64,000 nucleotides of DNA from Niabella sp. (lineage in GTDB: Bacteria > Bacteroidota > Bacteroidia > Chitinophagales > Chitinophagaceae), in contig JAPUDO010000076.1 of assembly GCA_027493055.1 (NCBI GenBank), positions 124,001 through 188,000 of the forward strand. The letters run 5' to 3'. Numbering within the stretch: the first letter of the stretch is position 1; the number at the start of each line of letters is the position of its first letter. Positions 1 to 64,000 of the stretch are shown piece by piece. The notes beneath the pieces are model-generated. The model was given only the letters and a program-made list of their open reading frames with translations. It was not told where the DNA came from and did no database searches. A program made the position numbers and the translations under genes.

Positions 1-794
1 ATATAGCAGTTCTTTATTAAAACATTTTCGCACACATCCAAATCAATACCATCGGAGCTTGGCGCACGCACTTCGCTGCCATTATTGGTACCCGCAAGGA
101 TACGCACACCGATAATTTTCAGGTTTTCACATTTATAATAATGCGAGCTCCAAAACGGCGAGTTAAGCAGTTGCACACCTGATATCTGCACGTTTTTACT
201 GTTCGATACAAATAAAAGTCGCGGGCGTTGCTCATCCATATTCGTGCATTTGGGATTCCATTGGCGGCGCAGCCAGAAAGCCTTCCAGTAGCGCAGTCCG
301 TTACCATTGATTATTCCCCTACCCGAGATAGTAAATCCATCCAGTCCATCGGCATTGACAAGTGCGGCAAAATATTTCAGCGATTGTCCTTCTATGCGGG
401 TGGTAATCACTTTAAAATCAGAAATATCATCGCTGCCTTTAAGGGTTGCTCCTTCTTCCAGGTATAAATGCGTTTTAGGCCTGAAAAACAATGAGCCGCT
501 GAGGAAAACACCCTTCGGAATAATCACTACACCACCTCCGTTGCCGGCTGCTTTATCGATGACCGCCTGTATGCTTTCGGTTTGCACTATTGTGCTGTCT
601 GATTTCACCCCATAATCAGTAAGGATATATTTTTTACCTAATGAATGGAGGGCAACCAAATCCGTATCTGAGAACCAGGCAGGAATGGGTGTTCCATCGG
701 GAAAAGTTTGAGCATACAAGTTTCCTGTATTCCTGAAAACCGGGAAACTGAAAAATATCACTAAAGCGAAAATGATTGCATTCCTGTATTGCAT
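1..794 (-). CDS. GH28 polygalacturonase-like glycosidase (3' end outside window)
   Basis: The reading frame starts at 794 and stays open to the left edge (about 264 residues, C-terminus missing). It starts MQYRNAIIFALVIFFSF, a signal peptide ending near the YAQ at residue 31, so the enzyme is secreted or periplasmic. The next part, IQAVIDKAAGNGGGVVIIP, is the N-terminal edge of a right-handed beta-helix as in pectate lyases and GH28. Further on, LVNADGLDGFTISGRGIING and the final visible PSSDGIDLDVC match the GH28 active-site region, whose NTDGID-type motif carries catalytic aspartates (here S-S-D-G-I-D). GH28 enzymes hydrolyse alpha-1,4-galacturonan or rhamnogalacturonan linkages. The remaining motifs (DD, GHG, RxK) fall outside or beyond the visible part, so activity is not proven. 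It is convergent with nothing here and lies downstream of the GH2 gene, but has its own upstream repeats at 843-918. Confidence 0.88.
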   Translation of the reverse strand, partial: MQYRNAIIFALVIFFSFPVFRNTGNLYAQTFPDGTPIPAWFSDTDLVALHSLGKKYILTDYGVKSDSTIVQTESIQAVIDKAAGNGGGVVIIPKGVFLSGSLFFRPKTHLYLEEGATLKGSDDISDFKVITTRIEGQSLKYFAALVNADGLDGFTISGRGIINGNGLRYWKAFWLRRQWNPKCTNMDEQRPRLLFVSNSKNVQISGVQLLNSPFWSSHYYKCENLKIIGVRILAGTNNGSEVRAPSSDGIDLDVCENVLIKNCY

Positions 795-842
795 GTTTTT
801 TATTTTAATGATTAAACCCGTATTGAGACATTTCCCTTCCGG

Positions 843-918
843 TTGATGTGACGGCACTTATATATGTCATCGCATCATTGATTTTTGCACCGCAAATTGA
901 TAACTTGATGTGACGACA
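843..918 (-). promoter_or_regulatory. Candidate operator: three related copies of a 13-14 bp site upstream of the GH28 gene
   Basis: TTGATGTGACGGCA (843-856) and TTGATGTGACGACA (905-918) are direct repeats differing at one base. Between them, 865-877 (TGTCATCGCATCA) is the same site in opposite orientation with two changes. The cluster sits 50-125 bp upstream of the GH28 start codon. I see no clear TAnnTTTG element tied to it. The regulator is unknown; this differs from the CAGGA operator used by the neighbouring genes. Confidence 0.45.
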
Positions 919-973
919 AACAGGTCCCTGGCCCCATTGAATACATTGCCGATGTTTAAACAAGCTCAGGCCA

Positions 974-3900
974 TTACTTTACCCGTTCATAAAACTCCAC
1001 CTCAATAATGCTCAAAGTGCCTTTAGACTTTGCATCATCACGGGCTACACCATCATCTAATTTTTTACCCCCTACCTCTACTTCATTAGTGCCTTTACCG
1101 CTTTCAGCGCTGCCTGCCAAACGGATGCGTACCTTTTTCCCTCTTACAGGTTTGCATTGAATGGTATAATAGCCCAATGAGGTTTTTGTACTGCCGTTAA
1201 ATACCTCTTTACCATCAACCGTTATAACCAGGGGATAAGTCCTGGACCGGAAATTATTCAGCTTCACAGCAATCTCTTCTATCAACGCTTCCCTTTCCAG
1301 CTCATATTCTATCCAGGCGGTCCCCAGTTTTCCGTCATTCACCCAGTCAGACAACTCATTATCATCATAGCCTTGCTTTACCTTATCAGCATTAGCGCCG
1401 GCAACAGCTTGTTTTACCTCAATAGCCTTACGGCTTACGGTATAGGAAGGGGTTGCAGGTGTAGCGCCACGAGTTAAAACAGGTGACAGCTCTGCACCAG
1501 GTAAATATTTAGCCAATCCATTTTCAACAACCACCGCCTGGGTAGCCAACCGTATGGATGCAGCTTTCAGACCATCCGCTTTTGCCTGAACCGTAATAGT
1601 ACCGGGCGTTGTAGTGGAACGCACCATAAAACGGTTCACACCACCTTCTACAGGGAAGCCTTTAGCAAGCACATAATTATCCGGCCCCATGGCCATACCG
1701 CCACGCCATTCGCCGGGGCCTTCTACTGTATAGTGAATCATATTCAGAGCCGTAGGGCAGCGCCTGCCTTTAGCATCCACTACTTCCACTTCTATCAAAG
1801 CAACATCATTACCATCTGCCAGGAAAGCTGCAGGACGTTTAATGGCTGTAAGACGCAGCGCCACCGGCTCGCCAGCTGTTTTAACAGCAGCTGTGCATAC
1901 CTGCTTATTATTGGCATCGTAACCAATGGCTGTAATACTCCCGGGCTTCCATTCTATATTTTTGAAAGTGAAAATAAATCCATCGCTTTTTTCACCAAAA
2001 CCTGATGACTTTCCGTTTACTTTCAACTCTACTTTATCAGCAGAAGAGATCACAAACATATCTTTCTTTACACCAGGCTTATAATTCCAATGACCTACAA
2101 TATGCGCACGGTATTTTTCAGGGTTTACCCAGCCATCCCACATTACTTCATGCGCATAATAATTCTGCTTTTTAATACGCAGGGCATCCACTTCACCACT
2201 ACGGCGGTAATTTTCCTCACCCCGGTGGTGGGTGTTGGTTTCGGACCATATAATGTTTACGCCGCCACTGCTTACTCTTTTTCCCGTTCCGGGACGCTCG
2301 CGCCAGAACTCGTACCAGCGCTTTACGTTTTCCAGAGCATGGCTTTCCATGTTCCGGTTGTAAGACGCTGCATTTTGCCCGTTATATAAAGGCCCGTCCC
2401 CGTCTTTATGATAAGGAGGTGTCCACTCATCCCAGTATTTGCGCGATCCCTCATCTCTTGAATATTCCATGGCCCACATAGGTATGTGCGCACTTTTATT
2501 AGTGTACAGCATTTCGCCACCGTACTCCGCTTCCTTACTGTTCAGCATTTCACGGCTGCCGATAGCCCGGCCGCCATGCGGATCATACTTATCCCGCAGG
2601 GCTTTCATTTCTTTCATGTGCGCTTCGCTGATGCTCTCATTACCACACTCATAAAAAATAATGCTTGGATTATTACGGTTATAAATAATGGCATCGTGCA
2701 TTACCCTTACGCGTTGATTCCAACGCTCTCCTTCCACATCTTTTTCAGCATCGCCTGCAGGCACGGCCTGCATCAACCCCACACGGTCACAACTTTCAAT
2801 ATCCTGCTTAGATGGTGCTATGTGCATCCAGCGTACCAGGTTACCGCCGCTTTCCACCATCAGGCCATTGCTGTAATCGCTCATCCATGGCGGCACCGAG
2901 GTGCCTAATGCAGGCCATTCGTTAGAAGTGCGCTGCGCATAGCCGTGCACCATCATTACACGGTCATTTAAATAAATCATCCCTTCTTTAAAAGCCGTTT
3001 TGCGAAAACCGGTCCTGGTGGTCACCACATCTACCGGTTTATTATTTACCAATAAGGAGGTTTTCACCTTATACAAATAACCATAGCCCCAGCTCCAGAA
3101 GTTCAGGCCGTTCACTTTAGCAGCAGCTCCTATATTCTTTGTTTCGCCCGGCCGGATGGTTATTTTTTCCCCGGTAAAAGATTTCACCGGTTTCCCGTTT
3201 ATATCAGTGATATCAACAGCATAGCCCACCTGTTGTATCTTATCCGTTTCATTCTTTATTTCGGAAGACGCATGAATGGTTGCGGACCGGCCTTTTATAT
3301 CAAAGTCTTTTGCATAAATATAAACACCTGTTGTTTTAAGGTTGGAATACAAGGGCAGCGTCTGGTACAGCTTTGGCGTAATATGTAAAAATACATTTCG
3401 GATAATGCCCCCGTAATTAGCATTAAAATTTTTATCCACCCATTGGTACCTGGTATTGGTAGCCCTTTCGCGATAGTCCCAGTCATTATCGATACGGGCC
3501 GCTATAATGTTTTCTTCGCTGCCAAACTTTACCAGCTCTGTAATATCAAAGCCAAAAGCGGTTACTCCATTCTCGTGAAAGCCCACCAGCTGGCCATTTA
3601 CATAAAAATCACCGGCCTGGCGGATACCCTCAAACTCTATAAATATTTTTTGCCCCTTTGCCGATGCAGGCAGTTTAAATTGTTTGCGATACCACACTAT
3701 ACCTGTAGACAGGTCCCTTATATCTTTCTTAAAAGCATCGTCTTCATTCCAGGCAGCCGGCAGGGTTACCTGCTTCCAGGCCCCTCCAAAGGAGTCCTTT
3801 TGCACCGACCTCCCCGAAGGGGAGGAATATGCCTCGGCCGGCACTTCACCGATATGCAATTCCCAATTATTATTGAAATTGTATTTACGCTGAGGCGGTG

Positions 3901-3997
3901 GTTCTCCAGCAAAAGCAGCACTGCATCCAATAATAAATAAACAAATAATGGTGCTAAACAAGCCGGCTGACAAGCTTCCCTGATTTGACTTTTGCAT
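974..3997 (-). CDS. Glycoside hydrolase family 2 enzyme with C-terminal discoidin-like module
   Basis: About 1007 residues from the ATG at 3997; an upstream in-frame ATG at 4030 adds 11 residues ahead of the signal peptide and is less likely. The N-terminus (MQKSNQGSLSAGLFSTIICL) is followed by FIIGCSAAFA, which could be a lipobox (Cys 25) or an SPI site. The order is GH2 sugar-binding domain (about 40-210), immunoglobulin-like domain (about 220-330), TIM barrel (about 335-600), Ig-like/DUF4982 region, then a C-terminal beta-sandwich resembling F5/8 (discoidin) modules near 870-990. In the barrel, YECGNE places the acid/base Glu at about 454 and WAMEYS a probable nucleophile Glu at about 511. 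GH2 members include beta-galactosidases, glucuronidases and mannosidases; the exact substrate cannot be read from the sequence. It has its own promoter with the shared PUL operator. Confidence 0.9.
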   Translation of the reverse strand: MQKSNQGSLSAGLFSTIICLFIIGCSAAFAGEPPPQRKYNFNNNWELHIGEVPAEAYSSPSGRSVQKDSFGGAWKQVTLPAAWNEDDAFKKDIRDLSTGIVWYRKQFKLPASAKGQKIFIEFEGIRQAGDFYVNGQLVGFHENGVTAFGFDITELVKFGSEENIIAARIDNDWDYRERATNTRYQWVDKNFNANYGGIIRNVFLHITPKLYQTLPLYSNLKTTGVYIYAKDFDIKGRSATIHASSEIKNETDKIQQVGYAVDITDINGKPVKSFTGEKITIRPGETKNIGAAAKVNGLNFWSWGYGYLYKVKTSLLVNNKPVDVVTTRTGFRKTAFKEGMIYLNDRVMMVHGYAQRTSNEWPALGTSVPPWMSDYSNGLMVESGGNLVRWMHIAPSKQDIESCDRVGLMQAVPAGDAEKDVEGERWNQRVRVMHDAIIYNRNNPSIIFYECGNESISEAHMKEMKALRDKYDPHGGRAIGSREMLNSKEAEYGGEMLYTNKSAHIPMWAMEYSRDEGSRKYWDEWTPPYHKDGDGPLYNGQNAASYNRNMESHALENVKRWYEFWRERPGTGKRVSSGGVNIIWSETNTHHRGEENYRRSGEVDALRIKKQNYYAHEVMWDGWVNPEKYRAHIVGHWNYKPGVKKDMFVISSADKVELKVNGKSSGFGEKSDGFIFTFKNIEWKPGSITAIGYDANNKQVCTAAVKTAGEPVALRLTAIKRPAAFLADGNDVALIEVEVVDAKGRRCPTALNMIHYTVEGPGEWRGGMAMGPDNYVLAKGFPVEGGVNRFMVRSTTTPGTITVQAKADGLKAASIRLATQAVVVENGLAKYLPGAELSPVLTRGATPATPSYTVSRKAIEVKQAVAGANADKVKQGYDDNELSDWVNDGKLGTAWIEYELEREALIEEIAVKLNNFRSRTYPLVITVDGKEVFNGSTKTSLGYYTIQCKPVRGKKVRIRLAGSAESGKGTNEVEVGGKKLDDGVARDDAKSKGTLSIIEVEFYERVK

Positions 3998-4051
3998 ATA
4001 AATTATTTCAATCGTTTTATAATATCCCAATCACCGCGTTAATTACTTAAG

Positions 4052-4127
4052 ATGTTGGTGACAACACCAACATTGGCGCCCGCCGTTGCGGGTGTCATGC
4101 CTGCGGCAGATAAATTATCACCCGCAA
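4052..4127. repeat. Two inverted repeats in the GH2 5' leader
   Basis: A perfect 9-bp inverted repeat ATGTTGGTG/CACCAACAT with a 4-nt loop occupies 4052-4073. A second one, TTGCGGGTG (4086-4094) and CACCCGCAA (4119-4127), has a 24-nt loop. Both lie between the predicted GH2 transcription start (near 4178) and its start codon, so they would fold in the GH2 mRNA leader. Neither is followed by a T-run on either strand, which argues against simple terminators. Confidence 0.5.
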
Positions 4128-4184
4128 ACGAACTGATGTTAAGTAAACGACATTAATATCCTAACGAGCATTATGGCCATATTA

Positions 4185-4228
4185 CGAAAATAAAAGACTC
4201 CTGGTTTTTATTATCCTGTTGTGTCCTG
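4185..4228 (-). promoter_or_regulatory. Promoter of the GH2 gene with CAGGA-type direct-repeat operator
   Basis: Read on the minus strand, the operator CAGGACACAACAGGATAA occupies 4211-4228. It is followed after 18 bp by TATTTTCG (4185-4192), one mismatch from the Bacteroidota -7 consensus TAnnTTTG. The same arrangement recurs at 20228-20272 and 21809-21852. The operator is where a -33 element would be, as expected for an activator-dependent promoter. Confidence 0.6.
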
Positions 4229-4465
4229 CTCCGGTACAGGAAGACCGGAAAGTTCCGGGGTAGTTCATAAGAACATCCATCCTGGTACCTGGGACAAAAG
4301 CGGATTCCCCAATTTGAACGTTACTTTAACTGCAAGCTCGGAAAATGATTTTCGCGGCAGCTATTCTTATTTCCGGTCGCACTCTCCAGGCACTTCAATA
4401 GTACTATACGAATTGGGAGCTTCTAATGGATATGAGAGTCATTGGTGGGATTGCTCGGGTAGCAG

Positions 4466-4597
4466 GTCATTATTTATGCCCATATCGAACGTACAGGCAA
4501 CGAAGCATTCATCGCAGGCACTTTTAGTACGGAGCAATACCAGGGCAATGGTCTCTACGCAGAAGTAAAAAAAATAAAAATCACGGCAAAGGCTTAA
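4466..4597 (+). pseudogene. Possible remnant of the 3' end of an unrecognised gene
   Basis: In this frame the translation is 43 residues, beginning VIIYAHIERTGNEAFIAGTF and ending in KKIKITAKA before a TAA at 4595. The strand-alternating pattern looks like the C-terminus of a small secreted beta-rich protein, but the frame is closed upstream by a stop at 4460 and has no start. An overlapping open frame in another register (4221-4568) has odd composition and is probably fortuitous. The rest of 4031-4626 holds the GH2 promoter and leader hairpins and no intact gene. Weak call. Confidence 0.3.
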
Positions 4598-4626
4598 ACG
4601 CTCTTTCCGGTCAGACCAGGCTATAA

Positions 4627-6438
4627 CTATTTCCATCTGAATGGCAAATAGTACTCACGAGCCATAAGCTTTCCCTGTGCCGCACCTGCATTACCACCGT
4701 CTTTTCTTAACTTATCGCCTACCCTGCCGGCAATATATGCAGGATCGTCCCTCCTGATGGCCACCCTTAACAGGTCTGCCCAGCGCTGACCCTCATAAGC
4801 CAGTTCCAATGCGCTTTCATCTACCAGCATATTTTCTACCGCAATAGTGCTGTCGCCCACCAATTGTCTTGATGGTAAATAAGCCCTGCCCCTGAGCCCT
4901 GCTATTTCCCTGTCATTGGCCCTGGTTTGAGGGTAGCCGGCCGAACTTTCCAAGCTCCTTGCATCAAATTTATAAGGATTGGGCAGGGAAAGCGTATTCT
5001 GAATGATATCGTAATCATAAGGAGGGTTCTTAGGATTTAAATCATAAGTACTTCTTATACCCTGGTTTACTACAGCAAAGCCAAGCTTAGGATAACCATC
5101 ACGGTTGGCCGCCTCCGCAAAATGCTGCCATACAGAGGCTGCCCTGTATAACCACCACTCACCTGTACGGGTAGTTGTATTAATAGTAGGAAGAAAGGAG
5201 CTGCCATCTATACTATAATACAGGTATTTCATAATAACCGGCTGGCCGGCAATGGTTTTATAGGTAAATCTTCCGCGGGCATCAAAGGGAACACCATTCT
5301 TCTGCGTTTGGCTGTTCCAGTTATCCATAGCCTGCTGGGACGGTTGTACAAGATAACTGCCGCCTACATTGGAGAACAGGTCAATAAAAGGATTTTTAGG
5401 CTCAAAGCTGCTGCTGAACGGCAAATGCCAGATCCATTCCCAGTCAAACTGCTGATCGTAACTAAGCTTGCCGCGAGAGAACATAGAACGCCAGCCTTCG
5501 GTATTACTTTCGTATAAAGCATTGAGATCGCTTTCCCGGTAGCGAACATACTGCACCGCCAACTGGTTGCCGTTTTCTACAGCAATTACACCTATTATTT
5601 TATAATAGTTTTTCTTGGTATTTTCATTGCCCTTATCATCGTAGTAAGAAATAATTTGCCGGTAAGCTACTGCTGCTTTGTTATAGGATGAAGGATCGTA
5701 GGCGGCATTCCATAAATAGAGGTCGCCCAGCAAAACTTTCTTCATAATAAAGAATTTCTCTGTTCTATACTGATCCACTGTTGTCATTAAAGAGGCTGAA
5801 CTGTTATACATTTCGAGCGTAGGCAGACTTTCCATGGTTTTGATGAGCTCTGCCAGCAGCTGCCTGAATGGTAGCCATTGATATTTCGATTCATCTTTTA
5901 CATCCTGTATGGTTGCCAAAGGATCCGTTATGTAAGGAATACCAACAGCGCCTTTAGCATCTTTACTGAAATGGATGCCTAACTGAAGATATACCCAGGT
6001 ACGAACCGAAGCTACATCAGCGTAACGTTCATTGTATTCGTCCTGCTTCATCTTTTTTTCCGCCAGCATGATGTTGAAATTCTTCATCACATCATTACAG
6101 TTCAAGATCACCTCGTAAAAAGGCGCCGGATCTATATACGGATTATCTTCCGTAACATTATGATTGCTCAGCTGCCTGAGGTACTGGTCGGCATTTACAG
6201 TAGGCGACATAAGGTCGGCCCTAAGCTCATTAAGCAACACATAAGGCTTGGCCAGCTTAAGCAATTTGCCGTAAACACCCAATACCGCCGCATCTGCGTC
6301 AAACACATTGCGGTAAGTTTGCTCTTTGGCAAGACCAGATTCTGGTTCTATATCAAAAATTTTCTTGCATGAAGACAGCGCCAGGCTACCAGCCAGCACC
6401 GGCAACAAAAAACAGTATTTGAAAAAATTAGATTTCAT
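4627..6438 (-). CDS. SusD/RagB-family outer-membrane glycan-binding lipoprotein (last gene of the PUL operon)
   Basis: 603 residues. The N-terminus MKSNFFKYCFLLPVLAGSLA runs into LSSCKK, a clear SPII lipobox with Cys 24, so the protein is lipid-anchored, probably on the cell surface. The following FDIEPESGLAKEQTYRNVFDADAAVLGVYGKL is typical of SusD N-terminal helices, and the C-terminal ALELAYEGQRWADLLRVAIR matches the conserved SusD/RagB C-terminal motif. SusD proteins form the lid on the SusC barrel and bind oligosaccharides. The gene starts 23 bp after the stop of a SusC gene, forming the second SusC/SusD pair of this operon. At 603 residues it is slightly longer than usual. Ligand specificity cannot be inferred. 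Confidence 0.95.
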   Translation of the reverse strand: MKSNFFKYCFLLPVLAGSLALSSCKKIFDIEPESGLAKEQTYRNVFDADAAVLGVYGKLLKLAKPYVLLNELRADLMSPTVNADQYLRQLSNHNVTEDNPYIDPAPFYEVILNCNDVMKNFNIMLAEKKMKQDEYNERYADVASVRTWVYLQLGIHFSKDAKGAVGIPYITDPLATIQDVKDESKYQWLPFRQLLAELIKTMESLPTLEMYNSSASLMTTVDQYRTEKFFIMKKVLLGDLYLWNAAYDPSSYNKAAVAYRQIISYYDDKGNENTKKNYYKIIGVIAVENGNQLAVQYVRYRESDLNALYESNTEGWRSMFSRGKLSYDQQFDWEWIWHLPFSSSFEPKNPFIDLFSNVGGSYLVQPSQQAMDNWNSQTQKNGVPFDARGRFTYKTIAGQPVIMKYLYYSIDGSSFLPTINTTTRTGEWWLYRAASVWQHFAEAANRDGYPKLGFAVVNQGIRSTYDLNPKNPPYDYDIIQNTLSLPNPYKFDARSLESSAGYPQTRANDREIAGLRGRAYLPSRQLVGDSTIAVENMLVDESALELAYEGQRWADLLRVAIRRDDPAYIAGRVGDKLRKDGGNAGAAQGKLMAREYYLPFRWK

Positions 6439-6461
6439 ATTTCAGTAATCACTTTTAAAAA

Positions 6462-9400
6462 TTACAAACCAAATCTTACCCCTGCCTGAACGGACCTGTG
6501 CTGAGGAGCAAGCATAAGATCCACCCCCTGCCCTAACGGGCTTATGGTGGCGCTCATTTCAGGATCATAGCCAAGATACCTGGTAAGTGTGAATAAATTA
6601 TTTCCGGTCACATATAATATAGAATACCTCAGGAATTTTGTTTTTACAGGCAAATTGTAAGAAAGTGTGGCAGCCTTCAGCCTGAAATAAGAGCCATCCT
6701 CTATCCATCTGTCTGAAAAGCTGCTGTTTCCAACAGGGTCACCATACAATGCACGGGGCATATCTGTTACCTGCCCCTCCGCTCTCCACCGGTTCAGCAC
6801 TGCAGTTGTCTGATTGTTGAAGTTTGATGCGGACTCAAGCTGTCTTCTTGTATAATTGTAAATATCATTCCCTTTTGTAAAGGTGAACAAAACATCCAGT
6901 GTAAAGCTTTTCCAGATAACACTGCTTGAAACCGATCCAAAAAAATCAGGATTGGGATCGCCGATAACCTGGCGGTCCTTGTCATTTATGATCTTATCGC
7001 CATTTACATCCACGAAACGGACATCGCCACCGCTGAACGGTACTGCCGCACCATTCGCCGAAATAACGCTTAACCCGGCTGCCGTTGCTTCTGCATTGGA
7101 GCTATACACACCATTTGTTTTATAACCATAAAACAAATTGGGTACATTATTCATGCTGCTTAATATATATCCATCAGCATAGGAAGTTACAATATTGTTG
7201 GGCAGCTTTTTTATTAAGGATTTGTAACGGGCTATAGTAAAGCCCAGGTCCCATTTTAAAGAAGCCTGGTTAATAACCCTTCCGTTTACAGATGCTTCCG
7301 CACCCGTTGTTTGCATAGTGCCGCCATTGGTGTAGGCATGGGTAATACCAGCTATGGAAGGCAGCGTTTCATCCACTATCATTTTATAGGTCATATTACG
7401 GTACCCATCGAGGCTAACGTTGAGGCGCTCATTAAAAAGAGCAGCGTCAATACCTATATTTGCCTTGTGCGCGCTTTCCCATTGCAAGCCATCGTTTTCA
7501 AAATTCCCTCTTACCAGGCCCTGTGTGCCCAGGAAGTTCTGAGATACATAATACTGCCCTGTTGTATAGTTTGCCCCGTAATTGCCTGCCAGCGTATAAT
7601 TAATATAATATTCCCTGGCCTTATAATTCATAATATTATCATTGCCCGATATGCCATAAGAAGCCCTTAATTTCAGCAGGTCAACCACCTCGCTGCCAGC
7701 CATAAATTTTTCTGATGAAAGCAGCCATGCAGCGGCAAGAGAAGGCGAAAGCGCAAAACTGTTCCCGTTTACAGGCAACGCACCGGGCACATTTTTACCA
7801 AACCGGGAAGATCCATCAGATGCTATGTTGAAGGAAACAATATACTTGTCGAGCAGAGAGTAATCGGCATTAAAATAAGTATTCAGCCAGCGGTACCTTA
7901 TCATGTCGCCGCCTACCCTTCTCAGGGCCGCTACGCCATTGCCTACGCTCTTCAGCTGGTCTGTAGCAGAGTTAGCACCCAGATCCCAGTCCAGCTCTGT
8001 TCTTGGCGCCATGAACCGCACACCTGCACGTGCAGAAAAGCGGTGCACGTTCCTGAATACTTTATCGTAAGAAATACGGGTATCGTTGTACACACCCAGT
8101 ACTCTTTTGGTTTGTGCACCCAGGCGACTATCAATAATAATATCGTTCCCTGTAGTATCATCCGCCACGCCCTTTCGGGGAATAAACAGGTTTTCCCGAA
8201 CCTTATCAAGAGAAAGAGCTATAACTGTGCTTACATTCAGCGTTTTTGAAAGTGTATAATTGAACCCTACCGATCCCAGGAAACGATAGTTCTTATTAAG
8301 CCCCGACATTGTATTAATTAAGGCCGCAGGATTACTTACATTAAAAATATCAGTGTCTGTGATATCCGGCGATTGAACCCCGTCAGCCGACATTTCATTC
8401 ACACCCACAAAGGGAGATTTTACAAGCGCTGCAAAAACAGGATTGGTTTTATAGGCCAGCCCCTGATCCTTTAACTGCTGATCATTATACGTAAAGCTAA
8501 GATTGGCAGTGGCCGTGAGGCGCTTGCTTAAATTGAGATCGGCATTGAAACGGGTATAATAGCGTGTAAAACCGGTTGATTTAACTACACCCCTATTGGA
8601 TAAATAACCCAGAGAAAGCGCATATTTCGCAATATTATCTCCGCCGGTTACTTTAATGGAATAGCTTTGAAGTGAGCGGTTATCAAACACCTGTTTTTGC
8701 CAGTTGGTTTGATGATGATAGCGGTAATATTCTTCATTAGCAACATCATCATTCATATAAGGCAATGCCTGAACTTTGGATGTTTGCATGCCGGAAGACT
8801 GCAACAGATCACCAAGATAAGTTCTGTATTGGCCTGCATCCATTACCGGCAGACCTGCCGGCGCAAAATTAACGCCTCCATAGGCGGCCACGTCAATGCG
8901 TGTGCCCAGCTCCTTTGCCCTTGCTGTTGTGATATTGATAACGCCATTGGCACCTTTTGTTCCATACGTAGAGGAGCCGTCTTTGATCACAGTAATGTTA
9001 TCAATATCCTTGATATCAATATAAGCCAGCGGGTTAGTATAGCTATTGGATATGAGAGAGCCACCATAATCGGCATTATCATAAATAACCCCGTCTACCA
9101 CAATCAGGGGCTGGTTGGATGTATATAATGAAGATACACCACGCAGGAACAGGTTGGCTCCTGCATTTGGCGTTCCGGACCGGCGAATAGCGTTCAGGCC
9201 CGCAACCTTACCCTGCAAAAAAGCATCGGGAGTAGCAGTGATATGCGCCCAGCTTCGCTGGGTTTGTACTAATGTAACCGAATAAGGAGTACGGTTAAGC
9301 GGCTGAACGGCAAAAGGAAGATTGCCCCCATCGTAAAAAGAAGCATAGGCCTCTTCAAATAAAGATACGGAAACAGTGTTCCTGCCTTTCAGCGCCACTT

Positions 9401-9665
9401 CTTTTGACTGATACCCTTCACCCTGTAACATCAGGGTTATATCATAATTAGGCGCCTGCAGGGTAAAGTTCCCTGCACTATCTGTAATGGCAGCTGCATA
9501 ATCCTGGTAGGTAACACGTATAGCAGACAGGGGCTGATGCGTAGCGGCATCCGTTACTGTTCCTTTTACCTGCACCCCTTTATTTACTGCATCGTCCTGC
9601 GCGTATGCCGGCAGCATTGTGCATAACAAAAGCGGAACAATTAATCCCTTCTTAAACACGTTCAT
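6462..9665 (-). CDS. SusC/RagA-family TonB-dependent transporter (second pair)
   Basis: About 1067 residues from the ATG at 9665, whose product begins MNVFKKGLIVPLLLCTMLPA, a clean signal peptide ending YAQ; an ATG at 9686 is 7 codons upstream. After it comes a carboxypeptidase-regulatory-like domain (VQVKGTVTDAATHQPLSAIR, about 30-105), then the plug. The usual SusC hallmark DGVIYDNADYGGS is present (about 195), then the 22-strand barrel ending in VRFGL. The plug entry (TPYSVTLVQTQRSW) is divergent: I do not see the common DEVVV-type TonB box that the first SusC of the operon has. SusC proteins take up oligosaccharides across the outer membrane using TonB energy. It is followed at once by its SusD partner and preceded by a FAS1 lipoprotein gene. 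Confidence 0.94.
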   Translation of the reverse strand: MNVFKKGLIVPLLLCTMLPAYAQDDAVNKGVQVKGTVTDAATHQPLSAIRVTYQDYAAAITDSAGNFTLQAPNYDITLMLQGEGYQSKEVALKGRNTVSVSLFEEAYASFYDGGNLPFAVQPLNRTPYSVTLVQTQRSWAHITATPDAFLQGKVAGLNAIRRSGTPNAGANLFLRGVSSLYTSNQPLIVVDGVIYDNADYGGSLISNSYTNPLAYIDIKDIDNITVIKDGSSTYGTKGANGVINITTARAKELGTRIDVAAYGGVNFAPAGLPVMDAGQYRTYLGDLLQSSGMQTSKVQALPYMNDDVANEEYYRYHHQTNWQKQVFDNRSLQSYSIKVTGGDNIAKYALSLGYLSNRGVVKSTGFTRYYTRFNADLNLSKRLTATANLSFTYNDQQLKDQGLAYKTNPVFAALVKSPFVGVNEMSADGVQSPDITDTDIFNVSNPAALINTMSGLNKNYRFLGSVGFNYTLSKTLNVSTVIALSLDKVRENLFIPRKGVADDTTGNDIIIDSRLGAQTKRVLGVYNDTRISYDKVFRNVHRFSARAGVRFMAPRTELDWDLGANSATDQLKSVGNGVAALRRVGGDMIRYRWLNTYFNADYSLLDKYIVSFNIASDGSSRFGKNVPGALPVNGNSFALSPSLAAAWLLSSEKFMAGSEVVDLLKLRASYGISGNDNIMNYKAREYYINYTLAGNYGANYTTGQYYVSQNFLGTQGLVRGNFENDGLQWESAHKANIGIDAALFNERLNVSLDGYRNMTYKMIVDETLPSIAGITHAYTNGGTMQTTGAEASVNGRVINQASLKWDLGFTIARYKSLIKKLPNNIVTSYADGYILSSMNNVPNLFYGYKTNGVYSSNAEATAAGLSVISANGAAVPFSGGDVRFVDVNGDKIINDKDRQVIGDPNPDFFGSVSSSVIWKSFTLDVLFTFTKGNDIYNYTRRQLESASNFNNQTTAVLNRWRAEGQVTDMPRALYGDPVGNSSFSDRWIEDGSYFRLKAATLSYNLPVKTKFLRYSILYVTGNNLFTLTRYLGYDPEMSATISPLGQGVDLMLAPQHRSVQAGVRFGL

Positions 9666-9716
9666 TGCTATTGGTAATAATCGCATGTTATATGGTATAT
9701 AAGTTAATTTATCTTT

Positions 9717-11213
9717 TTACAGGTCGGGTACCAGCTTAATATAATCAAGGTTTAAACTGTTGGTACCATTGCCCGTAGAAGCATTTGCCGTGAGATACAT
9801 ATCCAGAGATCCATAAGCCGACTGTGTGTAATTACCTAAATACACTTCATTATAATTATTGGGTGTAACAGCTATACCGGTAGCCGGCGTAAGGGGAAGA
9901 TAATTGGCTGCAAAAGCTCCCATTGCCAATCGCTGGTTAAATGTTACCGGGTTAACGGTGCTATTAACAGTTAAGGTATCATTAACCGCCACCCAATACA
10001 CTTTATAGGTGACAGAAGGCAGATTGGTTACACGGTAGTGAGCCCTTAATGCGCTGATGCCGTGGCCGTAAACAAATATATCGTTAAATTGCTCCCCGGT
10101 ATTGGGGTTTACGCGTAACCTCCTGAAAACTGCTGATACGTTATTCTGCCTCGGAGTAACTGCAAGCCCTGTGGCATCGTAAAAACCACGGTAATTTTCG
10201 CCCTGCACAATTACCGGTGGAACTTTTTCTGTAATAGCAAAGCCGGCTTTGCTGATAATGTATGCCACCCCGTTGCTAAGCTTTACTGTTCTCTCAATCT
10301 TTGTTTTGTCCATAGAGATATTTACGCCGAATTTAGACGTGAGCACCGCAGGCAGCTGGTCAATAGTATAATAGCCCTCAACTATTAAATCTTTCACCAC
10401 CGCGTAAGAAGCCTGGCGGGCAGCACTGTCTGCATCCCCGGTAACGGTTTTATAATACGGAGCCAGGGTTGCCACATCGGCAGCAAAGGCAGTGTTATTC
10501 AGCATCAAAAAGGTGTATTGCTTTGATTCATCTTCCAGATCGTACACATTTGTGTTAAATGAGTTCCTAAGCACACTGTCTGTTCCCGGCCGGTACACCG
10601 GCTCTCCGGTTTGGGAATTGATACTGTCTATAATGGCATGGGCAGGATCAAAAACATTACGCGTAAGAGAAAGGATATATGCACTCTGCCGGTACTCATT
10701 TTTAGAATTTCCCAGCAGTTCCCAGGCATTGAGGTAAACAGGTACAACACCGTCAATAACATGCAAAACACCGTTTCCTACTACTTTATCTTTTTGGGCA
10801 ATAGCCACTTCATCAAAACGGTTGCTTGAAAATTTTACGGTTTTTCCGTTAAGCATCGCTATCCGTGTTACAGAACCAGCATTAGCAGTAAGCCAGGATT
10901 GGAGGGCAATATGATTGCCTACAAAGGCCCTCAGCTTATCATTATCTGCAACAACAGCAGGATCAAGATTTTGAAGGGCGCTGTTCACAGGAGCAAACAC
11001 TGTATAAGTTTTAGTAGAGGCCAGCTCCTTATCAAGTCCTGTTTTTTGGAGATATTCATAGAATTTACTCAGGTTGGCATTCTGGCCAATCTCTTCCAGT
11101 AAACTTTTGCCAAGATCCTGGTTGATAAGCTGTGTATGGTTATCCCATTTTTTACAGCCTGCCAGGTAAAAAGCAAAAAAGAGCGTACACAATAAAGTGG
11201 TTTTTAAATACAT
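9717..11213 (-). CDS. FAS1 (fasciclin) lipoprotein with C-terminal beta-sandwich module
   Basis: 498 residues. MYLKTTLLCTLFFAFYLAGCKK is an SPII signal with lipobox LAGC. A first FAS1 domain spans about 45-160 (LSKFYEYLQKTGLDKELA, YTVFAPVNSALQ, NGVLHVIDGVVPV) and a second about 170-330 (YTFLMLNNTAFAADV, NGVAYIISKAGFAI). The last 160 residues are not FAS1. They begin PPVIVQGENYRGFYDATG and end SLNLDYIKLVPDL, a pattern resembling the closing strand of CBM6/CBM35-type carbohydrate-binding sandwiches. FAS1 domains mediate adhesion or ligand contact outside the cell. Placed between SusC/SusD pairs, a surface glycan-binding role is a reasonable inference. The CBM-like reading is tentative. Confidence 0.88.
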   Translation of the reverse strand: MYLKTTLLCTLFFAFYLAGCKKWDNHTQLINQDLGKSLLEEIGQNANLSKFYEYLQKTGLDKELASTKTYTVFAPVNSALQNLDPAVVADNDKLRAFVGNHIALQSWLTANAGSVTRIAMLNGKTVKFSSNRFDEVAIAQKDKVVGNGVLHVIDGVVPVYLNAWELLGNSKNEYRQSAYILSLTRNVFDPAHAIIDSINSQTGEPVYRPGTDSVLRNSFNTNVYDLEDESKQYTFLMLNNTAFAADVATLAPYYKTVTGDADSAARQASYAVVKDLIVEGYYTIDQLPAVLTSKFGVNISMDKTKIERTVKLSNGVAYIISKAGFAITEKVPPVIVQGENYRGFYDATGLAVTPRQNNVSAVFRRLRVNPNTGEQFNDIFVYGHGISALRAHYRVTNLPSVTYKVYWVAVNDTLTVNSTVNPVTFNQRLAMGAFAANYLPLTPATGIAVTPNNYNEVYLGNYTQSAYGSLDMYLTANASTGNGTNSLNLDYIKLVPDL

Positions 11214-11281
11214 CTTTTCTTATTTATAAGCAACGTGTGCAGTAATTATTTCATTTCAATATTCCCGTTGGTTACAGCCTG

Positions 11282-13018
11282 CTATGGAATAATGCTTCCA
11301 TCTCTTCCGAAAATAGGCCGCAGCTGGTTATCATTTACCGGTATAAACTGTATCATATCCAGCCAGTTCAGTTCCTGCCCGGTAGAGGATGCATGAGCAA
11401 ATGTCAACGTTATGGTGTGCCTGTCAGTAGTAGGCACATCTATAGTTCCCACCAGGCGCCCTACATTGTTACGATCGGGGGTGCTGTTATCTGTAGGCGC
11501 CTCAGTATATTGCTTATATCCTAAAGCTTCCAGCTCGCTGGGTGTACCCACAGGTTTTTGTTCGGAGAAGTCGAAGGTTCTCTGCATGGGCATCCCGTTA
11601 AAGTCAACCCGGTTAGGGAAAGCGGGGTTGTTAGTAGAAGCCCTTCCCCTGTAATAGCATACCCACACTTTATACCGGCCTTTTACCAGTAACGGCGTTT
11701 TAAACTCAATCCACTTATTTCTTGAGGTATTACCCTGGGGTATTCTTAAATAATCTCCGTTCCAACCATAATGGGTAGTGCTGGTTGCAGGCATACAGTT
11801 GTAAGCTACGGTACTGGTAGTGCTGGTAATAGCATACCATGATACATCGGCAAAAAACCCTTTTGCAATGTTATACCCGCCACCGCTGCTTGTTATGGCC
11901 GTTGCTGTGGTAGACTTACGAAAAACAGCTGTAAGCTTTCTCAGCTCGGGCTGGTCGCTGGGCTCAAAATCTACCCTGACCGGCATTCTTATTTTTACAG
12001 CAAAATGAGCTTTTGCTTTATGCACTACGCCGTTATTGGAAGTAACATCACTGTTAACACGATCCAGTTCAACTCCCAGCTCGTGTTTGCCATTGAAAAC
12101 AACATCATTGATCAGCACGCTTTGCCCCTGCAGCGATGGCGTAATTACTTCGAGAGGAGCCAGGGTGGGAATAGAAGTGATGGATACAATATCCGCTATA
12201 TACCAGGCATTTGCCAGAATATGGTAAGCTACATATAAATGCAGGCTGTCGGCAGGATTCTTGGGATTACCGGTGTTGGAATATTTTGCCTTTAAAGCGG
12301 CATAGCTGGTAATACCTGAATCGGCAAGCGCTTTGTTTGTTTCTGCTATCACGGTAAGGAAGCGGCGGGTAGTATCGGGGTTATTCACAATGTTGAGCGA
12401 ATCGTAATACCCCGTTTCTTTCAGCGCCTGTGTAAAAATGGAGTAGTCTGCATTGGCCTCAATTGTTTGCGCAACAGTTTTGGTAGCTGCCTTTAACACA
12501 TGGTCTACAGCATGTATAATGCCGTTAGATAAAACAATATTCGGCTGTACCACCAACGCCTGCCTGTTAATTGTATAGCTGGATACACCATTTACATTTG
12601 TAACACCTGTAACAAGGTATTGGCCTAACATGGTTACATTGGCTAATTTCCCATCGGTGAACGATCCTGTCTGGATGGTATCTTCCAGCAGGTGAAGCTT
12701 TACAATATCCTGAAGCTCCTGTACAGAAAAAGCGTCAATAGAAGCCTTACCGGACTCCTGCAGGAAGGCTTTTACCCCTTCGTTAGTAGGCGCAAAAACA
12801 GTATAAGAGCCATAGGCATTCAAAAAATTACTGTACCCGGCCTTTTGCAGCATTTTCGCAAATTCTGAATATTCACTGCCGTTTTCAGCCAGATAATCAT
12901 AAATATTTACATCGCTGGTAGTGGTGGTTACAATATCCACTTTTTTACAACCGGCTATACAGGCAAGTGCCATTACACCTGCTGACCATGCTATTATTAA
13001 AAAGTTTTTTGTTTTCAT
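11282..13018 (-). CDS. FAS1 (fasciclin) lipoprotein, two FAS1 domains plus C-terminal beta-sandwich
   Basis: 578 residues. MKTKNFLIIAWSAGVMALAC is followed by IAGCKK, an SPII lipobox. FAS1-1 covers about 45-180 (YTVFAPTNEGVKAFL, NGIIHAVDHVLKAA). FAS1-2 covers about 185-345 (YSIFTQALKETGYYDSL, NNGVVHKAKAHFAV). The C-terminal 230 residues (about 350-578) form another module, with KGRYKVWVCYYRGR, TIDVPTTDRHTITLTF and ELNWLDMIQFIPV. That resembles the ordering in CBM6/35-like sandwiches, where a ligand-facing surface is closed by an L-D-x-I/V-x-F strand. The gene begins 8 bp after the first SusD stop, so it is translated from the same transcript. Inferred role: surface capture of the glycan imported by the adjacent SusC/SusD. 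Confidence 0.88.
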   Translation of the reverse strand: MKTKNFLIIAWSAGVMALACIAGCKKVDIVTTTTSDVNIYDYLAENGSEYSEFAKMLQKAGYSNFLNAYGSYTVFAPTNEGVKAFLQESGKASIDAFSVQELQDIVKLHLLEDTIQTGSFTDGKLANVTMLGQYLVTGVTNVNGVSSYTINRQALVVQPNIVLSNGIIHAVDHVLKAATKTVAQTIEANADYSIFTQALKETGYYDSLNIVNNPDTTRRFLTVIAETNKALADSGITSYAALKAKYSNTGNPKNPADSLHLYVAYHILANAWYIADIVSITSIPTLAPLEVITPSLQGQSVLINDVVFNGKHELGVELDRVNSDVTSNNGVVHKAKAHFAVKIRMPVRVDFEPSDQPELRKLTAVFRKSTTATAITSSGGGYNIAKGFFADVSWYAITSTTSTVAYNCMPATSTTHYGWNGDYLRIPQGNTSRNKWIEFKTPLLVKGRYKVWVCYYRGRASTNNPAFPNRVDFNGMPMQRTFDFSEQKPVGTPSELEALGYKQYTEAPTDNSTPDRNNVGRLVGTIDVPTTDRHTITLTFAHASSTGQELNWLDMIQFIPVNDNQLRPIFGRDGSIIP

Positions 13019-13026
13019 TGCAGATG

Positions 13027-14532
13027 TTATTTATAGAATGGATTTTGTTCCAGGTTTTTATCAGTTTGTAATTCATATTGATAAATCGGGAAATAATGGC
13101 TATTGGCGTCCCTGAACTTGGCTATGGCCGATTGCTGCAGGTTGCCCGGAACCGTTTCAGAAACCATGCTCAATAAAATGTCAAGGCGGCTATAGTTATT
13201 TCTCTTGGCATGGCGCAGCAGATCGTACCAGCGTTTACCTTCAAAAGCAAACTCGCGGGCTCTTTCTTCAAGGATATAATCGCACAGGCTTTCAGTATCG
13301 GACGGGTCTACTAACCGGGCGGTTTCAGGCAGGGCATTTGCCCTGAGGCGTATCCTGTCTATTATTTCAAGCGCTTCGGCACCCCTGTTTGTCAATGCCA
13401 TTGCTTCGGCTTTCATCAGCAAAATATCAGCATAGCGATAAACCATCCAATGCGCAAACGACGATTCTACTGTGCGCAGGTCTTCACTGTTCGCCCCCAC
13501 ATACTTCCAGATCATCCCATCGGCAAAACGTGCAGCAGCACCATCGCCCCTTATATCCTTGTTATCAGGATTATCAATATCGGCCGAATAAATGCCGGAA
13601 GCAGGGTCAGACACCTTGCTGGAAGCAACAAAACGCGGTCTTGTACGGAACATGGCATAAAAACTATTCAGCTTCTGTGCATCAAACTGTATTTCAAAAA
13701 TGCCTTCATTGGAATTGCCATTAACAAACAAACCAGTAAACCAGCCCGGAGTTCCTGCCAGCAGGCCATACCTGCCAGAGCTAATTACTTTATCACAGGC
13801 CGTAATGGCATCGGTATATTTCTCCATCCACAAATACACATCGGCCTGTATGGCATTTACTGTATAGCGTGTTATCCTTCCTTTATCGTAGGCTGTATTG
13901 TTAAATGTAAGCGGTGCTGAGGTTTCTGCCTCCGACAGGTCTTTTACAATCTGGTTCAGCACTTCGGTTCCTGTGCTTTTGGGCAATTGCTGCAACTGAT
14001 CATCGCTTGAAGTGGATTTCAATACCAGCGGAACATCCCTGAAGCTCCTTACAAGGTAAAAATACATGAGTGCCCTCAATGCTTTTACTTCTCCCAGATA
14101 AGCATTTAATGCTTCCTGTGTAAAAGTTTGATCATTGTTTAATACTTCCGGTGCGAAGTCTATCACCGTATTGCAATAATTGATGGTTCTGTAAACGGCG
14201 CGCCAGTTGGTAATACTGTTGGTTTCCAGGATATTTACATTCATGATATCCAGCTCGCTGGCGGCTACTCCAAGAGATGGCGTTAACATGTCGGCTCTCA
14301 GCTCGCCCCATAAGAAAAGGAATTCCGGTATGGGCACGTCAGAACCACCTCCCAGCAGGGAAGCATAACAGCCATTCACTGCCGCTGCTACCTGCTCTTT
14401 TGTTTTCCAGAAATTCTGCCGTATGATACCGTCTTCCGGCTGCAGATCCAGGAACTTGCTACAGGAAACCGCAGATGTGATCATCATCACCAGGCATATC
14501 AGCTTAAAAATATTATTTCTGAACATTTGCAT
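13027..14532 (-). CDS. SusD/RagB-family lipoprotein (first pair)
   Basis: 501 residues. The start MQMFRNNIFKLICLVMMITS (a second ATG two codons later is equally possible) leads to AVSCSK, an SPII lipobox near residue 24. The mature N-terminus, FLDLQPEDGIIRQNFWKTKE, is typical of SusD. The central SusD tetratricopeptide-like helices are visible (EVKALRALMYFYLVRSFRDVPLV), as is the C-terminal FAFEGKRWYDLLRHAKRNNY motif. It starts 13 bp downstream of the SusC stop, forming a canonical SusC/SusD pair, and is followed 8 bp later by a FAS1 gene. It acts at the outer membrane in oligosaccharide binding and delivery to SusC. Confidence 0.96.
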   Translation of the reverse strand: MQMFRNNIFKLICLVMMITSAVSCSKFLDLQPEDGIIRQNFWKTKEQVAAAVNGCYASLLGGGSDVPIPEFLFLWGELRADMLTPSLGVAASELDIMNVNILETNSITNWRAVYRTINYCNTVIDFAPEVLNNDQTFTQEALNAYLGEVKALRALMYFYLVRSFRDVPLVLKSTSSDDQLQQLPKSTGTEVLNQIVKDLSEAETSAPLTFNNTAYDKGRITRYTVNAIQADVYLWMEKYTDAITACDKVISSGRYGLLAGTPGWFTGLFVNGNSNEGIFEIQFDAQKLNSFYAMFRTRPRFVASSKVSDPASGIYSADIDNPDNKDIRGDGAAARFADGMIWKYVGANSEDLRTVESSFAHWMVYRYADILLMKAEAMALTNRGAEALEIIDRIRLRANALPETARLVDPSDTESLCDYILEERAREFAFEGKRWYDLLRHAKRNNYSRLDILLSMVSETVPGNLQQSAIAKFRDANSHYFPIYQYELQTDKNLEQNPFYK

Positions 14533-14545
14533 GTTTTTAATTTTT

Positions 14546-17500
14546 TTAGAATGAACCTGTTAAACCAATAGTAAATGTTTTTGAGGGTGGCGTCATTGAC
14601 TGATCGGTTGCCACGCGGAAGGGGTCGCTGCCCCGCAATGTAACTTCAGGATCCTGGCCGGTGTATTTTGTCCAGGTGTACAGGTTTTCAACTGTTACAT
14701 ATCCGCTCAGGTTTCTGATGCCCAGCTTTGCTGCCACATTCCTGTTAAATGTGTAACGCACCGTCAGCGTTCTGAACCTGAGGAACGAGGCATCTTCTAC
14801 ATACCTGTCGGACCCCAGCCAGTTATAACCCGAACCAAACAAGGCTCTTGGTATATCAGTCACATCACCTTCCTGGCGCCACCGCCTTAATACTGCAGTA
14901 CTCTGGTTATCGTAACCATACATATTGGTGGTTGTCATTTTGGTTTGGTTCACTACTTCATAGCCGTAACGATAGTTAAAGAAAGCTGTAATCTTAAGGT
15001 TTCCTTTATAAGTGGCGCTTGCTCCAAAACCACCGGAAAAGTTAGGATTACTGTTACCCAGATATACTACATCCATATAGTTGATATTACCATCATGATT
15101 CACATCTTCGTACATAGCATCACCCGGTTGAAAAATATAGCTGGCCGTTGGATAGTTGAATCTCATATAAACCGTTTGCCCGTTAGGCCCAATAATGGGC
15201 TGCCCGTCAGCACCCCTGGCAATAGTAGCATCCAGGTCCTTATACACCCCCTTGTACCTGAACCCATAAAAGGAGCCAAACGGATTATTTACCTGCATAA
15301 AAGTTTTGTATTGACCGTTGGCTGTAATATTCCCTTTTTCCGTAGGATAGAAAGGCGATATTTCGCGGATGATGTTCTGGTTCTGCGCAATATTGAAATT
15401 GAAATCTATCTGAAGATCTTTACTCTTATAAGGCGTTGTATTCAGACCGATTTCCAGACCCTGGTTATCCATGGTTCCCACGTTCATATCTACGCTGTTA
15501 AACCCGGTGAAGGAAGATATCTGCAGTCCCTGGAAGAAAAGATTTTTGGTGCGGTTCTGATAAACTTCAACATCCAGGCTCACCCTGTTCTTAAACATAA
15601 TGAGGTTGAATCCAAGATTCTGGCCGGTGATGGTTTCCCAACGCAGCTTCTTCAGCTCCATATTGGCAGGATAAACAGCGGCCTGCCCCAGGTATCCCCA
15701 ATCAAAGTCGGAATAAACATTATAAAATGTATAATCTTTACGGGGTGCATTACCACTGATACCGTAGCTCAGCCTTATACTCAAATCATCCAGCCATTTG
15801 TCAAATTTTTGCATAAACGGCTCGCCCGAAAGCCTGTATCTTGTAGATAATGAGGGGAAATAACCATAACGGTAGGCAGGGCCAAACCTTGAACTACCAT
15901 CCATACGTACTCCCAGGTTAACAATATACCTGTCCAGGTAGCTGTACTGGTTGCTGAATGTAGCGCCAATGCTTCTTGTTTGTGTTGTTCCCGAAGAAAT
16001 GGCCAGGTCTGCACTTTGCGTACGGGAGGGATCGGAAGGATCGGTAAGCAGGGAGGATGCCGTATTGGAAGTACGCGCTTCCTGCCTTACACTTTTATTG
16101 TCATACGTAAAGAAAATAAGTGATGACATATAATTGTGCTTCTTGTTCCTAATCTGCGGCGTGTAGATCAGGCTGGTTTTTGTTTGTACATTAAATACAT
16201 CCACATCGCCATCATAAGCACGGTTCACTGAAGTTTCTGTCCACGGGCGCCCGGTGGCTGTTTGAGGAAGAAAAGACTTATTCTTTGTATTGTTGATATC
16301 AAACTGTACGTCAAACACCGCATTCAATATATTCCGCACTACAGAATATTGAAGGTTAAAGTGAGGGGTTATTCTTTCTGTAGTAACATTATATCTTGCA
16401 TCGGTAGCCATCGCTACAGGATTTACGGTACCTATAATATTATTGCTGTTGTTAATACCGCCATATAATCCCTGCACATTGGATGCCGGAGAGAAAAAGT
16501 TAGGAGTTAAATTGCCAAACTCATCGTATTCATAAATTCCCATATTAGGCATTTTCTTATAGGCAATCTCCCGCAGGTTATTGGCATAGTTCTTATCATT
16601 ATCCGTATGAGAGAATGATACGTCACTGCGAAACTTTATTCTTGTAGATACATTATAATCCAGGTTAATGCGGGTACTGATACGGTTCAGGGAGGTTCCT
16701 ATGGTAGTACCTGTATTGTTCAGGTAGCTTACCGAAGCATAATAGCGTGCTTTCTCACCGCCACCCGTCATGGATAAATTATGATCCTGAACCTTTCCAA
16801 GCCGGGTAATAGCGTCCACCCAGTTGGTATTATTGCTGTAGTTATAGTACCAGTAAGGATCCTGCGGATCATACTGAAACTCTTTAACGGTTTGTGTATT
16901 TAATGGCACACCGTTCCTGTTCATGTATTCTTCGGGGATTAAGGTAGAATACTGGTCGCCGGTTAACATGGGAATAGCATTGGGCTGTTTTGTTACAGAG
17001 CCCTTAAAAGTATAAGTAAGGGTAGGTTTGCCCACAGCCCCTCTTTTTGTATTGATCACCAGAACACCATTGGCAGCCCTTGAACCCCACACAGCGGTTG
17101 CAGCTGCATCTTTCAGGATGGTAATATCCCGGATATCAGTAGGAGCAATATTGAGCAGGTTGGCATAACCCAGCTCATCAGCAGCGCCAAAATTGAAATC
17201 GGCCGGTATTTCTGTTTCGTAAGGCATACCGTCAACTACAATCAGCGGGTCAGTAGCGGAGTTGATAGAGGATGTACCACGGATACGTATCTGCATACCT
17301 GCACCTGGGTCGCCCGAAGAAGCAGCAATATCAACACCTGCCAGGCGCCCCTGCAATGCCTGATCAATAGATGCGGCCTGCATTTCTTCCATATCTTTTG
17401 CGTTGATCTTTACAGCAGAGGTGGTCATGTTCCTGCTGCTGATAGGCATAAGACCATTATCGGTTCTGGCCTGGGAGATAACCACCACTTCATCCATTCC

Positions 17501-17833
17501 TTTTACAGTTGTGCGTATGGTAACATTTATGGTAGTTCTGCTACCTATGGCTTGCATGATTGTTGATGTACCAATGTAAGAAAAAGACAGCGAGTCCGCT
17601 GTATTTTCTACACGAATGGCGTAGTTACCATCTATATCAGTTTCAACAGCTTTTATGGTACGTTGCTCAGCGTCTACTTCAGCAACAGTTACTCCCGACA
17701 GGGGCTTGCGGTTATCATCTACAACACGGCCCTGTACAGTAACTGTTTTCTGATTATCCTGGGCTTTTGCAACTGTATCTGCAAACAGAGATATAGCACA
17801 CAAAACAGCTAATTGCAGTATCAATTTTTTCAT
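14546..17833 (-). CDS. SusC/RagA-family TonB-dependent transporter (first pair)
   Basis: About 1095 residues from the ATG at 17833. A GTG at 17848 would overlap the preceding stop by one base, but MKKLILQLAVLCAISLFADT is the natural signal peptide. A carboxypeptidase-regulatory domain follows (VQGRVVDDNRKPLSGVTVAE, about 35-115). Next come the TonB-box region GMDEVVVISQAR, a plug with QALQGRLAGVDI and IRIRGTSSINSATDPLIVVD, and the SusC signature DGMPYETE. The beta-barrel ends in KTFTIGLTGSF with an aromatic C-terminal residue. It imports oligosaccharides using TonB/ExbBD. It sits directly behind the four-FAS1 lipoprotein gene and 13 bp ahead of its SusD partner. Confidence 0.97.
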   Translation of the reverse strand: MKKLILQLAVLCAISLFADTVAKAQDNQKTVTVQGRVVDDNRKPLSGVTVAEVDAEQRTIKAVETDIDGNYAIRVENTADSLSFSYIGTSTIMQAIGSRTTINVTIRTTVKGMDEVVVISQARTDNGLMPISSRNMTTSAVKINAKDMEEMQAASIDQALQGRLAGVDIAASSGDPGAGMQIRIRGTSSINSATDPLIVVDGMPYETEIPADFNFGAADELGYANLLNIAPTDIRDITILKDAAATAVWGSRAANGVLVINTKRGAVGKPTLTYTFKGSVTKQPNAIPMLTGDQYSTLIPEEYMNRNGVPLNTQTVKEFQYDPQDPYWYYNYSNNTNWVDAITRLGKVQDHNLSMTGGGEKARYYASVSYLNNTGTTIGTSLNRISTRINLDYNVSTRIKFRSDVSFSHTDNDKNYANNLREIAYKKMPNMGIYEYDEFGNLTPNFFSPASNVQGLYGGINNSNNIIGTVNPVAMATDARYNVTTERITPHFNLQYSVVRNILNAVFDVQFDINNTKNKSFLPQTATGRPWTETSVNRAYDGDVDVFNVQTKTSLIYTPQIRNKKHNYMSSLIFFTYDNKSVRQEARTSNTASSLLTDPSDPSRTQSADLAISSGTTQTRSIGATFSNQYSYLDRYIVNLGVRMDGSSRFGPAYRYGYFPSLSTRYRLSGEPFMQKFDKWLDDLSIRLSYGISGNAPRKDYTFYNVYSDFDWGYLGQAAVYPANMELKKLRWETITGQNLGFNLIMFKNRVSLDVEVYQNRTKNLFFQGLQISSFTGFNSVDMNVGTMDNQGLEIGLNTTPYKSKDLQIDFNFNIAQNQNIIREISPFYPTEKGNITANGQYKTFMQVNNPFGSFYGFRYKGVYKDLDATIARGADGQPIIGPNGQTVYMRFNYPTASYIFQPGDAMYEDVNHDGNINYMDVVYLGNSNPNFSGGFGASATYKGNLKITAFFNYRYGYEVVNQTKMTTTNMYGYDNQSTAVLRRWRQEGDVTDIPRALFGSGYNWLGSDRYVEDASFLRFRTLTVRYTFNRNVAAKLGIRNLSGYVTVENLYTWTKYTGQDPEVTLRGSDPFRVATDQSMTPPSKTFTIGLTGSF

Positions 17834-17847
17834 AATGCAGTTTTTCA

Positions 17848-20043
17848 CTAATTGGAATACTTTAAATAATTATCAATAAGATGAATAACCGTTCTGTTAG
17901 AAAGATTATTGCTTTGCGGCACAATTACATTAGCTGTCCTGTTGTTGATATCCGTGATCCGCATGCTTCCCGGCTGGCTGATCACAGTAACAGGCACTAC
18001 CTCACCCTCGCTGTTTTTCAGCATGGTTTCAAATGAACCAGATTCTTTCCCGTTTGGTACCAGGGTAAACCTTGCCAGGATATGATATTGTATAAAATTA
18101 ATTACCCGGGTTAGCTGTGCCGGTGTCCATGTAGATGCAGTTAAATTTGGCTCGCCAGTAGTAACATTGCCAGGCAGCACACCATCCTTTACCGCCTGTC
18201 TGATGGCTGCATTAGTAGGAAGGAATACAGTGTATAAGGTACCTGAAGTAGTACCGGTAACCTCGCCCGTAGTAGCCGTATAAAGTCCGGAGTTATTGAG
18301 AAACTGTGAAAAATAATAAAAATCCGATGCCGTGGAGCTGCCTCCAAGATTCATAATATGACGCCCAAAAAGGAAGGAGCTGTAAGTAAGTAATCCATCA
18401 AGATAGTAAACGGTGCCATTCCTGGCAACTTTTGCGCTATCAACCGCTACAACAGCTCCGGCATCCAGCGTTCCGGATGATATTACCTGACCGTTGTTCC
18501 ATTTAATATACTCCCCGTTGTAGGATTCTACAATGCCAGAACCGGCTAAAGAGGTTACATCTTCCGGTAATATACTTGTGTTTAATATACGTAAAAGCGT
18601 TTGGCGTATGGCCTCGCCCGAAGTAGTAGTGGTACCATTATTATAAGTGAACAGGTTACTGTTTACATCATAGTCATACCCCGCTGCCCGCAACACGGCA
18701 TCGGACATCATAAATAAAGTAAACTTTGCTGTAGGCGTACTAACCGCGTTTCGCAGATCTCCGCTCAGCAATCTTATCATAATAGAAAACTTAGGATCAA
18801 GATAAGCCTTGGCATATACTGTTGAAAATACATTGGCTTCCTGTACTTTGCCGGTACCATAAAAAGTTCCATTGCTCAAAATCCTGCGGTCAATAATATC
18901 GGTCTGCGGATCGAACCGGGCATCCTCACCCATAAAACTCAACGTAGAGCGAAACTGGCTTGGCCAAACCGCGGTTTGCCACATGTGAGCATTCAAAAAA
19001 TCCAGTATAATTGAGGTAGGAACATTATCAAAAGATTTATAATGCTCCAGCAGTACACTGTTTGCATAATTCAGCAATACATCATTCTTAGGTACAAACA
19101 TGGTCCATGATCCCTGCTGTCCGTCATTATCCTGCAGCTTGAAGTAATTTTCACTATTAGGCGCAAACGCCAGAGAGGTATTATACACTTTTACATATAC
19201 CTGCTTATTTTCGCCGGTTAATAATTTATAACGGTTGGACGCATCACTGTTAGCAGTAAAGCTTACAAGATATTTTTCAAATAATTTTCTAAACTCCCTA
19301 TACTCCGGTTTGCTCCTTAAATACTCCTCAATAGAAGGAAGCGGTGTAAGCACCCTGTCAATTTCATGTATCACTCCATTTTGAGCAGTAATATCAGGGG
19401 TTACAACTTTTGCCTCCGCTATATTAAAGCCGGTATATTGTGAATTGGGATAGAAATAATTATAGTCTGCAGCGGTAAGTCCTTTGCCGTTAAAATAAAC
19501 ATCCGTGAAATAGGTAAGGTACTTATTATTATTGTCGCCTGCTATATACCCGGTATTCCTGTTAGATTGGATGGTTTTCACAACCGTGCCGTTTTGCAGG
19601 GTATCATCATAAAAACCGGTATAGTATGCGGTACGGCGCCTGAACGCCTGGTCAGGTACCCAGCCTGCACTTGACTGATAATCGTCTATCCTGTTTTTAT
19701 CAAAAGCATTATATACAAGCATAAACTGGATGAGCGAACGGGCCTTGCTTGAATCCATCTTTTCAACAGACGTATTGTTTGCCGCAAAATATGCCTGGAA
19801 AGCTTCATCATTAGGAGCAAAAAAAGTCCAGTAGCCAGCATTGTCCAAAGTATTTTTATACCCGGCTTTGTCTATCACACCTAATAAATGCGAAAACTTC
19901 CCTTTTCCCTGCAATTCCGAATATATTGGTTTGGCAAGGTTATCGGGAACGCTGTAAAACTCATCCCAGGTTTTTTTACTGCATGCAGCAAACAGAAAGA
20001 CGAGCAAGCAAACAGTAAGGCAGTTAAAAATCCACTTTTTCAT
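17848..20043 (-). CDS. Large FAS1 lipoprotein with four FAS1-like repeats (first gene of the PUL operon)
   Basis: 731 residues. MKKWIFNCLTVCLLVFLFAACSKK is an SPII signal with lipobox FAAC. Four FAS1-like units can be traced by their conserved pairs of motifs. Unit 1 has YWTFFAPNDEAFQAYF and NGVIHEIDRVLTPL (about 45-235). Unit 2 has WTMFVPKNDVLLNY and NGTFYGTGKV (about 235-400). Unit 3 has FTLFMMSDAVLRAAGY and NGTVYYLDGLLTYS (about 400-555). Unit 4 has LYTVFLPTNAAIRQAV and NRTVIHLIDNYLKY (about 565-731). It is the first gene of a seven-gene operon and lies behind the operator promoter at 20228-20272. A role as a surface scaffold or glycan-binding lipoprotein is inferred from context only. The stop overlaps a potential GTG of the next gene. 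Confidence 0.9.
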   Translation of the reverse strand: MKKWIFNCLTVCLLVFLFAACSKKTWDEFYSVPDNLAKPIYSELQGKGKFSHLLGVIDKAGYKNTLDNAGYWTFFAPNDEAFQAYFAANNTSVEKMDSSKARSLIQFMLVYNAFDKNRIDDYQSSAGWVPDQAFRRRTAYYTGFYDDTLQNGTVVKTIQSNRNTGYIAGDNNNKYLTYFTDVYFNGKGLTAADYNYFYPNSQYTGFNIAEAKVVTPDITAQNGVIHEIDRVLTPLPSIEEYLRSKPEYREFRKLFEKYLVSFTANSDASNRYKLLTGENKQVYVKVYNTSLAFAPNSENYFKLQDNDGQQGSWTMFVPKNDVLLNYANSVLLEHYKSFDNVPTSIILDFLNAHMWQTAVWPSQFRSTLSFMGEDARFDPQTDIIDRRILSNGTFYGTGKVQEANVFSTVYAKAYLDPKFSIMIRLLSGDLRNAVSTPTAKFTLFMMSDAVLRAAGYDYDVNSNLFTYNNGTTTTSGEAIRQTLLRILNTSILPEDVTSLAGSGIVESYNGEYIKWNNGQVISSGTLDAGAVVAVDSAKVARNGTVYYLDGLLTYSSFLFGRHIMNLGGSSTASDFYYFSQFLNNSGLYTATTGEVTGTTSGTLYTVFLPTNAAIRQAVKDGVLPGNVTTGEPNLTASTWTPAQLTRVINFIQYHILARFTLVPNGKESGSFETMLKNSEGEVVPVTVISQPGSMRITDINNRTANVIVPQSNNLSNRTVIHLIDNYLKYSN

Positions 20044-20227
20044 TATTCTTATTTTTAGGCAGATGTAGTCTCATTTTGCAAAAAGACAAAGGCCTCCTGC
20101 AACTGCTACATGCAATCTTTTAATGCTTAGAAAATTGTTTTCAGTTTGTTTTGTTTAATCCTTTTTAATAACCAGTTTTTCTCAATCGTTTTTGTGTACA
20201 ACCGTATTCACTCATCGTCAACAATAA

Positions 20228-20272
20228 CGAAAGTAAATAAGTTAAAAAATTTTACCGTCCTGTTGTATCCTG
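20228..20272 (-). promoter_or_regulatory. Promoter of the seven-gene FAS1/SusCD operon with CAGGA-type operator
   Basis: On the minus strand, CAGGATACAACAGGACGG (20255-20272) is followed after 19 bp by TACTTTCG (20228-20235), one mismatch from TAnnTTTG. The half-sites CAGGAYA and CAGGAYR start 10 bp apart, one helical turn. No TTTG-type -33 box is present, so activation by a bound regulator is likely. A leader of about 180 nt separates it from the FAS1 start codon. Confidence 0.65.
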
Positions 20273-20307
20273 CTTTTTAGTATTTTTTTACTGTGTGCTG
20301 GAAAAAA

Positions 20308-21762
20308 TTATTTTTCCGGCATCTGCTTTAATAAAGCTTTCATTTCAGTAACTACCTGTGCATAGGCAGCGTTATGAGCCAGGTTATTTAACTCATGAGG
20401 ATCTTTAGGATGCTCGAAAAGCATATTTCCTGCACTGCCATGATCCCATTCTACATAATGCCAGCATGCTGTTCGCACAGACCTTCCCATTTTGTTTTTT
20501 ACCTGTGTAACGCTATAAGCCGGTTTATCCCAGGCCATCAAAGGATCCTTCAGCAAAGCCGAAAAATCATCCCCTGCAATATTTTCAGGCCCCGGTAATC
20601 CGCAAAGAGCAGCCAATGTAGGATACAGATCCAGCAGCTCTACAACCGCCGCACAACTTTGCTTTTGGCTGCCTGGCACAGCAATCAGCAAAGGAACACG
20701 AAGGCCTAATTCATACAATGAATAAGCTTTGGACCATTTACCTTTTTCACCCAAATGATATCCATGATCTCCAAAAAAAACTATAATAGTATTATCCTGT
20801 AAATTATTTTTTTGCAGTGCCTCCAGAACACGTCCTACCTGCGCATCCATAAAGCTGGTAGAAGCGAAGTAAGCTCTTTTCATTTCTCTTGACAAATCCG
20901 GAGATGAAGTACGGTTAATAAAAAGGTCGCTGTTAGGATTGGAAATAGATATCGCCGGAAAACCTTCAGGCGCCCGTGGCACAGTATCAAAATCAACCGG
21001 GAGCTTCATTTGACCCACTTTATAAAGATCAAAGAATTTTTGAGGCGCTGTAGGAGGACTATGAGGTTTTACAAAACCTACCGCCAGGAAAAAGCGATTT
21101 TTTTTATGTTGCTCCATCATTTCAATAGCTCGGGTAGCTGACTTATAGTCGCCATGAGAGGCACCGTCCCCGCTAAGCACAATAATCCTGTCAGAAGCTG
21201 CGCTTTTAGTCAATGGTTGTTCGGCAGGCGAAACTCCGGACTTATCAGCCTGAACATTTCCTGCAGGCGTTTTACCCCTCTCCGTGATCGCAGGATCAGT
21301 AGGAGTACCCCCTTCAGTCCAGGAAGGCTCATCATCAATACCACCGTGAAATATTTTCCCACTACGCAATGTTACATAACCATTCTTCCTGAAATACTCT
21401 GGCAATGTTACCCATTGGGGATTGATGCGCCTGAAATAATCATTATTATTGATAACACCCGTTTGGGTGGGATAAAGACCCGTCAAAAAAGAAGTGCGCG
21501 AAGGATTGCATACGGGGTATTGAGCATAAGCATTATCAAAGCGCATACCTTTCTCGGCAATCCTGTCTATATTAGGTGTAAGAGCAGAAGATCCGTAGGC
21601 CCCTAACTCAGGACGCAGGTCGTCCGACACAATAAAGAGCACATTATATTTTCCTTTAACACCCTGCTGGTTCTGTGCATACATAAATGTTACCGGCAAT
21701 AAAAAAAGCATAGCAAACAGCAGTATCTTTTTTTGCAGAAAAGCAAACAAATTATTTCTCAT
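20308..21762 (-). CDS. Secreted sulfatase, iduronate-2-sulfatase-like
   Basis: 484 residues. A signal peptide MRNNLFAFLQKKILLFAMLF ends near MYAQ at residue 30, so it works in the periplasm or outside. VLFIVSDDLRPELGAYG carries the metal-binding Asp pair (47-48). YPVCNPSRTSFLTG is the sulfatase signature C-x-P-S-R, with Cys 85 the residue converted to formylglycine. IVFFGDHGYHLGEKGKWSKAYS supplies the second metal and substrate-site Asp, His and Lys. The DDLRPELG and CNPSRTSFLTG wording is typical of the iduronate-2-sulfatase branch, suggesting a 2-O-sulfated uronic acid substrate. Specificity is inference. Maturation needs an FGE or anSME enzyme, and none is encoded here. Transcription is monocistronic or leads into the FAS1/Sus operon; its own promoter carries the shared operator. 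Confidence 0.93.
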   Translation of the reverse strand: MRNNLFAFLQKKILLFAMLFLLPVTFMYAQNQQGVKGKYNVLFIVSDDLRPELGAYGSSALTPNIDRIAEKGMRFDNAYAQYPVCNPSRTSFLTGLYPTQTGVINNNDYFRRINPQWVTLPEYFRKNGYVTLRSGKIFHGGIDDEPSWTEGGTPTDPAITERGKTPAGNVQADKSGVSPAEQPLTKSAASDRIIVLSGDGASHGDYKSATRAIEMMEQHKKNRFFLAVGFVKPHSPPTAPQKFFDLYKVGQMKLPVDFDTVPRAPEGFPAISISNPNSDLFINRTSSPDLSREMKRAYFASTSFMDAQVGRVLEALQKNNLQDNTIIVFFGDHGYHLGEKGKWSKAYSLYELGLRVPLLIAVPGSQKQSCAAVVELLDLYPTLAALCGLPGPENIAGDDFSALLKDPLMAWDKPAYSVTQVKNKMGRSVRTACWHYVEWDHGSAGNMLFEHPKDPHELNNLAHNAAYAQVVTEMKALLKQMPEK

Positions 21763-21808
21763 TGGCTTGAAGATTTTGTTATATGGAGCGCATCGCCAGG
21801 AATCTCTT

Positions 21809-21852
21809 CAAATTTATTTATTCTTTACCTCAAACCGTCCTGTTCTGTCCTG
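21809..21852 (-). promoter_or_regulatory. Promoter of the sulfatase gene with CAGGA-type operator
   Basis: On the minus strand, CAGGACAGAACAGGACGG (21835-21852) is followed after 18 bp by a perfect TAAATTTG -7 element (21809-21816). It lies 47-90 bp upstream of the sulfatase ATG. This is the best of the three copies. Confidence 0.7.
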
Positions 21853-22032
21853 AAAGAGATCATGAGCATTATTCCTGGTAGCTATAGAAGCTCCCATATA
21901 AAGAAAATCCATAAGGGATAGAATGAAAGAATGCAAAACCGGGCTAAAGTGCTTTCAGGCTTCAAGAACATTCAGCCCCTATAGTACCCACTCCCTTATA
22001 AAAGGTTTTATGCGATCATATTGCCTTCCCTG

Positions 22033-22929
22033 TTAAAAGATAATTGTTCTTGATGTCATACGCCCGGTACCCTTCAGCACTAATCTGTTGGGAAATAACT
22101 CCACAATACCGTAAGCATTTTCATCAGCAGTTTCCACCATCCCTTCGGCCACTATTACAGGCATTGAGCCTATTTGGCAAAAAGCACCGGTATGATGATG
22201 CCCTGCAATCAGTGCTTTCACACATTTGTATTTTTGTATCGTTGCCAGTATCTCTTTATCGTTTAAAGCGTTCAGCCCTTCAGCACAGCCAACAGGATGG
22301 TGAGAAAATATTAACACTTGCTGATTTCTTTTCTGTGCTCTTTTTAAAACCTGGTCCAGCCATTGCATTTGCCTGCTGCTTATACCACCGTTATAATCAG
22401 TTGCATTCCGACCTTTATTGGCTTTTATCCTGTCAAACATCGTTTTCAATTCCTGCTCTTTCCAGGTACCTGTTGTATTAGAATAAGAGCCTACCTCATT
22501 TGTATTGAGCATAACAAATAGCCACTCCCCTTTTTTAAAACTGTAATATTCAGCCGGCATATTCAGCTTTTTATAGAGTTGCGTATTATCTGTTATCCCG
22601 TTATAATCATGATTACCCGAAGTATTATATACTTTCTGATTTAACTTGCCTAATAATTTCAAGACCGTATCCAGATCACGCTGATCCCGATCTATAACAT
22701 CGCCCAGGTTAATAGTAAAAGCTACGTCCTGTTTATTTAAATCACTTACACAACTTTCAAGTTTTGAAAGTGAATGGCGATAAAACCGGCTTCCGCGTGT
22801 TTCTGCATCTGCATATTGAATATCTGCGATCAAACCCAAACGGATGATTGGCTTTTCCGATTGGCTAAAACTATTAACACCATTCATTAAAAAAGCAAGT
22901 GCTATTGTAACAGTGCTCCATCTTTTCAT
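22033..22929 (-). CDS. Secreted calcineurin-like metallophosphoesterase (ADPRM-like)
   Basis: 298 residues with a signal peptide ending near FSQS (about residue 23). The dinuclear metal motifs appear in order: ADIQYAD (D36, Q38), GDVIDRD, GNHDYN, SHHPVG and GHHHTG. The D-x-Q form of the first motif and the overall layout resemble manganese-dependent ADP-ribose/CDP-alcohol diphosphatases, but the substrate is not fixed by these motifs. It lies upstream of the sulfatase on the same strand, separated by 270 bp containing the sulfatase promoter, so it is probably a separate unit. Its place in the PUL would fit phosphate removal or nucleotide scavenging; that is inference. Confidence 0.88.
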   Translation of the reverse strand: MKRWSTVTIALAFLMNGVNSFSQSEKPIIRLGLIADIQYADAETRGSRFYRHSLSKLESCVSDLNKQDVAFTINLGDVIDRDQRDLDTVLKLLGKLNQKVYNTSGNHDYNGITDNTQLYKKLNMPAEYYSFKKGEWLFVMLNTNEVGSYSNTTGTWKEQELKTMFDRIKANKGRNATDYNGGISSRQMQWLDQVLKRAQKRNQQVLIFSHHPVGCAEGLNALNDKEILATIQKYKCVKALIAGHHHTGAFCQIGSMPVIVAEGMVETADENAYGIVELFPNRLVLKGTGRMTSRTIIF

Positions 22930-23150
22930 ATTTCGTTATTTTCTATATTTATTATTGTTTTACCCAGGAGGAACCATTGATGTCCCAATCCCGAAAAAAT
23001 CAGGACAGCATTCATGCTCACCTTATGTAAATTAGGCCTGTTCAAATAATTTTTGGAGAAAAATTTCATGTTGGTTTGAAAGTTATACTTTATTTTGTTA
23101 AACGGAGAGCGTGAACTGGCCAGATTATAATTGAGAAAACAAATAAACTC

Positions 23151-24173
23151 ATGAAGAAAATTGGATTTTTATCGTTTGGTCATTGGGCTAATCATCCGGC
23201 CTATAGTACCAAAACGGCAAGCGACACTCTGCTTCAGTCTATTGATTTAGCAGTAGCTGCGGAAGAAACAGGTATAGACGGTGCTTATTTCAGGGTACAT
23301 CACTTCGCCAGGCAACTGGCATCCCCTTTTCCTTTATTGGCAGCTATTGGCGCCAAAACCAGTAAAATTGAAATAGGTACAGGTGTCATTGATATGCGAT
23401 ACGAAAATCCATTGTATATGCTGGAAGATGCCGGCGCTGCCGATTTAATTTCCGGTGGCCGCCTGCAATTGGGTATCAGCAGAGGTTCGCCCGAACAGGT
23501 ACTTGACGGATGGTGCTACTTTGGTTATGAACCTGCAGCAGGAGAAACAGATGCTGATATGGGCCGACAAAAAGGACTGGAGTTTTTTGAGAAACTGAAA
23601 GGCCTGGGATTTGCCCAACCCAATCCTAATCCCATGTTCCCAAATCCTCCCGGACTATTGCGCTTAGAACCATTTTCCCCGGGCTTACGGGATCGTATCT
23701 GGTGGGGATCAGGTTCGGATGCTACGGCAGTATGGGCAGGTAAAGTTGGGATGAACCTGCAAAGCTCCACCCTGAAATTTGATGAAAGCGGTAAGCCATT
23801 CCATATACAACAGGCCGAACAGATCAGGTTGTTTAAACAAGCCTGGAAGGAAGCAGGACATGAGCGTGAGCCCAGGGTGTCCGTAAGCCGGTCTATCTTT
23901 GCACTGGTTAACGACCAGGACCGGTATTATTTTGGTCATGAGGCCAACAGGACCGATAAAACAGGTATTCTGGAAATGGGCAGAAGCGCCATTTTTGGCA
24001 GGAGTTATGCTGCTGAGCCTGATCAACTGATCAAAGAACTGGCCAAAGATGAAGCTATCCAGGAAGCAGATACGATTCTATTAACGATTCCCAATACCTT
24101 AGGTGTTGATTATAACATACACGTGCTTTCAGCCATACTGGAACATGTGGCGCCCGGACTGGGATGGCGGTAA
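23151..24173 (+). CDS. LLM-class flavin-dependent oxidoreductase
   Basis: 340 residues. MKKIGFLSFGHWANHPAYST starts a luciferase-like TIM barrel. Characteristic stretches are AVAAEETGIDGAYFRVHHFA, IGAKTSKIEIGTGVIDMRYENPLYMLEDAGAADLISGGRLQLGISRGSPEQV and AKDEAIQEADTILLTIPNTLGVDYN. These place it in the bacterial luciferase-like monooxygenase superfamily, using FMNH2 or F420. Bacteroidota are expected to use FMN, supplied by a separate reductase. The substrate is unknown. It is divergent from the metallophosphoesterase and transcribed alone. Immediately after the stop there is a fragment of an AbiEii-type gene on the opposite strand, suggesting DNA insertion at this point. Confidence 0.92.
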   Translation: MKKIGFLSFGHWANHPAYSTKTASDTLLQSIDLAVAAEETGIDGAYFRVHHFARQLASPFPLLAAIGAKTSKIEIGTGVIDMRYENPLYMLEDAGAADLISGGRLQLGISRGSPEQVLDGWCYFGYEPAAGETDADMGRQKGLEFFEKLKGLGFAQPNPNPMFPNPPGLLRLEPFSPGLRDRIWWGSGSDATAVWAGKVGMNLQSSTLKFDESGKPFHIQQAEQIRLFKQAWKEAGHEREPRVSVSRSIFALVNDQDRYYFGHEANRTDKTGILEMGRSAIFGRSYAAEPDQLIKELAKDEAIQEADTILLTIPNTLGVDYNIHVLSAILEHVAPGLGWR

Positions 24174-24194
24174 GCAAGGTCAGAACAAATACCC

Positions 24195-24240
24195 CCGTTT
24201 TTGAATGAAGCGTATCATAAGAAATATCCTTTAAGCTCAT
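24195..24240 (-). pseudogene. Fragment of an AbiEii-family toxin gene
   Basis: Bases 24195-24234 match 26185-26224, inside the AbiEii gene, at 39 of 40 positions. On the minus strand they encode LKDISYDTLHSKT, as in the AbiEii protein. Outside this block similarity is lost. It is a relic of a second copy or of a rearranged original. Confidence 0.75.
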
Positions 24241-24244
24241 AGGT

Positions 24245-24910
24245 ATGGACGCCCACTATGATGAAAACAGAACCTATCAGAAATACATTTTTTTTATTAC
24301 CGATAAAAAGGTAATTGATTCTCTGATCAGGACTGTAAAATATGGGAGCCGAACCAGAAATATTATGGAACATGATAACTTCTCGCTAATTGTTACCAAA
24401 AATAACAGGATAGTTGACCGTTGGTCGATTAGTCCTAAGTTTAGTAACATTAATACAGACGGAAGTCCTAATTTCTTTGATATAGATATTCTTGCTTCTC
24501 TGTCTGAGCGGTTCCCAATGAAATACAAATACTATAATAAGGTATTTTTTTCACCAAAGCAATATGGTCATTTTGAGGATTCCATGCTTTTGAAGAAGAA
24601 TACTCTTTTTATTTACAGGCCTGATTTTCGATATGAAGGTAGCTTTGAAGTAGAATTTCCTAAAAACAAGGACTTCCCTGATGCAAGAAAAGCGATTGAA
24701 TACATTAATAAAATATTAGAGAAAAAAACAGACAAATCAAAATTTTCGGCTGTATATGCTTTGACCGGATATAACTTAAATAATCAAAATCAGATTACAA
24801 TTACGATCAGTTCCCCCAAATGGATTTTCGATGAATTTAATGATGGAAAAGCTCAAAAGAAATCCTGGACTTCAGCAGAAAATGACGCAATAATCTTTGA
24901 AAAATTGTAA
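24245..24910 (+). CDS. Hypothetical protein, unrecognised
   Basis: 221 residues, starting MDAHYDENRTYQKYIFFITD. I do not recognise a family. There is no signal peptide or transmembrane segment. The protein is rich in Asn, Lys, Phe, Tyr and Ile, and the DNA is visibly more AT-rich than the flanking genes. It has an alternating alpha/beta character, with motifs such as FFDIDILASLSERFPMKYKY and DFPDARKAIEYINKILEKKTD. The ATG follows directly on the AbiEii relic. AT-richness, lack of relatives in the window and position next to a gene fragment suggest recent acquisition. It could be an orphan of a defence or phage-like module, but nothing in its sequence shows that. Confidence 0.7.
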   Translation: MDAHYDENRTYQKYIFFITDKKVIDSLIRTVKYGSRTRNIMEHDNFSLIVTKNNRIVDRWSISPKFSNINTDGSPNFFDIDILASLSERFPMKYKYYNKVFFSPKQYGHFEDSMLLKKNTLFIYRPDFRYEGSFEVEFPKNKDFPDARKAIEYINKILEKKTDKSKFSAVYALTGYNLNNQNQITITISSPKWIFDEFNDGKAQKKSWTSAENDAIIFEKL

Positions 24911-25032
24911 GTGAGTTATATTCCCAGTTTTTTTCAGACGCCAAACTTTTAGAAATGTATTGTATGATAGTACCTGTCTGTTTTGATAAATAGATCGCAT
25001 AGATAATGTCATAGTATGTTTATCATATCAGG

Positions 25033-25113
25033 ATGGCGGCACCTGAAGAAATAGCTGCTATGAAACCGGAAGTGGTTCCAAATACAGCTGATTCCTTTAT
25101 CCAAAGTTTTTAA
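25033..25113 (+). other. Short open frame, possible gene relic
   Basis: An ATG at 25033 opens 26 codons (MAAPEEIAAMKPEVVPNTAD and a few more) ending TAA at 25111. The composition is protein-like, unlike the rest of 24911-25161, but there is no upstream extension. Most likely it is a remnant of the 3' end of a gene. I see nothing else in this gap. Confidence 0.2.
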
Positions 25114-25161
25114 ATAATAGATTTATATTGTATTTTGGCCCGAAATAATATATCTTAAAAT

Positions 25162-25626
25162 ATGATTGAACCAAATTCTTTAACTTCCGTTGCTGAATTT
25201 CATTCCACTTTTAAACATCCTGTATTAGACAGGCCTCAAATACCTGCAATGGAAAGATGCAGGTTAAGAATTGAACTGCTTGCCGAGGAATTAAAAGAAT
25301 TACAGGAGGGTATTGAAAATAAAAATATTGTTGAAATTGCTGATGCATTTTGCGATTTACAATATGTTTTATCTGGTGCAATTCTGGAATTTGGACTTTC
25401 TGATAAATTTAAAGAACTCTTTGATGAAGTGCATAGATCAAATATGAGCAAGGCTTGCAAATCGATTGAAGAAGCGGAGCAAACTGTTGAATTTTATAAA
25501 AAACAGAATGATTGCGAATCCTACTATAAGCAAGAAGGGGCGCTATTCTTAGTCTATAGAAAAACTGATAACAAAGTACTTAAATCCATAAACTATTCTC
25601 CGGCAGATTTGCAGGGTATACTTTAA
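25162..25626 (+). CDS. MazG/PRA-PH-like nucleotide pyrophosphohydrolase
   Basis: 154 residues. The all-alpha NTP-pyrophosphatase signature is clear: MERCRLRIELLAEELKELQEGI followed by NIVEIADAFCDLQYVLSG. It gives the E-E-L-x-E-L, then E-x-x-D-x-x-x-D metal-binding set shared by MazG, dUTPase-like and phosphoribosyl-ATP pyrophosphohydrolase folds. The final 50 residues (YYKQEGALFLVYRKTDNKVLKSINYSP) form a small extra module. Enzymes of this type hydrolyse nucleoside triphosphates or related metabolites to the monophosphate plus PPi, often in house-cleaning or phage-related settings. The histidine biosynthesis genes are absent from the surroundings, so a HisE role is unlikely. It is transcribed alone in the AT-rich accessory segment. 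Confidence 0.8.
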   Translation: MIEPNSLTSVAEFHSTFKHPVLDRPQIPAMERCRLRIELLAEELKELQEGIENKNIVEIADAFCDLQYVLSGAILEFGLSDKFKELFDEVHRSNMSKACKSIEEAEQTVEFYKKQNDCESYYKQEGALFLVYRKTDNKVLKSINYSPADLQGIL

Positions 25627-25736
25627 GCGCTCATGTTGAAACCTGAAAACCGGGGAGAGATTGTCAGAAAGTTTATAAAATGATATTTGAACTATTTCCC
25701 TGATATAAAAAGGCATTTCCTGCGAAGTTGGAGAGT

Positions 25737-25752
25737 CCTTGTGCCCGGGACT
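25737..25752 (-). repeat. tRNA-Leu 3'-end-like sequence (att-like)
   Basis: CCTTGTGCCCGGGACT matches the last bases and trailer of tRNA-Leu(GAG) at 27999-28014 in 15 of 16 positions. The bases further left (25709-25736) also resemble the tRNA terminator, with a GAAGTTGGAGAG block and a T-run on the minus strand. The rest of 25627-26032 shows no gene. Confidence 0.45.
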
Positions 25753-26032
25753 ATTCTTTCTTACCTTCTTTTCAAGAAAATACCAGAAAGTAGTAGCAGG
25801 TAGCAGAACCGGCCTGATATGCAACTATTCGCTCTTTCAACTCACACAAAACAAAAAAGGCCATAAGTAAATAACTTACAGTCTTTTATTATGCCAGATA
25901 TTTATCTTATTATCAACACGTTATAAGCCTTGCTTGTCAAATGCTTGTCAACTTAAACGCCTACTGCCAACTGATCGTGGAGATAAAGAAACTTTAATAT
26001 AAAGTGAGTTTAATCTCTAATTACAATTGGGT

Positions 26033-27048
26033 CTATTCTATTTTATTGATCAGTTCATTTATTTCTTTGAGCCTGGCTATTATTTCATCAAAGGCAGGAG
26101 CTGTACCATAGATCATAATCGCCAACATCTTATTGTAATCCTGCCTGAAGGTCTCTAATAAATCTTCGGTAGGAACAAAGGCAACCGTTTTTGAATGAAG
26201 TGTATCATAAGAAATATCCTTTAAACGTATCCAGTTCCTCCGGTGTTCAATGATCGTATTATAAAGTGCTGCATCTGTCAGTACCTGCTCTAATACATTT
26301 TTATCTGTCATTTGAACAAGGTCATATAAATGCCTCGATTGGCGTTCTACATCCGGCTGCAGGATATCTTTTTTTAATATCTTTTCGTGCATCAGGCATA
26401 TCTTCTCAATAAAGGTTTTATGCGGTGAAGCAACAGGTACTTCAAAAGGTTCTTCATTATAGGGCAACTGTGGAAAATGCTCTGAAAGAACAGACCTCAC
26501 CTGTACATATTCGAACGGTTCTTTAATGGAGCGTGTGCTGAACTCTACCTTTACCCTGTCGTCCAGATAGTCATCAGGCTCATATAAGGATGTATAGGTT
26601 ACATATAATTCCTGGGGGTCTTTATCCGGAAGTTCAGGGTCTATTGATGCAGCATACACCTCAATGCGTTTACCATACAGGTTATAATCATACAATTTCT
26701 GTTCAAGCTGTTCTTTTATTGTATGGGTAACAAAAAGGCAACCTCTTTTTTTTACTTTCTTTACATAAGTGTGTGAAGGTTCCTGCTGATAACTCATTCC
26801 GAAAGCTTCAGGAGATAATGCAATATCTATATCTTCCGATAGCCGTTCTATCAAATGCCAGCCTTTGCTAAGTGAGGTTCCCCCTTTAAAAATAAAATGC
26901 CTGCACAAGGCAACTCAAACAATGCCTTTAATACTAAAGTGACCCACCAGTCTTTTTCAATAGCCTTTGTATTAATACCACTTCTTACCTGCACCTGTTC
27001 CAGAGATACTCTTCGTTGTGCATCGGTAAGCGCTAACCATTCTGTCAT
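26033..27048 (-). pseudogene. AbiEii-type nucleotidyltransferase toxin, frameshifted
   Basis: Two overlapping frames together give one AbiEii protein of about 340 residues. From 27048 the first frame reads MTEWLALTDAQRRVSLEQVQ and on to TLVLKALFELPC, then becomes nonsense. From about 26902 the second frame reads RHFIFKGGTSLSKGWHLIER and LSEDIDIALS. The joined core is F-K-G-G-T-S-L-S-K then S-E-D-I-D, the nucleotidyltransferase motif GG(T)S...D-x-D of AbiEii. A one-base deletion (or two-base insertion) near 26902-26907 separates the halves. AbiEii toxins transfer nucleotides to targets such as tRNA and cause growth arrest during phage infection, neutralised transcriptionally by AbiEi. It is coupled to the AbiEi-like gene by a 1-bp gap. 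It is either inactivated or a sequencing error. Confidence 0.85.
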
Positions 27049-27049
27049 T

Positions 27050-27652
27050 TTACGGCTTTAATAGTTTAAGAATAAAATCATGAATACGTGCCGGGGCTAA
27101 GGCCAGGTCTTTTCTTAAAAGATCAGCATCTTCTTTCAACAAAAAGTTTCTCAATTTTTGTTTTACCCCTTCTGATATGTTGTCTGTCCCCAGCTCTTCC
27201 AGTGCCTGTATCACCAGGCTGCTTAGAGAGCCTTTTAAAGCCATCTTTTTAGCTGTAGTCGGCTTAAAGGTAACCAGTGTTTTACCTACACGTATTTTGC
27301 GACGCTGGCCATTGGTAATATATACTAACTTAGTAGGTACTTGTGTTGATATGCCCAGTTTATTAAGTGCATACATGCCTGAAGGGCGAATACGGATGCG
27401 TTCTTTACGGGCAATAGCTGCTGCCACCTCTTCAGCTGATGGGCTTAACTCACCAAATAAAGGATCTTTTTTAGGCTTATAGTAAATGCCATGTGCCAGC
27501 CTTTTTATCCTACCCTTATCCGCCTGTCGTGACAGGGCCATATTAATAGCAGTAGCCGTTCCCATCCCTCTAAAATCAGTTTGCACAACAATGCTTCCTT
27601 CTTTTTGATTTTCAATCTTGCGTTCTATCTTATGGCTGATGCTGTTTTCCAT
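27050..27652 (-). CDS. AbiEi-like antitoxin / DUF6088-family winged-helix protein
   Basis: 200 residues from the ATG at 27652 (MENSISHKIERKIENQKEGS); a further upstream ATG at 27667 is less likely. An N-terminal winged-helix region is visible (VVQTDFRGMGTATAINMALS, then GRIKRLAHGIYYKPKKDPLF). RIKRLAHGIYY is the typical recognition and wing signature of AbiEi/DUF6088 antitoxins. The rest (PSGMYALNKLGISTQVPTKL) is the C-terminal domain. AbiEi binds inverted repeats in its own promoter and represses the operon. Matching AT-rich repeats lie at 27688-27737. The toxin gene follows 1 bp after its stop. Confidence 0.85.
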   Translation of the reverse strand: MENSISHKIERKIENQKEGSIVVQTDFRGMGTATAINMALSRQADKGRIKRLAHGIYYKPKKDPLFGELSPSAEEVAAAIARKERIRIRPSGMYALNKLGISTQVPTKLVYITNGQRRKIRVGKTLVTFKPTTAKKMALKGSLSSLVIQALEELGTDNISEGVKQKLRNFLLKEDADLLRKDLALAPARIHDFILKLLKP

Positions 27653-27687
27653 TATGCAAAAGTACAAATTCTGTTATTAATTAATGT

Positions 27688-27737
27688 AAAATAATAACAT
27701 TATTGTTACTATAAATTGAAAAATAATAACAATATTA
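27688..27737 (-). promoter_or_regulatory. Candidate AbiEi operator: two AT-rich direct repeats
   Basis: AAAATAATAACATTATTG (27688-27705) recurs as AAAATAATAACAATATTA at 27720-27737, starting 32 bp apart (about three helical turns). The first copy is itself an inverted repeat (AATAAT-aac-ATTATT). They lie 36-85 bp upstream of the AbiEi start, where AbiE operators are expected for negative autoregulation. Confidence 0.5.
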
Positions 27738-27802
27738 CATATTTAATTACTTATTTTCAAATCAGATGCAAATCAAGAAAGTACAGTATAATCTAAATAA
27801 AA

Positions 27803-27833
27803 AAGTCTTGTGAGTCAATGACTTACAAGACTT
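27803..27833 (-). terminator. Hairpin followed by T-run on the minus strand
   Basis: A 15-bp arm (27803-27817) pairs with 27819-27833 with one mismatch and a 1-nt centre, then a T-rich tract follows on the minus strand. It lies directly behind the tRNA-Leu-like 3' end at 27838-27853, just as the true tRNA is followed by its own terminator. Confidence 0.55.
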
Positions 27834-27837
27834 ATGT

Positions 27838-27853
27838 GTGCCCAAGACTGGAT
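27838..27853 (-). repeat. Second tRNA-Leu 3'-end-like sequence
   Basis: GTGCCCAAGACTGGAT matches GTGCCCGAGACTGGAT at the tRNA-Leu 3' end (28003-28018) in 15 of 16 positions. The bases on its right do not form a full tRNA, although GGATCATGGAATCATCC (minus strand) vaguely resembles a T-arm. A hairpin CCACGCT/AGCGTGG lies at 27902-27918. Confidence 0.5.
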
Positions 27854-27969
27854 GATTCCATGATCCATATACTCTCACAAGGGGCTTACCCAAAACCTTT
27901 ACCACGCTTTCAGCGTGGAGGCTTTTTATCTTTCCACTTACAAAAGCACGCTTTTGACGCTCCAAAATA

Positions 27970-27999
27970 AAAAAGCCTCTCCAACTTCGTTGGAAAGGC
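27970..27999 (-). terminator. Rho-independent terminator of tRNA-Leu
   Basis: On the minus strand the sequence GCCTTTCCAAC-GAA-GTTGGAGAGGC forms a strong stem with one non-canonical pair, followed by TTTTTT. It begins five bases after the tRNA 3' end. Confidence 0.85.
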
Positions 28000-28003
28000 C
28001 TTG

Positions 28004-28089
28004 TGCCCGAGACTGGATTCGAACCAGCACGCCGTGTTACCAGCACTACCACCTCAAAGTAGCGTGTCTACCAATTTCACCACCCGGGC
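28004..28089 (-). tRNA. tRNA-Leu (anticodon GAG)
   Basis: Read on the minus strand it begins GCCCGGGTGGTGAAATTGGT and ends with the T-arm CTGGTTCGAATCCAG and the 3' acceptor CTCGGGC. The acceptor stem pairs GCCCGGG with CTCGGGC (one G-T wobble). The D-arm has AATTGGTAGACAC. The anticodon arm CTACTTTGAGGTGGTAG gives anticodon GAG. A long variable arm (TGCTGGTAACACGGCGTG) is typical of leucine tRNA. The CCA end is not encoded; the discriminator is A at 28004. It resembles E. coli leuU in the anticodon arm. Confidence 0.96.
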
Positions 28090-28269
28090 TTTTAGTAATT
28101 TTAAATAATAAATTTAAAATATTGAATACTAAATTATTTGTAAGAACTAAAGGATCGCAAAGGTAAGAAAAAAGTCGGAAAAGTTCGAGGTCAGGAAGTC
28201 GGTAAGTCAGCGCTCTGTGTCAACTCTTAAACCCGTAACTTATCAACTTCAAACCGCTAATCATTCACC

Positions 28270-28440
28270 GCTGTGCGAAGCGTCTTCGCTTCGCAATACT
28301 ATTCTGTTGCCTGTGGCAACCTTTTGAAGCAAAAGCTTTATGTGCTAATAGTCGGGGGACAGAGGTCTGAAGTCCGAAGACGGAGGTCCGGGGCATGGTG
28401 ATTTCCACTGTCATCTGTTAACTGTCATCCGTCAACTTCT
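28270..28440. repeat. Short hairpins and word-like repeat tract downstream of lepA
   Basis: Three small inverted repeats follow each other: GCGAAGCG-TCTT-CGCTTCGC (28277-28296), GTTGCC/GGCAAC, and CTTTT/CAAAAG. Between 28352 and 28440 lies a tract of near-repeated words (GTCTGAAGTCCGAAGACGG; GACAGTTAACAGATGACAG on the minus strand) ending exactly at the lepA stop. Similar words occur behind other genes at 53051-53560. No gene is seen in 28090-28440. Confidence 0.5.
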
Positions 28441-30234
28441 CTAATCATCCAGCTTCAGCACCGCTAAAAACGCTTCCTGCGGCACTTCCACGTTACCTAT
28501 CTGGCGCATACGCTTTTTACCTTCCTTCTGCTTTTCCAGCAGCTTACGTTTACGGCTGATATCACCACCATAACATTTGGCCGTTACATCTTTACGCATC
28601 GCCGAAATATTTTCTCGCGCTACAATTTTGGCGCCTATAGCCGCCTGTATAGCGATCTGGAACTGCTGACGCGGTAACAGCTCTTTCAGCTTTTCGCAAA
28701 GCTTGCGGCCAAAATCCTGCGCCCGGCTGCGGTGAATCAATGCGCTCAGCGCATCTACCTTTTCGTTGTTCAACAGTATATCCATCTTCGAAATATCACT
28801 GTCCCGATAGCCTAAAGGATGATAATCGAACGATGCATAGCCGCGGGTTTGTGATTTCAGTTTATCATAAAAGTCAAACACAATCTCTGTTAAAGGCATT
28901 TCAAAGATCAGTTCCACGCGCGTAGTAGTAAGATAACTCTGGTTTATTAAAATACCACGCTTACCCAAACACAGCGTCATAATATTACCGATATATTCCG
29001 GCTTGGTAATAATCTGTGCTTTAATATAAGGCTCTTCAATCCTTTCTGTCTTTACCGGGTCGGGGAATTCTGAAGGGTTATTGACAATAATCTTTTCCCC
29101 TTTGGTAGTATAGGCAATAAAGCTTACGTTGGGTACGGTAGTAATAACCATCTGGTTAAACTCACGTTCCAGACGCTCCTGTATAATCTCCATGTGCAGC
29201 ATTCCCAGGAAGCCGCAACGGAAACCAAAGCCCAGCGCCTGCGAGGTTTCCAGCTCAAAGGTTAAAGAAGCATCATTCAGCTGCAGCTTGTCCATGCAAT
29301 CGCGCAGCTCTTCAAACTCATCGGTATTGACCGGGTAAATACCTGCAAATACCATCGGCTTTACTTCTTCAAAGCCCTTAATAGCAACAGGGTTCATGTT
29401 ATTGGCCAGTGTAATGGTATCCCCTACTTTTACCTCCTTAGCATTCTTGATGCCCGTAATAATATACCCTACATCGCCAGCTCTGATCTCTTTTTTCTCG
29501 GTCATTTTCAGTTTCAGAATGCCAATCTCGTCCGCCTCATATTCCTGCCCGGTGCTTACAAACTTTACCTTATCGCCCTTCCTGATCGTTCCGTTTAAAA
29601 TGCGGTAATACACAATAATACCACGGAAACTGTTAAATACGCTGTCAAAGATCAATGCCTGCAGCGGCGCCTCTTCGTCGCCTTTAGGTGCCGGTATTCT
29701 TTCTATGATGGCTTCCAGCACTTCCTCAATACCCAAACCCGTACGGCCGCTGGCCAAAAGAATATCCTCCGGCTTGCAGCCAATCAGGTCAATGATCTGA
29801 TCTTTAACCTCATCAATCATTGCCCCGTCCATGTCTATTTTGTTGATAACAGGAATGATTTCCAGGTCGTTCTCAATAGCCAGGTACAGATTGCTGATGG
29901 TTTGTGCCTGTATGCCCTGCGTGGCATCTACCAACAGCAGCGCACCTTCGCAGGCTGCCAGCGCCCGGCTTACCTCATAGCTGAAATCCACGTGACCGGG
30001 AGTATCAATCAGGTTCAGCGTATAATCTCCGCCAGCCTTCGATTTATAATTGATCTGTATAGCATGGCTCTTAATAGTGATCCCTTTTTCCCTTTCCAGG
30101 TCCATATCATCCAGTACCTGGTCCATCATTTCGCGGTCGCTGATGGTGTTCGTTGTTTGCAAAAGCCTGTCTGCCAGGGTACTTTTACCATGGTCAATAT
30201 GTGCAATAATGCAGAAATTCCTGATATGCTTCAT
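28441..30234 (-). CDS. lepA: Elongation factor 4 (LepA), back-translocating GTPase
   Basis: 597 residues, the normal LepA length (about 600). The G1 loop is AHIDHGKST (residues 10-18), followed by the switch I region [15 protein letters not shown]3 [13 protein letters not shown]4 NKIDMDGA and G5 SGRTGLG. The C-terminal LepA-specific domain is visible ([20 protein letters not shown] and [20 protein letters not shown]). EF4 binds ribosomes and promotes back-translocation or aids 30S maturation under ionic and cold stress. It is divergent from the small gene at 30382 and apparently monocistronic. Confidence 0.98.
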
Positions 30235-30381
30235 TTTCTTAAAACCCCGTTAGGGCGTGCAAAGGTACGTATTTGAAATTTCTTATTTGTAATTTGCAAA
30301 TTGAAGACATTACCCGCGCATGTTTGGCTTAGTTTATGTGCTATCTTTGATATACCATCAAACTCTTTTAAATTATTTAAT

Positions 30382-30729
30382 ATGCAACAGCCTGTAGAAA
30401 TGACCACACTAAGCCAGGTGCTTGAAAAGCTCAGGCTAAAAGGTGTTGATAATGAAATCAAAATGAACGGAGATAAACAAATGGTCTCTGAGCAATCAGG
30501 GAAAGTATATCGCCCTGAAGACCTGGTGATCTTCAAAACATTCAGATTTGAAGGGGATTCTGACCCCGGGGATAACTCTGCATTATATATAACCGAAGAC
30601 AAAGAGGGGGAAATAGGGTATATTCTTGATGCCTATGGCGCTTACAGCAATCATGATGGGTTTGAGTTTTCGGACTTTATTAAGAATATTAAAGTGGAAG
30701 ACCGGGACGAGCAGGAACTGTTTGGATAA
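30382..30729 (+). CDS. Small conserved Bacteroidota protein, often labelled phosphoribosylpyrophosphate synthetase
   Basis: 115 residues from the ATG at 30382 (MQQPVEMTTLSQVLEKLRLK); a frame extending back to 30301 has no protein-like character. The pattern YRPEDLVIFKTFRFEGDSDP and DNSALYITEDKEGEIGYILD matches a small acidic family common in Bacteroidota. Databases carry the name phosphoribosylpyrophosphate synthetase for it, but it has no PRPP-synthase domain. Its function is unknown. The motif F-R-F-E-G-x-S-D-P-x-D-x-S is its hallmark. Promoter sequences must lie in the 147-bp gap shared with divergent lepA. Its 3' end runs into a long hairpin at 30740-30842. Confidence 0.8.
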   Translation: MQQPVEMTTLSQVLEKLRLKGVDNEIKMNGDKQMVSEQSGKVYRPEDLVIFKTFRFEGDSDPGDNSALYITEDKEGEIGYILDAYGAYSNHDGFEFSDFIKNIKVEDRDEQELFG

Positions 30730-30739
30730 ATAAAAGAGA

Positions 30740-30842
30740 ATGTTTCAAAAGAGATGTCAGCCTGAGCTTGTCGAAGGATAACTATTTGGTTATCAATATT
30801 TCGTCAAGCTCAATATGACAACTAAATTGACTTTTGAAACAT
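30740..30842. repeat. 103-bp palindromic element (hairpin) between convergent genes
   Basis: The ends are a perfect 12-bp inverted repeat, ATGTTTCAAAAG (30740-30751) and CTTTTGAAACAT (30831-30842). Inside, TGTCA...TGAGCTTG-CGAA...ATAAC pairs with GTTAT...TTCG-CAAGCTCA...TGACA, so the whole element folds into one long imperfect stem. The inner CCTGAGCTTGTCGAAGG block is a widely seen bacterial repeat. It can act as a bidirectional terminator and looks like a non-autonomous mobile repeat. Confidence 0.75.
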
Positions 30843-30868
30843 CCACTCTTTATAAGATAGATGGAGGC

Positions 30869-31642
30869 TTATTTCAACAGCCCGTCTCTTTTGGCCCATT
30901 CTTCAACTTTGGCAGCACGGTCGCCACTTTCAGGGTGACTGCTTAACATTTTCTCTGTCTTCGAGCGCTCTGCCCCATCGCTTAACGAAGCCAGTTTTTT
31001 GAAAGCGCTGGCCATTCCCATCACATTGTAACCATTTCTTTTTAGAAAGTTATAACCATATTCATCTGCCTGGCTTTCCTGTTTACGGCTGTATTTTGAG
31101 CTTAAAATAGCATTGGCAAATTCTCCCAGCTGGCTTTCAGTAAGCGCAGCGGCAACGCCCGATTGTGAAGAAGCTGCATCGGCAATGGCTGCGCGTTTAT
31201 AGGCATCGCGAACAGCATCACGGGTATCTTTGTTTTTTACATGTCCAATTTCATGACCAATCACTGAAAGCACTTCATCATCCGTCATAAAATCCATTAA
31301 TGCAGCAAAAACACGTATACTGCCATCTGCACAGGCAAAAGCATTCATGTCTTTTACCAGGTACACTTTGTAATTGAGTGCAAGACCATCTTCGCTTTTA
31401 TGCTTGCCAAACAGCTTTTCCAGGCGTTTGGTATAAGGGCTTTCTGCATCAGCAACAGGATTGTTGGCATCCATCCAGTCAACTGCCTGCTTAGCCAGCT
31501 TTGCGGCATCGGCATCGCTGAAAGTAGCCGCTTTTACACCTTTACCTGCAGCCTCAACGGCTTTAGTATTTAATTTAATCTGGGCATAAGAAACACCTGT
31601 TAATGCAGCAATTACCCATAGGGTCAGTATCATTTTTTTCAT
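30869..31642 (-). CDS. M48-family secreted metalloprotease
   Basis: 257 residues. The signal peptide MKKMILTLWVIAALTGVSYA is cleaved before QIKL, or it acts as a periplasmic anchor. The zinc site is VIGHEIGHVKN (H130, E131, H134) with the third ligand in ESQADEYGYN. The latter is the ExxxD glutamate typical of M48 peptidases such as BepA and the Oma1/HtpX-like periplasmic group. There are no transmembrane helices apart from the signal, so it is a BepA-type soluble protease that likely acts on misassembled outer-membrane proteins; that role is inference. It is convergent with the small gene at 30382 across the palindromic element. Confidence 0.92.
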   Translation of the reverse strand: MKKMILTLWVIAALTGVSYAQIKLNTKAVEAAGKGVKAATFSDADAAKLAKQAVDWMDANNPVADAESPYTKRLEKLFGKHKSEDGLALNYKVYLVKDMNAFACADGSIRVFAALMDFMTDDEVLSVIGHEIGHVKNKDTRDAVRDAYKRAAIADAASSQSGVAAALTESQLGEFANAILSSKYSRKQESQADEYGYNFLKRNGYNVMGMASAFKKLASLSDGAERSKTEKMLSSHPESGDRAAKVEEWAKRDGLLK

Positions 31643-31729
31643 AAGTAAAACTACTTTTTTGGAGTTAACGGATTGAATTAAGTAGTGCGAAAATAAAGTT
31701 TCACCGGCTGAGAACCTAATTGCATCCTG

Positions 31730-31897
31730 TTATTTTCCAGGTGTTTCAGGAACCGGTTTTTTCTTTTTCAGATCTTCTTCACTGGAAGGAGGATCCGGAA
31801 ATCCCGGAACATCCTGATCTATGCGGGGGTCATTACTTTCTTTTACTTCCTTTTTAGTATTGATAGGATCTGTTGGCTTTTTATTTGATTTGCTCAT
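31730..31897 (-). CDS. Small basic/acidic hypothetical protein (55 aa)
   Basis: ATG at 31897, TAA at 31730. The product starts MSKSNKKPTDPINTKKEVKE and ends KKKKPVPETPGK. It is low-complexity, rich in Lys, Pro, Asp and Glu, with no hydrophobic core, so probably disordered. Short Lys/Pro-rich proteins with an FPDPP-like centre are common next to Bacteroidota housekeeping genes. It is too short for the usual length cut-offs but has a proper start and sits in a 313-bp gap otherwise empty. Function is unknown. Confidence 0.55.
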   Translation of the reverse strand: MSKSNKKPTDPINTKKEVKESNDPRIDQDVPGFPDPPSSEEDLKKKKPVPETPGK

Positions 31898-31955
31898 ACG
31901 GAAGGTTTATGGATCATAAGCAAAAAATCATGCCGGATTTAAGCAATAAAAATCG

Positions 31956-32594
31956 CTATACGCAGAATATAGTGTTACTGCCAATAAGATAGTAAGTATC
32001 GGATGGCGATACTTCATAGCCTGTATATAATCCAGTAAAAGCGCTAAATGCAGGCAACACCATACGGCGCTCCGATACAATAAAACAGGCCATCCTGTGC
32101 GATTGCCTTGCTTTACCGGTAATGATATACCCCGGGTGTATATGCCCTGATATAACAAAGCCGTTTTCTATGTTTCCGGCATGTTGATGGGTAATAACAA
32201 ACGGCTCCATCACATGATTCTTTCCCGTTAAGCGGATTCCGAGAGCCTCGTAATCTATATGCATCAATTTATCATGATTACCGGGAACCAGCACAAAATC
32301 TATGTCCGCGAAAGATGCACGCCATTGTTTAAAAAGATGGATATCAGCATTATAATCATGATGAAACATATCGCCGGCTACCACAATGGTACGGGGCTGG
32401 TACGTTTCAATAAGCACGGTTAATCTTTTTAAATCATCGGTCATTACCGTAGAAGGAATGGGTATACCCCGCGAACGAAAATAGCCGGTCTTACCCAGGT
32501 GCATATCAGCCAGGAAAAGCACCTGCTTCCGGGGCCAATGGATAGCCCGGTGCTTTGATAAAATAAGCGCTTCATTATTACAGGTTATTTCCAT
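31956..32594 (-). CDS. pdeM: Ligase-associated DNA damage response endonuclease PdeM
   Basis: 212 residues. A calcineurin-like phosphoesterase: LFLADMHLGKTGYFRSRGIP (metal Asp and His), VAGDMFHHDYNAD, VPGNHDKLM, ITHQHAGN and ISGHIHPGY. The short D-x-H-L-G-K start and overall size match the ligase-associated PdeM family found with LigD/Lhr-type clusters. It is the last gene of the set exonuclease, ligase, helicase, nuclease (38218 down to 31956). Family knowledge: a metal-dependent nuclease/phosphoesterase thought to act in end processing. The gap to the helicase (80 bp) holds a word-type hairpin. Confidence 0.92.
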   Translation of the reverse strand: MEITCNNEALILSKHRAIHWPRKQVLFLADMHLGKTGYFRSRGIPIPSTVMTDDLKRLTVLIETYQPRTIVVAGDMFHHDYNADIHLFKQWRASFADIDFVLVPGNHDKLMHIDYEALGIRLTGKNHVMEPFVITHQHAGNIENGFVISGHIHPGYIITGKARQSHRMACFIVSERRMVLPAFSAFTGLYTGYEVSPSDTYYLIGSNTIFCV

Positions 32595-32633
32595 ATTTGA
32601 ATATTGTGAATGGTAAGTAGGGAATAGTTAGTT

Positions 32634-32690
32634 GGGAGTAGTAAGTAGAGAATGTATCCCCTACTCGCTACTAACTACTCCCTATTCAAT
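32634..32690. repeat. Hairpin element with ATGTATCCCC loop at the helicase stop codon
   Basis: GGAGTAGTAAGTAG (32635-32648) pairs with CTACTAACTACTCC (32668-32681), 13 of 14. The loop contains ATGTATCCCC (32652-32661), identical to the loop of the element at 52113-52181. The right arm overlaps the last codons and stop of the helicase gene (stop at 32675-32677). Confidence 0.65.
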
Positions 32691-35134
32691 CTCCTCATTG
32701 TCTCCTCCTGCATCTTCCTCACTTTTACATCCAGCTCTTCGCTGCTCAGATCCTGGCGGAGGCTGTCCACCTTGATAGGAAAGCTGAGCGGAGTGAACGC
32801 TTTAGCATTAACAACAATAATCCTGCTTTGTTGAATACGTTGCAAAGCCGCAGCTAATCGCGGTTCTTCCAGTTGCTGATAAAACACTTCTTCATAAGCC
32901 TGGCGCATCAAAAGATTATTGGAATCGTACTGTTCAAATATCCTGAAAATAAGGCCGGATGAGGATTGCAGGTTTTTATCTGTTTTGAATTTGCCTGCAT
33001 AATTCTTCATCACCAGGCCCGCTATTACAGCAATGTCCCTGAACTTACGGCCGGCCATTTCAGCAGCATTAATGCTTCTCACTATATCTTCCGACAGGTT
33101 TTCGACAGATAAAATTTTATTCATATCTATTTTATCCATCGGAACAGGTTGATCGCTCAGCAACTCAAATCCATAGTCGTTCATTGCCATAGAAAACGTA
33201 ATAGGCTGTACCTTACTGATGCGGTAAGCAACAAGTGCACTCATTACCTCATGCACCAGCCGCCCTTCAAAAGGGTACATGAACAAATGATGGCCGTCCC
33301 GCGTTTGTATCAGCTCTACAAGAAATTCATCATCTTTGGGTATGTGCGAGTTGGCTTCCTGCTGCTTAAACAAGGGATAAAGCTTTTTCAATTCCACTTC
33401 TTTCGGTCCCGGCTTTAAGGCTTCATTAAACTTATGTCTTAAAAAGGCGCTCAGGTTAGCACTTAGCGGGAGCCGGCCACCCAGCCAGCTTGGTGTAATG
33501 GCACGCTTTGCATTGCTCTTTTTTACCAGCACTGTCATATCCTTTATCATTACAAATTCCAGCACTTTTCCTGCCAGTCCAAACTTGTCACCGGGGTTTA
33601 ACCTTGCCACGAAATATTCCTCCACCATGCCAATATAACCACCACTTAAAAATTTCACCTTCAGCATGGGATCGCTTACAATAACACCCAGGTTCATGCG
33701 GTGCATCATGGCAATACGGCGGTTCTTTACTTTATAAACGCCTTCTTCAATGATTACTTTCTGATAATCTTCATACGCTGTAAGCACATCTCCGCCATGA
33801 GTAATGAACCTTAACACCCATAACCATTCTTCTCTTTCCAGGTAGCTGAAAGCATACGTTTGCTTTACCTGTCCATACACTTCCTCTTCCCTAAAACCTT
33901 CTCCCACTGCTAATGTAACAAGGTACTGCACTAATACATCAAAGGTTTGCACCAGGGGAATGCGGCTTTCTATAATGCCTTTTTGAGCTGCTTCTTTCAA
34001 CGCCGCCGCTTCTACCAGCTCTAAGGAATGCGTGGGAAGAAAATAGATCTTTGATGTTTCAAAAGGTGAATGCCCGCTGCGCCCTGCACGCTGTAAAAAC
34101 CTGGCCACTCCTTTAGGTGAGCCTATTTGAATAACTGTATCCACTGGTTTAAAGTCTACGCCAAGATCCAATGAAGAGGTGCAGATCACCGCTTTCAATT
34201 GCTCAGTATGCAGCATTTCTTCTATCCAGTTACGCAGCTCCATATCGATAGAACCATGATGGATTGCCAGCTGCCCGGCCAGGTGGGGTGCTACCGTTAA
34301 CATAACCTGGTACCATAGCTCACTCTGGCCACGGGTATTGGTAAATATAAGCGTAGTACGGCTTTCATTAATAATGGGCACGAGTTGCGCAGCCATCTTT
34401 GTACCTAAATGTCCCGCCCAAGGCAGCACTTCTATTTCTTCAGGGATAATAGAAATGATTTCCGTTTTCTTTTTTTCTTTTGAACGAATAATGGTTTTTT
34501 TCAAGCCGGTGTAAGGGATCAGTACTTCCAGCGCCTCATCTATATTCCCGATAGTAGCGCTGATACCCCATATACGCAGGTGGGGCACTATGCTCTTCAG
34601 CCTTGACAGGGCCAGCTCTGTTAATACGCCCCGTTTACTTCCCAGCAATTCATGCCACTCATCTACAGCTACACATTTCAGGTATTTAAAGTAATCGGTA
34701 TTATTTTTTTGTGCAAACAGCAGGTGCAGGCTTTCGGGAGTAATAATCAGTACGTCCGGCATTTTTTTAGTTTGCTTTTGCCGCTCTTTAGTAGAAGTAT
34801 CGCCATTCCGGACGCCCACTTCCCAATCCAATCCTATCTGTTCCAGGGCCTCGCTCATAGCCCTTCCCAGGTCTTTGGCCAGTGAGCGCAATGGCGTGAT
34901 CCATATCAATTTCAATCCATCACCATATTTTGCCGGATGATTGAGATAGTGAATAATAACAGAAAAGAAAACCGAAAAGGTCTTACCAAAACCCGTAGGC
35001 GCAATCACCAGGCCCGAATATCCTTCATCAAACTTCTGCCAGCTTTCCTGCTGAAAAGCAAAAGGCTCATTGCCTAAAGACTGGAACCAATCTTTAACAA
35101 TGGAATAACCGGATGTGGATTGAATGGTGGACAA
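32675..35134 (-). CDS. Ligase-associated DEXH-box ATP-dependent DNA helicase (Lhr-like)
   Basis: 819 residues. Walker A is APTGFGKT (45-52); motif II is DEWH (158-161); motif III is SAT (192-194). The second RecA domain shows TSSLDLGVDFKPVDTVIQIG and motif VI QRAGRSGH (about 350). The C-terminal half is the winged-helix/Lhr core region. This size and the neighbours identify the ligase-associated Lhr-type family (TIGR04121 type). It unwinds DNA and works with the MBL exonuclease, ATP-dependent ligase and PdeM in a repair pathway related to LigD/Lhr clusters. The gene reads toward pdeM. A MITE-like element separates it from the ligase gene upstream. Confidence 0.96.
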   Translation of the reverse strand: MSTIQSTSGYSIVKDWFQSLGNEPFAFQQESWQKFDEGYSGLVIAPTGFGKTFSVFFSVIIHYLNHPAKYGDGLKLIWITPLRSLAKDLGRAMSEALEQIGLDWEVGVRNGDTSTKERQKQTKKMPDVLIITPESLHLLFAQKNNTDYFKYLKCVAVDEWHELLGSKRGVLTELALSRLKSIVPHLRIWGISATIGNIDEALEVLIPYTGLKKTIIRSKEKKKTEIISIIPEEIEVLPWAGHLGTKMAAQLVPIINESRTTLIFTNTRGQSELWYQVMLTVAPHLAGQLAIHHGSIDMELRNWIEEMLHTEQLKAVICTSSLDLGVDFKPVDTVIQIGSPKGVARFLQRAGRSGHSPFETSKIYFLPTHSLELVEAAALKEAAQKGIIESRIPLVQTFDVLVQYLVTLAVGEGFREEEVYGQVKQTYAFSYLEREEWLWVLRFITHGGDVLTAYEDYQKVIIEEGVYKVKNRRIAMMHRMNLGVIVSDPMLKVKFLSGGYIGMVEEYFVARLNPGDKFGLAGKVLEFVMIKDMTVLVKKSNAKRAITPSWLGGRLPLSANLSAFLRHKFNEALKPGPKEVELKKLYPLFKQQEANSHIPKDDEFLVELIQTRDGHHLFMYPFEGRLVHEVMSALVAYRISKVQPITFSMAMNDYGFELLSDQPVPMDKIDMNKILSVENLSEDIVRSINAAEMAGRKFRDIAVIAGLVMKNYAGKFKTDKNLQSSSGLIFRIFEQYDSNNLLMRQAYEEVFYQQLEEPRLAAALQRIQQSRIIVVNAKAFTPLSFPIKVDSLRQDLSSEELDVKVRKMQEETMRRLNRE

Positions 35135-35331
35135 AAGATAAGTTAATATTGCTTACAGGAATGTAATGAAGTGGTTTCAATCAGGCACTTTGACGATCCT
35201 GAAAAACATATATTTTTTTTATAAGCTACAGATTTCAGCAGCGCAAACATACCAGATAAAGATTTAAAATCTGCCATATCTCAAAGATAATAAAATGGAA
35301 AACATTTGAACGATTAACAGACCCAGGCATC

Positions 35332-35588
35332 AGGGCAAACGCATCTTAAATACAAGCCCAAAGCCATTTACCGGGCAAATAATGCATCTATGCCACCCTT
35401 CCAGGGTTTTTAACCGGTGTCATTGTATATTTTTATAATTATTGCATCCGCCGCGGCGGATTGAAAATGAGCGGGTAAATAAGCCCGGAAGGCTGACAGG
35501 TTTATAAAATAAAAGTAAGTTCGTTAAAAAACTCCGCAAGGAGTGGCATTAAAGCATAAAATATCTCAAAATTAGATGCGTTTGCCCT
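35332..35588. mobile_element. MITE-like element with 15-bp terminal inverted repeats
   Basis: AGGGCAAACGCATCT (35332-35346) is repeated inverted as AGATGCGTTTGCCCT (35574-35588), enclosing 227 bp without a gene. Inside are several small perfect stems: ACCCT-tcc-AGGGT, CCGCCGCGGCGG, and ACTCC-GCAA-GGAGT. The right terminus lies 10 bp from the ligase stop. The left flank, 35135-35331, holds nothing recognisable. It is probably a non-autonomous transposable repeat that separates ligase and helicase genes; no target duplication was identified. Confidence 0.6.
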
Positions 35589-35597
35589 TACCCAGCA

Positions 35598-37187
35598 TCA
35601 CCCATACTTTCCCAGCATTTCCTTTAAATCCTCAATTGTATTTATCTCATCAGCCGTTTTATCTTTTCGCCAGCGAAGAATGCGCGGGAAACGCAAGGCT
35701 ACACCTGCTTTATGCCGGTTGCTTGCTGCAATGCCTTCAAAACCTATCTCAAACACCAGCTCAGGCTTTACCGTACGCACCGGACCAAATTTTTCGATGG
35801 AATTATTTTTAATGAACCTATCCACCTCTTTTATCTCTTTATCGGTAAGGCCCGAATAGGCTTTTGCGATGGTAACTAACTGGCTGCCCGATTTAACCGC
35901 AAAGGTATAATCCGTGTAAAAAGCGCTACGGCGCCCGCTCCCTTTTTGTCCATAAATCAGCACGGCATCAATGGATAGCGGACTGATCTTCCATTTCCAC
36001 CAATCCCCTTTTTTCCGGCCAGCATGATAAACGGAGCTTTTGGCTTTAAGCATCACCCCCTCGCTGTTTACATCGCGTGCTTCTTCGCGTAATGCTTCCA
36101 GCTGCTGCCATTCAGAAAATTGTACTACCGGCGACAGTAACACATAACCAAAAGGAATATGCTCTATTACCTGTTCCAGTAAATGCCTGCGCTCTGTAAA
36201 AGGTTGCTCACGGATATCCGCCCCTTTCCATTCCAGCAGGTCATAAGCATAAAAACCAGCTGGAGTTTCAAGTAACAACTTTTTAGAAACGGTTTTGCGG
36301 TTCAGCCTTTTTTGCAGGTGATTAAAATTCAATACTTCTCCTTCTTTTACAGCCAGTATTTCACCATCTATCACTACCCCGTTAGGCAGGTATTCTTTTA
36401 TTAGCTGGAGCTCGGGGAATTGGGATGTTACCAGTTCCTCGCCCCGGCTCCATATAAAAAGCTCATCCCCTCTTTTTATAATCTGCCCCCGTATTCCGTC
36501 CCACTTCCATTCTGCCTGCCATTCACCGGGAGGGCCCAGCTCTTCCACAGGTTTATCAATTGGATAAGCCAGGCAAAAAGGATAGGGTTTTGAATGATCG
36601 GCATTTACATGACCGCTTTCTATCAACCCGGTATAGCTGGTATCCAGCGGATCCCATTTTCCCATGATGCTATGCATGATCTTACTTTCTTCCTCCCCGG
36701 TAAATTTTGCTAACGCATTAACAAGCAGCTTATAAGAAATACCAACCCTGAATCCGCCCCCAATCAGCTTGTTAAAAATAAAGCGCTCGCTGTAATCCAG
36801 GCCATTCCAGGCATTTAACACATAGGTCTTTTTCTCTTCATCTGTTTTGTTATATAACCCTGTAAGTTCGCACATCCATTGCGAAATGCTTTTTTCAATC
36901 CTGTACTGCGGCCGGGGTAATATGAGGCTGATTGTTTCACCAAGATCTCCCACATTACTATATGACTCTAAAAACAACCATTCAGGCAAACCTGTTATTT
37001 CCAGGGCCCACTGCCTGATGAGGGTTGTTTTCACAGGCCGCTTAGGCCTTCGCCCGGTAAACAATGCAATCAGCCAGAGCCTGTCATCATCGGCGGCTAT
37101 AGACAGGTATTCAATAATAGCATTGATCTTATCATTGGTTTTATTGCTGATCTCTAAAGCGTGTATAAGGGATGCAAAGTTTTTCAT
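35598..37187 (-). CDS. ATP-dependent DNA ligase (ligase-associated cluster)
   Basis: 529 residues. The N-terminal DNA-binding domain covers about 1-200 (FGRVGISYKLL-like region: GGGFRVGISYKLLVNALAKF). Motif I is EWKWDG, with the AMP-accepting Lys at 228. Then come RGEELVTSQFPELQLIKEYL and VIDGEILAV (motif III region), MLKAKSSVYHAG (motif IV/V) and DWWKWKISP. The OB domain closes the enzyme. These ligases seal nicks using ATP. The 4-bp overlap (ATGA) with the upstream exonuclease gene shows tight coupling. The presence of the nuclease, helicase and PdeM identifies the ligase-associated repair cluster known from many bacteria. Confidence 0.96.
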   Translation of the reverse strand: MKNFASLIHALEISNKTNDKINAIIEYLSIAADDDRLWLIALFTGRRPKRPVKTTLIRQWALEITGLPEWLFLESYSNVGDLGETISLILPRPQYRIEKSISQWMCELTGLYNKTDEEKKTYVLNAWNGLDYSERFIFNKLIGGGFRVGISYKLLVNALAKFTGEEESKIMHSIMGKWDPLDTSYTGLIESGHVNADHSKPYPFCLAYPIDKPVEELGPPGEWQAEWKWDGIRGQIIKRGDELFIWSRGEELVTSQFPELQLIKEYLPNGVVIDGEILAVKEGEVLNFNHLQKRLNRKTVSKKLLLETPAGFYAYDLLEWKGADIREQPFTERRHLLEQVIEHIPFGYVLLSPVVQFSEWQQLEALREEARDVNSEGVMLKAKSSVYHAGRKKGDWWKWKISPLSIDAVLIYGQKGSGRRSAFYTDYTFAVKSGSQLVTIAKAYSGLTDKEIKEVDRFIKNNSIEKFGPVRTVKPELVFEIGFEGIAASNRHKAGVALRFPRILRWRKDKTADEINTIEDLKEMLGKYG

Positions 37188-38218
37188 AGCGCGTCCTCCT
37201 CACCCTGGTTCGCAGATACCACAACTTCAGTTTCTTCATCATTGCCATACTGTGTTGCTACTTCTTCAGCCGCAATGCCCATCTCGTTTAAATACTTTGC
37301 AAATGTGGCCGTGTAGCCATGGGTAACAAAAACCTTTTCTGCGCCTGTAGCTTTAACAGTTTGCAAAAGCCCGCTCCAGTCTGCATGATCACTGACAGCA
37401 AAACCTGCGTCTACACTTTGCCATCGGCGATTGCCCCGTACCTGCATCCACCCCGAACATATAGCAACAGCTCCATTGGGAATTTTCTTTATCATGTTGC
37501 TTCCCAGCAAGGACGGGGGCAATATTACAATATTGTCCTGCACATCAGATCTCGGAACTTCCGTATTCCAGGTATGGGTTAGCGGTAAGTCTGTACCCGC
37601 CTCTTCTATAGCTTTATTCAGACGGGCAATTGAACTGTGCACAAAAATTTCAGCCACGCCTTCAAGGCCCTTCATTAATCGTTGGGCCTTACCAAGACTA
37701 TACGCAATAAATATGCTTGTTCTCTGGTTAGCCTGGTTGCGATGTATCCAGTTCTTTATATTGTCAAAAATCTGCTGTTGGTCCAGCCAGTTATAAATGG
37801 GCAGCCCAAACGTGCTTTCAGTTACAAACTCATTACATTTTACTATCTCAAAAGGAGTTGATATACCATCATCCGCTGTTTTATAATCCCCCGAAACCAC
37901 GCTCACAAAGCCATTATGCTCTAACCGTATCTGTGAAGAGCCAATAATATGCCCCGCGGGGTGCAGGCTTACTTTAACATTTCCGATTGTTTTGGTTTCG
38001 CCGTAAGGCATTGTATCAATACTAATATCCATACCCAGCCTGGTCTGTAGTACAGGCCTGGAGGCATCATGCGCCAGGTAATGTTTACTGCCCCAGCGGG
38101 CATGGTCACCATGCCCATGAGTAATCACAGCATAATCTACCGGTTGCCACGGATCAATATAAAAATTACCCTGCGGGCAAAAAATACCTTTATTGGTGAA
38201 ACGCAGTAAACTCAACAT
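37184..38218 (-). CDS. Ligase-associated DNA exonuclease (MBL fold, beta-CASP-like)
   Basis: 344 residues. The metallo-beta-lactamase motif HGHGDHAR occupies 34-41 (H34, H36, D38, H39). Further motifs are HPAGHIIGSSQI (H in motif 3), SGDYKTA (motif 4) and VSDHADWSGLL with CSGWMQVRGN, as in SNM1/Pso2-like beta-CASP nucleases. Together with the neighbouring ligase this is the ligase-associated exonuclease family. The stop overlaps the ligase start by 4 bp, so translation is coupled. It is the first gene of the repair operon. A promoter should lie in 38219-38290; a GATATTTG element (minus strand) about 20 bp from the start is one mismatch from TAnnTTTG. Confidence 0.95.
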   Translation of the reverse strand: MLSLLRFTNKGIFCPQGNFYIDPWQPVDYAVITHGHGDHARWGSKHYLAHDASRPVLQTRLGMDISIDTMPYGETKTIGNVKVSLHPAGHIIGSSQIRLEHNGFVSVVSGDYKTADDGISTPFEIVKCNEFVTESTFGLPIYNWLDQQQIFDNIKNWIHRNQANQRTSIFIAYSLGKAQRLMKGLEGVAEIFVHSSIARLNKAIEEAGTDLPLTHTWNTEVPRSDVQDNIVILPPSLLGSNMIKKIPNGAVAICSGWMQVRGNRRWQSVDAGFAVSDHADWSGLLQTVKATGAEKVFVTHGYTATFAKYLNEMGIAAEEVATQYGNDEETEVVVSANQGEEDAL

Positions 38219-38304
38219 TTTTAATTGTAGTTTATAAGGTCAAATATCGTTCCCGGTTTTACGCGCATAAAAAATAACAAAAATTCACAAAGCTTTTGTA
38301 ATAA

Positions 38305-38339
38305 AAAGGCGGTTACAATCCGGAGTTGTAACCGCCTTT
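38305..38339 (-). terminator. Strong rho-independent terminator
   Basis: A perfect 14-bp stem: AAAGGCGGTTACAA (38305-38318), loop TCCGGAG, TTGTAACCGCCTTT (38326-38339). T-runs lie on both sides; it best serves the small gene 38391-38603 on the minus strand. Confidence 0.85.
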
Positions 38340-38390
38340 AAAAGTCATTAAGTTCGGTAAGCTACTTAAAGGGAAGATGTGTTCAAAAAT

Positions 38391-38603
38391 TTAACACCGG
38401 GCCGGATCTGCAGACAGCTTATCTGTAATTACACAATGCTGCTGCCCATTAATGGATTCTTCGTGCCATTTCCAGTCGTTCAGGTCAATACTCATACCAG
38501 ATGATAAGTACTGAATGGCATCACCTGTAAATCTGATAGGAAAAGAGCTATAGGATGCTGCTCCAATAAAGTTTCCAGGACTGTTAGATAATGCGTCTCT
38601 CAT
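38391..38603 (-). CDS. Small hypothetical protein (70 aa)
   Basis: MRDALSNSPGNFIGAASYSS opens a 70-residue protein ending KLSADPARC. It has no signal peptide or membrane segment. The gene is the only candidate in the 546-bp gap 38219-38764. The perfect terminator at 38305-38339, 52 bp behind its stop, suggests it is a real transcription unit. Composition is balanced (Trp and Cys included). I do not recognise the family. It could be an immunity or stress protein, but there is no evidence for that. Confidence 0.5.
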   Translation of the reverse strand: MRDALSNSPGNFIGAASYSSFPIRFTGDAIQYLSSGMSIDLNDWKWHEESINGQQHCVITDKLSADPARC

Positions 38604-38764
38604 ACATTTAAAAAATTTAATACGGTTAAAAGTTATCCATAAAAGGCAGATAATGATGAGCCTGGACTAGCAACGCCCGCTGGCTCTTCATAATAGAACA
38701 TAACAAATTTTTTGCCAGATTATACTAAACCGTAGTTAAGGAAAGCATATTCAGAAGGAAAAGC

Positions 38765-39433
38765 CTAACCAATTAAACCAGAAATGATATTTATAGACAA
38801 GGCTATAACAAATGTATTGAGCAGGAAAGACAGCAGTCCGTGAAATAATGCAATCCGCCTCAGTTTTTTATCTGTAATTGTTACATCGGAAACCTGGAAG
38901 GTACAACCCATTACAAAAGAGAAATAGGCAAAATCAAAGTAATCGGGATCTTCATCACCCGGAAACTCTAATGGCTTTTTGATTTTGATTCTTTTATAGT
39001 AAAGGCTGGCATAATGAAAAAGAAAAACCGTATGTACCAGGAACCAGGAAATCAACATACCTGCCATAGTGGCTATAAGCAGTAACATATTCTTTTCCTT
39101 TTGGGAAACCACAATAAAAAATACGGCACAAAAGCTTGCAACACAGGCTAAAAGTATCATTAGAAAAACAAATATCTTGCTGCCATCTTCTTTACCTGCA
39201 ATATTTTTTATTTCTTCCACAGGAGTATCTGCTACAACTACCCAGCAGCTAATAATATATACAATGGCAAAAGACGTCCAGCTCAACAGCAGCTTTACTA
39301 ATATGCCCAATCCATTCTGTAAAAAGGAAAAGGTAAATATTGCAGCCATTAGTCCGATAATACTTCGCTGTACGGGGTTTAGTTTCTGGAATATATTTCT
39401 CCGGGAGTGCTTTTGGCCGTTAAATAAAATCAT
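38765..39433 (-). CDS. DUF1345-family inner-membrane protein
   Basis: 222 residues with several transmembrane helices: IIGLMAAIFTFSFLQNGLGI, WTSFAIVYIISCWVVVADTP, IFVFLMILLACVASFCAVFF, LLLIATMAGMLISWFLVHTV and LLSFLLNTFVIALSINIISG. The signature FPGDEDPDYFDFAYFSFVMG and TFQVSDVTITDKKLRRIALF is the DUF1345 hallmark. Function is unknown. It is part of a minus-strand run from 41210 to 38765 that contains a PA2169-family protein and small conserved genes, a set often linked to stress response in Bacteroidota. Confidence 0.9.
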   Translation of the reverse strand: MILFNGQKHSRRNIFQKLNPVQRSIIGLMAAIFTFSFLQNGLGILVKLLLSWTSFAIVYIISCWVVVADTPVEEIKNIAGKEDGSKIFVFLMILLACVASFCAVFFIVVSQKEKNMLLLIATMAGMLISWFLVHTVFLFHYASLYYKRIKIKKPLEFPGDEDPDYFDFAYFSFVMGCTFQVSDVTITDKKLRRIALFHGLLSFLLNTFVIALSINIISGLIG

Positions 39434-39466
39434 AACTTAATACTTTAAACCATACTAAGTTATTGA

Positions 39467-39619
39467 TTACTTTTTTCGAAATAATAAAAATAACCCCACC
39501 GCTACCAGCGCTATCAGGAAAAATGCCCACCACATGCCGGCCTTGAATATACCTTCTGCTAATCCACAGCTTTGCAGGGTAAAAGCAAAAACAAAAAGAG
39601 AGCCTGTTAAGTATTTCAT
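39467..39619 (-). CDS. Small lipoprotein (50 aa), often mislabelled phosphatidate cytidylyltransferase
   Basis: ATG 39617-39619, TAA at 39467. The product MKYLTGSLFVFAFTLQSCGL has lipobox LQSC, followed by AEGIFKAGMWWAFFLIALVA and a C-terminal hydrophobic helix ending RKK. So it is a small lipid-anchored, single-helix membrane protein. Families of this shape (SCG...EGIFKAGMWWG followed by one helix) are common in Bacteroidota and bear the misleading name phosphatidate cytidylyltransferase. It sits 21 bp downstream of the PA2169-family gene's stop. Confidence 0.75.
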   Translation of the reverse strand: MKYLTGSLFVFAFTLQSCGLAEGIFKAGMWWAFFLIALVAVGLFLLFRKK

Positions 39620-39640
39620 AGTAAGAATTTAAGGCGTTAA

Positions 39641-40108
39641 TTATTTCCTGTTAAAAACATTTCGCAAGTTCCTGATATCTTCAAAGGCTTGTACAATTCC
39701 GGATTTTTGAGCTTTAACCAAACGCCTGATGTCACTGCCCAGCTCTTCTTCAAGCACTTCATTATAGGCGCGGATAGCCGTTGCCTCAACGGTTTCGCAA
39801 CTTTCCAATATAGTCACACTGTCACTCCCTGTAAGTAATGCTTTCAGCTCCATCCATGCACGGTATACCTTGCCCGCTCCCGATGTACCTTCAGCAGTTT
39901 TACCTTCATACAGGCTTACCAATTTTTCCAGTTCCGTATTATAATCAATACTGTCATTTACTATTCTCCTTAAAAAAGGTTCCAGTTCTCCCGCGTCCTT
40001 ATCATTCAACTCAGATATAGCCTTATCATAGCCAGCCCTCCTGTCGTTGTTAACCTGTATAAGGTCATTTAAAACTGCTACCTGCTTTTCATTACTCAAT
40101 GTTTCCAT
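39641..40108 (-). CDS. PA2169-family four-helix-bundle protein (DUF2383)
   Basis: 155 residues, all-helical and ferritin-like. It begins METLSNEKQVAVLNDLIQVN and carries the helix pattern NDRRAGYDKAISELNDKD and SCETVEATAIRAYNEVLEEE of the DUF2383/PA2169 family. The function is uncertain; members are linked to stress and stationary-phase genes. Metal-binding residues are not obvious. It lies between the small protein at 40119 and the lipoprotein at 39467, 10 bp from its neighbour, so they are probably cotranscribed. Confidence 0.92.
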   Translation of the reverse strand: METLSNEKQVAVLNDLIQVNNDRRAGYDKAISELNDKDAGELEPFLRRIVNDSIDYNTELEKLVSLYEGKTAEGTSGAGKVYRAWMELKALLTGSDSVTILESCETVEATAIRAYNEVLEEELGSDIRRLVKAQKSGIVQAFEDIRNLRNVFNRK

Positions 40109-40118
40109 ATATCAGAGC

Positions 40119-40361
40119 TTAATCCTGTAATACAGACCCTTCAATCGCTTCTCCAATAGCATTGACATCTTCCTGGCTGATATTTCCCCAGATCTGCTTC
40201 CACATCTGCTCATCTTTTCTTATCTGGGTAATTTCATTGCCATGAATACGGCAATTATAAAAAGTAATGCCGTCCGTTGTTTCTGATGTTAATACAAGCA
40301 CTTCCTGCATCTGGCCCTCAACCCTGGCCTGAACAGAAAATGCTCTTCCATTATTTTCCAT
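40119..40361 (-). CDS. Small hypothetical protein (80 aa)
   Basis: MENNGRAFSVQARVEGQMQE opens an 80-residue soluble protein with a likely small beta-sheet (VLVLTSETTDGITFYNCRIH) and a C-terminal helix (EQMWKQIWGNISQEDVNAIG). No known motif. It is spaced 18 bp after the hydrolase gene's stop and 10 bp before the PA2169-family gene, so its operon membership is clear. Function is unknown; the context points to stress physiology. Confidence 0.7.
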   Translation of the reverse strand: MENNGRAFSVQARVEGQMQEVLVLTSETTDGITFYNCRIHGNEITQIRKDEQMWKQIWGNISQEDVNAIGEAIEGSVLQD

Positions 40362-40379
40362 AATCTGATATTTTAAAAA

Positions 40380-41210
40380 TTATTTATTTAAAAAGCCGAT
40401 CAGCAGGCTGTTCAGCTCATTGGCATGAGTACAGTTTAAACCATGAGGGGCGCCTTCAATAATGTGGTATTCATTATTGTCAATACCTCTAGCAGCCTGC
40501 TCTGCCGATGTTTTGAGTGGAACAATATTATCAGCATCTCCGTGAACAATTAAAACGGGCACTGTAATATTTGTAAGCTCAGGCCTGAAATCAGTAGTTG
40601 CCCATGCTTCCGCCGCCTTTTGCGTAGCGTTCTCTGATGCTCCTGAAGCCACGATAAAATCAGCATCCAGGCGCGCTTCGCTAACACTTTTATGCAGCAG
40701 GCCGTAATTATAAAAGTTTTTATGAAAATCTTTCAGAAAGCCTACCCTGTCTGTTTCCAGGGCTTCCATAATTTTATCCAGTTCTTCCTGCGGCACTCCA
40801 TCAGGGTTATCGGGCTTTTGGGCTACCAAAGGGATAATGGAAGCTATTAATGCAGCTTTAACTATTTTCTCAGAACCATATTTTGTAAAATATCGCACTA
40901 CTTCTCCTCCACCCATCGAAAAACCAACCAGTGTAATGTTGCTTAGCTCAAGCGTTGTTATAAGTGCATGAAGATCGGATGCAAGCGCGTCATAACCGTA
41001 TTGATCCCATTCAGTTTCCGATGCGCCAAAACCACGCCGGTCATAAGCAATGACCCGGTGCCCTGCATTAACAAGCGCTGTAATCTGTGCATCCCAGGAG
41101 CGATGGCTTAAAGGCCAGCCATGGATCAGTATAACAGGATGGCCCGATCCATGATCTTCATAAAAGATCTTTACATGTTTTGCGTGATCCCGGTTTATAA
41201 TATAAGGCAT
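40380..41210 (-). CDS. Alpha/beta hydrolase, non-heme chloroperoxidase-like
   Basis: 276 residues. HGWPLSHRSWD gives the oxyanion-hole region, and VGFSMGGGE places the nucleophile Ser 98. HGDADNIVP supplies the acid and GAPHGLN the catalytic His. RRGFGASETEWDQYGYDALA and DLHALITTLEL are typical of the cofactor-free haloperoxidase/esterase branch. Substrate unknown. It is the first gene of the 41210-38765 run, whose promoter lies in 41211-41527. Confidence 0.93.
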   Translation of the reverse strand: MPYIINRDHAKHVKIFYEDHGSGHPVILIHGWPLSHRSWDAQITALVNAGHRVIAYDRRGFGASETEWDQYGYDALASDLHALITTLELSNITLVGFSMGGGEVVRYFTKYGSEKIVKAALIASIIPLVAQKPDNPDGVPQEELDKIMEALETDRVGFLKDFHKNFYNYGLLHKSVSEARLDADFIVASGASENATQKAAEAWATTDFRPELTNITVPVLIVHGDADNIVPLKTSAEQAARGIDNNEYHIIEGAPHGLNCTHANELNSLLIGFLNK

Positions 41211-41527
41211 AATAAAAATTTTAGTACATTAATTCTATACGTACTATACTAATTACCAAAACCAGGCCAGTGTTGACCGGATCACTAAAATTCCAGTCCT
41301 CAGAAAAAATAGCACGCAATTTGCATTAAGGTATATTTTTGTCAAATATTAACTTTGTTATATTCAAACCAACATGATCCCGATAATTGCAGGGATTCAG
41401 GCTTAAGGAAAGCCTGAATTTCGAAAATTTTCGGAACATCAGGGTTACTCTTGACAAAAACAATAAAAAATAGCAAGAGAAGTTATAAGTTAATTCGGCT
41501 CTGTATAACACAACAGGCATTTATTAT
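41211..41527. other. Divergent intergenic region between the hydrolase cluster and tamB
   Basis: No gene is supported here. A 10-bp inverted repeat, ATTCAGGCTT (41395-41404) and AAGCCTGAAT (41410-41419), forms a stem with a 5-nt loop. Promoters for both divergent units must lie here, but I cannot place them with confidence. Confidence 0.5.
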
Positions 41528-44500
41528 TTGAAAAATTTTTATTATTTGAACCGGGTAGCAAGTAAAATCTTAAGAATTGTTTTGTGGATCATTGCAGGCA
41601 TTGTTATGCTTGTTATCCTTGCGGCGGTATCACTCACTATACCGGCCGTTCAAAACCTTGTAAAAAATAAGGTAGTTTCTTATTTAAAAAAGAAAACAGA
41701 TACCGAGATCAGCCTGGAACGCATACGCATCAGCTTTCCTACCGGCCTTCAGTTAGATAAATTTTTTATAGCAGACAAAAAGAAAGATACTTTATTATAT
41801 GCCGGCAAACTGGCAGTACAGCTGGATATGCTGGGACTGATAAGAAACAGGATTGCAGTTAATGACATACAGCTTCAAAAAGTATATGCCAATGTACACC
41901 GGCTTAACCCGGATACGGTTTTTAATTACCAGTTTCTGGTGGACGCTTTTGTTTCGGCAGATAAAGCACCGGAGAAAACACCTAAAGATTCTACGGCACC
42001 TCTTCAGCTAAAGTTAGACAAGATTGGCTTTGACAATATCAGGATAAATTTTAAAGATGATGTGGCGGGAAATGACGCGGGAGTATCCCTGGGTGTGCTA
42101 AATGCCCGGGTAAATGAGTTTAACCTGGAGCAGATGCGGTATGTGCTGGACAAACTGGAACTTAAAAATACACAGCTCCATTATTTCCAGAACAAACCCC
42201 TGACCGTTTTACAGCAGAAAGCTGATGAAGCGATTGACGAGACGGAAGCAGCATCGGGAGGCAAGCTGCCTTTGATCGAAGTAAAAAACTTTGCCTTTAA
42301 TGATATTGACCTGAAATACGATGACCGTCTTTCTGATACCCGCGCTTTTACCTTTTTAAAAACCTTCCTGCTAAAGGACCTGCTGATAGACCTTACGCAT
42401 GGCAAATATCAGACAAGCAACGGTGAGCTGAGCAATTCGGTTATAGATTTTGCCTACAGGCCTACCCCTGCCAATGAAGAAGCACTCCAAAAAGCGGCAG
42501 ACAGCACACAGGAATCTTCTTTCAGCCTTTACCTGGATAAAATTGTCTTATCCGGTAATCATATCAAATATGATAATCTTTCCGCTCCCCGTGAAAAGCA
42601 GGGAATGGACTTCAATCATCTTAATATAAAAAATCTGGGTATTTCGGGGAAAGATATTGCTATTGACAGTGCCGGCATCAAAGCTACTATCAATGGCGGT
42701 AAATTACAGGACACCTGCGGTTTTGTGCTGAACGAATTAAAGGGGAAAGTTATTTATGATGATCAACAGATCAGCGTAGAAGATCTCTTGATAAAAACAC
42801 CCAACACGCTTATTGATAATAATACGCTTGTAACTTACAGTTCCCAGGGCGACCTGTCCAAACATCCTGAAAAAGTGAACGTAAACTTAAGATTCAACAA
42901 TTCCGTATTGGGCCTTGCTGACGCCTGGTATTTTGTACCCTCACTTCCTGCCGGATACCGCAACCAACGCTTAAATATGGCAGCTAATATTAATGGCCGG
43001 TTAAATGATATTAATATCAGCAAATTACAGCTAAACGGCATGCGCAATACTAATATTGATATTGCCGGCACTATCAAAGGCTTGCCGGACATGGACAAAG
43101 CCTTTTTCAATCTTAACATCGGAAAGTTCACTACCTCAAAATCCGACCTCAATGCACTTTTACCTAAAGGCACTTTACCTGATAATATAGAGCTGCCAAA
43201 CCAGATAGCTGCCAGCGGAAAGTTCACGGGCAGCATAAAAAAATTCAATACAAACCTGGACGTAAGAACGGATATGGGATCGGCTAAGATCAATGCCGCT
43301 ATGGGAGGATCTTCCAAAAATCCATCTTATATGGCTAAGGTGGATCTTAATAAATTCAATGTAGGCCGCTTATTAAAAAGAACAGACGTAGGCACCGTTA
43401 GCCTGTACGTAGATGTGACCGGCTCCGGTACAACAGCTCAAACAGCCAATGCTACGGTTAAAGGAACTGTTTACAGCGCTTACTATAATGAATATAACTA
43501 TCATGATATTAAGCTCGATGGCAGGTATGCTAAACAGGCGCTCCAGCTGCAGGCAGCCAGCACTGACTCCAACCTGCATTTTAACCTGACTGCTAATATG
43601 AATATGGGAGGTAAATATCCTTCTTTAAAGGGCAGTGCAGACTTGAAACAGGTAGACCTGCAAAAGCTGAACTTCAGTACTGACGAGCTGAAAATAGCAG
43701 GAGTGGCCGATCTTGATTTTCCAACAGTAGATCCTGACTATTTAAACGGCACTGCCTTTATTTCAAGCTTACAGGTAGCTACCGGTGGTAAGGTGATTAA
43801 TGTAGATACCATATCTCTTCATGCACTGTCAACCGCTGATGAAAACAGCTTGCAGCTCAGATCAGAGATCATCAGCGCTGATCTGAACGGGAAATACCAG
43901 CTTACCCGGTTAGGCCAGGCCTTCATTAATGAAATAAATAAATACTACGCGTTTGCTCCTGTAGAAAAAATAACACCGCAAAGAATGAATTTTAACGTAG
44001 TGGTACATGAGTCAAAACTCCTGAAGGAATTTGTGCCCTCGCTTACTACTTTTGCAACATCCACACTTAGCGGCACCATCAATACGGAAGCAGACAGCCT
44101 TATTATTAATGCCCGCTTTCCGCATATTATTTATGACAGCTTCGATATAAAAAATACAACGCTTAATATTAATAACAATGACAGCGCCATGCTGGCTTAT
44201 GCCCTGGATATAAAAAGCATTCAAAGCCCTTCTGTTAATTTATACAACTCGGCTATAAATGGCAGCGCCGCCAACAATATATTGGGTGTGAATATATTTT
44301 TAAAGGATAGCAAAAACCAGGATAAATACATGATAGGGGGCAACTTTAAAGCAGATAATCAAACCTACCAGTTTTCATTAGATCCTCAAAAGCTTTTATT
44401 AAATTATGATAAATGGCAGGTTGCTCCTGATAACCTGATACAGTACGGCAAGGCCGGTATTTATGTAAGAAATTTTGATATCCGCAGCAACGGGCAATCC

Positions 44501-46570
44501 TTAGCTGTCAATAGCGCTTCAACAGCGCCCAACTCCCCTATAAAAGTTGCGTTTAATAATTTCCGGCTTGAAACGCTCACCCGTTATGCAGAACAGGACA
44601 CTTCGCTGGTAGGCGGGGCTTTAAACGGAACAGTAGATGTAACCAACCTTACAGAGACCCCGGGGTTTGAAGCCGACCTTACTATAAATAAATTGCGTTA
44701 TCAGAAAGATGAATTAGGGGATGTAAAAATACTGGCGGACAACCATACCAAAGAGGCCTATAAAGTGGATGTTACTTTAAGCGGCCTGCATGACGTAAGA
44801 GCTAATGGCTATTATTATACTACCGGCAAGGGCGCCCTTGATATGACGTTGAACATTAATAAAATTGATCTTAAATATATTGAAAGTGTAACCGGCGGAC
44901 AGATAAAAAATGGTACCGGCATTATAACCGGACAGTTGACAGCCAAAGGTCCTCTGACGGCGCCTAAAATACTGGGAGGGATCAGTTTTAAAGACGCAGG
45001 GTTGAACGTGGCTACGCTTAATTCCTATTTCAGGTTAAATAATGAAACTATTGCGTTTACCGACAATGGAATCAGGTTTAATAATTTCACTTTGCGCGAC
45101 TCTGCCAATCAGGCATTGATACTGAACGGGCTGATTAAAACAACTGACTATACAAATTTTGGATTTGCCCTGAGGCTGAGGGCTAATAATTTCAGGGCGC
45201 TTAATTCTACTGCTGCTGACAATGAATTATTCTACGGAAAAGTTTATCTCACAGTCAACGCAAATATAGGCGGCGACATCAATAAGCCGGAAGTAACCGG
45301 CTCCCTGCGTATCAATAAGGACACCCGCTTCTTTTTTGTAATACCCGACAACGACCCCGGCGTAGTGAGCCAGGAAGGAATTGTAGAGTTTGTAGATATG
45401 GATGCGCCACCTGAAAACGGCCGCCAGGCCCTTAACGTAGATAGTCTTACCCGCGCTCCGCTGAAAGGCATTAATCTTTCTATGGATCTGCAAACCGAAA
45501 AAGAAGCAGAAATAACCGTAGTAGTTGATCCGGCTAACGGTGATGCACTTCTAGTAAAAGGCGAAGCAGAGCTGAACCTGACCATGGACCCAAGCGGAAA
45601 AATGTCCATGACAGGCCGCTATCTTATTTCTGATGGTAGCTATAACCTGTCCATTGGAGGACTGGCCAAAAGAAAATTCCAGCTGCAACAGGGAAGCTAT
45701 ATACAATGGACCGGCGCTCCCACAGAAGCGAATATTGATTTAACAGCGGTTTATAACGTAACCACATCTGCCCTTGATCTTATAGCAGACCAGGTTACAA
45801 CGGCTGATGAAAGCGCTCAAACCATGTACAGGCAAAAGCTGCCGTTTATTGTGTATCTGAAAATGACAGAGCAGCTGCTGAAACCCAGGATCTCTTTTGA
45901 GATCACTATGCCTGAAAATGAAAAGAATGCCTTTGGAGGTATTGTAAACGCACGGCTGATGCAGGTAAACAGCAATGAAAGTGAACTGAACAAACAGGTA
46001 TTTGCTTTACTGGCGCTCAACCGCTTTATATCAGAAAATCCTTTTGAAAGCCTGGCTGGCGGCACCTCCCCCGAAATGCTGGCGAGGCAAAGCGTGAGCC
46101 GCCTGCTTACCCAGCAACTTAATAACCTGGCATCCGATCTGATCAAAGGGGTAGACGTTTCTTTCGACCTTACCTCGCAGGACGATTACAGTACAGGCGC
46201 CCAGGAAACCCGCACCGATCTTAACGTAGCGCTTTCCAAACGCCTCCTAAATGACCGCCTCACCATCACTGTAGGCAGCGATTTTTCCCTGGAAGGCTCA
46301 CGTACCAATAACAGGAACGGTGCTAATATAGCCGGCAATGTAAATATAGAATATATGCTCTCCCGAGATGGCAGGTACAGATTAAGAGCTTACAGGCGTA
46401 ACCAGTCGGATATGGTAATTGAAGGACAGATCATTGAAACTGGTTTAGGATTTGCAATGGTAGTTGATTATAACCGGTTCAGGGAAATATTCAGGAGCCT
46501 GAAAAGCCAGGAGCGCATTAGAAAGGAATGGGAGGAAAGACGCAGGCAAAGAGAAGCGGCACCTGAATAG
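41528..46570 (+). CDS. tamB: Translocation/assembly module protein TamB (DUF490), TTG start
   Basis: 1680 residues. The N-terminus is a membrane anchor (KILRIVLWIIAGIVMLVILA), followed by an AsmA-like beginning (VVSYLKKKTDTEISLERIRI) and a very long beta-taco region. The C-terminal TamB/DUF490 domain (about 1300-1620) has LKGINLSMDLQTEKEAEITV, MTGRYLISDGSYNLSIGGLA and ENPFESLAGGTSPEMLARQS. No ATG is available near the frame start: upstream codons reach a stop at 41486. So TTG at 41528 (MKNFYYLNRVA) is the likely start. TamB is an inner-membrane-anchored protein that bridges to the outer membrane, working with TamA/TamL or transporting lipids. TamL follows 57 bp downstream. Confidence 0.93.
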   Translation: MKNFYYLNRVASKILRIVLWIIAGIVMLVILAAVSLTIPAVQNLVKNKVVSYLKKKTDTEISLERIRISFPTGLQLDKFFIADKKKDTLLYAGKLAVQLDMLGLIRNRIAVNDIQLQKVYANVHRLNPDTVFNYQFLVDAFVSADKAPEKTPKDSTAPLQLKLDKIGFDNIRINFKDDVAGNDAGVSLGVLNARVNEFNLEQMRYVLDKLELKNTQLHYFQNKPLTVLQQKADEAIDETEAASGGKLPLIEVKNFAFNDIDLKYDDRLSDTRAFTFLKTFLLKDLLIDLTHGKYQTSNGELSNSVIDFAYRPTPANEEALQKAADSTQESSFSLYLDKIVLSGNHIKYDNLSAPREKQGMDFNHLNIKNLGISGKDIAIDSAGIKATINGGKLQDTCGFVLNELKGKVIYDDQQISVEDLLIKTPNTLIDNNTLVTYSSQGDLSKHPEKVNVNLRFNNSVLGLADAWYFVPSLPAGYRNQRLNMAANINGRLNDINISKLQLNGMRNTNIDIAGTIKGLPDMDKAFFNLNIGKFTTSKSDLNALLPKGTLPDNIELPNQIAASGKFTGSIKKFNTNLDVRTDMGSAKINAAMGGSSKNPSYMAKVDLNKFNVGRLLKRTDVGTVSLYVDVTGSGTTAQTANATVKGTVYSAYYNEYNYHDIKLDGRYAKQALQLQAASTDSNLHFNLTANMNMGGKYPSLKGSADLKQVDLQKLNFSTDELKIAGVADLDFPTVDPDYLNGTAFISSLQVATGGKVINVDTISLHALSTADENSLQLRSEIISADLNGKYQLTRLGQAFINEINKYYAFAPVEKITPQRMNFNVVVHESKLLKEFVPSLTTFATSTLSGTINTEADSLIINARFPHIIYDSFDIKNTTLNINNNDSAMLAYALDIKSIQSPSVNLYNSAINGSAANNILGVNIFLKDSKNQDKYMIGGNFKADNQTYQFSLDPQKLLLNYDKWQVAPDNLIQYGKAGIYVRNFDIRSNGQSLAVNSASTAPNSPIKVAFNNFRLETLTRYAEQDTSLVGGALNGTVDVTNLTETPGFEADLTINKLRYQKDELGDVKILADNHTKEAYKVDVTLSGLHDVRANGYYYTTGKGALDMTLNINKIDLKYIESVTGGQIKNGTGIITGQLTAKGPLTAPKILGGISFKDAGLNVATLNSYFRLNNETIAFTDNGIRFNNFTLRDSANQALILNGLIKTTDYTNFGFALRLRANNFRALNSTAADNELFYGKVYLTVNANIGGDINKPEVTGSLRINKDTRFFFVIPDNDPGVVSQEGIVEFVDMDAPPENGRQALNVDSLTRAPLKGINLSMDLQTEKEAEITVVVDPANGDALLVKGEAELNLTMDPSGKMSMTGRYLISDGSYNLSIGGLAKRKFQLQQGSYIQWTGAPTEANIDLTAVYNVTTSALDLIADQVTTADESAQTMYRQKLPFIVYLKMTEQLLKPRISFEITMPENEKNAFGGIVNARLMQVNSNESELNKQVFALLALNRFISENPFESLAGGTSPEMLARQSVSRLLTQQLNNLASDLIKGVDVSFDLTSQDDYSTGAQETRTDLNVALSKRLLNDRLTITVGSDFSLEGSRTNNRNGANIAGNVNIEYMLSRDGRYRLRAYRRNQSDMVIEGQIIETGLGFAMVVDYNRFREIFRSLKSQERIRKEWEERRRQREAAPE

Positions 46571-46627
46571 GCCTTAAAAAACAGGCAATTTTAAAAGACA
46601 CCGGTTACTAAGGGAACCCGGTATATT

Positions 46628-48937
46628 ATGACAAAAAGAATAATGCGTACTATTTATAGCATATCATTTTTATTAGCAGCAGCAATCACTATAAGTTCCT
46701 GCAGTGGCGTAAAGCACCTGAAGGAAGGCCAGGTATTGTACACCGGCGCCGAGGTCAGGATCAATCCTGACAGCGCAAAGAAAGTACCCGGAGAAAAAAC
46801 GCTTAAAAGTTCTTTGGAAGCAATGACCAGGCCCGAGCCTAATAAAAAAATACTGGGCATGCGGTATAAGCTGTTTTTTTATAACCTGGCAGGAGAACCT
46901 AAAAAACCTAAGGGCCTGAGGAACTGGATGCGTACTAAACTGGGTGAGCCACCAGTGCTCATGAGCGACCTTAAGTTGCAAAACAATATCAATGTGCTGC
47001 AAAGTCACCTCATCAGCAAAGGCTATCTGCAGGCTGCTGTAACCGGTGAAGCACAGGTAAAAGGTAAAACCGGGAAAGCGGTTTATACCGCCCTCACCAA
47101 AGACCGCTATACGCTCAATGAAATAAAGTTCCCGCCCGAACCTACTGCATTAGATAATATTATACGGCGTGGAGCGGTAAATACATTGCTTAAAAAAGGC
47201 AGCTATTACGATATTGATGTATTTACGGCCGAAAGGGAACGTATAGACAACGATCTGAAAGAAAAAGGTTACTTCTTTTTTAATCCCGATTTTTTACTGA
47301 TGCAGGTGGATAGCACCATTGGCAATCACCAGGCTAATGTAAGGGTAAAAATAAAAGACCTCACACCCATAGAAGGATTAAAGCCTTACCGGATCAACGA
47401 TATAAATATTTATCCTAACTATAATATCCGCAGGGATTCGGCCATTCGCCTGTCCAAACCTGTCGTTCATAACGATTTTAATATCTACGACCGTACCAAT
47501 ACTTATAAGCCGGCACTATTTGATCGTTTGATATTTTTTCAGAAAGATGAGCTGTACAACCGCAGCGATCATAGCCTCAGCTTAAACCGGCTCGTAAATA
47601 TCGGTACTTTCAGGTTTGTTAAAGCGGAGTTCCGCCCTATTGATACCCTGGAAAGTGATTTGCTGGATGCCAACTTCTATCTTACTCCGCAGAAAAAAAG
47701 ATCTATGTCCTTACAGGTTACGGGAACCAGCAAGTCCAATAACTTTGTTGGCTCTGAGTTAAAACTGTCCAATACCAATCGCAACCTGTTCCGGGGAGCA
47801 GAACAATTAACCACCAGCCTTGCTGCCGGTTTTGAAACCCAGGTAAGCGGCGCCAAAACCAATTCTTACTCATTGAGCGCAAGCGCCCGTTTAACATTTC
47901 CACGTATTATTGCCCCTATTCATTTTAAGAGCGCCAGCAATTTTGTACCTAAAACCAATATTACCCTGGGTGGCCAGCTTCTTAACAGAGCCCTGTATTT
48001 CACGATGCTCTCCGGCAACGTTGAATATGGCTATAACTGGAAAGGAAATCAATACGTAGATCACAATCTTAATCCCTTTGCTGTTACTTATGTCCGCACA
48101 TTAAAAACATCAGACAGCCTGCAAAAGCTATTGGCCCAGGTGCCCAGCCTTCGCGGAAACTATGAGAACCAGTTTATATTCAGCACCAATTATAACTTCA
48201 CCTATAATAACCAATTCCAGGATAAACAGCGTAATAATATCTACTTTCATGGATCTGTAGAAACAGCAGGTAATCTTGTCAATGCTTTTTTAAAGAAAAA
48301 TACAGCAGGACAAAAAACATTATTCAATACAACGGTAAACCAGTTTATACGGCTTGAAGCCGATTTCCGGAATTTTTATAAAGTAAATCCCGGGCTGGTG
48401 CTGGCAGGAAGAGCCAATATAGGTTATGGTATTCCTTATGGCAACAGCAGCGTATTGCCTTATGTGCGCCAGTTTTTTGCAGGCGGCAGTAATGATATAA
48501 GGGCTTTCAGGGCAAGATCTTTAGGACCGGGTAGTTATAATTATGAGATCAAACCCGACTCCAGCCGCTTTTTTGCAGACCAGGGCGGCGACATTAAAAT
48601 GATGGTGAACGGCGAGCTGAGAGCCAAACTGTTTAGTGTGATACATGGCGCTGTATTTATAGATGCAGGTAATATCTGGACCTCTAAGGCCGATACTTCG
48701 AGAGCGGGCAGCCAGTTTAAATTATCCAACGCCTTTAACCAGTTTGCAGTTGGCGGCGGGATTGGCTTACGCGTAGACGCTACGATCTTTGTGATACGGT
48801 TTGACCTGGCCACACCACTTCGCAAACCCTGGCTGCCTGCAGGCCAGCGCTGGGTATTCAGCGATATGAACTTTGGAGATCCCAGCTGGCGTAAACAAAA
48901 TCTTATCCTGAACATCGGTATCGGCTATCCGTTCTAA
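46628..48937 (+). CDS. tamL: TamL/BamA-family outer-membrane assembly lipoprotein
   Basis: 769 residues. MTKRIMRTIYSISFLLAAAI leads to TISSCSG, an SPII lipobox (Cys near 25). In Bacteroidota the TamA homologue is a lipoprotein called TamL. POTRA-like units (about 60-330, YDIDVFTAERERIDNDLKEK, SLNRLVNIGTFRFVKAEFRP) precede a 16-stranded Omp85 barrel. The barrel ends in PFLRKPWLPAG-like region (PLRKPWLPAGQRWVFSDMNF) and NLILNIGIGYPF, with an aromatic terminus. The Omp85 L6-type segment is FAGGSNDIRAFRARSLGPGS (about 620). It is cotranscribed with tamB. Confidence 0.93.
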   Translation: MTKRIMRTIYSISFLLAAAITISSCSGVKHLKEGQVLYTGAEVRINPDSAKKVPGEKTLKSSLEAMTRPEPNKKILGMRYKLFFYNLAGEPKKPKGLRNWMRTKLGEPPVLMSDLKLQNNINVLQSHLISKGYLQAAVTGEAQVKGKTGKAVYTALTKDRYTLNEIKFPPEPTALDNIIRRGAVNTLLKKGSYYDIDVFTAERERIDNDLKEKGYFFFNPDFLLMQVDSTIGNHQANVRVKIKDLTPIEGLKPYRINDINIYPNYNIRRDSAIRLSKPVVHNDFNIYDRTNTYKPALFDRLIFFQKDELYNRSDHSLSLNRLVNIGTFRFVKAEFRPIDTLESDLLDANFYLTPQKKRSMSLQVTGTSKSNNFVGSELKLSNTNRNLFRGAEQLTTSLAAGFETQVSGAKTNSYSLSASARLTFPRIIAPIHFKSASNFVPKTNITLGGQLLNRALYFTMLSGNVEYGYNWKGNQYVDHNLNPFAVTYVRTLKTSDSLQKLLAQVPSLRGNYENQFIFSTNYNFTYNNQFQDKQRNNIYFHGSVETAGNLVNAFLKKNTAGQKTLFNTTVNQFIRLEADFRNFYKVNPGLVLAGRANIGYGIPYGNSSVLPYVRQFFAGGSNDIRAFRARSLGPGSYNYEIKPDSSRFFADQGGDIKMMVNGELRAKLFSVIHGAVFIDAGNIWTSKADTSRAGSQFKLSNAFNQFAVGGGIGLRVDATIFVIRFDLATPLRKPWLPAGQRWVFSDMNFGDPSWRKQNLILNIGIGYPF

Positions 48938-48976
48938 AGTATTAACTGGCACAATATTTTATGGAGGGTTACTATA

Positions 48977-49945
48977 ATGATTATATTAAAAAAAATAAAA
49001 GGTTTCTTTAAAAATTTATGGCAGCTCCTGGTGGCATCAGGAAAAGGCTTTGCCGAAGATAAAATACCCAAATTAAGCTCTTCGCTGGCTTACTGCACCA
49101 TATTCTCTATGGCGCCTTTGTTAACTATTGTAATTGCTTCGGCAAGCCTTATATATAAGAAAGAAATCATAGAAGGAAAAGTTTTTGAGTATGTAAGTGA
49201 GTTTACAGATGATAGCAATATTGCTTTACAGATCCAGAATATTGTTTCACAGGCAAGCCTCAGCAATAAAACATCGTTTGCCCTTATTATCGGAATTATA
49301 TCACTTATTATAGGTGCTACAGCCGTGTTCCTTGAGATACAGGACAGCATTAATACCATCTGGAAAGTAAAAGCAAAGCCCCGTAAAGGTATTGCAGGAT
49401 TACTGACCAACAGGTTAAAATCTTTTTCCCTGATCATTTCTCTTGGGTTTCTGTTGCTGGTATCGCTAATCCTGAATAATATTTTAGGGAGTGTGCAAAC
49501 CAGGTTCCAGGACCTTATTCCTCTACAGTCAGGATGGTTATTTTTTATTTTAAACAATGTGCTCACCTTTGCCGTTATCACCTTTTTATTTGCCGTTATT
49601 TTTAAAGTACTTCCTGATGTGATCATTAAATGGAAACCGGCTTTTGTTGGCGCGGCGTTCACAACGCTGCTGTTTGCTATTGGTAAATTCCTGATAGACT
49701 TATACATTACCAAAGCCAATCCCGGTGCGGTGTTTGGCGCAGCCGGCACACTTATTATTATTTTGCTTTGGGTATATTACACCTCTTTTATATTATACTT
49801 TGGTGCAGAGTTTACACAGGCTTATGCCGAAAAATTCAGTGAAAAGATCAGGCCTTCCAAATACGCAGTATTCCTTCATATTACTGCCGAAGAGGTACAT
49901 GTAAATGAGCTGCCTCCGCAACATCCGGAATACACAAAACAATAA
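48977..49945 (+). CDS. YihY/virulence factor BrkB-family inner-membrane protein
   Basis: 322 residues, about six transmembrane helices. It starts MIILKKIKGFFKNLWQLLVA, and carries LSSSLAYCTIFSMAPLLTIV (helix with the family's conserved S-x-A-Y-x-x-x-F-S-x-x-P) and LLWVYYTSFILYFGAEFTQA, a YihY hallmark. The former name RNase BN is wrong for this family. Function is unknown, possibly lipid or envelope related. It is 39 bp behind tamL and probably belongs to the same envelope operon. Confidence 0.93.
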   Translation: MIILKKIKGFFKNLWQLLVASGKGFAEDKIPKLSSSLAYCTIFSMAPLLTIVIASASLIYKKEIIEGKVFEYVSEFTDDSNIALQIQNIVSQASLSNKTSFALIIGIISLIIGATAVFLEIQDSINTIWKVKAKPRKGIAGLLTNRLKSFSLIISLGFLLLVSLILNNILGSVQTRFQDLIPLQSGWLFFILNNVLTFAVITFLFAVIFKVLPDVIIKWKPAFVGAAFTTLLFAIGKFLIDLYITKANPGAVFGAAGTLIIILLWVYYTSFILYFGAEFTQAYAEKFSEKIRPSKYAVFLHITAEEVHVNELPPQHPEYTKQ

Positions 49946-50132
49946 CACATATTATCTATAACACGCGCATAAATATTTTTTCGTAATTCCACTCCCTCTC
50001 CTTTGTATTCCTTCCACCCTTTGGGGGAATAAGAAGCAGGCTTGGCGCCGGTCCGAAGAACTCCTAAGAAGAGGGGTGAGGTCTTTCTGCGAAAAAACTC
50101 TATGCTGCCACCATATTAACAACCGAGTTATC
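49946..50132. repeat. Short gap with palindromic repeat debris
   Basis: ACTCCCTCTCC near 49990 and GAGGGGTGAGG near 50072 are partial inverted partners. They are reminiscent of the CCCTCTCC...GGAGAGGG intergenic palindromes common in Bacteroidota. No gene is seen. Confidence 0.3.
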
Positions 50133-50729
50133 ATGAGTACAGAAAAAGAAAAAATGTTATCTGGCAGGCCCTATAAGGCTTTTGACCCGCAGCTTTTTGA
50201 AGAGCGGCAGCACGCCAAAGACGTTAACTACCAGATCAACACCCTTCATCCCTTTAAAGTAGATGAACGGAATGCTTTATTACGAAAACTGCTGGGAAGC
50301 ACCGGCGCTCACTTTCATATAGAGCCGCCTTTTTATTGCGATTACGGATATAATATTTCTGTAGGCGAAAACTTTTATACCAACTACAATTGCATTATTC
50401 TTGATTGTGCGCCGGTTTCAATTGGCGACAATGTATTCCTGGCACCTAATGTATCTGTTTTTACAGCCGGACACCCTTTGCATTATGAGCCCAGGAACGA
50501 AGCTTTTGAATACGCCTTTCCTGTATCTATTGGTAACAATGTATGGATCGGAGGCAGTACGGTCATCAATCCGGGTATAACGATCGGTGATAATACAGTA
50601 ATCGGATCCGGCAGCGTGGTTACTAAAAATATTCCCTCTAATGTAGTGGCGGTGGGCAATCCCTGTAAAGTGATCCGCGCTATTACAGACGAAGACAAGC
50701 TGTATTATTTTAAAGACCTGAAATTTTAA
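50133..50729 (+). CDS. Maltose/galactoside O-acetyltransferase (left-handed beta-helix)
   Basis: 198 residues from the ATG at 50133 (MSTEKEKMLSGRPYKAFDPQ); the 57-bp upstream extension is not protein-like. The N-terminal maltose acetyltransferase domain (about 1-60) precedes the hexapeptide-repeat left-handed helix: IEPPFYCDYGYNISVGENFY, IGDNVFLAPNVSVFTAGHPL, IGNNVWIGGSTVINPGITIG, IGDNTVIGSGSVVTKNIPSN. The catalytic His is in FTAGHPLH (about 110). It transfers acetyl from acetyl-CoA to sugar hydroxyls. It is a stand-alone gene between the YihY gene and the symporter. Confidence 0.95.
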   Translation: MSTEKEKMLSGRPYKAFDPQLFEERQHAKDVNYQINTLHPFKVDERNALLRKLLGSTGAHFHIEPPFYCDYGYNISVGENFYTNYNCIILDCAPVSIGDNVFLAPNVSVFTAGHPLHYEPRNEAFEYAFPVSIGNNVWIGGSTVINPGITIGDNTVIGSGSVVTKNIPSNVVAVGNPCKVIRAITDEDKLYYFKDLKF

Positions 50730-50827
50730 TTGATCTCCAATAGCTAGCCGGAACACCACAACAAAATTTATTTGACTTACCACTAGCTGCTTGATAAATT
50801 TTCACGATATTCAGCAAAATTTTTTGA

Positions 50828-52117
50828 ATGATTGTTGAAGAGTATAACCAGGCCGTACCCGGAAAAAAGAAAAAATTTTACCAGGTACTTTATATCCAGG
50901 TTTTAATGGCCATTATTGTAGGTGTATTACTGGGGTATTTTTATCCCTCTTTGGGAGAGCAAATGAAGCCCCTGGGCGATGGCTTTATCGGGCTTATAAA
51001 AATGATCATTGCACCGGTTATTTTTATAACCATTACAGTAGGCATTGCCTCTATGAGCGATATGAAGAAAGTAGGCCGCGTGGCAGGAAAAGCGTTTATT
51101 TATTTTCTTACTTTTTCTACATTAGCGCTTATACTGGGACTTATTGTAAGTAATATAGTCCAGCCTGGCAAGGGACTAAACATTGATCCGTCCACATTAA
51201 AAGCTTCTTCTATTTCACAATACGTAAACAAAGCGCATGACAGCTCACTGATCAATTTCATTTTTGAGATCATACCCAAAACACTGGTAAGCCCGCTTAC
51301 CGGCGATAATATTTTGCAGGTATTGCTGATCGCTATCCTGTTCGGCATTGCTATTTCCTTAACCATGCCCAAAAGCAAGCTGGTGCTCGACTTTATGGAA
51401 GCGCTGGCGCACCCTGTTTTTAAAATCGTCTCTATTCTCATGAAGCTGGCGCCCATTGGTGCTTTTGGCGCCATTGCCTTTACAATAGGGAAATATGGTA
51501 TTGAATCAATAGGTAACCTGCTGGCCTTGGTAATAACATTTTATACAACTTCACTCTTTTTTGTAATAGTGGTATTAGGGGCCGTGGCAAAGTATAATGG
51601 CTTTTCCATTTTCAAATTCTTAAAATACATAAAAGACGAGCTGCTGCTGGTATTGGGCACCAGCTCCTCCGAAGCGGCCCTGCCTGCCCTTATGCAGAAA
51701 ATGGAAAAGGCTGGTTGCGCCAAATCCATTGTGGGGCTGGTGGTACCTACAGGATATTCTTTTAATCTTGATGGTACTAATATTTATATGACGCTGGCTG
51801 CGTTGTTCATTGCCCAGGCATGTAATATTCATTTACCGTTATCAAGCCAGATCGTATTACTGCTGGTAGCCATGCTAAGCTCCAAAGGCGCGGCAGGCGT
51901 AAGTGGTGCGGGTTTTATTACCTTAGCCGCAACTTTAGCCGTAGTGCCTGAAGTACCCATAGCAGGAATGACGCTGATCCTGGGTATCGACCGTTTTATG
52001 AGCGAGTGCCGTGCCCTGACCAATATGACAGGGAACGCAGTGGCTACAGTAGTTGTAGCCAGGTGGGAAGGGCAACTGGATAAGGAAAAATTACATGCTG
52101 CTCTGAATGCTAAGTAG
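50828..52117 (+). CDS. Dicarboxylate/amino acid:cation symporter (DAACS, DctA/GltP type)
   Basis: 429 residues with eight membrane helices and two re-entrant loops. The first re-entrant loop is [20 protein letters not shown] (serine-rich), and [20 protein letters not shown] carries the NLDGT motif. [20 protein letters not shown] is the second re-entrant loop, followed by [20 protein letters not shown]. These are hallmarks of the glutamate/C4-dicarboxylate Na+ or H+ symporters. The substrate is probably succinate, fumarate, malate or aspartate/glutamate. The stop at 52115-52117 overlaps a word-type hairpin. Confidence 0.96.
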
Positions 52118-52185
52118 TGAGTTATGAGTGATCAGTTATGAGTATGTATCCCCAATTATTCATTATTCATCACTCACTACTCATC
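52112..52185. repeat. Hairpin element with ATGTATCCCC loop at the symporter stop codon
   Basis: AGTAGTGAGTTATG (52113-52126) pairs with CATCACTCACTACT (52168-52181), 13 of 14. ATGTATCCCC (52144-52153) lies in the loop, identical to the element at 32634-32690. The left arm contains the last bases and stop of the symporter gene. It could serve as a terminator. Confidence 0.65.
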
Positions 52186-52255
52186 ACTGCCAACTCACGC
52201 TTAACTTAGCACTAATATCTAAATACTATCGTCTAAATACTAATATCTATACACA

Positions 52256-53050
52256 ATGAAATCAAGTCACGAAATAGATTATGAAATTTTTGGTGAGGAA
52301 ATGCAATATGTAAGTATTGAGCTGGATCCTAACGAAACCGCCATTGCCGAAGCAGGCAGCTTTATGATGATGGACCACGACATAGAAATGGCTACCATTT
52401 TTGGCGATGGCTCTGCCAGCCAGTCGGGAGGATTATTTGGCAAGCTTATGAGCGCGGGCAAACGCCTGCTTACCGGAGAAAGCCTGTTCATGACAGCTTA
52501 TACCAATGTTAGCCACGGTAAAAGGAAAGTAGCTTTTGCATCACCCTATCCAGGTAAAATAATTCCTGTTGATCTGCATGCATATAACGGCAAGATAGTT
52601 TGCCAGAAAGATGCTTTCCTGTGCGCGGCCAAAGGAGTAGCAGTGGGCATTGAATTCCAGCGCCGGCTGGGCACCGGCCTTTTTGGCGGCGAAGGATTTA
52701 TTATGCAAAAGCTGGAAGGCGATGGCATGAGCTTTATACATGCAGGCGGACATGTATTTCACAGGGATCTCCAGCCTAATGAAATACTGCGTATAGACAC
52801 CGGCTGTCTTGTAGGGTTTACACAAAATATTCGTTATGATATAGAAATGATACGTGGCATCCGCAATAAAATTTTCGGTGGCGAGGGCTTTTTCTATGCC
52901 ACTCTTACCGGCCCTGGGCGTGTATGGATACAGACCCTGCCCGTAAGTCGCCTTGCTGCACGCATTCTTTCCTTTGCCACTACCACACGTAAAGAAGAAG
53001 GCAGTATCCTGGGAGGATTGGGCAACCTGCTGGACGGGGATGGACGATAG
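52256..53050 (+). CDS. TIGR00266/AIM24-family protein
   Basis: 264 residues with no signal peptide. It has the AIM24 beta-rich core: EMQYVSIELDPNETAIAEAG, SFMMMDHDIEMATIFGDGSA, FMTAYTNVSHGKRKVAFASP, LGTGLFGGEGFIMQKLEGDG and GGEGFFYATLTGPGRVWIQT. The Gly-rich turns are characteristic. Function is not settled; AIM24 relatives support mitochondrial inner-membrane organisation in fungi, and bacterial ones are often near stress or phage-shock genes. It is transcribed alone. The stop at 53048-53050 is followed directly by word-like repeat DNA. Confidence 0.9.
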   Translation: MKSSHEIDYEIFGEEMQYVSIELDPNETAIAEAGSFMMMDHDIEMATIFGDGSASQSGGLFGKLMSAGKRLLTGESLFMTAYTNVSHGKRKVAFASPYPGKIIPVDLHAYNGKIVCQKDAFLCAAKGVAVGIEFQRRLGTGLFGGEGFIMQKLEGDGMSFIHAGGHVFHRDLQPNEILRIDTGCLVGFTQNIRYDIEMIRGIRNKIFGGEGFFYATLTGPGRVWIQTLPVSRLAARILSFATTTRKEEGSILGGLGNLLDGDGR

Positions 53051-53580
53051 GGAGATGACAGTTGACAGAGGACGGAGGGCAGGCTAAGAAATTTAAAAGT
53101 TGATAGGTGGACGGGCACGAGCCAGTATCCAGTATAATACAAAATGTACGATATAAGGTGTACGATGTACGATATGAAGGCTGAAAGCTAAAGGCCAAAA
53201 AGCTGGAAGCAGAAGGCACGACCAGAAACCAGAAACTTGTAACCAGTAACCAGAATAATACAAAATGTACGATATGAAAGCTGAAAGCGAAAGGCCGAAA
53301 GCTGAAGGCAGCGTACAGGTTTTCTCTTCCCCTAACTTCCGGACCTCGGACTTTCGGACTATCAGGATGACAGAGGTAGATATTAGTACCTGTAACCAGT
53401 ACCCAGTAATGGAAATGTACGATATAAAGTGTAAGATGTACGATATGAAAGCTGAAAGCGAAAGGCCGAAAGCTGAAGGCAGCGTGCACGTTTCCTCTTC
53501 CCCTAACTTCCGGACCTCGGACTTTCCGACTATCGGACTATCTAGATGACAGGAATGAGCTGACCGTACAATGACCAGGT
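53051..53580. repeat. 530-bp repeat tract between the AIM24 gene and uxuA, with two 99-bp direct repeats
   Basis: The tract holds a 99-bp unit at 53265-53363 repeated at 53436-53534 with 4 differences (offset 171 bp). Each unit begins ATGTACGATATGAAAGCTG and ends in a GGACCTCGGACTTTC-GGACTATC-like tail. The whole tract is built from short recurring words (GAAAGCTGAAGGC, ACCAGTAACCAGAA, GATGACAGTTGACAG). No real gene is seen: frames that stay open on both strands are created by the repeats. Confidence 0.8.
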
Positions 53581-54753
53581 TTACAATCCCAGTTGATGTA
53601 CGGCGGCCTCAACACCGCGTATCTCTGCTAATCCCTTTAACCTTCCAATAGCCGAATAGCCGGGATATGTGATCTTATTCAGATCGTCCAGCATCTGGTG
53701 GCCATGGTCGGGCCTCATAGGAATACTGCGCTGCTGTTCTTTTTGTAGTTGCGTCACATATTGAATAATGGCAACAATATTGCCATTCCCTTCCAGGTGG
53801 TTAGCCTCAAAGAAATTGCCTTCCTCATCCCTGTCCGTACTGCGTAGATGAAGAAAGTAAACCCGCTCACCATATTTTTTGATCATTGCCAATAAGTCAT
53901 TATCCTTCCTGGCGCTGTAAGAACCGGTGCAAAAACAAAGCCCGGCATTTTTTGAAGGCACGTTCTTAAACAATGCCTCAATATGCTCATCCTTGCTCAT
54001 AATACGCGGTAATCCTAAAATCGGGTAGGGCGGATCGTCGGGATGGATTGCCAGTTGCACGCCATATTCTTCAGCAGCAGGCGCAATTTCATTTAAGAAA
54101 GAAAAAAGGTTTTGCTGTAGCTGGTCTGCAGAGATATTACCATATTCATCCAGCAATGATAAGACCTCTTCTGTTGTAAATAAGCCGTCAGATCCGGGCA
54201 GGCCCATCAGGCAGGAAACTTTTAATTTTTCAATTTCACTGAGGCTAAGGCTGTCAAAAAACTTTTTAGCCTTTTTAACATCGGCCTCCTCGTAGTCATT
54301 TTCAGCACCGGGGCGTTTTAAAATAAATACATCAAAAGTCACAAATTCTTTCCATCCAAATCTCAAACAAAGCGCACCTGTTCCCGTGGGATAGTCCAGG
54401 TTAGTACGCACCCAGTCCAGCACGGGCATAAAATTATAGGTAACCACTTTTATATTATTATCAGCAAGGTTCTTCATGCTGATCTTATAATTCTCAATCC
54501 AGGTTTTGTAATTGCCGTTACGCTTTTTTATATCCTCATGCACGGGAAGACTTTCCACCACATCCCAGGTAAGGCCAGCCTCTTCAATTGTTTTTTTTCT
54601 TTTCTGAATTTCTTCGCTGGTCCACACTTCACCAACCGGTATATGGTGTAAAGCAGTTACTATGCCGGTAGCCCCGGCCTGGCGGATATCGCTTAGCGAA
54701 ACAGCATCGTTATCACCATACCAACGCATGGTTTGTATCATTTTGTAGCTCAT
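53581..54753 (-). CDS. uxuA: Mannonate dehydratase
   Basis: 390 residues, the usual UxuA length. It begins MSYKMIQTMRWYGDNDAVSL with the family signature MRW(Y/F)G, followed by DIRQAGATGIVTALHHIPVG. The metal/active-site segments are LAIHPDDPPYPILGLPRIMS, GLCFCTGSYSARKDNDLLAM, YFLHLRSTDRDEEGNFFEAN and MRPDHGHQML. It dehydrates D-mannonate to 2-dehydro-3-deoxy-D-gluconate (KDG) in glucuronate degradation. In a genome with a uronate-type PUL this fits downstream use of uronic acids; uxuB and uxaC are not in this window. The 3' end is convergent with the AIM24 gene. Confidence 0.97.
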   Translation of the reverse strand: MSYKMIQTMRWYGDNDAVSLSDIRQAGATGIVTALHHIPVGEVWTSEEIQKRKKTIEEAGLTWDVVESLPVHEDIKKRNGNYKTWIENYKISMKNLADNNIKVVTYNFMPVLDWVRTNLDYPTGTGALCLRFGWKEFVTFDVFILKRPGAENDYEEADVKKAKKFFDSLSLSEIEKLKVSCLMGLPGSDGLFTTEEVLSLLDEYGNISADQLQQNLFSFLNEIAPAAEEYGVQLAIHPDDPPYPILGLPRIMSKDEHIEALFKNVPSKNAGLCFCTGSYSARKDNDLLAMIKKYGERVYFLHLRSTDRDEEGNFFEANHLEGNGNIVAIIQYVTQLQKEQQRSIPMRPDHGHQMLDDLNKITYPGYSAIGRLKGLAEIRGVEAAVHQLGL

Positions 54754-54883
54754 AATGCGCTAAAGTAGAACAAAAAGCATTAAGCTGATCACAAAAACAC
54801 TTCAAGTTCCTGATTTGCAACCTCTTTTTTTACTATCTGCTTCTTGATTAAGCTTTATCCATTGTTTAGCAGGAAGTTTCTTG

Positions 54884-55783
54884 CTATTTATGCTGTCCCG
54901 CATTCCAGGCAGCAACCATTGCAGGATCATCACTAATGCGCCAGTTGGAGTACGCTGCATCATGCGAAGGAGATGAATCAAAATATTCAACAAATACAGG
55001 TAACGGGCTAACCGAGCTAATGTCTTTAGCCAGGGCCGTTAATAATTTCTTCCGGGTTTCGGTAGCTATCGGCTCATTCACCTGTCCCGATTTTTTCATT
55101 TTATTAACACCTGTTTCGGCCACTGCCCATGGGAGCCCAACTGTTTTCATCACTTCCCGCACATTTCCAAAAACCTTCGAAACATCATCCCCCATATTAT
55201 CCCGGTAATAACCATCCCAGGAAATAAGCTCCACCTTTGCCGGTAAATAATCTTTCCAGTTCCGTTTACTTGCGGGATCAAGCGAGTAAGACATCAAACA
55301 AAGTGAGGGTACCAGGTTAGGTTTATTTAGCTTTTTTTGAAGCGTGATAATATAGTCAAAAGCGTTCCTGAATTCTTCTGCAGTAAAAGCGCCATCACGG
55401 ATATCATCTTCCGGCTCATGAAAATAGGTCCAGTAAATTTTTGAGGTAACAGCAAGCGAATTAAAAAAGCCTGTAAGAACGGCATCTTTTGATCCATCCA
55501 AAACTTCTTTTGCATTCATTTTAAAGGAAATCTGCACCACGGTCTCAACCGGTATATAGGCAGGCCATACGGGATCACCACTGCAATAAATACGCGCTAC
55601 CTGGTACTTGCCAAACGCGGCTTTTACTCTTGTATAAGAATTAGCATGGGTTTCTCCGGGCATTATCCCAAAACTTGACCCCCATATTATTGACGGGTCT
55701 TTTGCAGGAGGCTCTGTGCCTGCCGGTGATTTTGAACAGGAAATCCAAAGCAGTAACAGCGCCGGCAGATATAAAAATCTCAT
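54884..55783 (-). CDS. GH26-like TIM-barrel lipoprotein, probable glycosidase
   Basis: 299 residues. MRFLYLPALLLLWISCSKSP has an SPII lipobox (WISC), then DPSIIWGSSFGIMPGETHAN. IYWTYFHEPEDDIRDGAFTA carries H-E-P-E, like the acid/base of GH26 and related (HEP motif). LPWAVAETGVNKMKKSG carries the candidate nucleophile Glu, followed by VFVEYFDSSPSHDAAYSNWR. The order and the barrel-type context suggest a glycoside hydrolase of clan A. The substrate cannot be assigned, and it could also be a non-catalytic relative. It is upstream of uxuA on the same strand with a 130-bp gap. Confidence 0.7.
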   Translation of the reverse strand: MRFLYLPALLLLWISCSKSPAGTEPPAKDPSIIWGSSFGIMPGETHANSYTRVKAAFGKYQVARIYCSGDPVWPAYIPVETVVQISFKMNAKEVLDGSKDAVLTGFFNSLAVTSKIYWTYFHEPEDDIRDGAFTAEEFRNAFDYIITLQKKLNKPNLVPSLCLMSYSLDPASKRNWKDYLPAKVELISWDGYYRDNMGDDVSKVFGNVREVMKTVGLPWAVAETGVNKMKKSGQVNEPIATETRKKLLTALAKDISSVSPLPVFVEYFDSSPSHDAAYSNWRISDDPAMVAAWNAGQHK

Positions 55784-55918
55784 TGCCCTTTCTTTTAAAA
55801 ACGTTTAAATGTCATCCTGTTAACAGCCAAATTCGCGCCAGAATACACAAAAACGGCTTCGGAAAACCGAAACCGTTTTGCAAACTTTAAATATATAAAA
55901 ACTAAACCACAACTCTTG

Positions 55919-57391
55919 TTACCTTGTCCTTCCGCCTCTTTCTCCACCACCGCGGCTGCTGCTTCTTTCACCGCCTCCACCACCAAAGGAACGTGATGGG
56001 GCCTGGCTGCTGCGGCTCTCAAAGCTCCTGCTGGGTGCGCTGCGCTCTACGCGGGGTGCTGACTGCCGCTGTACCTCGGTCTCCCTGCTACGCATTTGCG
56101 ATTCCCTCTGGGTATATTCCCGGGCTGATCTTTGCTGTTGCGCTTCAACCCTGGCCTGGTTTTGTCTTTGCGCTTCGGCCTGGCGCTGTTGCTGTACCTC
56201 TACGCTGCGTTGCCTGGTTTCCACTGACCTTTGCTGCTGCATGGCATCATTGCTGCGCTGCTGCCTCATTTCTTCCCTGCGTTGCCTCATCTCCATTCCT
56301 CTTTGATCTGACTCGCTGCTGCGTTGTCTTTGCATCTGTTCTGTACGTGCTGCATTTGATGATTCCCCTGCACTGCTATTTACATTGTTCTCTCTTCCTG
56401 TATTGCTGCGATAGGTACGGTTATCACCGGTATTATTTCTTATATCTCTGCCGGTAGCTTCTTCCCTGCGGGGGGAAGCGTTAACACGTACATCACGGTT
56501 GTTACCAGCTTCTGAACGGGCTCCGTTACTGTAAGTCCTGTCATTACTTCTTGCAGAACCCCTGGAAGCTACGCTGTTCCTGTCATAACGCTGCACTGTT
56601 CCCGGAGCATAATCAGACCTGTTAGTGCTTCTGGAAACTGAAGGCCTGTACACAGAAACTGAATTCCTGCTTACCGAAGCTCTGCCAGGCCTGTCGGAAG
56701 AACGTACTGACACTGCATTAATACGGCCGGTATATCTTTCCACCTCTGTACGGCGGGGACCGTTTGTATAGTATCCCCCTCTCCTTCCGCTGTTCCCGCG
56801 GCTGTTACCATAATAATTGTTAATGATAGTGGTTCTGTTAAAGATGGTTACGTTATTACGGTACGGATAATAATATCGGCCGATATGTATGGAGCTCATA
56901 TAACGGCAGGGCGCAAATGTCCAGTAGTCGTAAGGAGGGTTATAACTGCCAAACCCTACGCTGATACTGATACCGGGACGAATAGGGGCCCAACCGTAAT
57001 AGTCGCCGCCGCCGCGCCATGAAACCCATGCAGGAGACCATTCATAACCCGGCACCCAAAGCCATCCATAATACGGATCCTGGAACCAGCGGCCGTAGTG
57101 AAAAGGCGCCCAGCCCCAATCGTAGCCGGAATTCCACATCCAGTCATAATCATTGGTATAAACCCAGTTACCGTTGGTAGCATAAGGACGGAAATCCGAC
57201 CCAACCCTCGGGCGCCAGGTATAGCCATATTCGGGGTAATCGATCCAGTCCCCATAAGGGCTCAGCTCATCGTAGAAGGTCTGAAAATTAATACTAACCC
57301 CAACCCGTGATTGCCCGTCTGCAGGTTTGGCCGAAAGCATTCCCAATGCTACAATCAGCCCGATACCTAAAGAGTTGATGAATCGTTTCAT
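55919..57391 (-). CDS. DUF6600-type secreted protein with long Arg/Gln/Ser-rich tail
   Basis: 490 residues. Signal peptide to about residue 27 (KPADGQS). The ordered N-terminal half (about 30-180) is Tyr/Trp-rich and follows the DUF6600 pattern: FYDELSPYGDWIDYPEYGYT, WGWAPFHYGRWFQDPYYGWL, WVPGYEWSPAWVSWRGGGDY and YGWAPIRPG. The C-terminal 250 residues are low-complexity: Asn/Arg/Ser blocks, then Gln/Arg-rich stretches (MRQRREEMRQQRS, AQRQNQARVEAQQQRS), then Gly-rich SFGGGGGERSSSRGGGERGG. DUF6600 proteins are envelope proteins of unknown function. The tail looks disordered and may bind nucleic acid or other polyanions; this is inference. It is divergent from the dnaJ-like gene. Confidence 0.8.
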   Translation of the reverse strand: MKRFINSLGIGLIVALGMLSAKPADGQSRVGVSINFQTFYDELSPYGDWIDYPEYGYTWRPRVGSDFRPYATNGNWVYTNDYDWMWNSGYDWGWAPFHYGRWFQDPYYGWLWVPGYEWSPAWVSWRGGGDYYGWAPIRPGISISVGFGSYNPPYDYWTFAPCRYMSSIHIGRYYYPYRNNVTIFNRTTIINNYYGNSRGNSGRRGGYYTNGPRRTEVERYTGRINAVSVRSSDRPGRASVSRNSVSVYRPSVSRSTNRSDYAPGTVQRYDRNSVASRGSARSNDRTYSNGARSEAGNNRDVRVNASPRREEATGRDIRNNTGDNRTYRSNTGRENNVNSSAGESSNAARTEQMQRQRSSESDQRGMEMRQRREEMRQQRSNDAMQQQRSVETRQRSVEVQQQRQAEAQRQNQARVEAQQQRSAREYTQRESQMRSRETEVQRQSAPRVERSAPSRSFESRSSQAPSRSFGGGGGERSSSRGGGERGGRTR

Positions 57392-57619
57392 TTTATTTAG
57401 CTTTTAAAATTGTTATTGAATTTACAAGAAACCTTATTTCTGTATTTATGACCGTATAACTGTGTATAAAGTTGTCTGAATGGTACCTTATTATTCCCAT
57501 CAGGATTATTTTGTGATTTATTTTACATTTACAGGATCATAAAAAGTGGTTACTGATTGATTTTCAATAGTAATATTTGGCATTTATTATTTTCAGATTA
57601 TTCCCTACTTTCACCGCTG

Positions 57620-58261
57620 ATGGCAGTTGACTATTACCAGGTATTACAAATTTCACCTTCGGCCAGTATAGCCGAAATTAAAACAGCCTACAGAAAACTG
57701 GCGCATGTTTACCATCCCGACAAAAACCCTGGCAATAAATCTTCACAGGCTCATTTCAACCTTATAAAAGAAGCATACGAAACACTATCCAATCCGGGCA
57801 GAAAAGAACAATACCTCCAGAAAAGATGGCTGGCCAAAGCTCAGGGACAACCTTTAGAACAACCAGTAAAAACGCCCGAGCATGTTCTGATACAGGTACT
57901 GTCAGCCAGCGATCAGATAAGAAAAATGGATATGTACCGCATGAACAAAGAAGGCATCAAAGATGAATTAAAGCTATTGCTTTCTGAAAATAACATCACC
58001 TTATTAAACGACTTTAATGAAATTCCGGTTAACGATGCAATAGTGAAAGAATTATTGTACACGGCTACAGTACTTCCGGCATCGGTACAGACCGGTCTAT
58101 TAAAATTACTCAGGCTTATCAATAGTAATTATACGGATGCTATCAGGAGCAAAGAAGAAGAGCTGGAAAATAAAATCTTCTGGGAAACCTGGAAGCCCGC
58201 ATTTATTATTTTAATTGTAGTGCTGCTTTGCATCCTGATATGGGGCACTTCTTTAAAATAA
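57620..58261 (+). CDS. J-domain (DnaJ-like) membrane-anchored protein
   Basis: 213 residues from the ATG at 57620 (MAVDYYQVLQISPSASIAEI); the earlier ATG is not needed for the domain. The J domain has LAHVYHPDKNPGNKS with the HPD motif (about 32-34). A helical middle follows. The C-terminal helix FWETWKPAFIILIVVLLCIL is a transmembrane anchor, so the J domain faces the cytoplasm. Such proteins recruit DnaK to the membrane. No G/F region or zinc finger is present, so it is a type III J protein. It is followed by a 215-bp gap and then the rhomboid gene. Confidence 0.92.
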   Translation: MAVDYYQVLQISPSASIAEIKTAYRKLAHVYHPDKNPGNKSSQAHFNLIKEAYETLSNPGRKEQYLQKRWLAKAQGQPLEQPVKTPEHVLIQVLSASDQIRKMDMYRMNKEGIKDELKLLLSENNITLLNDFNEIPVNDAIVKELLYTATVLPASVQTGLLKLLRLINSNYTDAIRSKEEELENKIFWETWKPAFIILIVVLLCILIWGTSLK

Positions 58262-58476
58262 AAGCAAAAAGCTGAAGGCCGAAAGCGGGTTCAGATCATT
58301 CCTTTTAGGAGGATGAATTTTTCCACCCTCCCCCTTCGGGTACTCCCGCCAGCGGGAGACATTCTGTCTTCAAAAAGTATTATACACCTGCAAACATTTT
58401 ACTTTCTACATTTAATATTCTACATTCAACATTTTACTATAAAAACTTTATCTTTCAAAAGCAAAAATAAATAACA
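58262..58476. repeat. Word-repeat and hairpin gap between dnaJ-like and rhomboid genes
   Basis: It starts right after the J-protein stop with AAGCTGAAGGCCGAAAGC, a word also present in 53051-53560. CTCCCGC-CA-GCGGGAG is a perfect 7-bp stem near 58347. No gene is supported. Confidence 0.45.
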
Positions 58477-59169
58477 ATGATCCCTATCGGAGATGACAAT
58501 ACCGGGCGCACTATAACCCCCTATATTAATTACCTGCTTATTGCCATTAATATATTCGTCTTTGTTTTTTCGCAGGGGCTGGGCACTAATGAGGCCTTCC
58601 TGATGAGCTATTCAACAGTACCAAAGGAAATACTAACCGGCAGGGATATTGTTGGAGGCGGCCTTCAGCCCACGCCAATCCCGGTTTACGGAACCATTTT
58701 TACGGCCATGTTCATGCACGGCGGAATTGCCCATATTGCCGGTAATATGATGTATTTATGGATATTTGGAGATAACCTTGAAAATGTAATGGGGCATTTG
58801 AGATACCTTGTTTTTTATCTGCTCTGCGGTGTATTAGCTACATTAGCGCATGTTTTTATGTCGGCCTATACCGGCACCGGACTATACGTTCCCAGCCTTG
58901 GGGCATCCGGCGCTATATCCGGTGTATTAGGCGGATATATGATACTATTCCCTAAAAACAGTATTCGTATGCTGGTGATCCCATTTGTAATAAGAGTGAA
59001 CGCCTTTATTGCCCTGGGATTGTGGATTGTTTTACAAATAATAGACGGCTGGGGCGCTTTAGGCCGTGAAGGCGGCGGTGTAGCTTATGCTGCCCATATT
59101 GGCGGTTTTATAGCCGGCATTTTATTGGTAAAGTTCTTCGCAAACAGGAGGCCGGTCAAAACGGCATAG
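58477..59169 (+). CDS. Rhomboid-family intramembrane serine protease
   Basis: 230 residues with six to seven membrane helices. MFMHGGIAHIAGNMMYLWIF matches the rhomboid H-x-x-x-H-x-x-x-N helix (N near 90). SLGASGAISGVLGGYMILFP carries the catalytic Ser 144 (GASG), and AYAAHIGGFIAGILL the catalytic His 207. The dyad is complete. Rhomboids cleave transmembrane substrates in or near the membrane. The Pro-rich 55-70 segment before the first core helix is typical. It is transcribed in the direction of the START-domain gene and convergent with it, with 9 bp between stops. Confidence 0.95.
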   Translation: MIPIGDDNTGRTITPYINYLLIAINIFVFVFSQGLGTNEAFLMSYSTVPKEILTGRDIVGGGLQPTPIPVYGTIFTAMFMHGGIAHIAGNMMYLWIFGDNLENVMGHLRYLVFYLLCGVLATLAHVFMSAYTGTGLYVPSLGASGAISGVLGGYMILFPKNSIRMLVIPFVIRVNAFIALGLWIVLQIIDGWGALGREGGGVAYAAHIGGFIAGILLVKFFANRRPVKTA

Positions 59170-59178
59170 GCTTCAGCC

Positions 59179-59811
59179 TCAGGACACCTGTTCCAGCAGT
59201 TCCCTGAATGCCGCCATAGTGGTAAAGAGATTATCATGAATAATGGGATCTGCAATCCAGCGTGGCACACTTGCACTTTTATCAGTCATGATCTGATAAG
59301 TTACTTTCAGATACCCGTTTTTTTCTTTTTCCAGCATCCATTTACCCCTGGTACCTGTAATACGATTTACATTCCTGATCAGAGGGAACTGGCTGACTTT
59401 TGCCTCTTCAAAATAAACAGGACATATAGTACGGTTCATGTCATTTTTATTAAAAAAATATTTCAGGCTGCAGTCCTGATCGTTCATAGGCCATGGCATT
59501 TTATAACGTACATAAGTATGCCAGACTGTTTCACTGTTAGTAAAGGATATTTTAAAATTTTTAGCATGAGTGTTCCATTTTATACCTTTCCGGGGATCTT
59601 TCAGTAATACGATCACAGCTTCTGCAGATGCTGCCTTTACCATAAAATCCGCTTTCAGCTCACGCACCGTATTGTTATTATATGCCACCCACCTTTCATA
59701 TAAACAGATATTCTTCTCCTTTTTTATAAGCTCAAAATCTGCAGCATTACATACAGTAATGAATAGTAGGGCAGCCAGTATCAGGCAACTGTTGGGTATC
59801 AGCTTTTTCAT
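59179..59811 (-). CDS. Secreted START-domain lipid-binding-like protein
   Basis: About 210 residues from the ATG at 59811 (MKKLIPNSCLILAALLFITV); a longer start at 59859 lacks a signal. The signal ends at VCNA. The mature part has a START-like fold (FELIKKEKNICLYERW, VRELKADFMVKAASAEAVIV, TVWHTYVRYKMPWPMNDQDC, KVTYQIMTDKSASVPRWIAD), as in the StAR-related lipid-transfer family of Bacteroidota periplasmic proteins. Probable ligand is a lipid or hydrophobic molecule; specifics unknown. Convergent with the rhomboid gene. Confidence 0.85.
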   Translation of the reverse strand: MKKLIPNSCLILAALLFITVCNAADFELIKKEKNICLYERWVAYNNNTVRELKADFMVKAASAEAVIVLLKDPRKGIKWNTHAKNFKISFTNSETVWHTYVRYKMPWPMNDQDCSLKYFFNKNDMNRTICPVYFEEAKVSQFPLIRNVNRITGTRGKWMLEKEKNGYLKVTYQIMTDKSASVPRWIADPIIHDNLFTTMAAFRELLEQVS

Positions 59812-60080
59812 TTGTAATAGTTTTATTGCTTGTGTTGTAGATACTCTTAATACCACCAACTACCCGTGTCCCCCTATTGGTTGTAACAAAAAATTGCAGG
59901 ATAAAACAATACAGATAACTTAACAAGCGTGCATATAGCTGGAAGAGTACGCGCCAGAGTACATTGCCGTTTATAGTATAACGGACGTTAAAGAATATGA
60001 CTCTGTTGTAATTAGGAAATGCTGTTTAACTGTTTTTGTAACAGATTCAAAGGGCATTCATGTTAATCAACAAGCCCTAA

Positions 60081-61472
60081 TTAATCAAATATCTTCCCGG
60101 CATTGAGAATGCCATTAGGGTCAAACACTTTTTTAATATCCCGCATGAGCTGCAATTGCTTTTCTTCAAATACAATATCCAGGAATCCCTTTTGTATCAG
60201 CCCAATGCCATGCTCACCGCTGATAGTGCCTCCCAGGCTTTTTACCAGTAAAAACAGTTCGCGTACAATTGCGTCCATTACAGGATTTTTATAACTATTG
60301 GGAGCTCCTTCTTTTTTTATACGGATATGCAGGTTGCCATCCCCCGCGTGACCGTAAGCTACCACATCAAAATCATGCTGCAGGCCAAGAGCTTTTAGTC
60401 CTTTAATCAATTTAGACAGCTCTGCACGCGGCACCACGGCATCTTCTTCAATAGTATATCCAGCCATCTTCACATACTCTGCCACTTTTCGCCGCAATTT
60501 CCAAAGCACTTCTTTTTGCTGTGCGTCTTCTGCAAATAAAAGCTCACCGGCTCCGTATTGCTCCAGAACAAGGGAGATCTGCTCTATTTCCTTAAATAAC
60601 ACTTCGGTATCATTGCCATCTACCTCTATCAGCAGGTGGGCTTCAATACTGTCATTTACAGGTACTGTATAGTTGTCTACCATGCTGCCTACAATTTTCA
60701 AGGCATTCATTTCCATAAGCTCTAATGCACTTGGAGTAAATCCTGCACGAAATACAGCGCTTACAGCTTCACAAGCTTTGTCAAGGCTGGCAAAGGGAGC
60801 CAGCATCAATAAATTATACTTAGGTAAAGGAATCAGCCTCAGCACAATTTTAGTTACAATACCTAATGTACCTTCGCTGCCCACTATCAGCTGCGTAATG
60901 TTATACCCTGTAGCATTTTTCAATACATTAGCTCCTGTCCATATAATTTCGCCCGTAGGTAATACCACTTCCAGGTTCAGTACATAGTCCTTTACCACCC
61001 CATATTTTACAGCATGCGGGCCACCACTGTTTTCTGATATATTGCCGCCGATAAAACAGGAGCCTTTACTGGCAGGATCAGGAGGATAGTATAATCCCTT
61101 TTCCGCAACAGCGTTTTGTAATACTTCCGTAATAACCCCCGGCTCAGTGGTTACCTGTAAATTACGTTCGTCTATATCCAGTATCTTATCCAGTTTTTCA
61201 GTAGAAATAACCACCCCACCCCTATGCGGCAAGGCTCCGCCAGTCAGGCCGGTGCCTGCACCGCGCGGCGTAACCGGAATTTTATATTCATTGCAAATCT
61301 TTAATATAGCACTTACCTGCTGCGGTGAGGAAGGCTTCAGAACAACATGGGGTTTAAAGCTCAGTGTTTCTGTTTCATCATGTGCATAATGCAGCAAACT
61401 GTCTTCATCTGCAAAAAAATGATCATTCCCCACAATATTTTTAAACGATCGGGCTATATCTTCTGTTATCAT
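60081..61472 (-). CDS. FAD-linked 2-hydroxyacid dehydrogenase (GlcD/D-lactate dehydrogenase type)
   Basis: 463 residues. The PCMH-type FAD domain has VTPRGAGTGLTGGALPHRGG and VVISTEKLDKILDIDERNLQ, then GGNISENSGGPHAVKYGVVK and LIVGSEGTLGIVTKIVLRLI. The C-terminal FAD-oxidase domain has YGHAGDGNLHIRIKKEGA with H-A-G-D-G-N-L-H and SGEHGIGLIQKGFL. It oxidises glycolate or D-lactate (possibly D-2-hydroxyglutarate) to the 2-oxo acid. No glcE/F partners are present, so it is the single-subunit kind. It is divergent from cysM, with a 100-bp gap. Confidence 0.95.
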   Translation of the reverse strand: MITEDIARSFKNIVGNDHFFADEDSLLHYAHDETETLSFKPHVVLKPSSPQQVSAILKICNEYKIPVTPRGAGTGLTGGALPHRGGVVISTEKLDKILDIDERNLQVTTEPGVITEVLQNAVAEKGLYYPPDPASKGSCFIGGNISENSGGPHAVKYGVVKDYVLNLEVVLPTGEIIWTGANVLKNATGYNITQLIVGSEGTLGIVTKIVLRLIPLPKYNLLMLAPFASLDKACEAVSAVFRAGFTPSALELMEMNALKIVGSMVDNYTVPVNDSIEAHLLIEVDGNDTEVLFKEIEQISLVLEQYGAGELLFAEDAQQKEVLWKLRRKVAEYVKMAGYTIEEDAVVPRAELSKLIKGLKALGLQHDFDVVAYGHAGDGNLHIRIKKEGAPNSYKNPVMDAIVRELFLLVKSLGGTISGEHGIGLIQKGFLDIVFEEKQLQLMRDIKKVFDPNGILNAGKIFD

Positions 61473-61572
61473 AGCGGTAGTGGTTCTGTTGCTGTAAATA
61501 TAGTTTTTTAATAGTATGATTAGTCTATAGAAACAACATACTTATCTTTGATAATTCTACAACTACAAAAGA

Positions 61573-62457
61573 ATGGCTGGAATACTGGAACAAATAGGCA
61601 ATACGCCTTTGATTGAGCTGAATAAAGTGTCGGTAAATAACAATGTAAAAATATATGCCAAACTGGAAGGTAATAATCCCGGGGGCAGCGTAAAAGACCG
61701 TGCTGCTTACGGTATGATAAAAGGTGCTTTAGACCGTGGGGAAATTAAGCCGGGCACCCGGCTGATTGAAGCTACCAGCGGCAATACAGGTATTGCCCTG
61801 GCTATGATAGCTAATTTGTTTGGCATTAACATAGAGCTCGTGATGCCCGAAAACGCTACAAGAGAACGGGTTTTAACTATGCAGGCATTTGGCGCAAAAG
61901 TTACTTTAACACCCAGGGATAGGGGTATGGAAGGCTCTATTGACTATGCCAATGATAAACTAAAAGAGGGGGGCTACCTGATGCTTAACCAGTTTGGCAA
62001 CCCCGACAATCCGGGTATGCATTACAAAACCACCGGCCCGGAAATATGGCGCGATACTGAAGGCAACATTACCCATTTTGTTTCGTCTATGGGAACAACA
62101 GGCACTATTATGGGTGTATCGCAATACCTGAAAGAAGTGAATCCTGCTATCCAGATCGTAGGCTGCCAGCCCACGGACGGGTCCAGCATACCGGGTATAC
62201 GCAAATGGCCACAGGCCTACCTGCCAAAAATATTCGATCGCAGCAGGGTTGACAAAGTGATAGAAGTGGATGAAAAAGATGCCCGTATTATGGCAAAGCG
62301 CCTGGCCAAGGAAGAAGCCGTGTTTGCCGGTATGAGCAGTGGCGGCGCTGTATATGCTGCTATTGAACTGTCAAAAGAGCTTACATCAGGTGTTATTGTT
62401 TGCATTATCTGCGACAGGGGCGACAGGTATTTATCTTCTGATCTGTTTGATGAATAG
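61573..62457 (+). CDS. cysM: Cysteine synthase B (O-acetylserine sulfhydrylase)
   Basis: 294 residues, the usual CysM size. GNNPGGSVKDRAAYGMI places the PLP Lys at 41. EATSGNTGIALAMIANLFG is the substrate loop, and GTTGTIMGVSQYLKE the PLP-phosphate loop. IICDRGDRYLSSDLF is the C-terminal motif typical of CysM. It makes L-cysteine from O-acetyl-L-serine and sulfide or thiosulfate. Single gene; the stop is 21 bp from the convergent MmcQ gene. Confidence 0.96.
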   Translation: MAGILEQIGNTPLIELNKVSVNNNVKIYAKLEGNNPGGSVKDRAAYGMIKGALDRGEIKPGTRLIEATSGNTGIALAMIANLFGINIELVMPENATRERVLTMQAFGAKVTLTPRDRGMEGSIDYANDKLKEGGYLMLNQFGNPDNPGMHYKTTGPEIWRDTEGNITHFVSSMGTTGTIMGVSQYLKEVNPAIQIVGCQPTDGSSIPGIRKWPQAYLPKIFDRSRVDKVIEVDEKDARIMAKRLAKEEAVFAGMSSGGAVYAAIELSKELTSGVIVCIICDRGDRYLSSDLFDE

Positions 62458-62478
62458 TTCATTTATCATCCCAGCACC

Positions 62479-62811
62479 TCATCTTCCCTTTTTGATCTTA
62501 GCCACCAGGTTATAAGAATCATCTATCCATTCTTTTAAAAGCCTGGGAGGAACGGATCCGTCTGCAATAACCGTGTTCCAGTGCTTTTTGTTCATGTGAT
62601 AGCCTGGCGTAACGCAGTGATAAGTTTCCCGCAGTTCCAGGGCTTTATCCGGATCGCATTTTACATTAAATGAAAGCGGATCACTATCCAATCCTGTTAA
62701 CAAAAAGATCTTACCATTCACTTTATAAACCAGGGTGTCTGGCCCAAAAGGAAGTGTTTCCTCTGCGCCGTTCTTAGAAAGGCAATAATCACGAAGGGTT
62801 TCAATATCCAT
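62479..62811 (-). CDS. MmcQ/YjbR-family protein
   Basis: 110 residues from the ATG at 62811 (MDIETLRDYCLSKNGAEETL); a 25-residue upstream extension is unlikely. The CyaY-like fold is seen in PFGPDTLVYKVNGKIFLLTG, FNVKCDPDKALELRETY, VTPGYHMNKKHWNTVIADGS and LIDDSYNLVAKIKK-like end (WIDDSYNLVAKI). The motif PGYHMNKKHW is a hallmark. DNA binding is suggested for the family but function is unclear. Convergent with cysM. Confidence 0.93.
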   Translation of the reverse strand: MDIETLRDYCLSKNGAEETLPFGPDTLVYKVNGKIFLLTGLDSDPLSFNVKCDPDKALELRETYHCVTPGYHMNKKHWNTVIADGSVPPRLLKEWIDDSYNLVAKIKKGR

Positions 62812-63052
62812 AGTAAATTTTTCTTGTATATCTATTATTGATTTTGGCCAAGAGGAACCTTTCCTCCCGACTATTATTAAAAACATCTATTGTGGTCAGG
62901 CGGGGATGAAATTTTTCATTCCCCTTTGTTTAATTTAGGCATGAAAAATCTCATGTCGGTTTCTGTCAATGTAAAATAAGCAAACCATTGCATACAAAAA
63001 AGCGGGATAAAATATTTAACTTAACACCTTAATATTATTACAAACCCAAGCT

Positions 63053-64000
63053 ATGCCGGTTACAAAAAAAGTTCTGTTGCTCGTTTCTGTTCTTATATCT
63101 GTCATTGCTTGTGCGCAACCAGGAAAGAATCATAATTTACAATTTGACCACCTGGCGCAAAAATGGGATGAGGCAATGCCGCTCGGTAACGGCAGGCTTG
63201 GTGCGCTTGTGTGGCAAAAGCAGGGCAGGCTGCGCTTATCGCTGGACCGGGCTGATCTATGGGACGAGCGTAAAGCGCTGGATCTTTCTAAATTCACCTT
63301 TGCTGATGTGGAAAGGTGGGTGCTGAATAAAACCTACGACTCTGCCCACCTGCTGGGCGATGCTCCTTATGACCAGGTCCCCTATCCTACCAAACTTCCT
63401 GCTGCCGCAATGGAATTTGATCTAACCAGTCTGGGAAAAGTTGTATCCAATACACTCGATATAAAAAATGCTATCAATATTATAACTTTTGAAAGCGGGA
63501 TAACTTTTAAATGCTACATACATGCCACCCAAAACACAGGCTATTTTACTTTCGAAAACATAGAGGAAAAATTTTTTCATGAGATATTTAAGACCCTGGT
63601 CCCAAAACTTATTGTACACAATTATAATAACGGCAATAGCGGGAAAGATAACCACTCCGCGCAAGGTCTTGAAAAATTAGGATATGCCCAGGGCACGGTT
63701 ACAGAAACAGCCAATACCATCAGCTACCATCAGCCCACCTATGATAAGAATTATTTTGAAGTAGCCATTACCTGGCAAAAATTCCCGGGGAACAGGATGA
63801 TAGGCGGATGGACCATCAATAACAACAGCAAAGCTAAAATACCGGTCCTTAACATTGCTTCAAGCGATCCAGCAGACTGGGCAGGCCATACAGACTGGTG
63901 GAAGAAGTTCTGGTCCAGGTCATCGGTAAGCCTGCCGGATACCCTTATTGAAAAACAATACTACCTGGAAATGTACAAACTGGGGGCGGTATCGCGTCCT
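63053..64000 (+). CDS. GH95-like secreted glycosidase (3' end outside window)
   Basis: Open from the ATG at 63053 to the right edge (316 codons). MPVTKKVLLLVSVLISVIAC is followed by AQPGK: a signal peptide, with Cys 20 a possible lipobox residue. The N-terminal domain has WDEAMPLGNGRLGALVW and LRLSLDRADLWDERKALDLS, a start seen in GH95 and related six-hairpin glycosidases (alpha-L-fucosidase/galactosidase types). WKKFWSRSSVSLPDTLIEKQ and QYYLEMYKLGAVSRP begin the (alpha/alpha)6 barrel at the right edge. The catalytic residues lie outside. The region 62812-63052 upstream has no obvious gene; an imperfect inverted repeat GGGGATGAAA...TTTCATTCCCC lies near 62900-62925. Confidence 0.75.
   Translation, partial: MPVTKKVLLLVSVLISVIACAQPGKNHNLQFDHLAQKWDEAMPLGNGRLGALVWQKQGRLRLSLDRADLWDERKALDLSKFTFADVERWVLNKTYDSAHLLGDAPYDQVPYPTKLPAAAMEFDLTSLGKVVSNTLDIKNAINIITFESGITFKCYIHATQNTGYFTFENIEEKFFHEIFKTLVPKLIVHNYNNGNSGKDNHSAQGLEKLGYAQGTVTETANTISYHQPTYDKNYFEVAITWQKFPGNRMIGGWTINNNSKAKIPVLNIASSDPADWAGHTDWWKKFWSRSSVSLPDTLIEKQYYLEMYKLGAVSRP

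Follow-up and report, generated by a model that had tools for sequence, protein, structure and literature searches.

A 10-bp direct-repeat operator at rhamnogalacturonan and rhamnose promoters of Niabella sp. and its relatives, and a GntR-type candidate for its reader

Which protein reads a direct repeat that stands at a fixed distance from the -7 element of three promoters in one PUL, and how far does the set of genes behind that repeat extend? The question arose from the initial annotation of the window, the whole 64,000-nucleotide stretch of Niabella sp. contig C76 that was analysed here, which had reported three minus-strand 18-mers ahead of PUL genes. These were located exactly at 4211-4228, 20255-20272 and 21835-21852, the half-sites start 10 bp apart, and the 18, 19 and 18 nt claimed between the 18-mers and TAnnTTyG were read in the sequence, which supports the view that one operator at a fixed -7 distance is common to three transcripts of one PUL. 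The operators, -7 elements and target genes are as follows.

4211-4228, minus strand: operator 1, CAGGACACAACAGGATAA, upstream of the GH2 gene; two half-sites, 10 bp apart
4185-4192, minus strand: -7 element TATTTTCG, 20 nt past the 16-mer core
974-3997, minus strand: glycoside hydrolase family 2 (GH2), target gene (Pfam; start at the first in-frame ATG)
20255-20272, minus strand: operator 2, CAGGATACAACAGGACGG, upstream of the FAS1/SusCD operon
20228-20235, minus strand: -7 element TACTTTCG, 21 nt past the 16-mer core
17848-20043, minus strand: operon gene 1, fasciclin (FAS1) domains (Pfam; ATG 20043)
14546-17848, minus strand: SusC-like TonB-dependent transporter (Pfam)
13027-14532, minus strand: SusD-like lipoprotein (Pfam)
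11282-13018, minus strand: second FAS1 protein (Pfam)
9717-11213, minus strand: third FAS1 protein (Pfam)
6462-9686, minus strand: second SusC-like protein (Pfam; Plug domain)
4627-6438, minus strand: second SusD-like protein (Pfam; weak match, barely above the cut-off)
21835-21852, minus strand: operator 3, CAGGACAGAACAGGACGG, upstream of the sulfatase gene
21809-21816, minus strand: -7 element TAAATTTG, 20 nt past the 16-mer core
20308-21762, minus strand: sulfatase, target gene (Pfam; ATG 21762)

The 16-mer core is CAGGAYASAACAGGAY, which the -7 boxes follow by 20, 21 and 20 nt; the box reads TAnnTTyG at all three window sites, in keeping with the Bacteroidota sigma-A -7 form TAnnTTTG. With up to 3 mismatches, a pattern built from these same three sites matched the window four times against 0.60 expected, a number reached by none of 100 shuffles. 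The GH2 gene most likely begins at ATG 3997 and not at the mechanical ORF start, TTG 4030. The operon under operator 2 holds seven genes, for three FAS1 proteins plus two SusCD pairs. Its gene order (window 4627-20043) recurs in relatives behind the same operator, to the extent that the fetched stretches cover it. The earlier statement that no regulator is visible held for the 20 window ORFs scanned, none of which lies right of 39433, an AbiEi-type antitoxin being the sole regulator-like protein. The window also carries an AbiEii toxin and DUF6088/AbiEi-like antitoxin pair at 26033-27667 (Pfam), likely a type IV toxin-antitoxin system, and a 1680-aa plus-strand ORF at 41528-46570.

Recurrence of the operator in the genome and the family

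When the 5.75-Mb genome was searched with the core at up to 2 mismatches, 42 matches were obtained versus 7 for the reversed pattern, and most of the 30 uncoupled-core matches that were read lay within ORFs and lacked a -7 box. Coupling the core to TANNTT at 17-21 nt gave six matches, all before PUL genes, and none for the reversed control; from these controls, occurrence of the operator by chance is rejected. The refuting outcome named in the initial annotation, numerous matches at unrelated genes or within coding sequence, thus did not arise for the coupled pattern; the uncoupled core does scatter matches inside ORFs. The six coupled matches precede pectin or rhamnogalacturonan genes at three loci: the PUL of the window, which continues beyond the left edge with GH106, melibiase, GH115 and GH2; a rhamnogalacturonan PUL on contig C46 (GH106, GH28, GH43, GH88, PL9, GH2, SusCD); and a GH2 gene with a divergent GH88 gene on C78.

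A sequence model trained on eight intergenic sites of this genome matched its training sites at E 6.0e-10 to 3.6e-7, with the next match at 0.05; operators 1 (C76:128180-128233), 2 and 3 are training sites, at E 3.6e-7, 6.3e-8 and 4.0e-8, respectively. A ninth site, CAGGATGGCGCAGGAT, with TAGATTTG 21 nt downstream, precedes a SusC gene and was accepted by eye at E 1.15. Two candidates, C34:1333 and C34:3567, were dropped as doubtful, one having no -7 box at the right place and the other being off consensus. The sites at C46:60776 and C46:74428 (L005 and L022) are near-identical for 75 nt past the operator and are a duplicated promoter with its leader; because both share this leader, they are not independent. 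Three half-sites stand in an array at C46:60761-60786, and in a relative (L157, genome G014, 9578-9613) four CAGGA half-sites with a 10-bp period precede a FAS1/SusCD operon, a further operator lying about 50 bp upstream. Two rhamnogalacturonan-PUL proteins had no Pfam match (C46:55160-56182, equal to L031:10160-11182, and L032:7908-9179); the former has relatives in four stretches.

Across the family, the strict coupled pattern was found in 13 of 147 genomes, the present one included, with none for the control. A second model, R2, built from 26 sites, matched 80 of 394 family genomes at E <=0.001; it blurs the -7 box because MAFFT left the 20/21-nt gap unplaced. The half-site consensus is CAKGAY (K = G or T) in a 10-bp repeat, 20 or 21 nt before the -7 box. 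A 29-site logo, which included three sites kept out of R2 (L093:10083, C34:3567 and L100:4279), showed both half-sites, a short RGTT-like tail and no conservation 21 bp upstream of the operator; the eighth letter of the -7 box was G in 16 sites and A in 11, TA..TT having been required for inclusion. Of 22 coupled family matches, 21 had 20 or 21 nt within a permitted range of 17-21 nt; the loci behind this spacing, the logo and the half-site classes described below were mostly fetched by patterns or models that contain the -7 box and allow 17-21 nt.

The 40 family loci that were read were selected from among the matches in the 80 genomes. In 61 stretches (56 site loci of relatives and five from the present genome, one of the latter without a site) the commonest families were SusC (40), GH88-type (21), FAS1 (21), GH28 (19) and GH106 (14), and PL11 rhamnogalacturonan lyases appeared at 3 of 50 further neighbours scanned, among the matches listed.

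The operator is also found at rhamnose genes. In L141, L144 and L161, which come from three congeneric genomes, its CAGGA form precedes rhaT-rhaEW-rhaI-rhaB, and the rhamnose operon of the present genome, on C87, carries CATGACAGTGCATGAC, a CATGA form whose -7 box follows after 21 nt. The 134 distinct sites comprised 37 CATGA/CATGA, 93 CAGGA/CAGGA and four mixed sites. The downstream gene was set mechanically, the enzyme class ('CAZyme') being a catch-all for a best match to any other reference protein; on this count 35 of the 37 CATGA/CATGA sites precede rhamnose genes, and the CAGGA/CAGGA sites divide into 41 enzyme-class, 17 FAS1, 16 Sus, eight rhamnose and 11 unassigned. The regulon was first described as three PUL transcripts; the shared operator stands, but that extent was too narrow, given three genome loci, a CATGA-form rhamnose operon and a family-wide distribution. 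The 18-mers are probably operators of a rhamnose/rhamnogalacturonan regulon read by a trans-encoded protein of the type described next, hereafter GntR-PBP.

A candidate regulator and the alternatives to it

The reader is most likely, as judged from co-occurrence and gene neighbourhoods, a chimera of a GntR winged helix and a LacI/periplasmic-binding-protein sugar domain. The copy in the present genome is:

C118:65387-66403: GntR-PBP, 341 aa, on a different contig from the window

Since its gene lies on another contig, GntR-PBP would act in trans, as the initial annotation had expected of the factor. It matches PF00392 (GntR winged helix; 31.2 bits, cut-off 27, residues 19-81) and PF13377 (C-terminal LacI/PBP sugar domain; 35.9 bits, cut-off 26.5) and shares 85-86% identity with proteins from Niabella ginsengisoli and N. 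hibiscisoli. The AlphaFold model of the N. ginsengisoli homologue (330 residues, pLDDT 84.5) matched LacI-type regulators at a TM of about 0.5-0.6. A paralogue, 39% identical, is encoded on C2. In two relatives, L155 and L174, a 343-aa GntR-domain protein is encoded divergently to sites; Peripla_BP_3 was above threshold in L155 and in the copy of the present genome, and below it in L174.

GntR-PBP (E 1e-40) was present in all 80 site genomes versus 203 of 394 overall, the lists being compared by eye (hypergeometric P 7e-28, relatedness ignored; within-genus P 1.2e-9, with 17 of 30 genera informative), and 123 of the 203 GntR-PBP genomes had no match to the CAGGA-trained model. In 20 GntR-PBP neighbourhoods, hand-chosen and several of them for a site on the same contig, rhamnose genes adjoined the regulator gene in 13, and the rhamnose promoter carried a CATGA operator in 10 of these 13. 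No convincing operator and no rhamnose gene adjoins GntR-PBP in the present genome (20 kb read).

Loci were also fetched by the protein alone, which frees their spacing from preselection by the -7 box. An operator with a -7 box was found in the flanks of 18 of 30 such loci, the other 12 having no strict operator, while 59 permuted half-sites scored 0.05 on average and only CAGKA, which includes CAGGA, scored at all (3). The 10-bp spacing was found in 22 of the 30 loci, the next best spacing in three; when -7 distances of 10-33 nt were examined, 18 fell at 20 or 21 nt, followed by four at 27 and three at 14. Among 80 loci in named genomes, which include Niabella, Niastella, Pedobacter and Mucilaginibacter and are likewise free of -7-box preselection, 35 had the operator, 49 rhamnose genes and 31 both, with 45 lacking a strict operator; of the permuted controls CAGKA scored 8 and the others 0, and the -7 distance was 20 nt in nine and 21 nt in 28, with at most five at any other. 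Both sets are the best-scoring loci, biased to the query clades, and related loci in them are not independent.

The near-complete split between CAGGA sites at PUL genes and CATGA sites at rhamnose genes could follow from two readers, GntR-PBP on the CATGA rhamnose sites and a second, related protein on the CAGGA PUL sites. This would accord with the 35 of 37 CATGA/CATGA sites before rhamnose genes, with the 74 of 93 CAGGA/CAGGA sites before enzyme-class, FAS1 or Sus genes, and with the GntR-PBP paralogues found in several genomes, the present one included. However, genomes G109, G106 and G035 each encode just one GntR-PBP (E 1e-30) but hold both CAGGA and CATGA operators; mixed sites adjoin GntR-PBP genes, the recognition helices differ little, with RDT kept, and CAGGA sites also occur at rhamnose genes (8 of 93). 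One reader is favoured because of the mixed sites beside GntR-PBP and the single-copy genomes with both types, and two readers are considered unlikely.

A reader of another class was also weighed. Passages of PMC3878776 place many Bacteroides PULs under hybrid two-component systems (HTCS) and describe RhaR of B. thetaiotaomicron as AraC-type, and the HTCS marker PF07495 occurs in 378 of 394 genomes; because the marker is nearly ubiquitous, co-occurrence gives no exclusion of an HTCS. The sites predicted for HTCS and AraC-type regulators in passages of PMC3878776 and PMC3870299, however, are direct repeats of about 21 bp, as against 10 bp here, and no HTCS-type family was recognised among the recurrent neighbour families beside the sites. 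No HTCS gene was present among 50 scanned ORFs of the window, C46, C76 and C78. Other regulators near sites were few: sigma-70 r2 at 3 and GerE at 2 of 51 neighbours (among the matches listed, 25 of 96 families), and response regulators at 2 of 50 (among the matches listed, 25 of 98 families). An HTCS or AraC-type reader was set aside as very improbable, chiefly for the 10-bp period. The same passages assign rhamnogalacturonan PULs and rhamnose catabolism in Bacteroides to the HTCS_Rgu and RhaR regulons, two separate regulons whose HTCS and AraC proteins use 21-bp repeats, whereas one operator architecture serves both tiers here. A DeoR-type protein might also be the reader; passages of PMC3870299 describe rhamnose regulators of that type, from other phyla, with repeats of 10-11 bp.

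Activation or repression at the -33 position

GntR-PBP resembles the AraR subfamily (B. subtilis AraR), in which a GntR winged helix is joined to a LacI/GalR-type C-terminal domain, and among PDB sequences the relative from L174 comes closest to 4egy, the AraR DNA-binding domain (E 2.6e-7). AraR is a repressor and its operators are palindromic. The likeness is one of domains only, because the operator here is a 10-bp tandem direct repeat, fixed over -33, and not a palindrome; the present system is moreover from Bacteroidota and concerns rhamnose and rhamnogalacturonan, arabinose being the sugar of AraR. In passages of PMC4494728 palindromic operators are the norm of the GntR family, and the use of sugars and polysaccharides is also under AraR control. 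GntR proteins on tandem direct repeats are described for NanR, NagQ and FarR (passages of PMC8012715 and PMC4494728), E. coli NanR being a repressor that reads (GGTATA)3 direct repeats (PMC8012715, in part); these have a different repeat and come from elsewhere in the GntR family (subfamilies FadR and HutC in the passage of PMC4494728), and those passages give no fixed -7 spacing. AusR of Zobellia galactanivorans, a GntR repressor of alginate PULs in a passage of PMC8286568, shares GntR-family control of PUL genes in Bacteroidota, but it concerns alginate and represses, and it is likened here by the description in that review.

The sequences themselves show the operator, its spacing and conservation, its target genes, and its co-occurrence and linkage with the GntR-PBP gene; from these we infer the identity of the binder, its ligand and activation in preference to repression. 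The winged helices of GntR-PBP would bind head to tail on the CAKGAY half-sites of the 10-bp repeat, such that the second half-site would overlie the -33 position, with the TAnnTTnG -7 box 20 or 21 bp away. With rhamnose or one of its metabolites as ligand, GntR-PBP on the operator would then stand in for the -33 contact and recruit RNA polymerase. If the -7 box occupies -12 to -5, as in a passage of PMC9723704, the 16-mer extends from about -49 to -33. The Bacteroidota sigma-A promoter has TTTG near -33 (PMC7366714, in part); in the logo and at the window sites this place is filled by operator letters, and the polymerase would therefore lack its own -33 contact.

The same protein on the same operator might instead repress, blocking RNA polymerase over -33 until a rhamnose derivative releases it. 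Relatives such as AusR and NanR are repressors (passages of PMC8286568 and PMC8012715), and an operator overlying the -33 element would likewise hold a fixed distance. Against this, the -7 spacing in the protein-fetched and named loci is tighter than blocking requires, and the missing TTTG at -33, together with the johnsoniae passage of PMC7366714, was counted against a repressor, which appears a rather unlikely though substantial alternative. Should GntR-PBP be the reader, an activator is favoured because of the tight -7 spacing and the missing -33 element, and this preference is kept modest because known relatives are repressors. The full proposal, in which the GntR-LacI chimera activates as a stand-in at the sigma -33 contact and the CAGGA/CATGA base sorts the polysaccharide and monosaccharide tiers, with one protein reading both, is put forward tentatively, at somewhat less than even confidence.

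The initial annotation did not recognise the operator as a published consensus, and none was found in the literature searched, which included few subscription papers and in which neither the operator nor a GntR-type regulator for rhamnose or rhamnogalacturonan in Bacteroidota was described. Operator copies lie beside the regulator gene in Pedobacter and Mucilaginibacter as well. A named candidate regulator and a short, readable operator offer a means of finding new rhamnogalacturonan genes, FAS1 proteins included, and the system offers a direct test of GntR-type proteins on direct repeats. In Chitinophagaceae, polysaccharide capture at the outer membrane and rhamnose catabolism in the cytoplasm would thereby be joined under one operator architecture.
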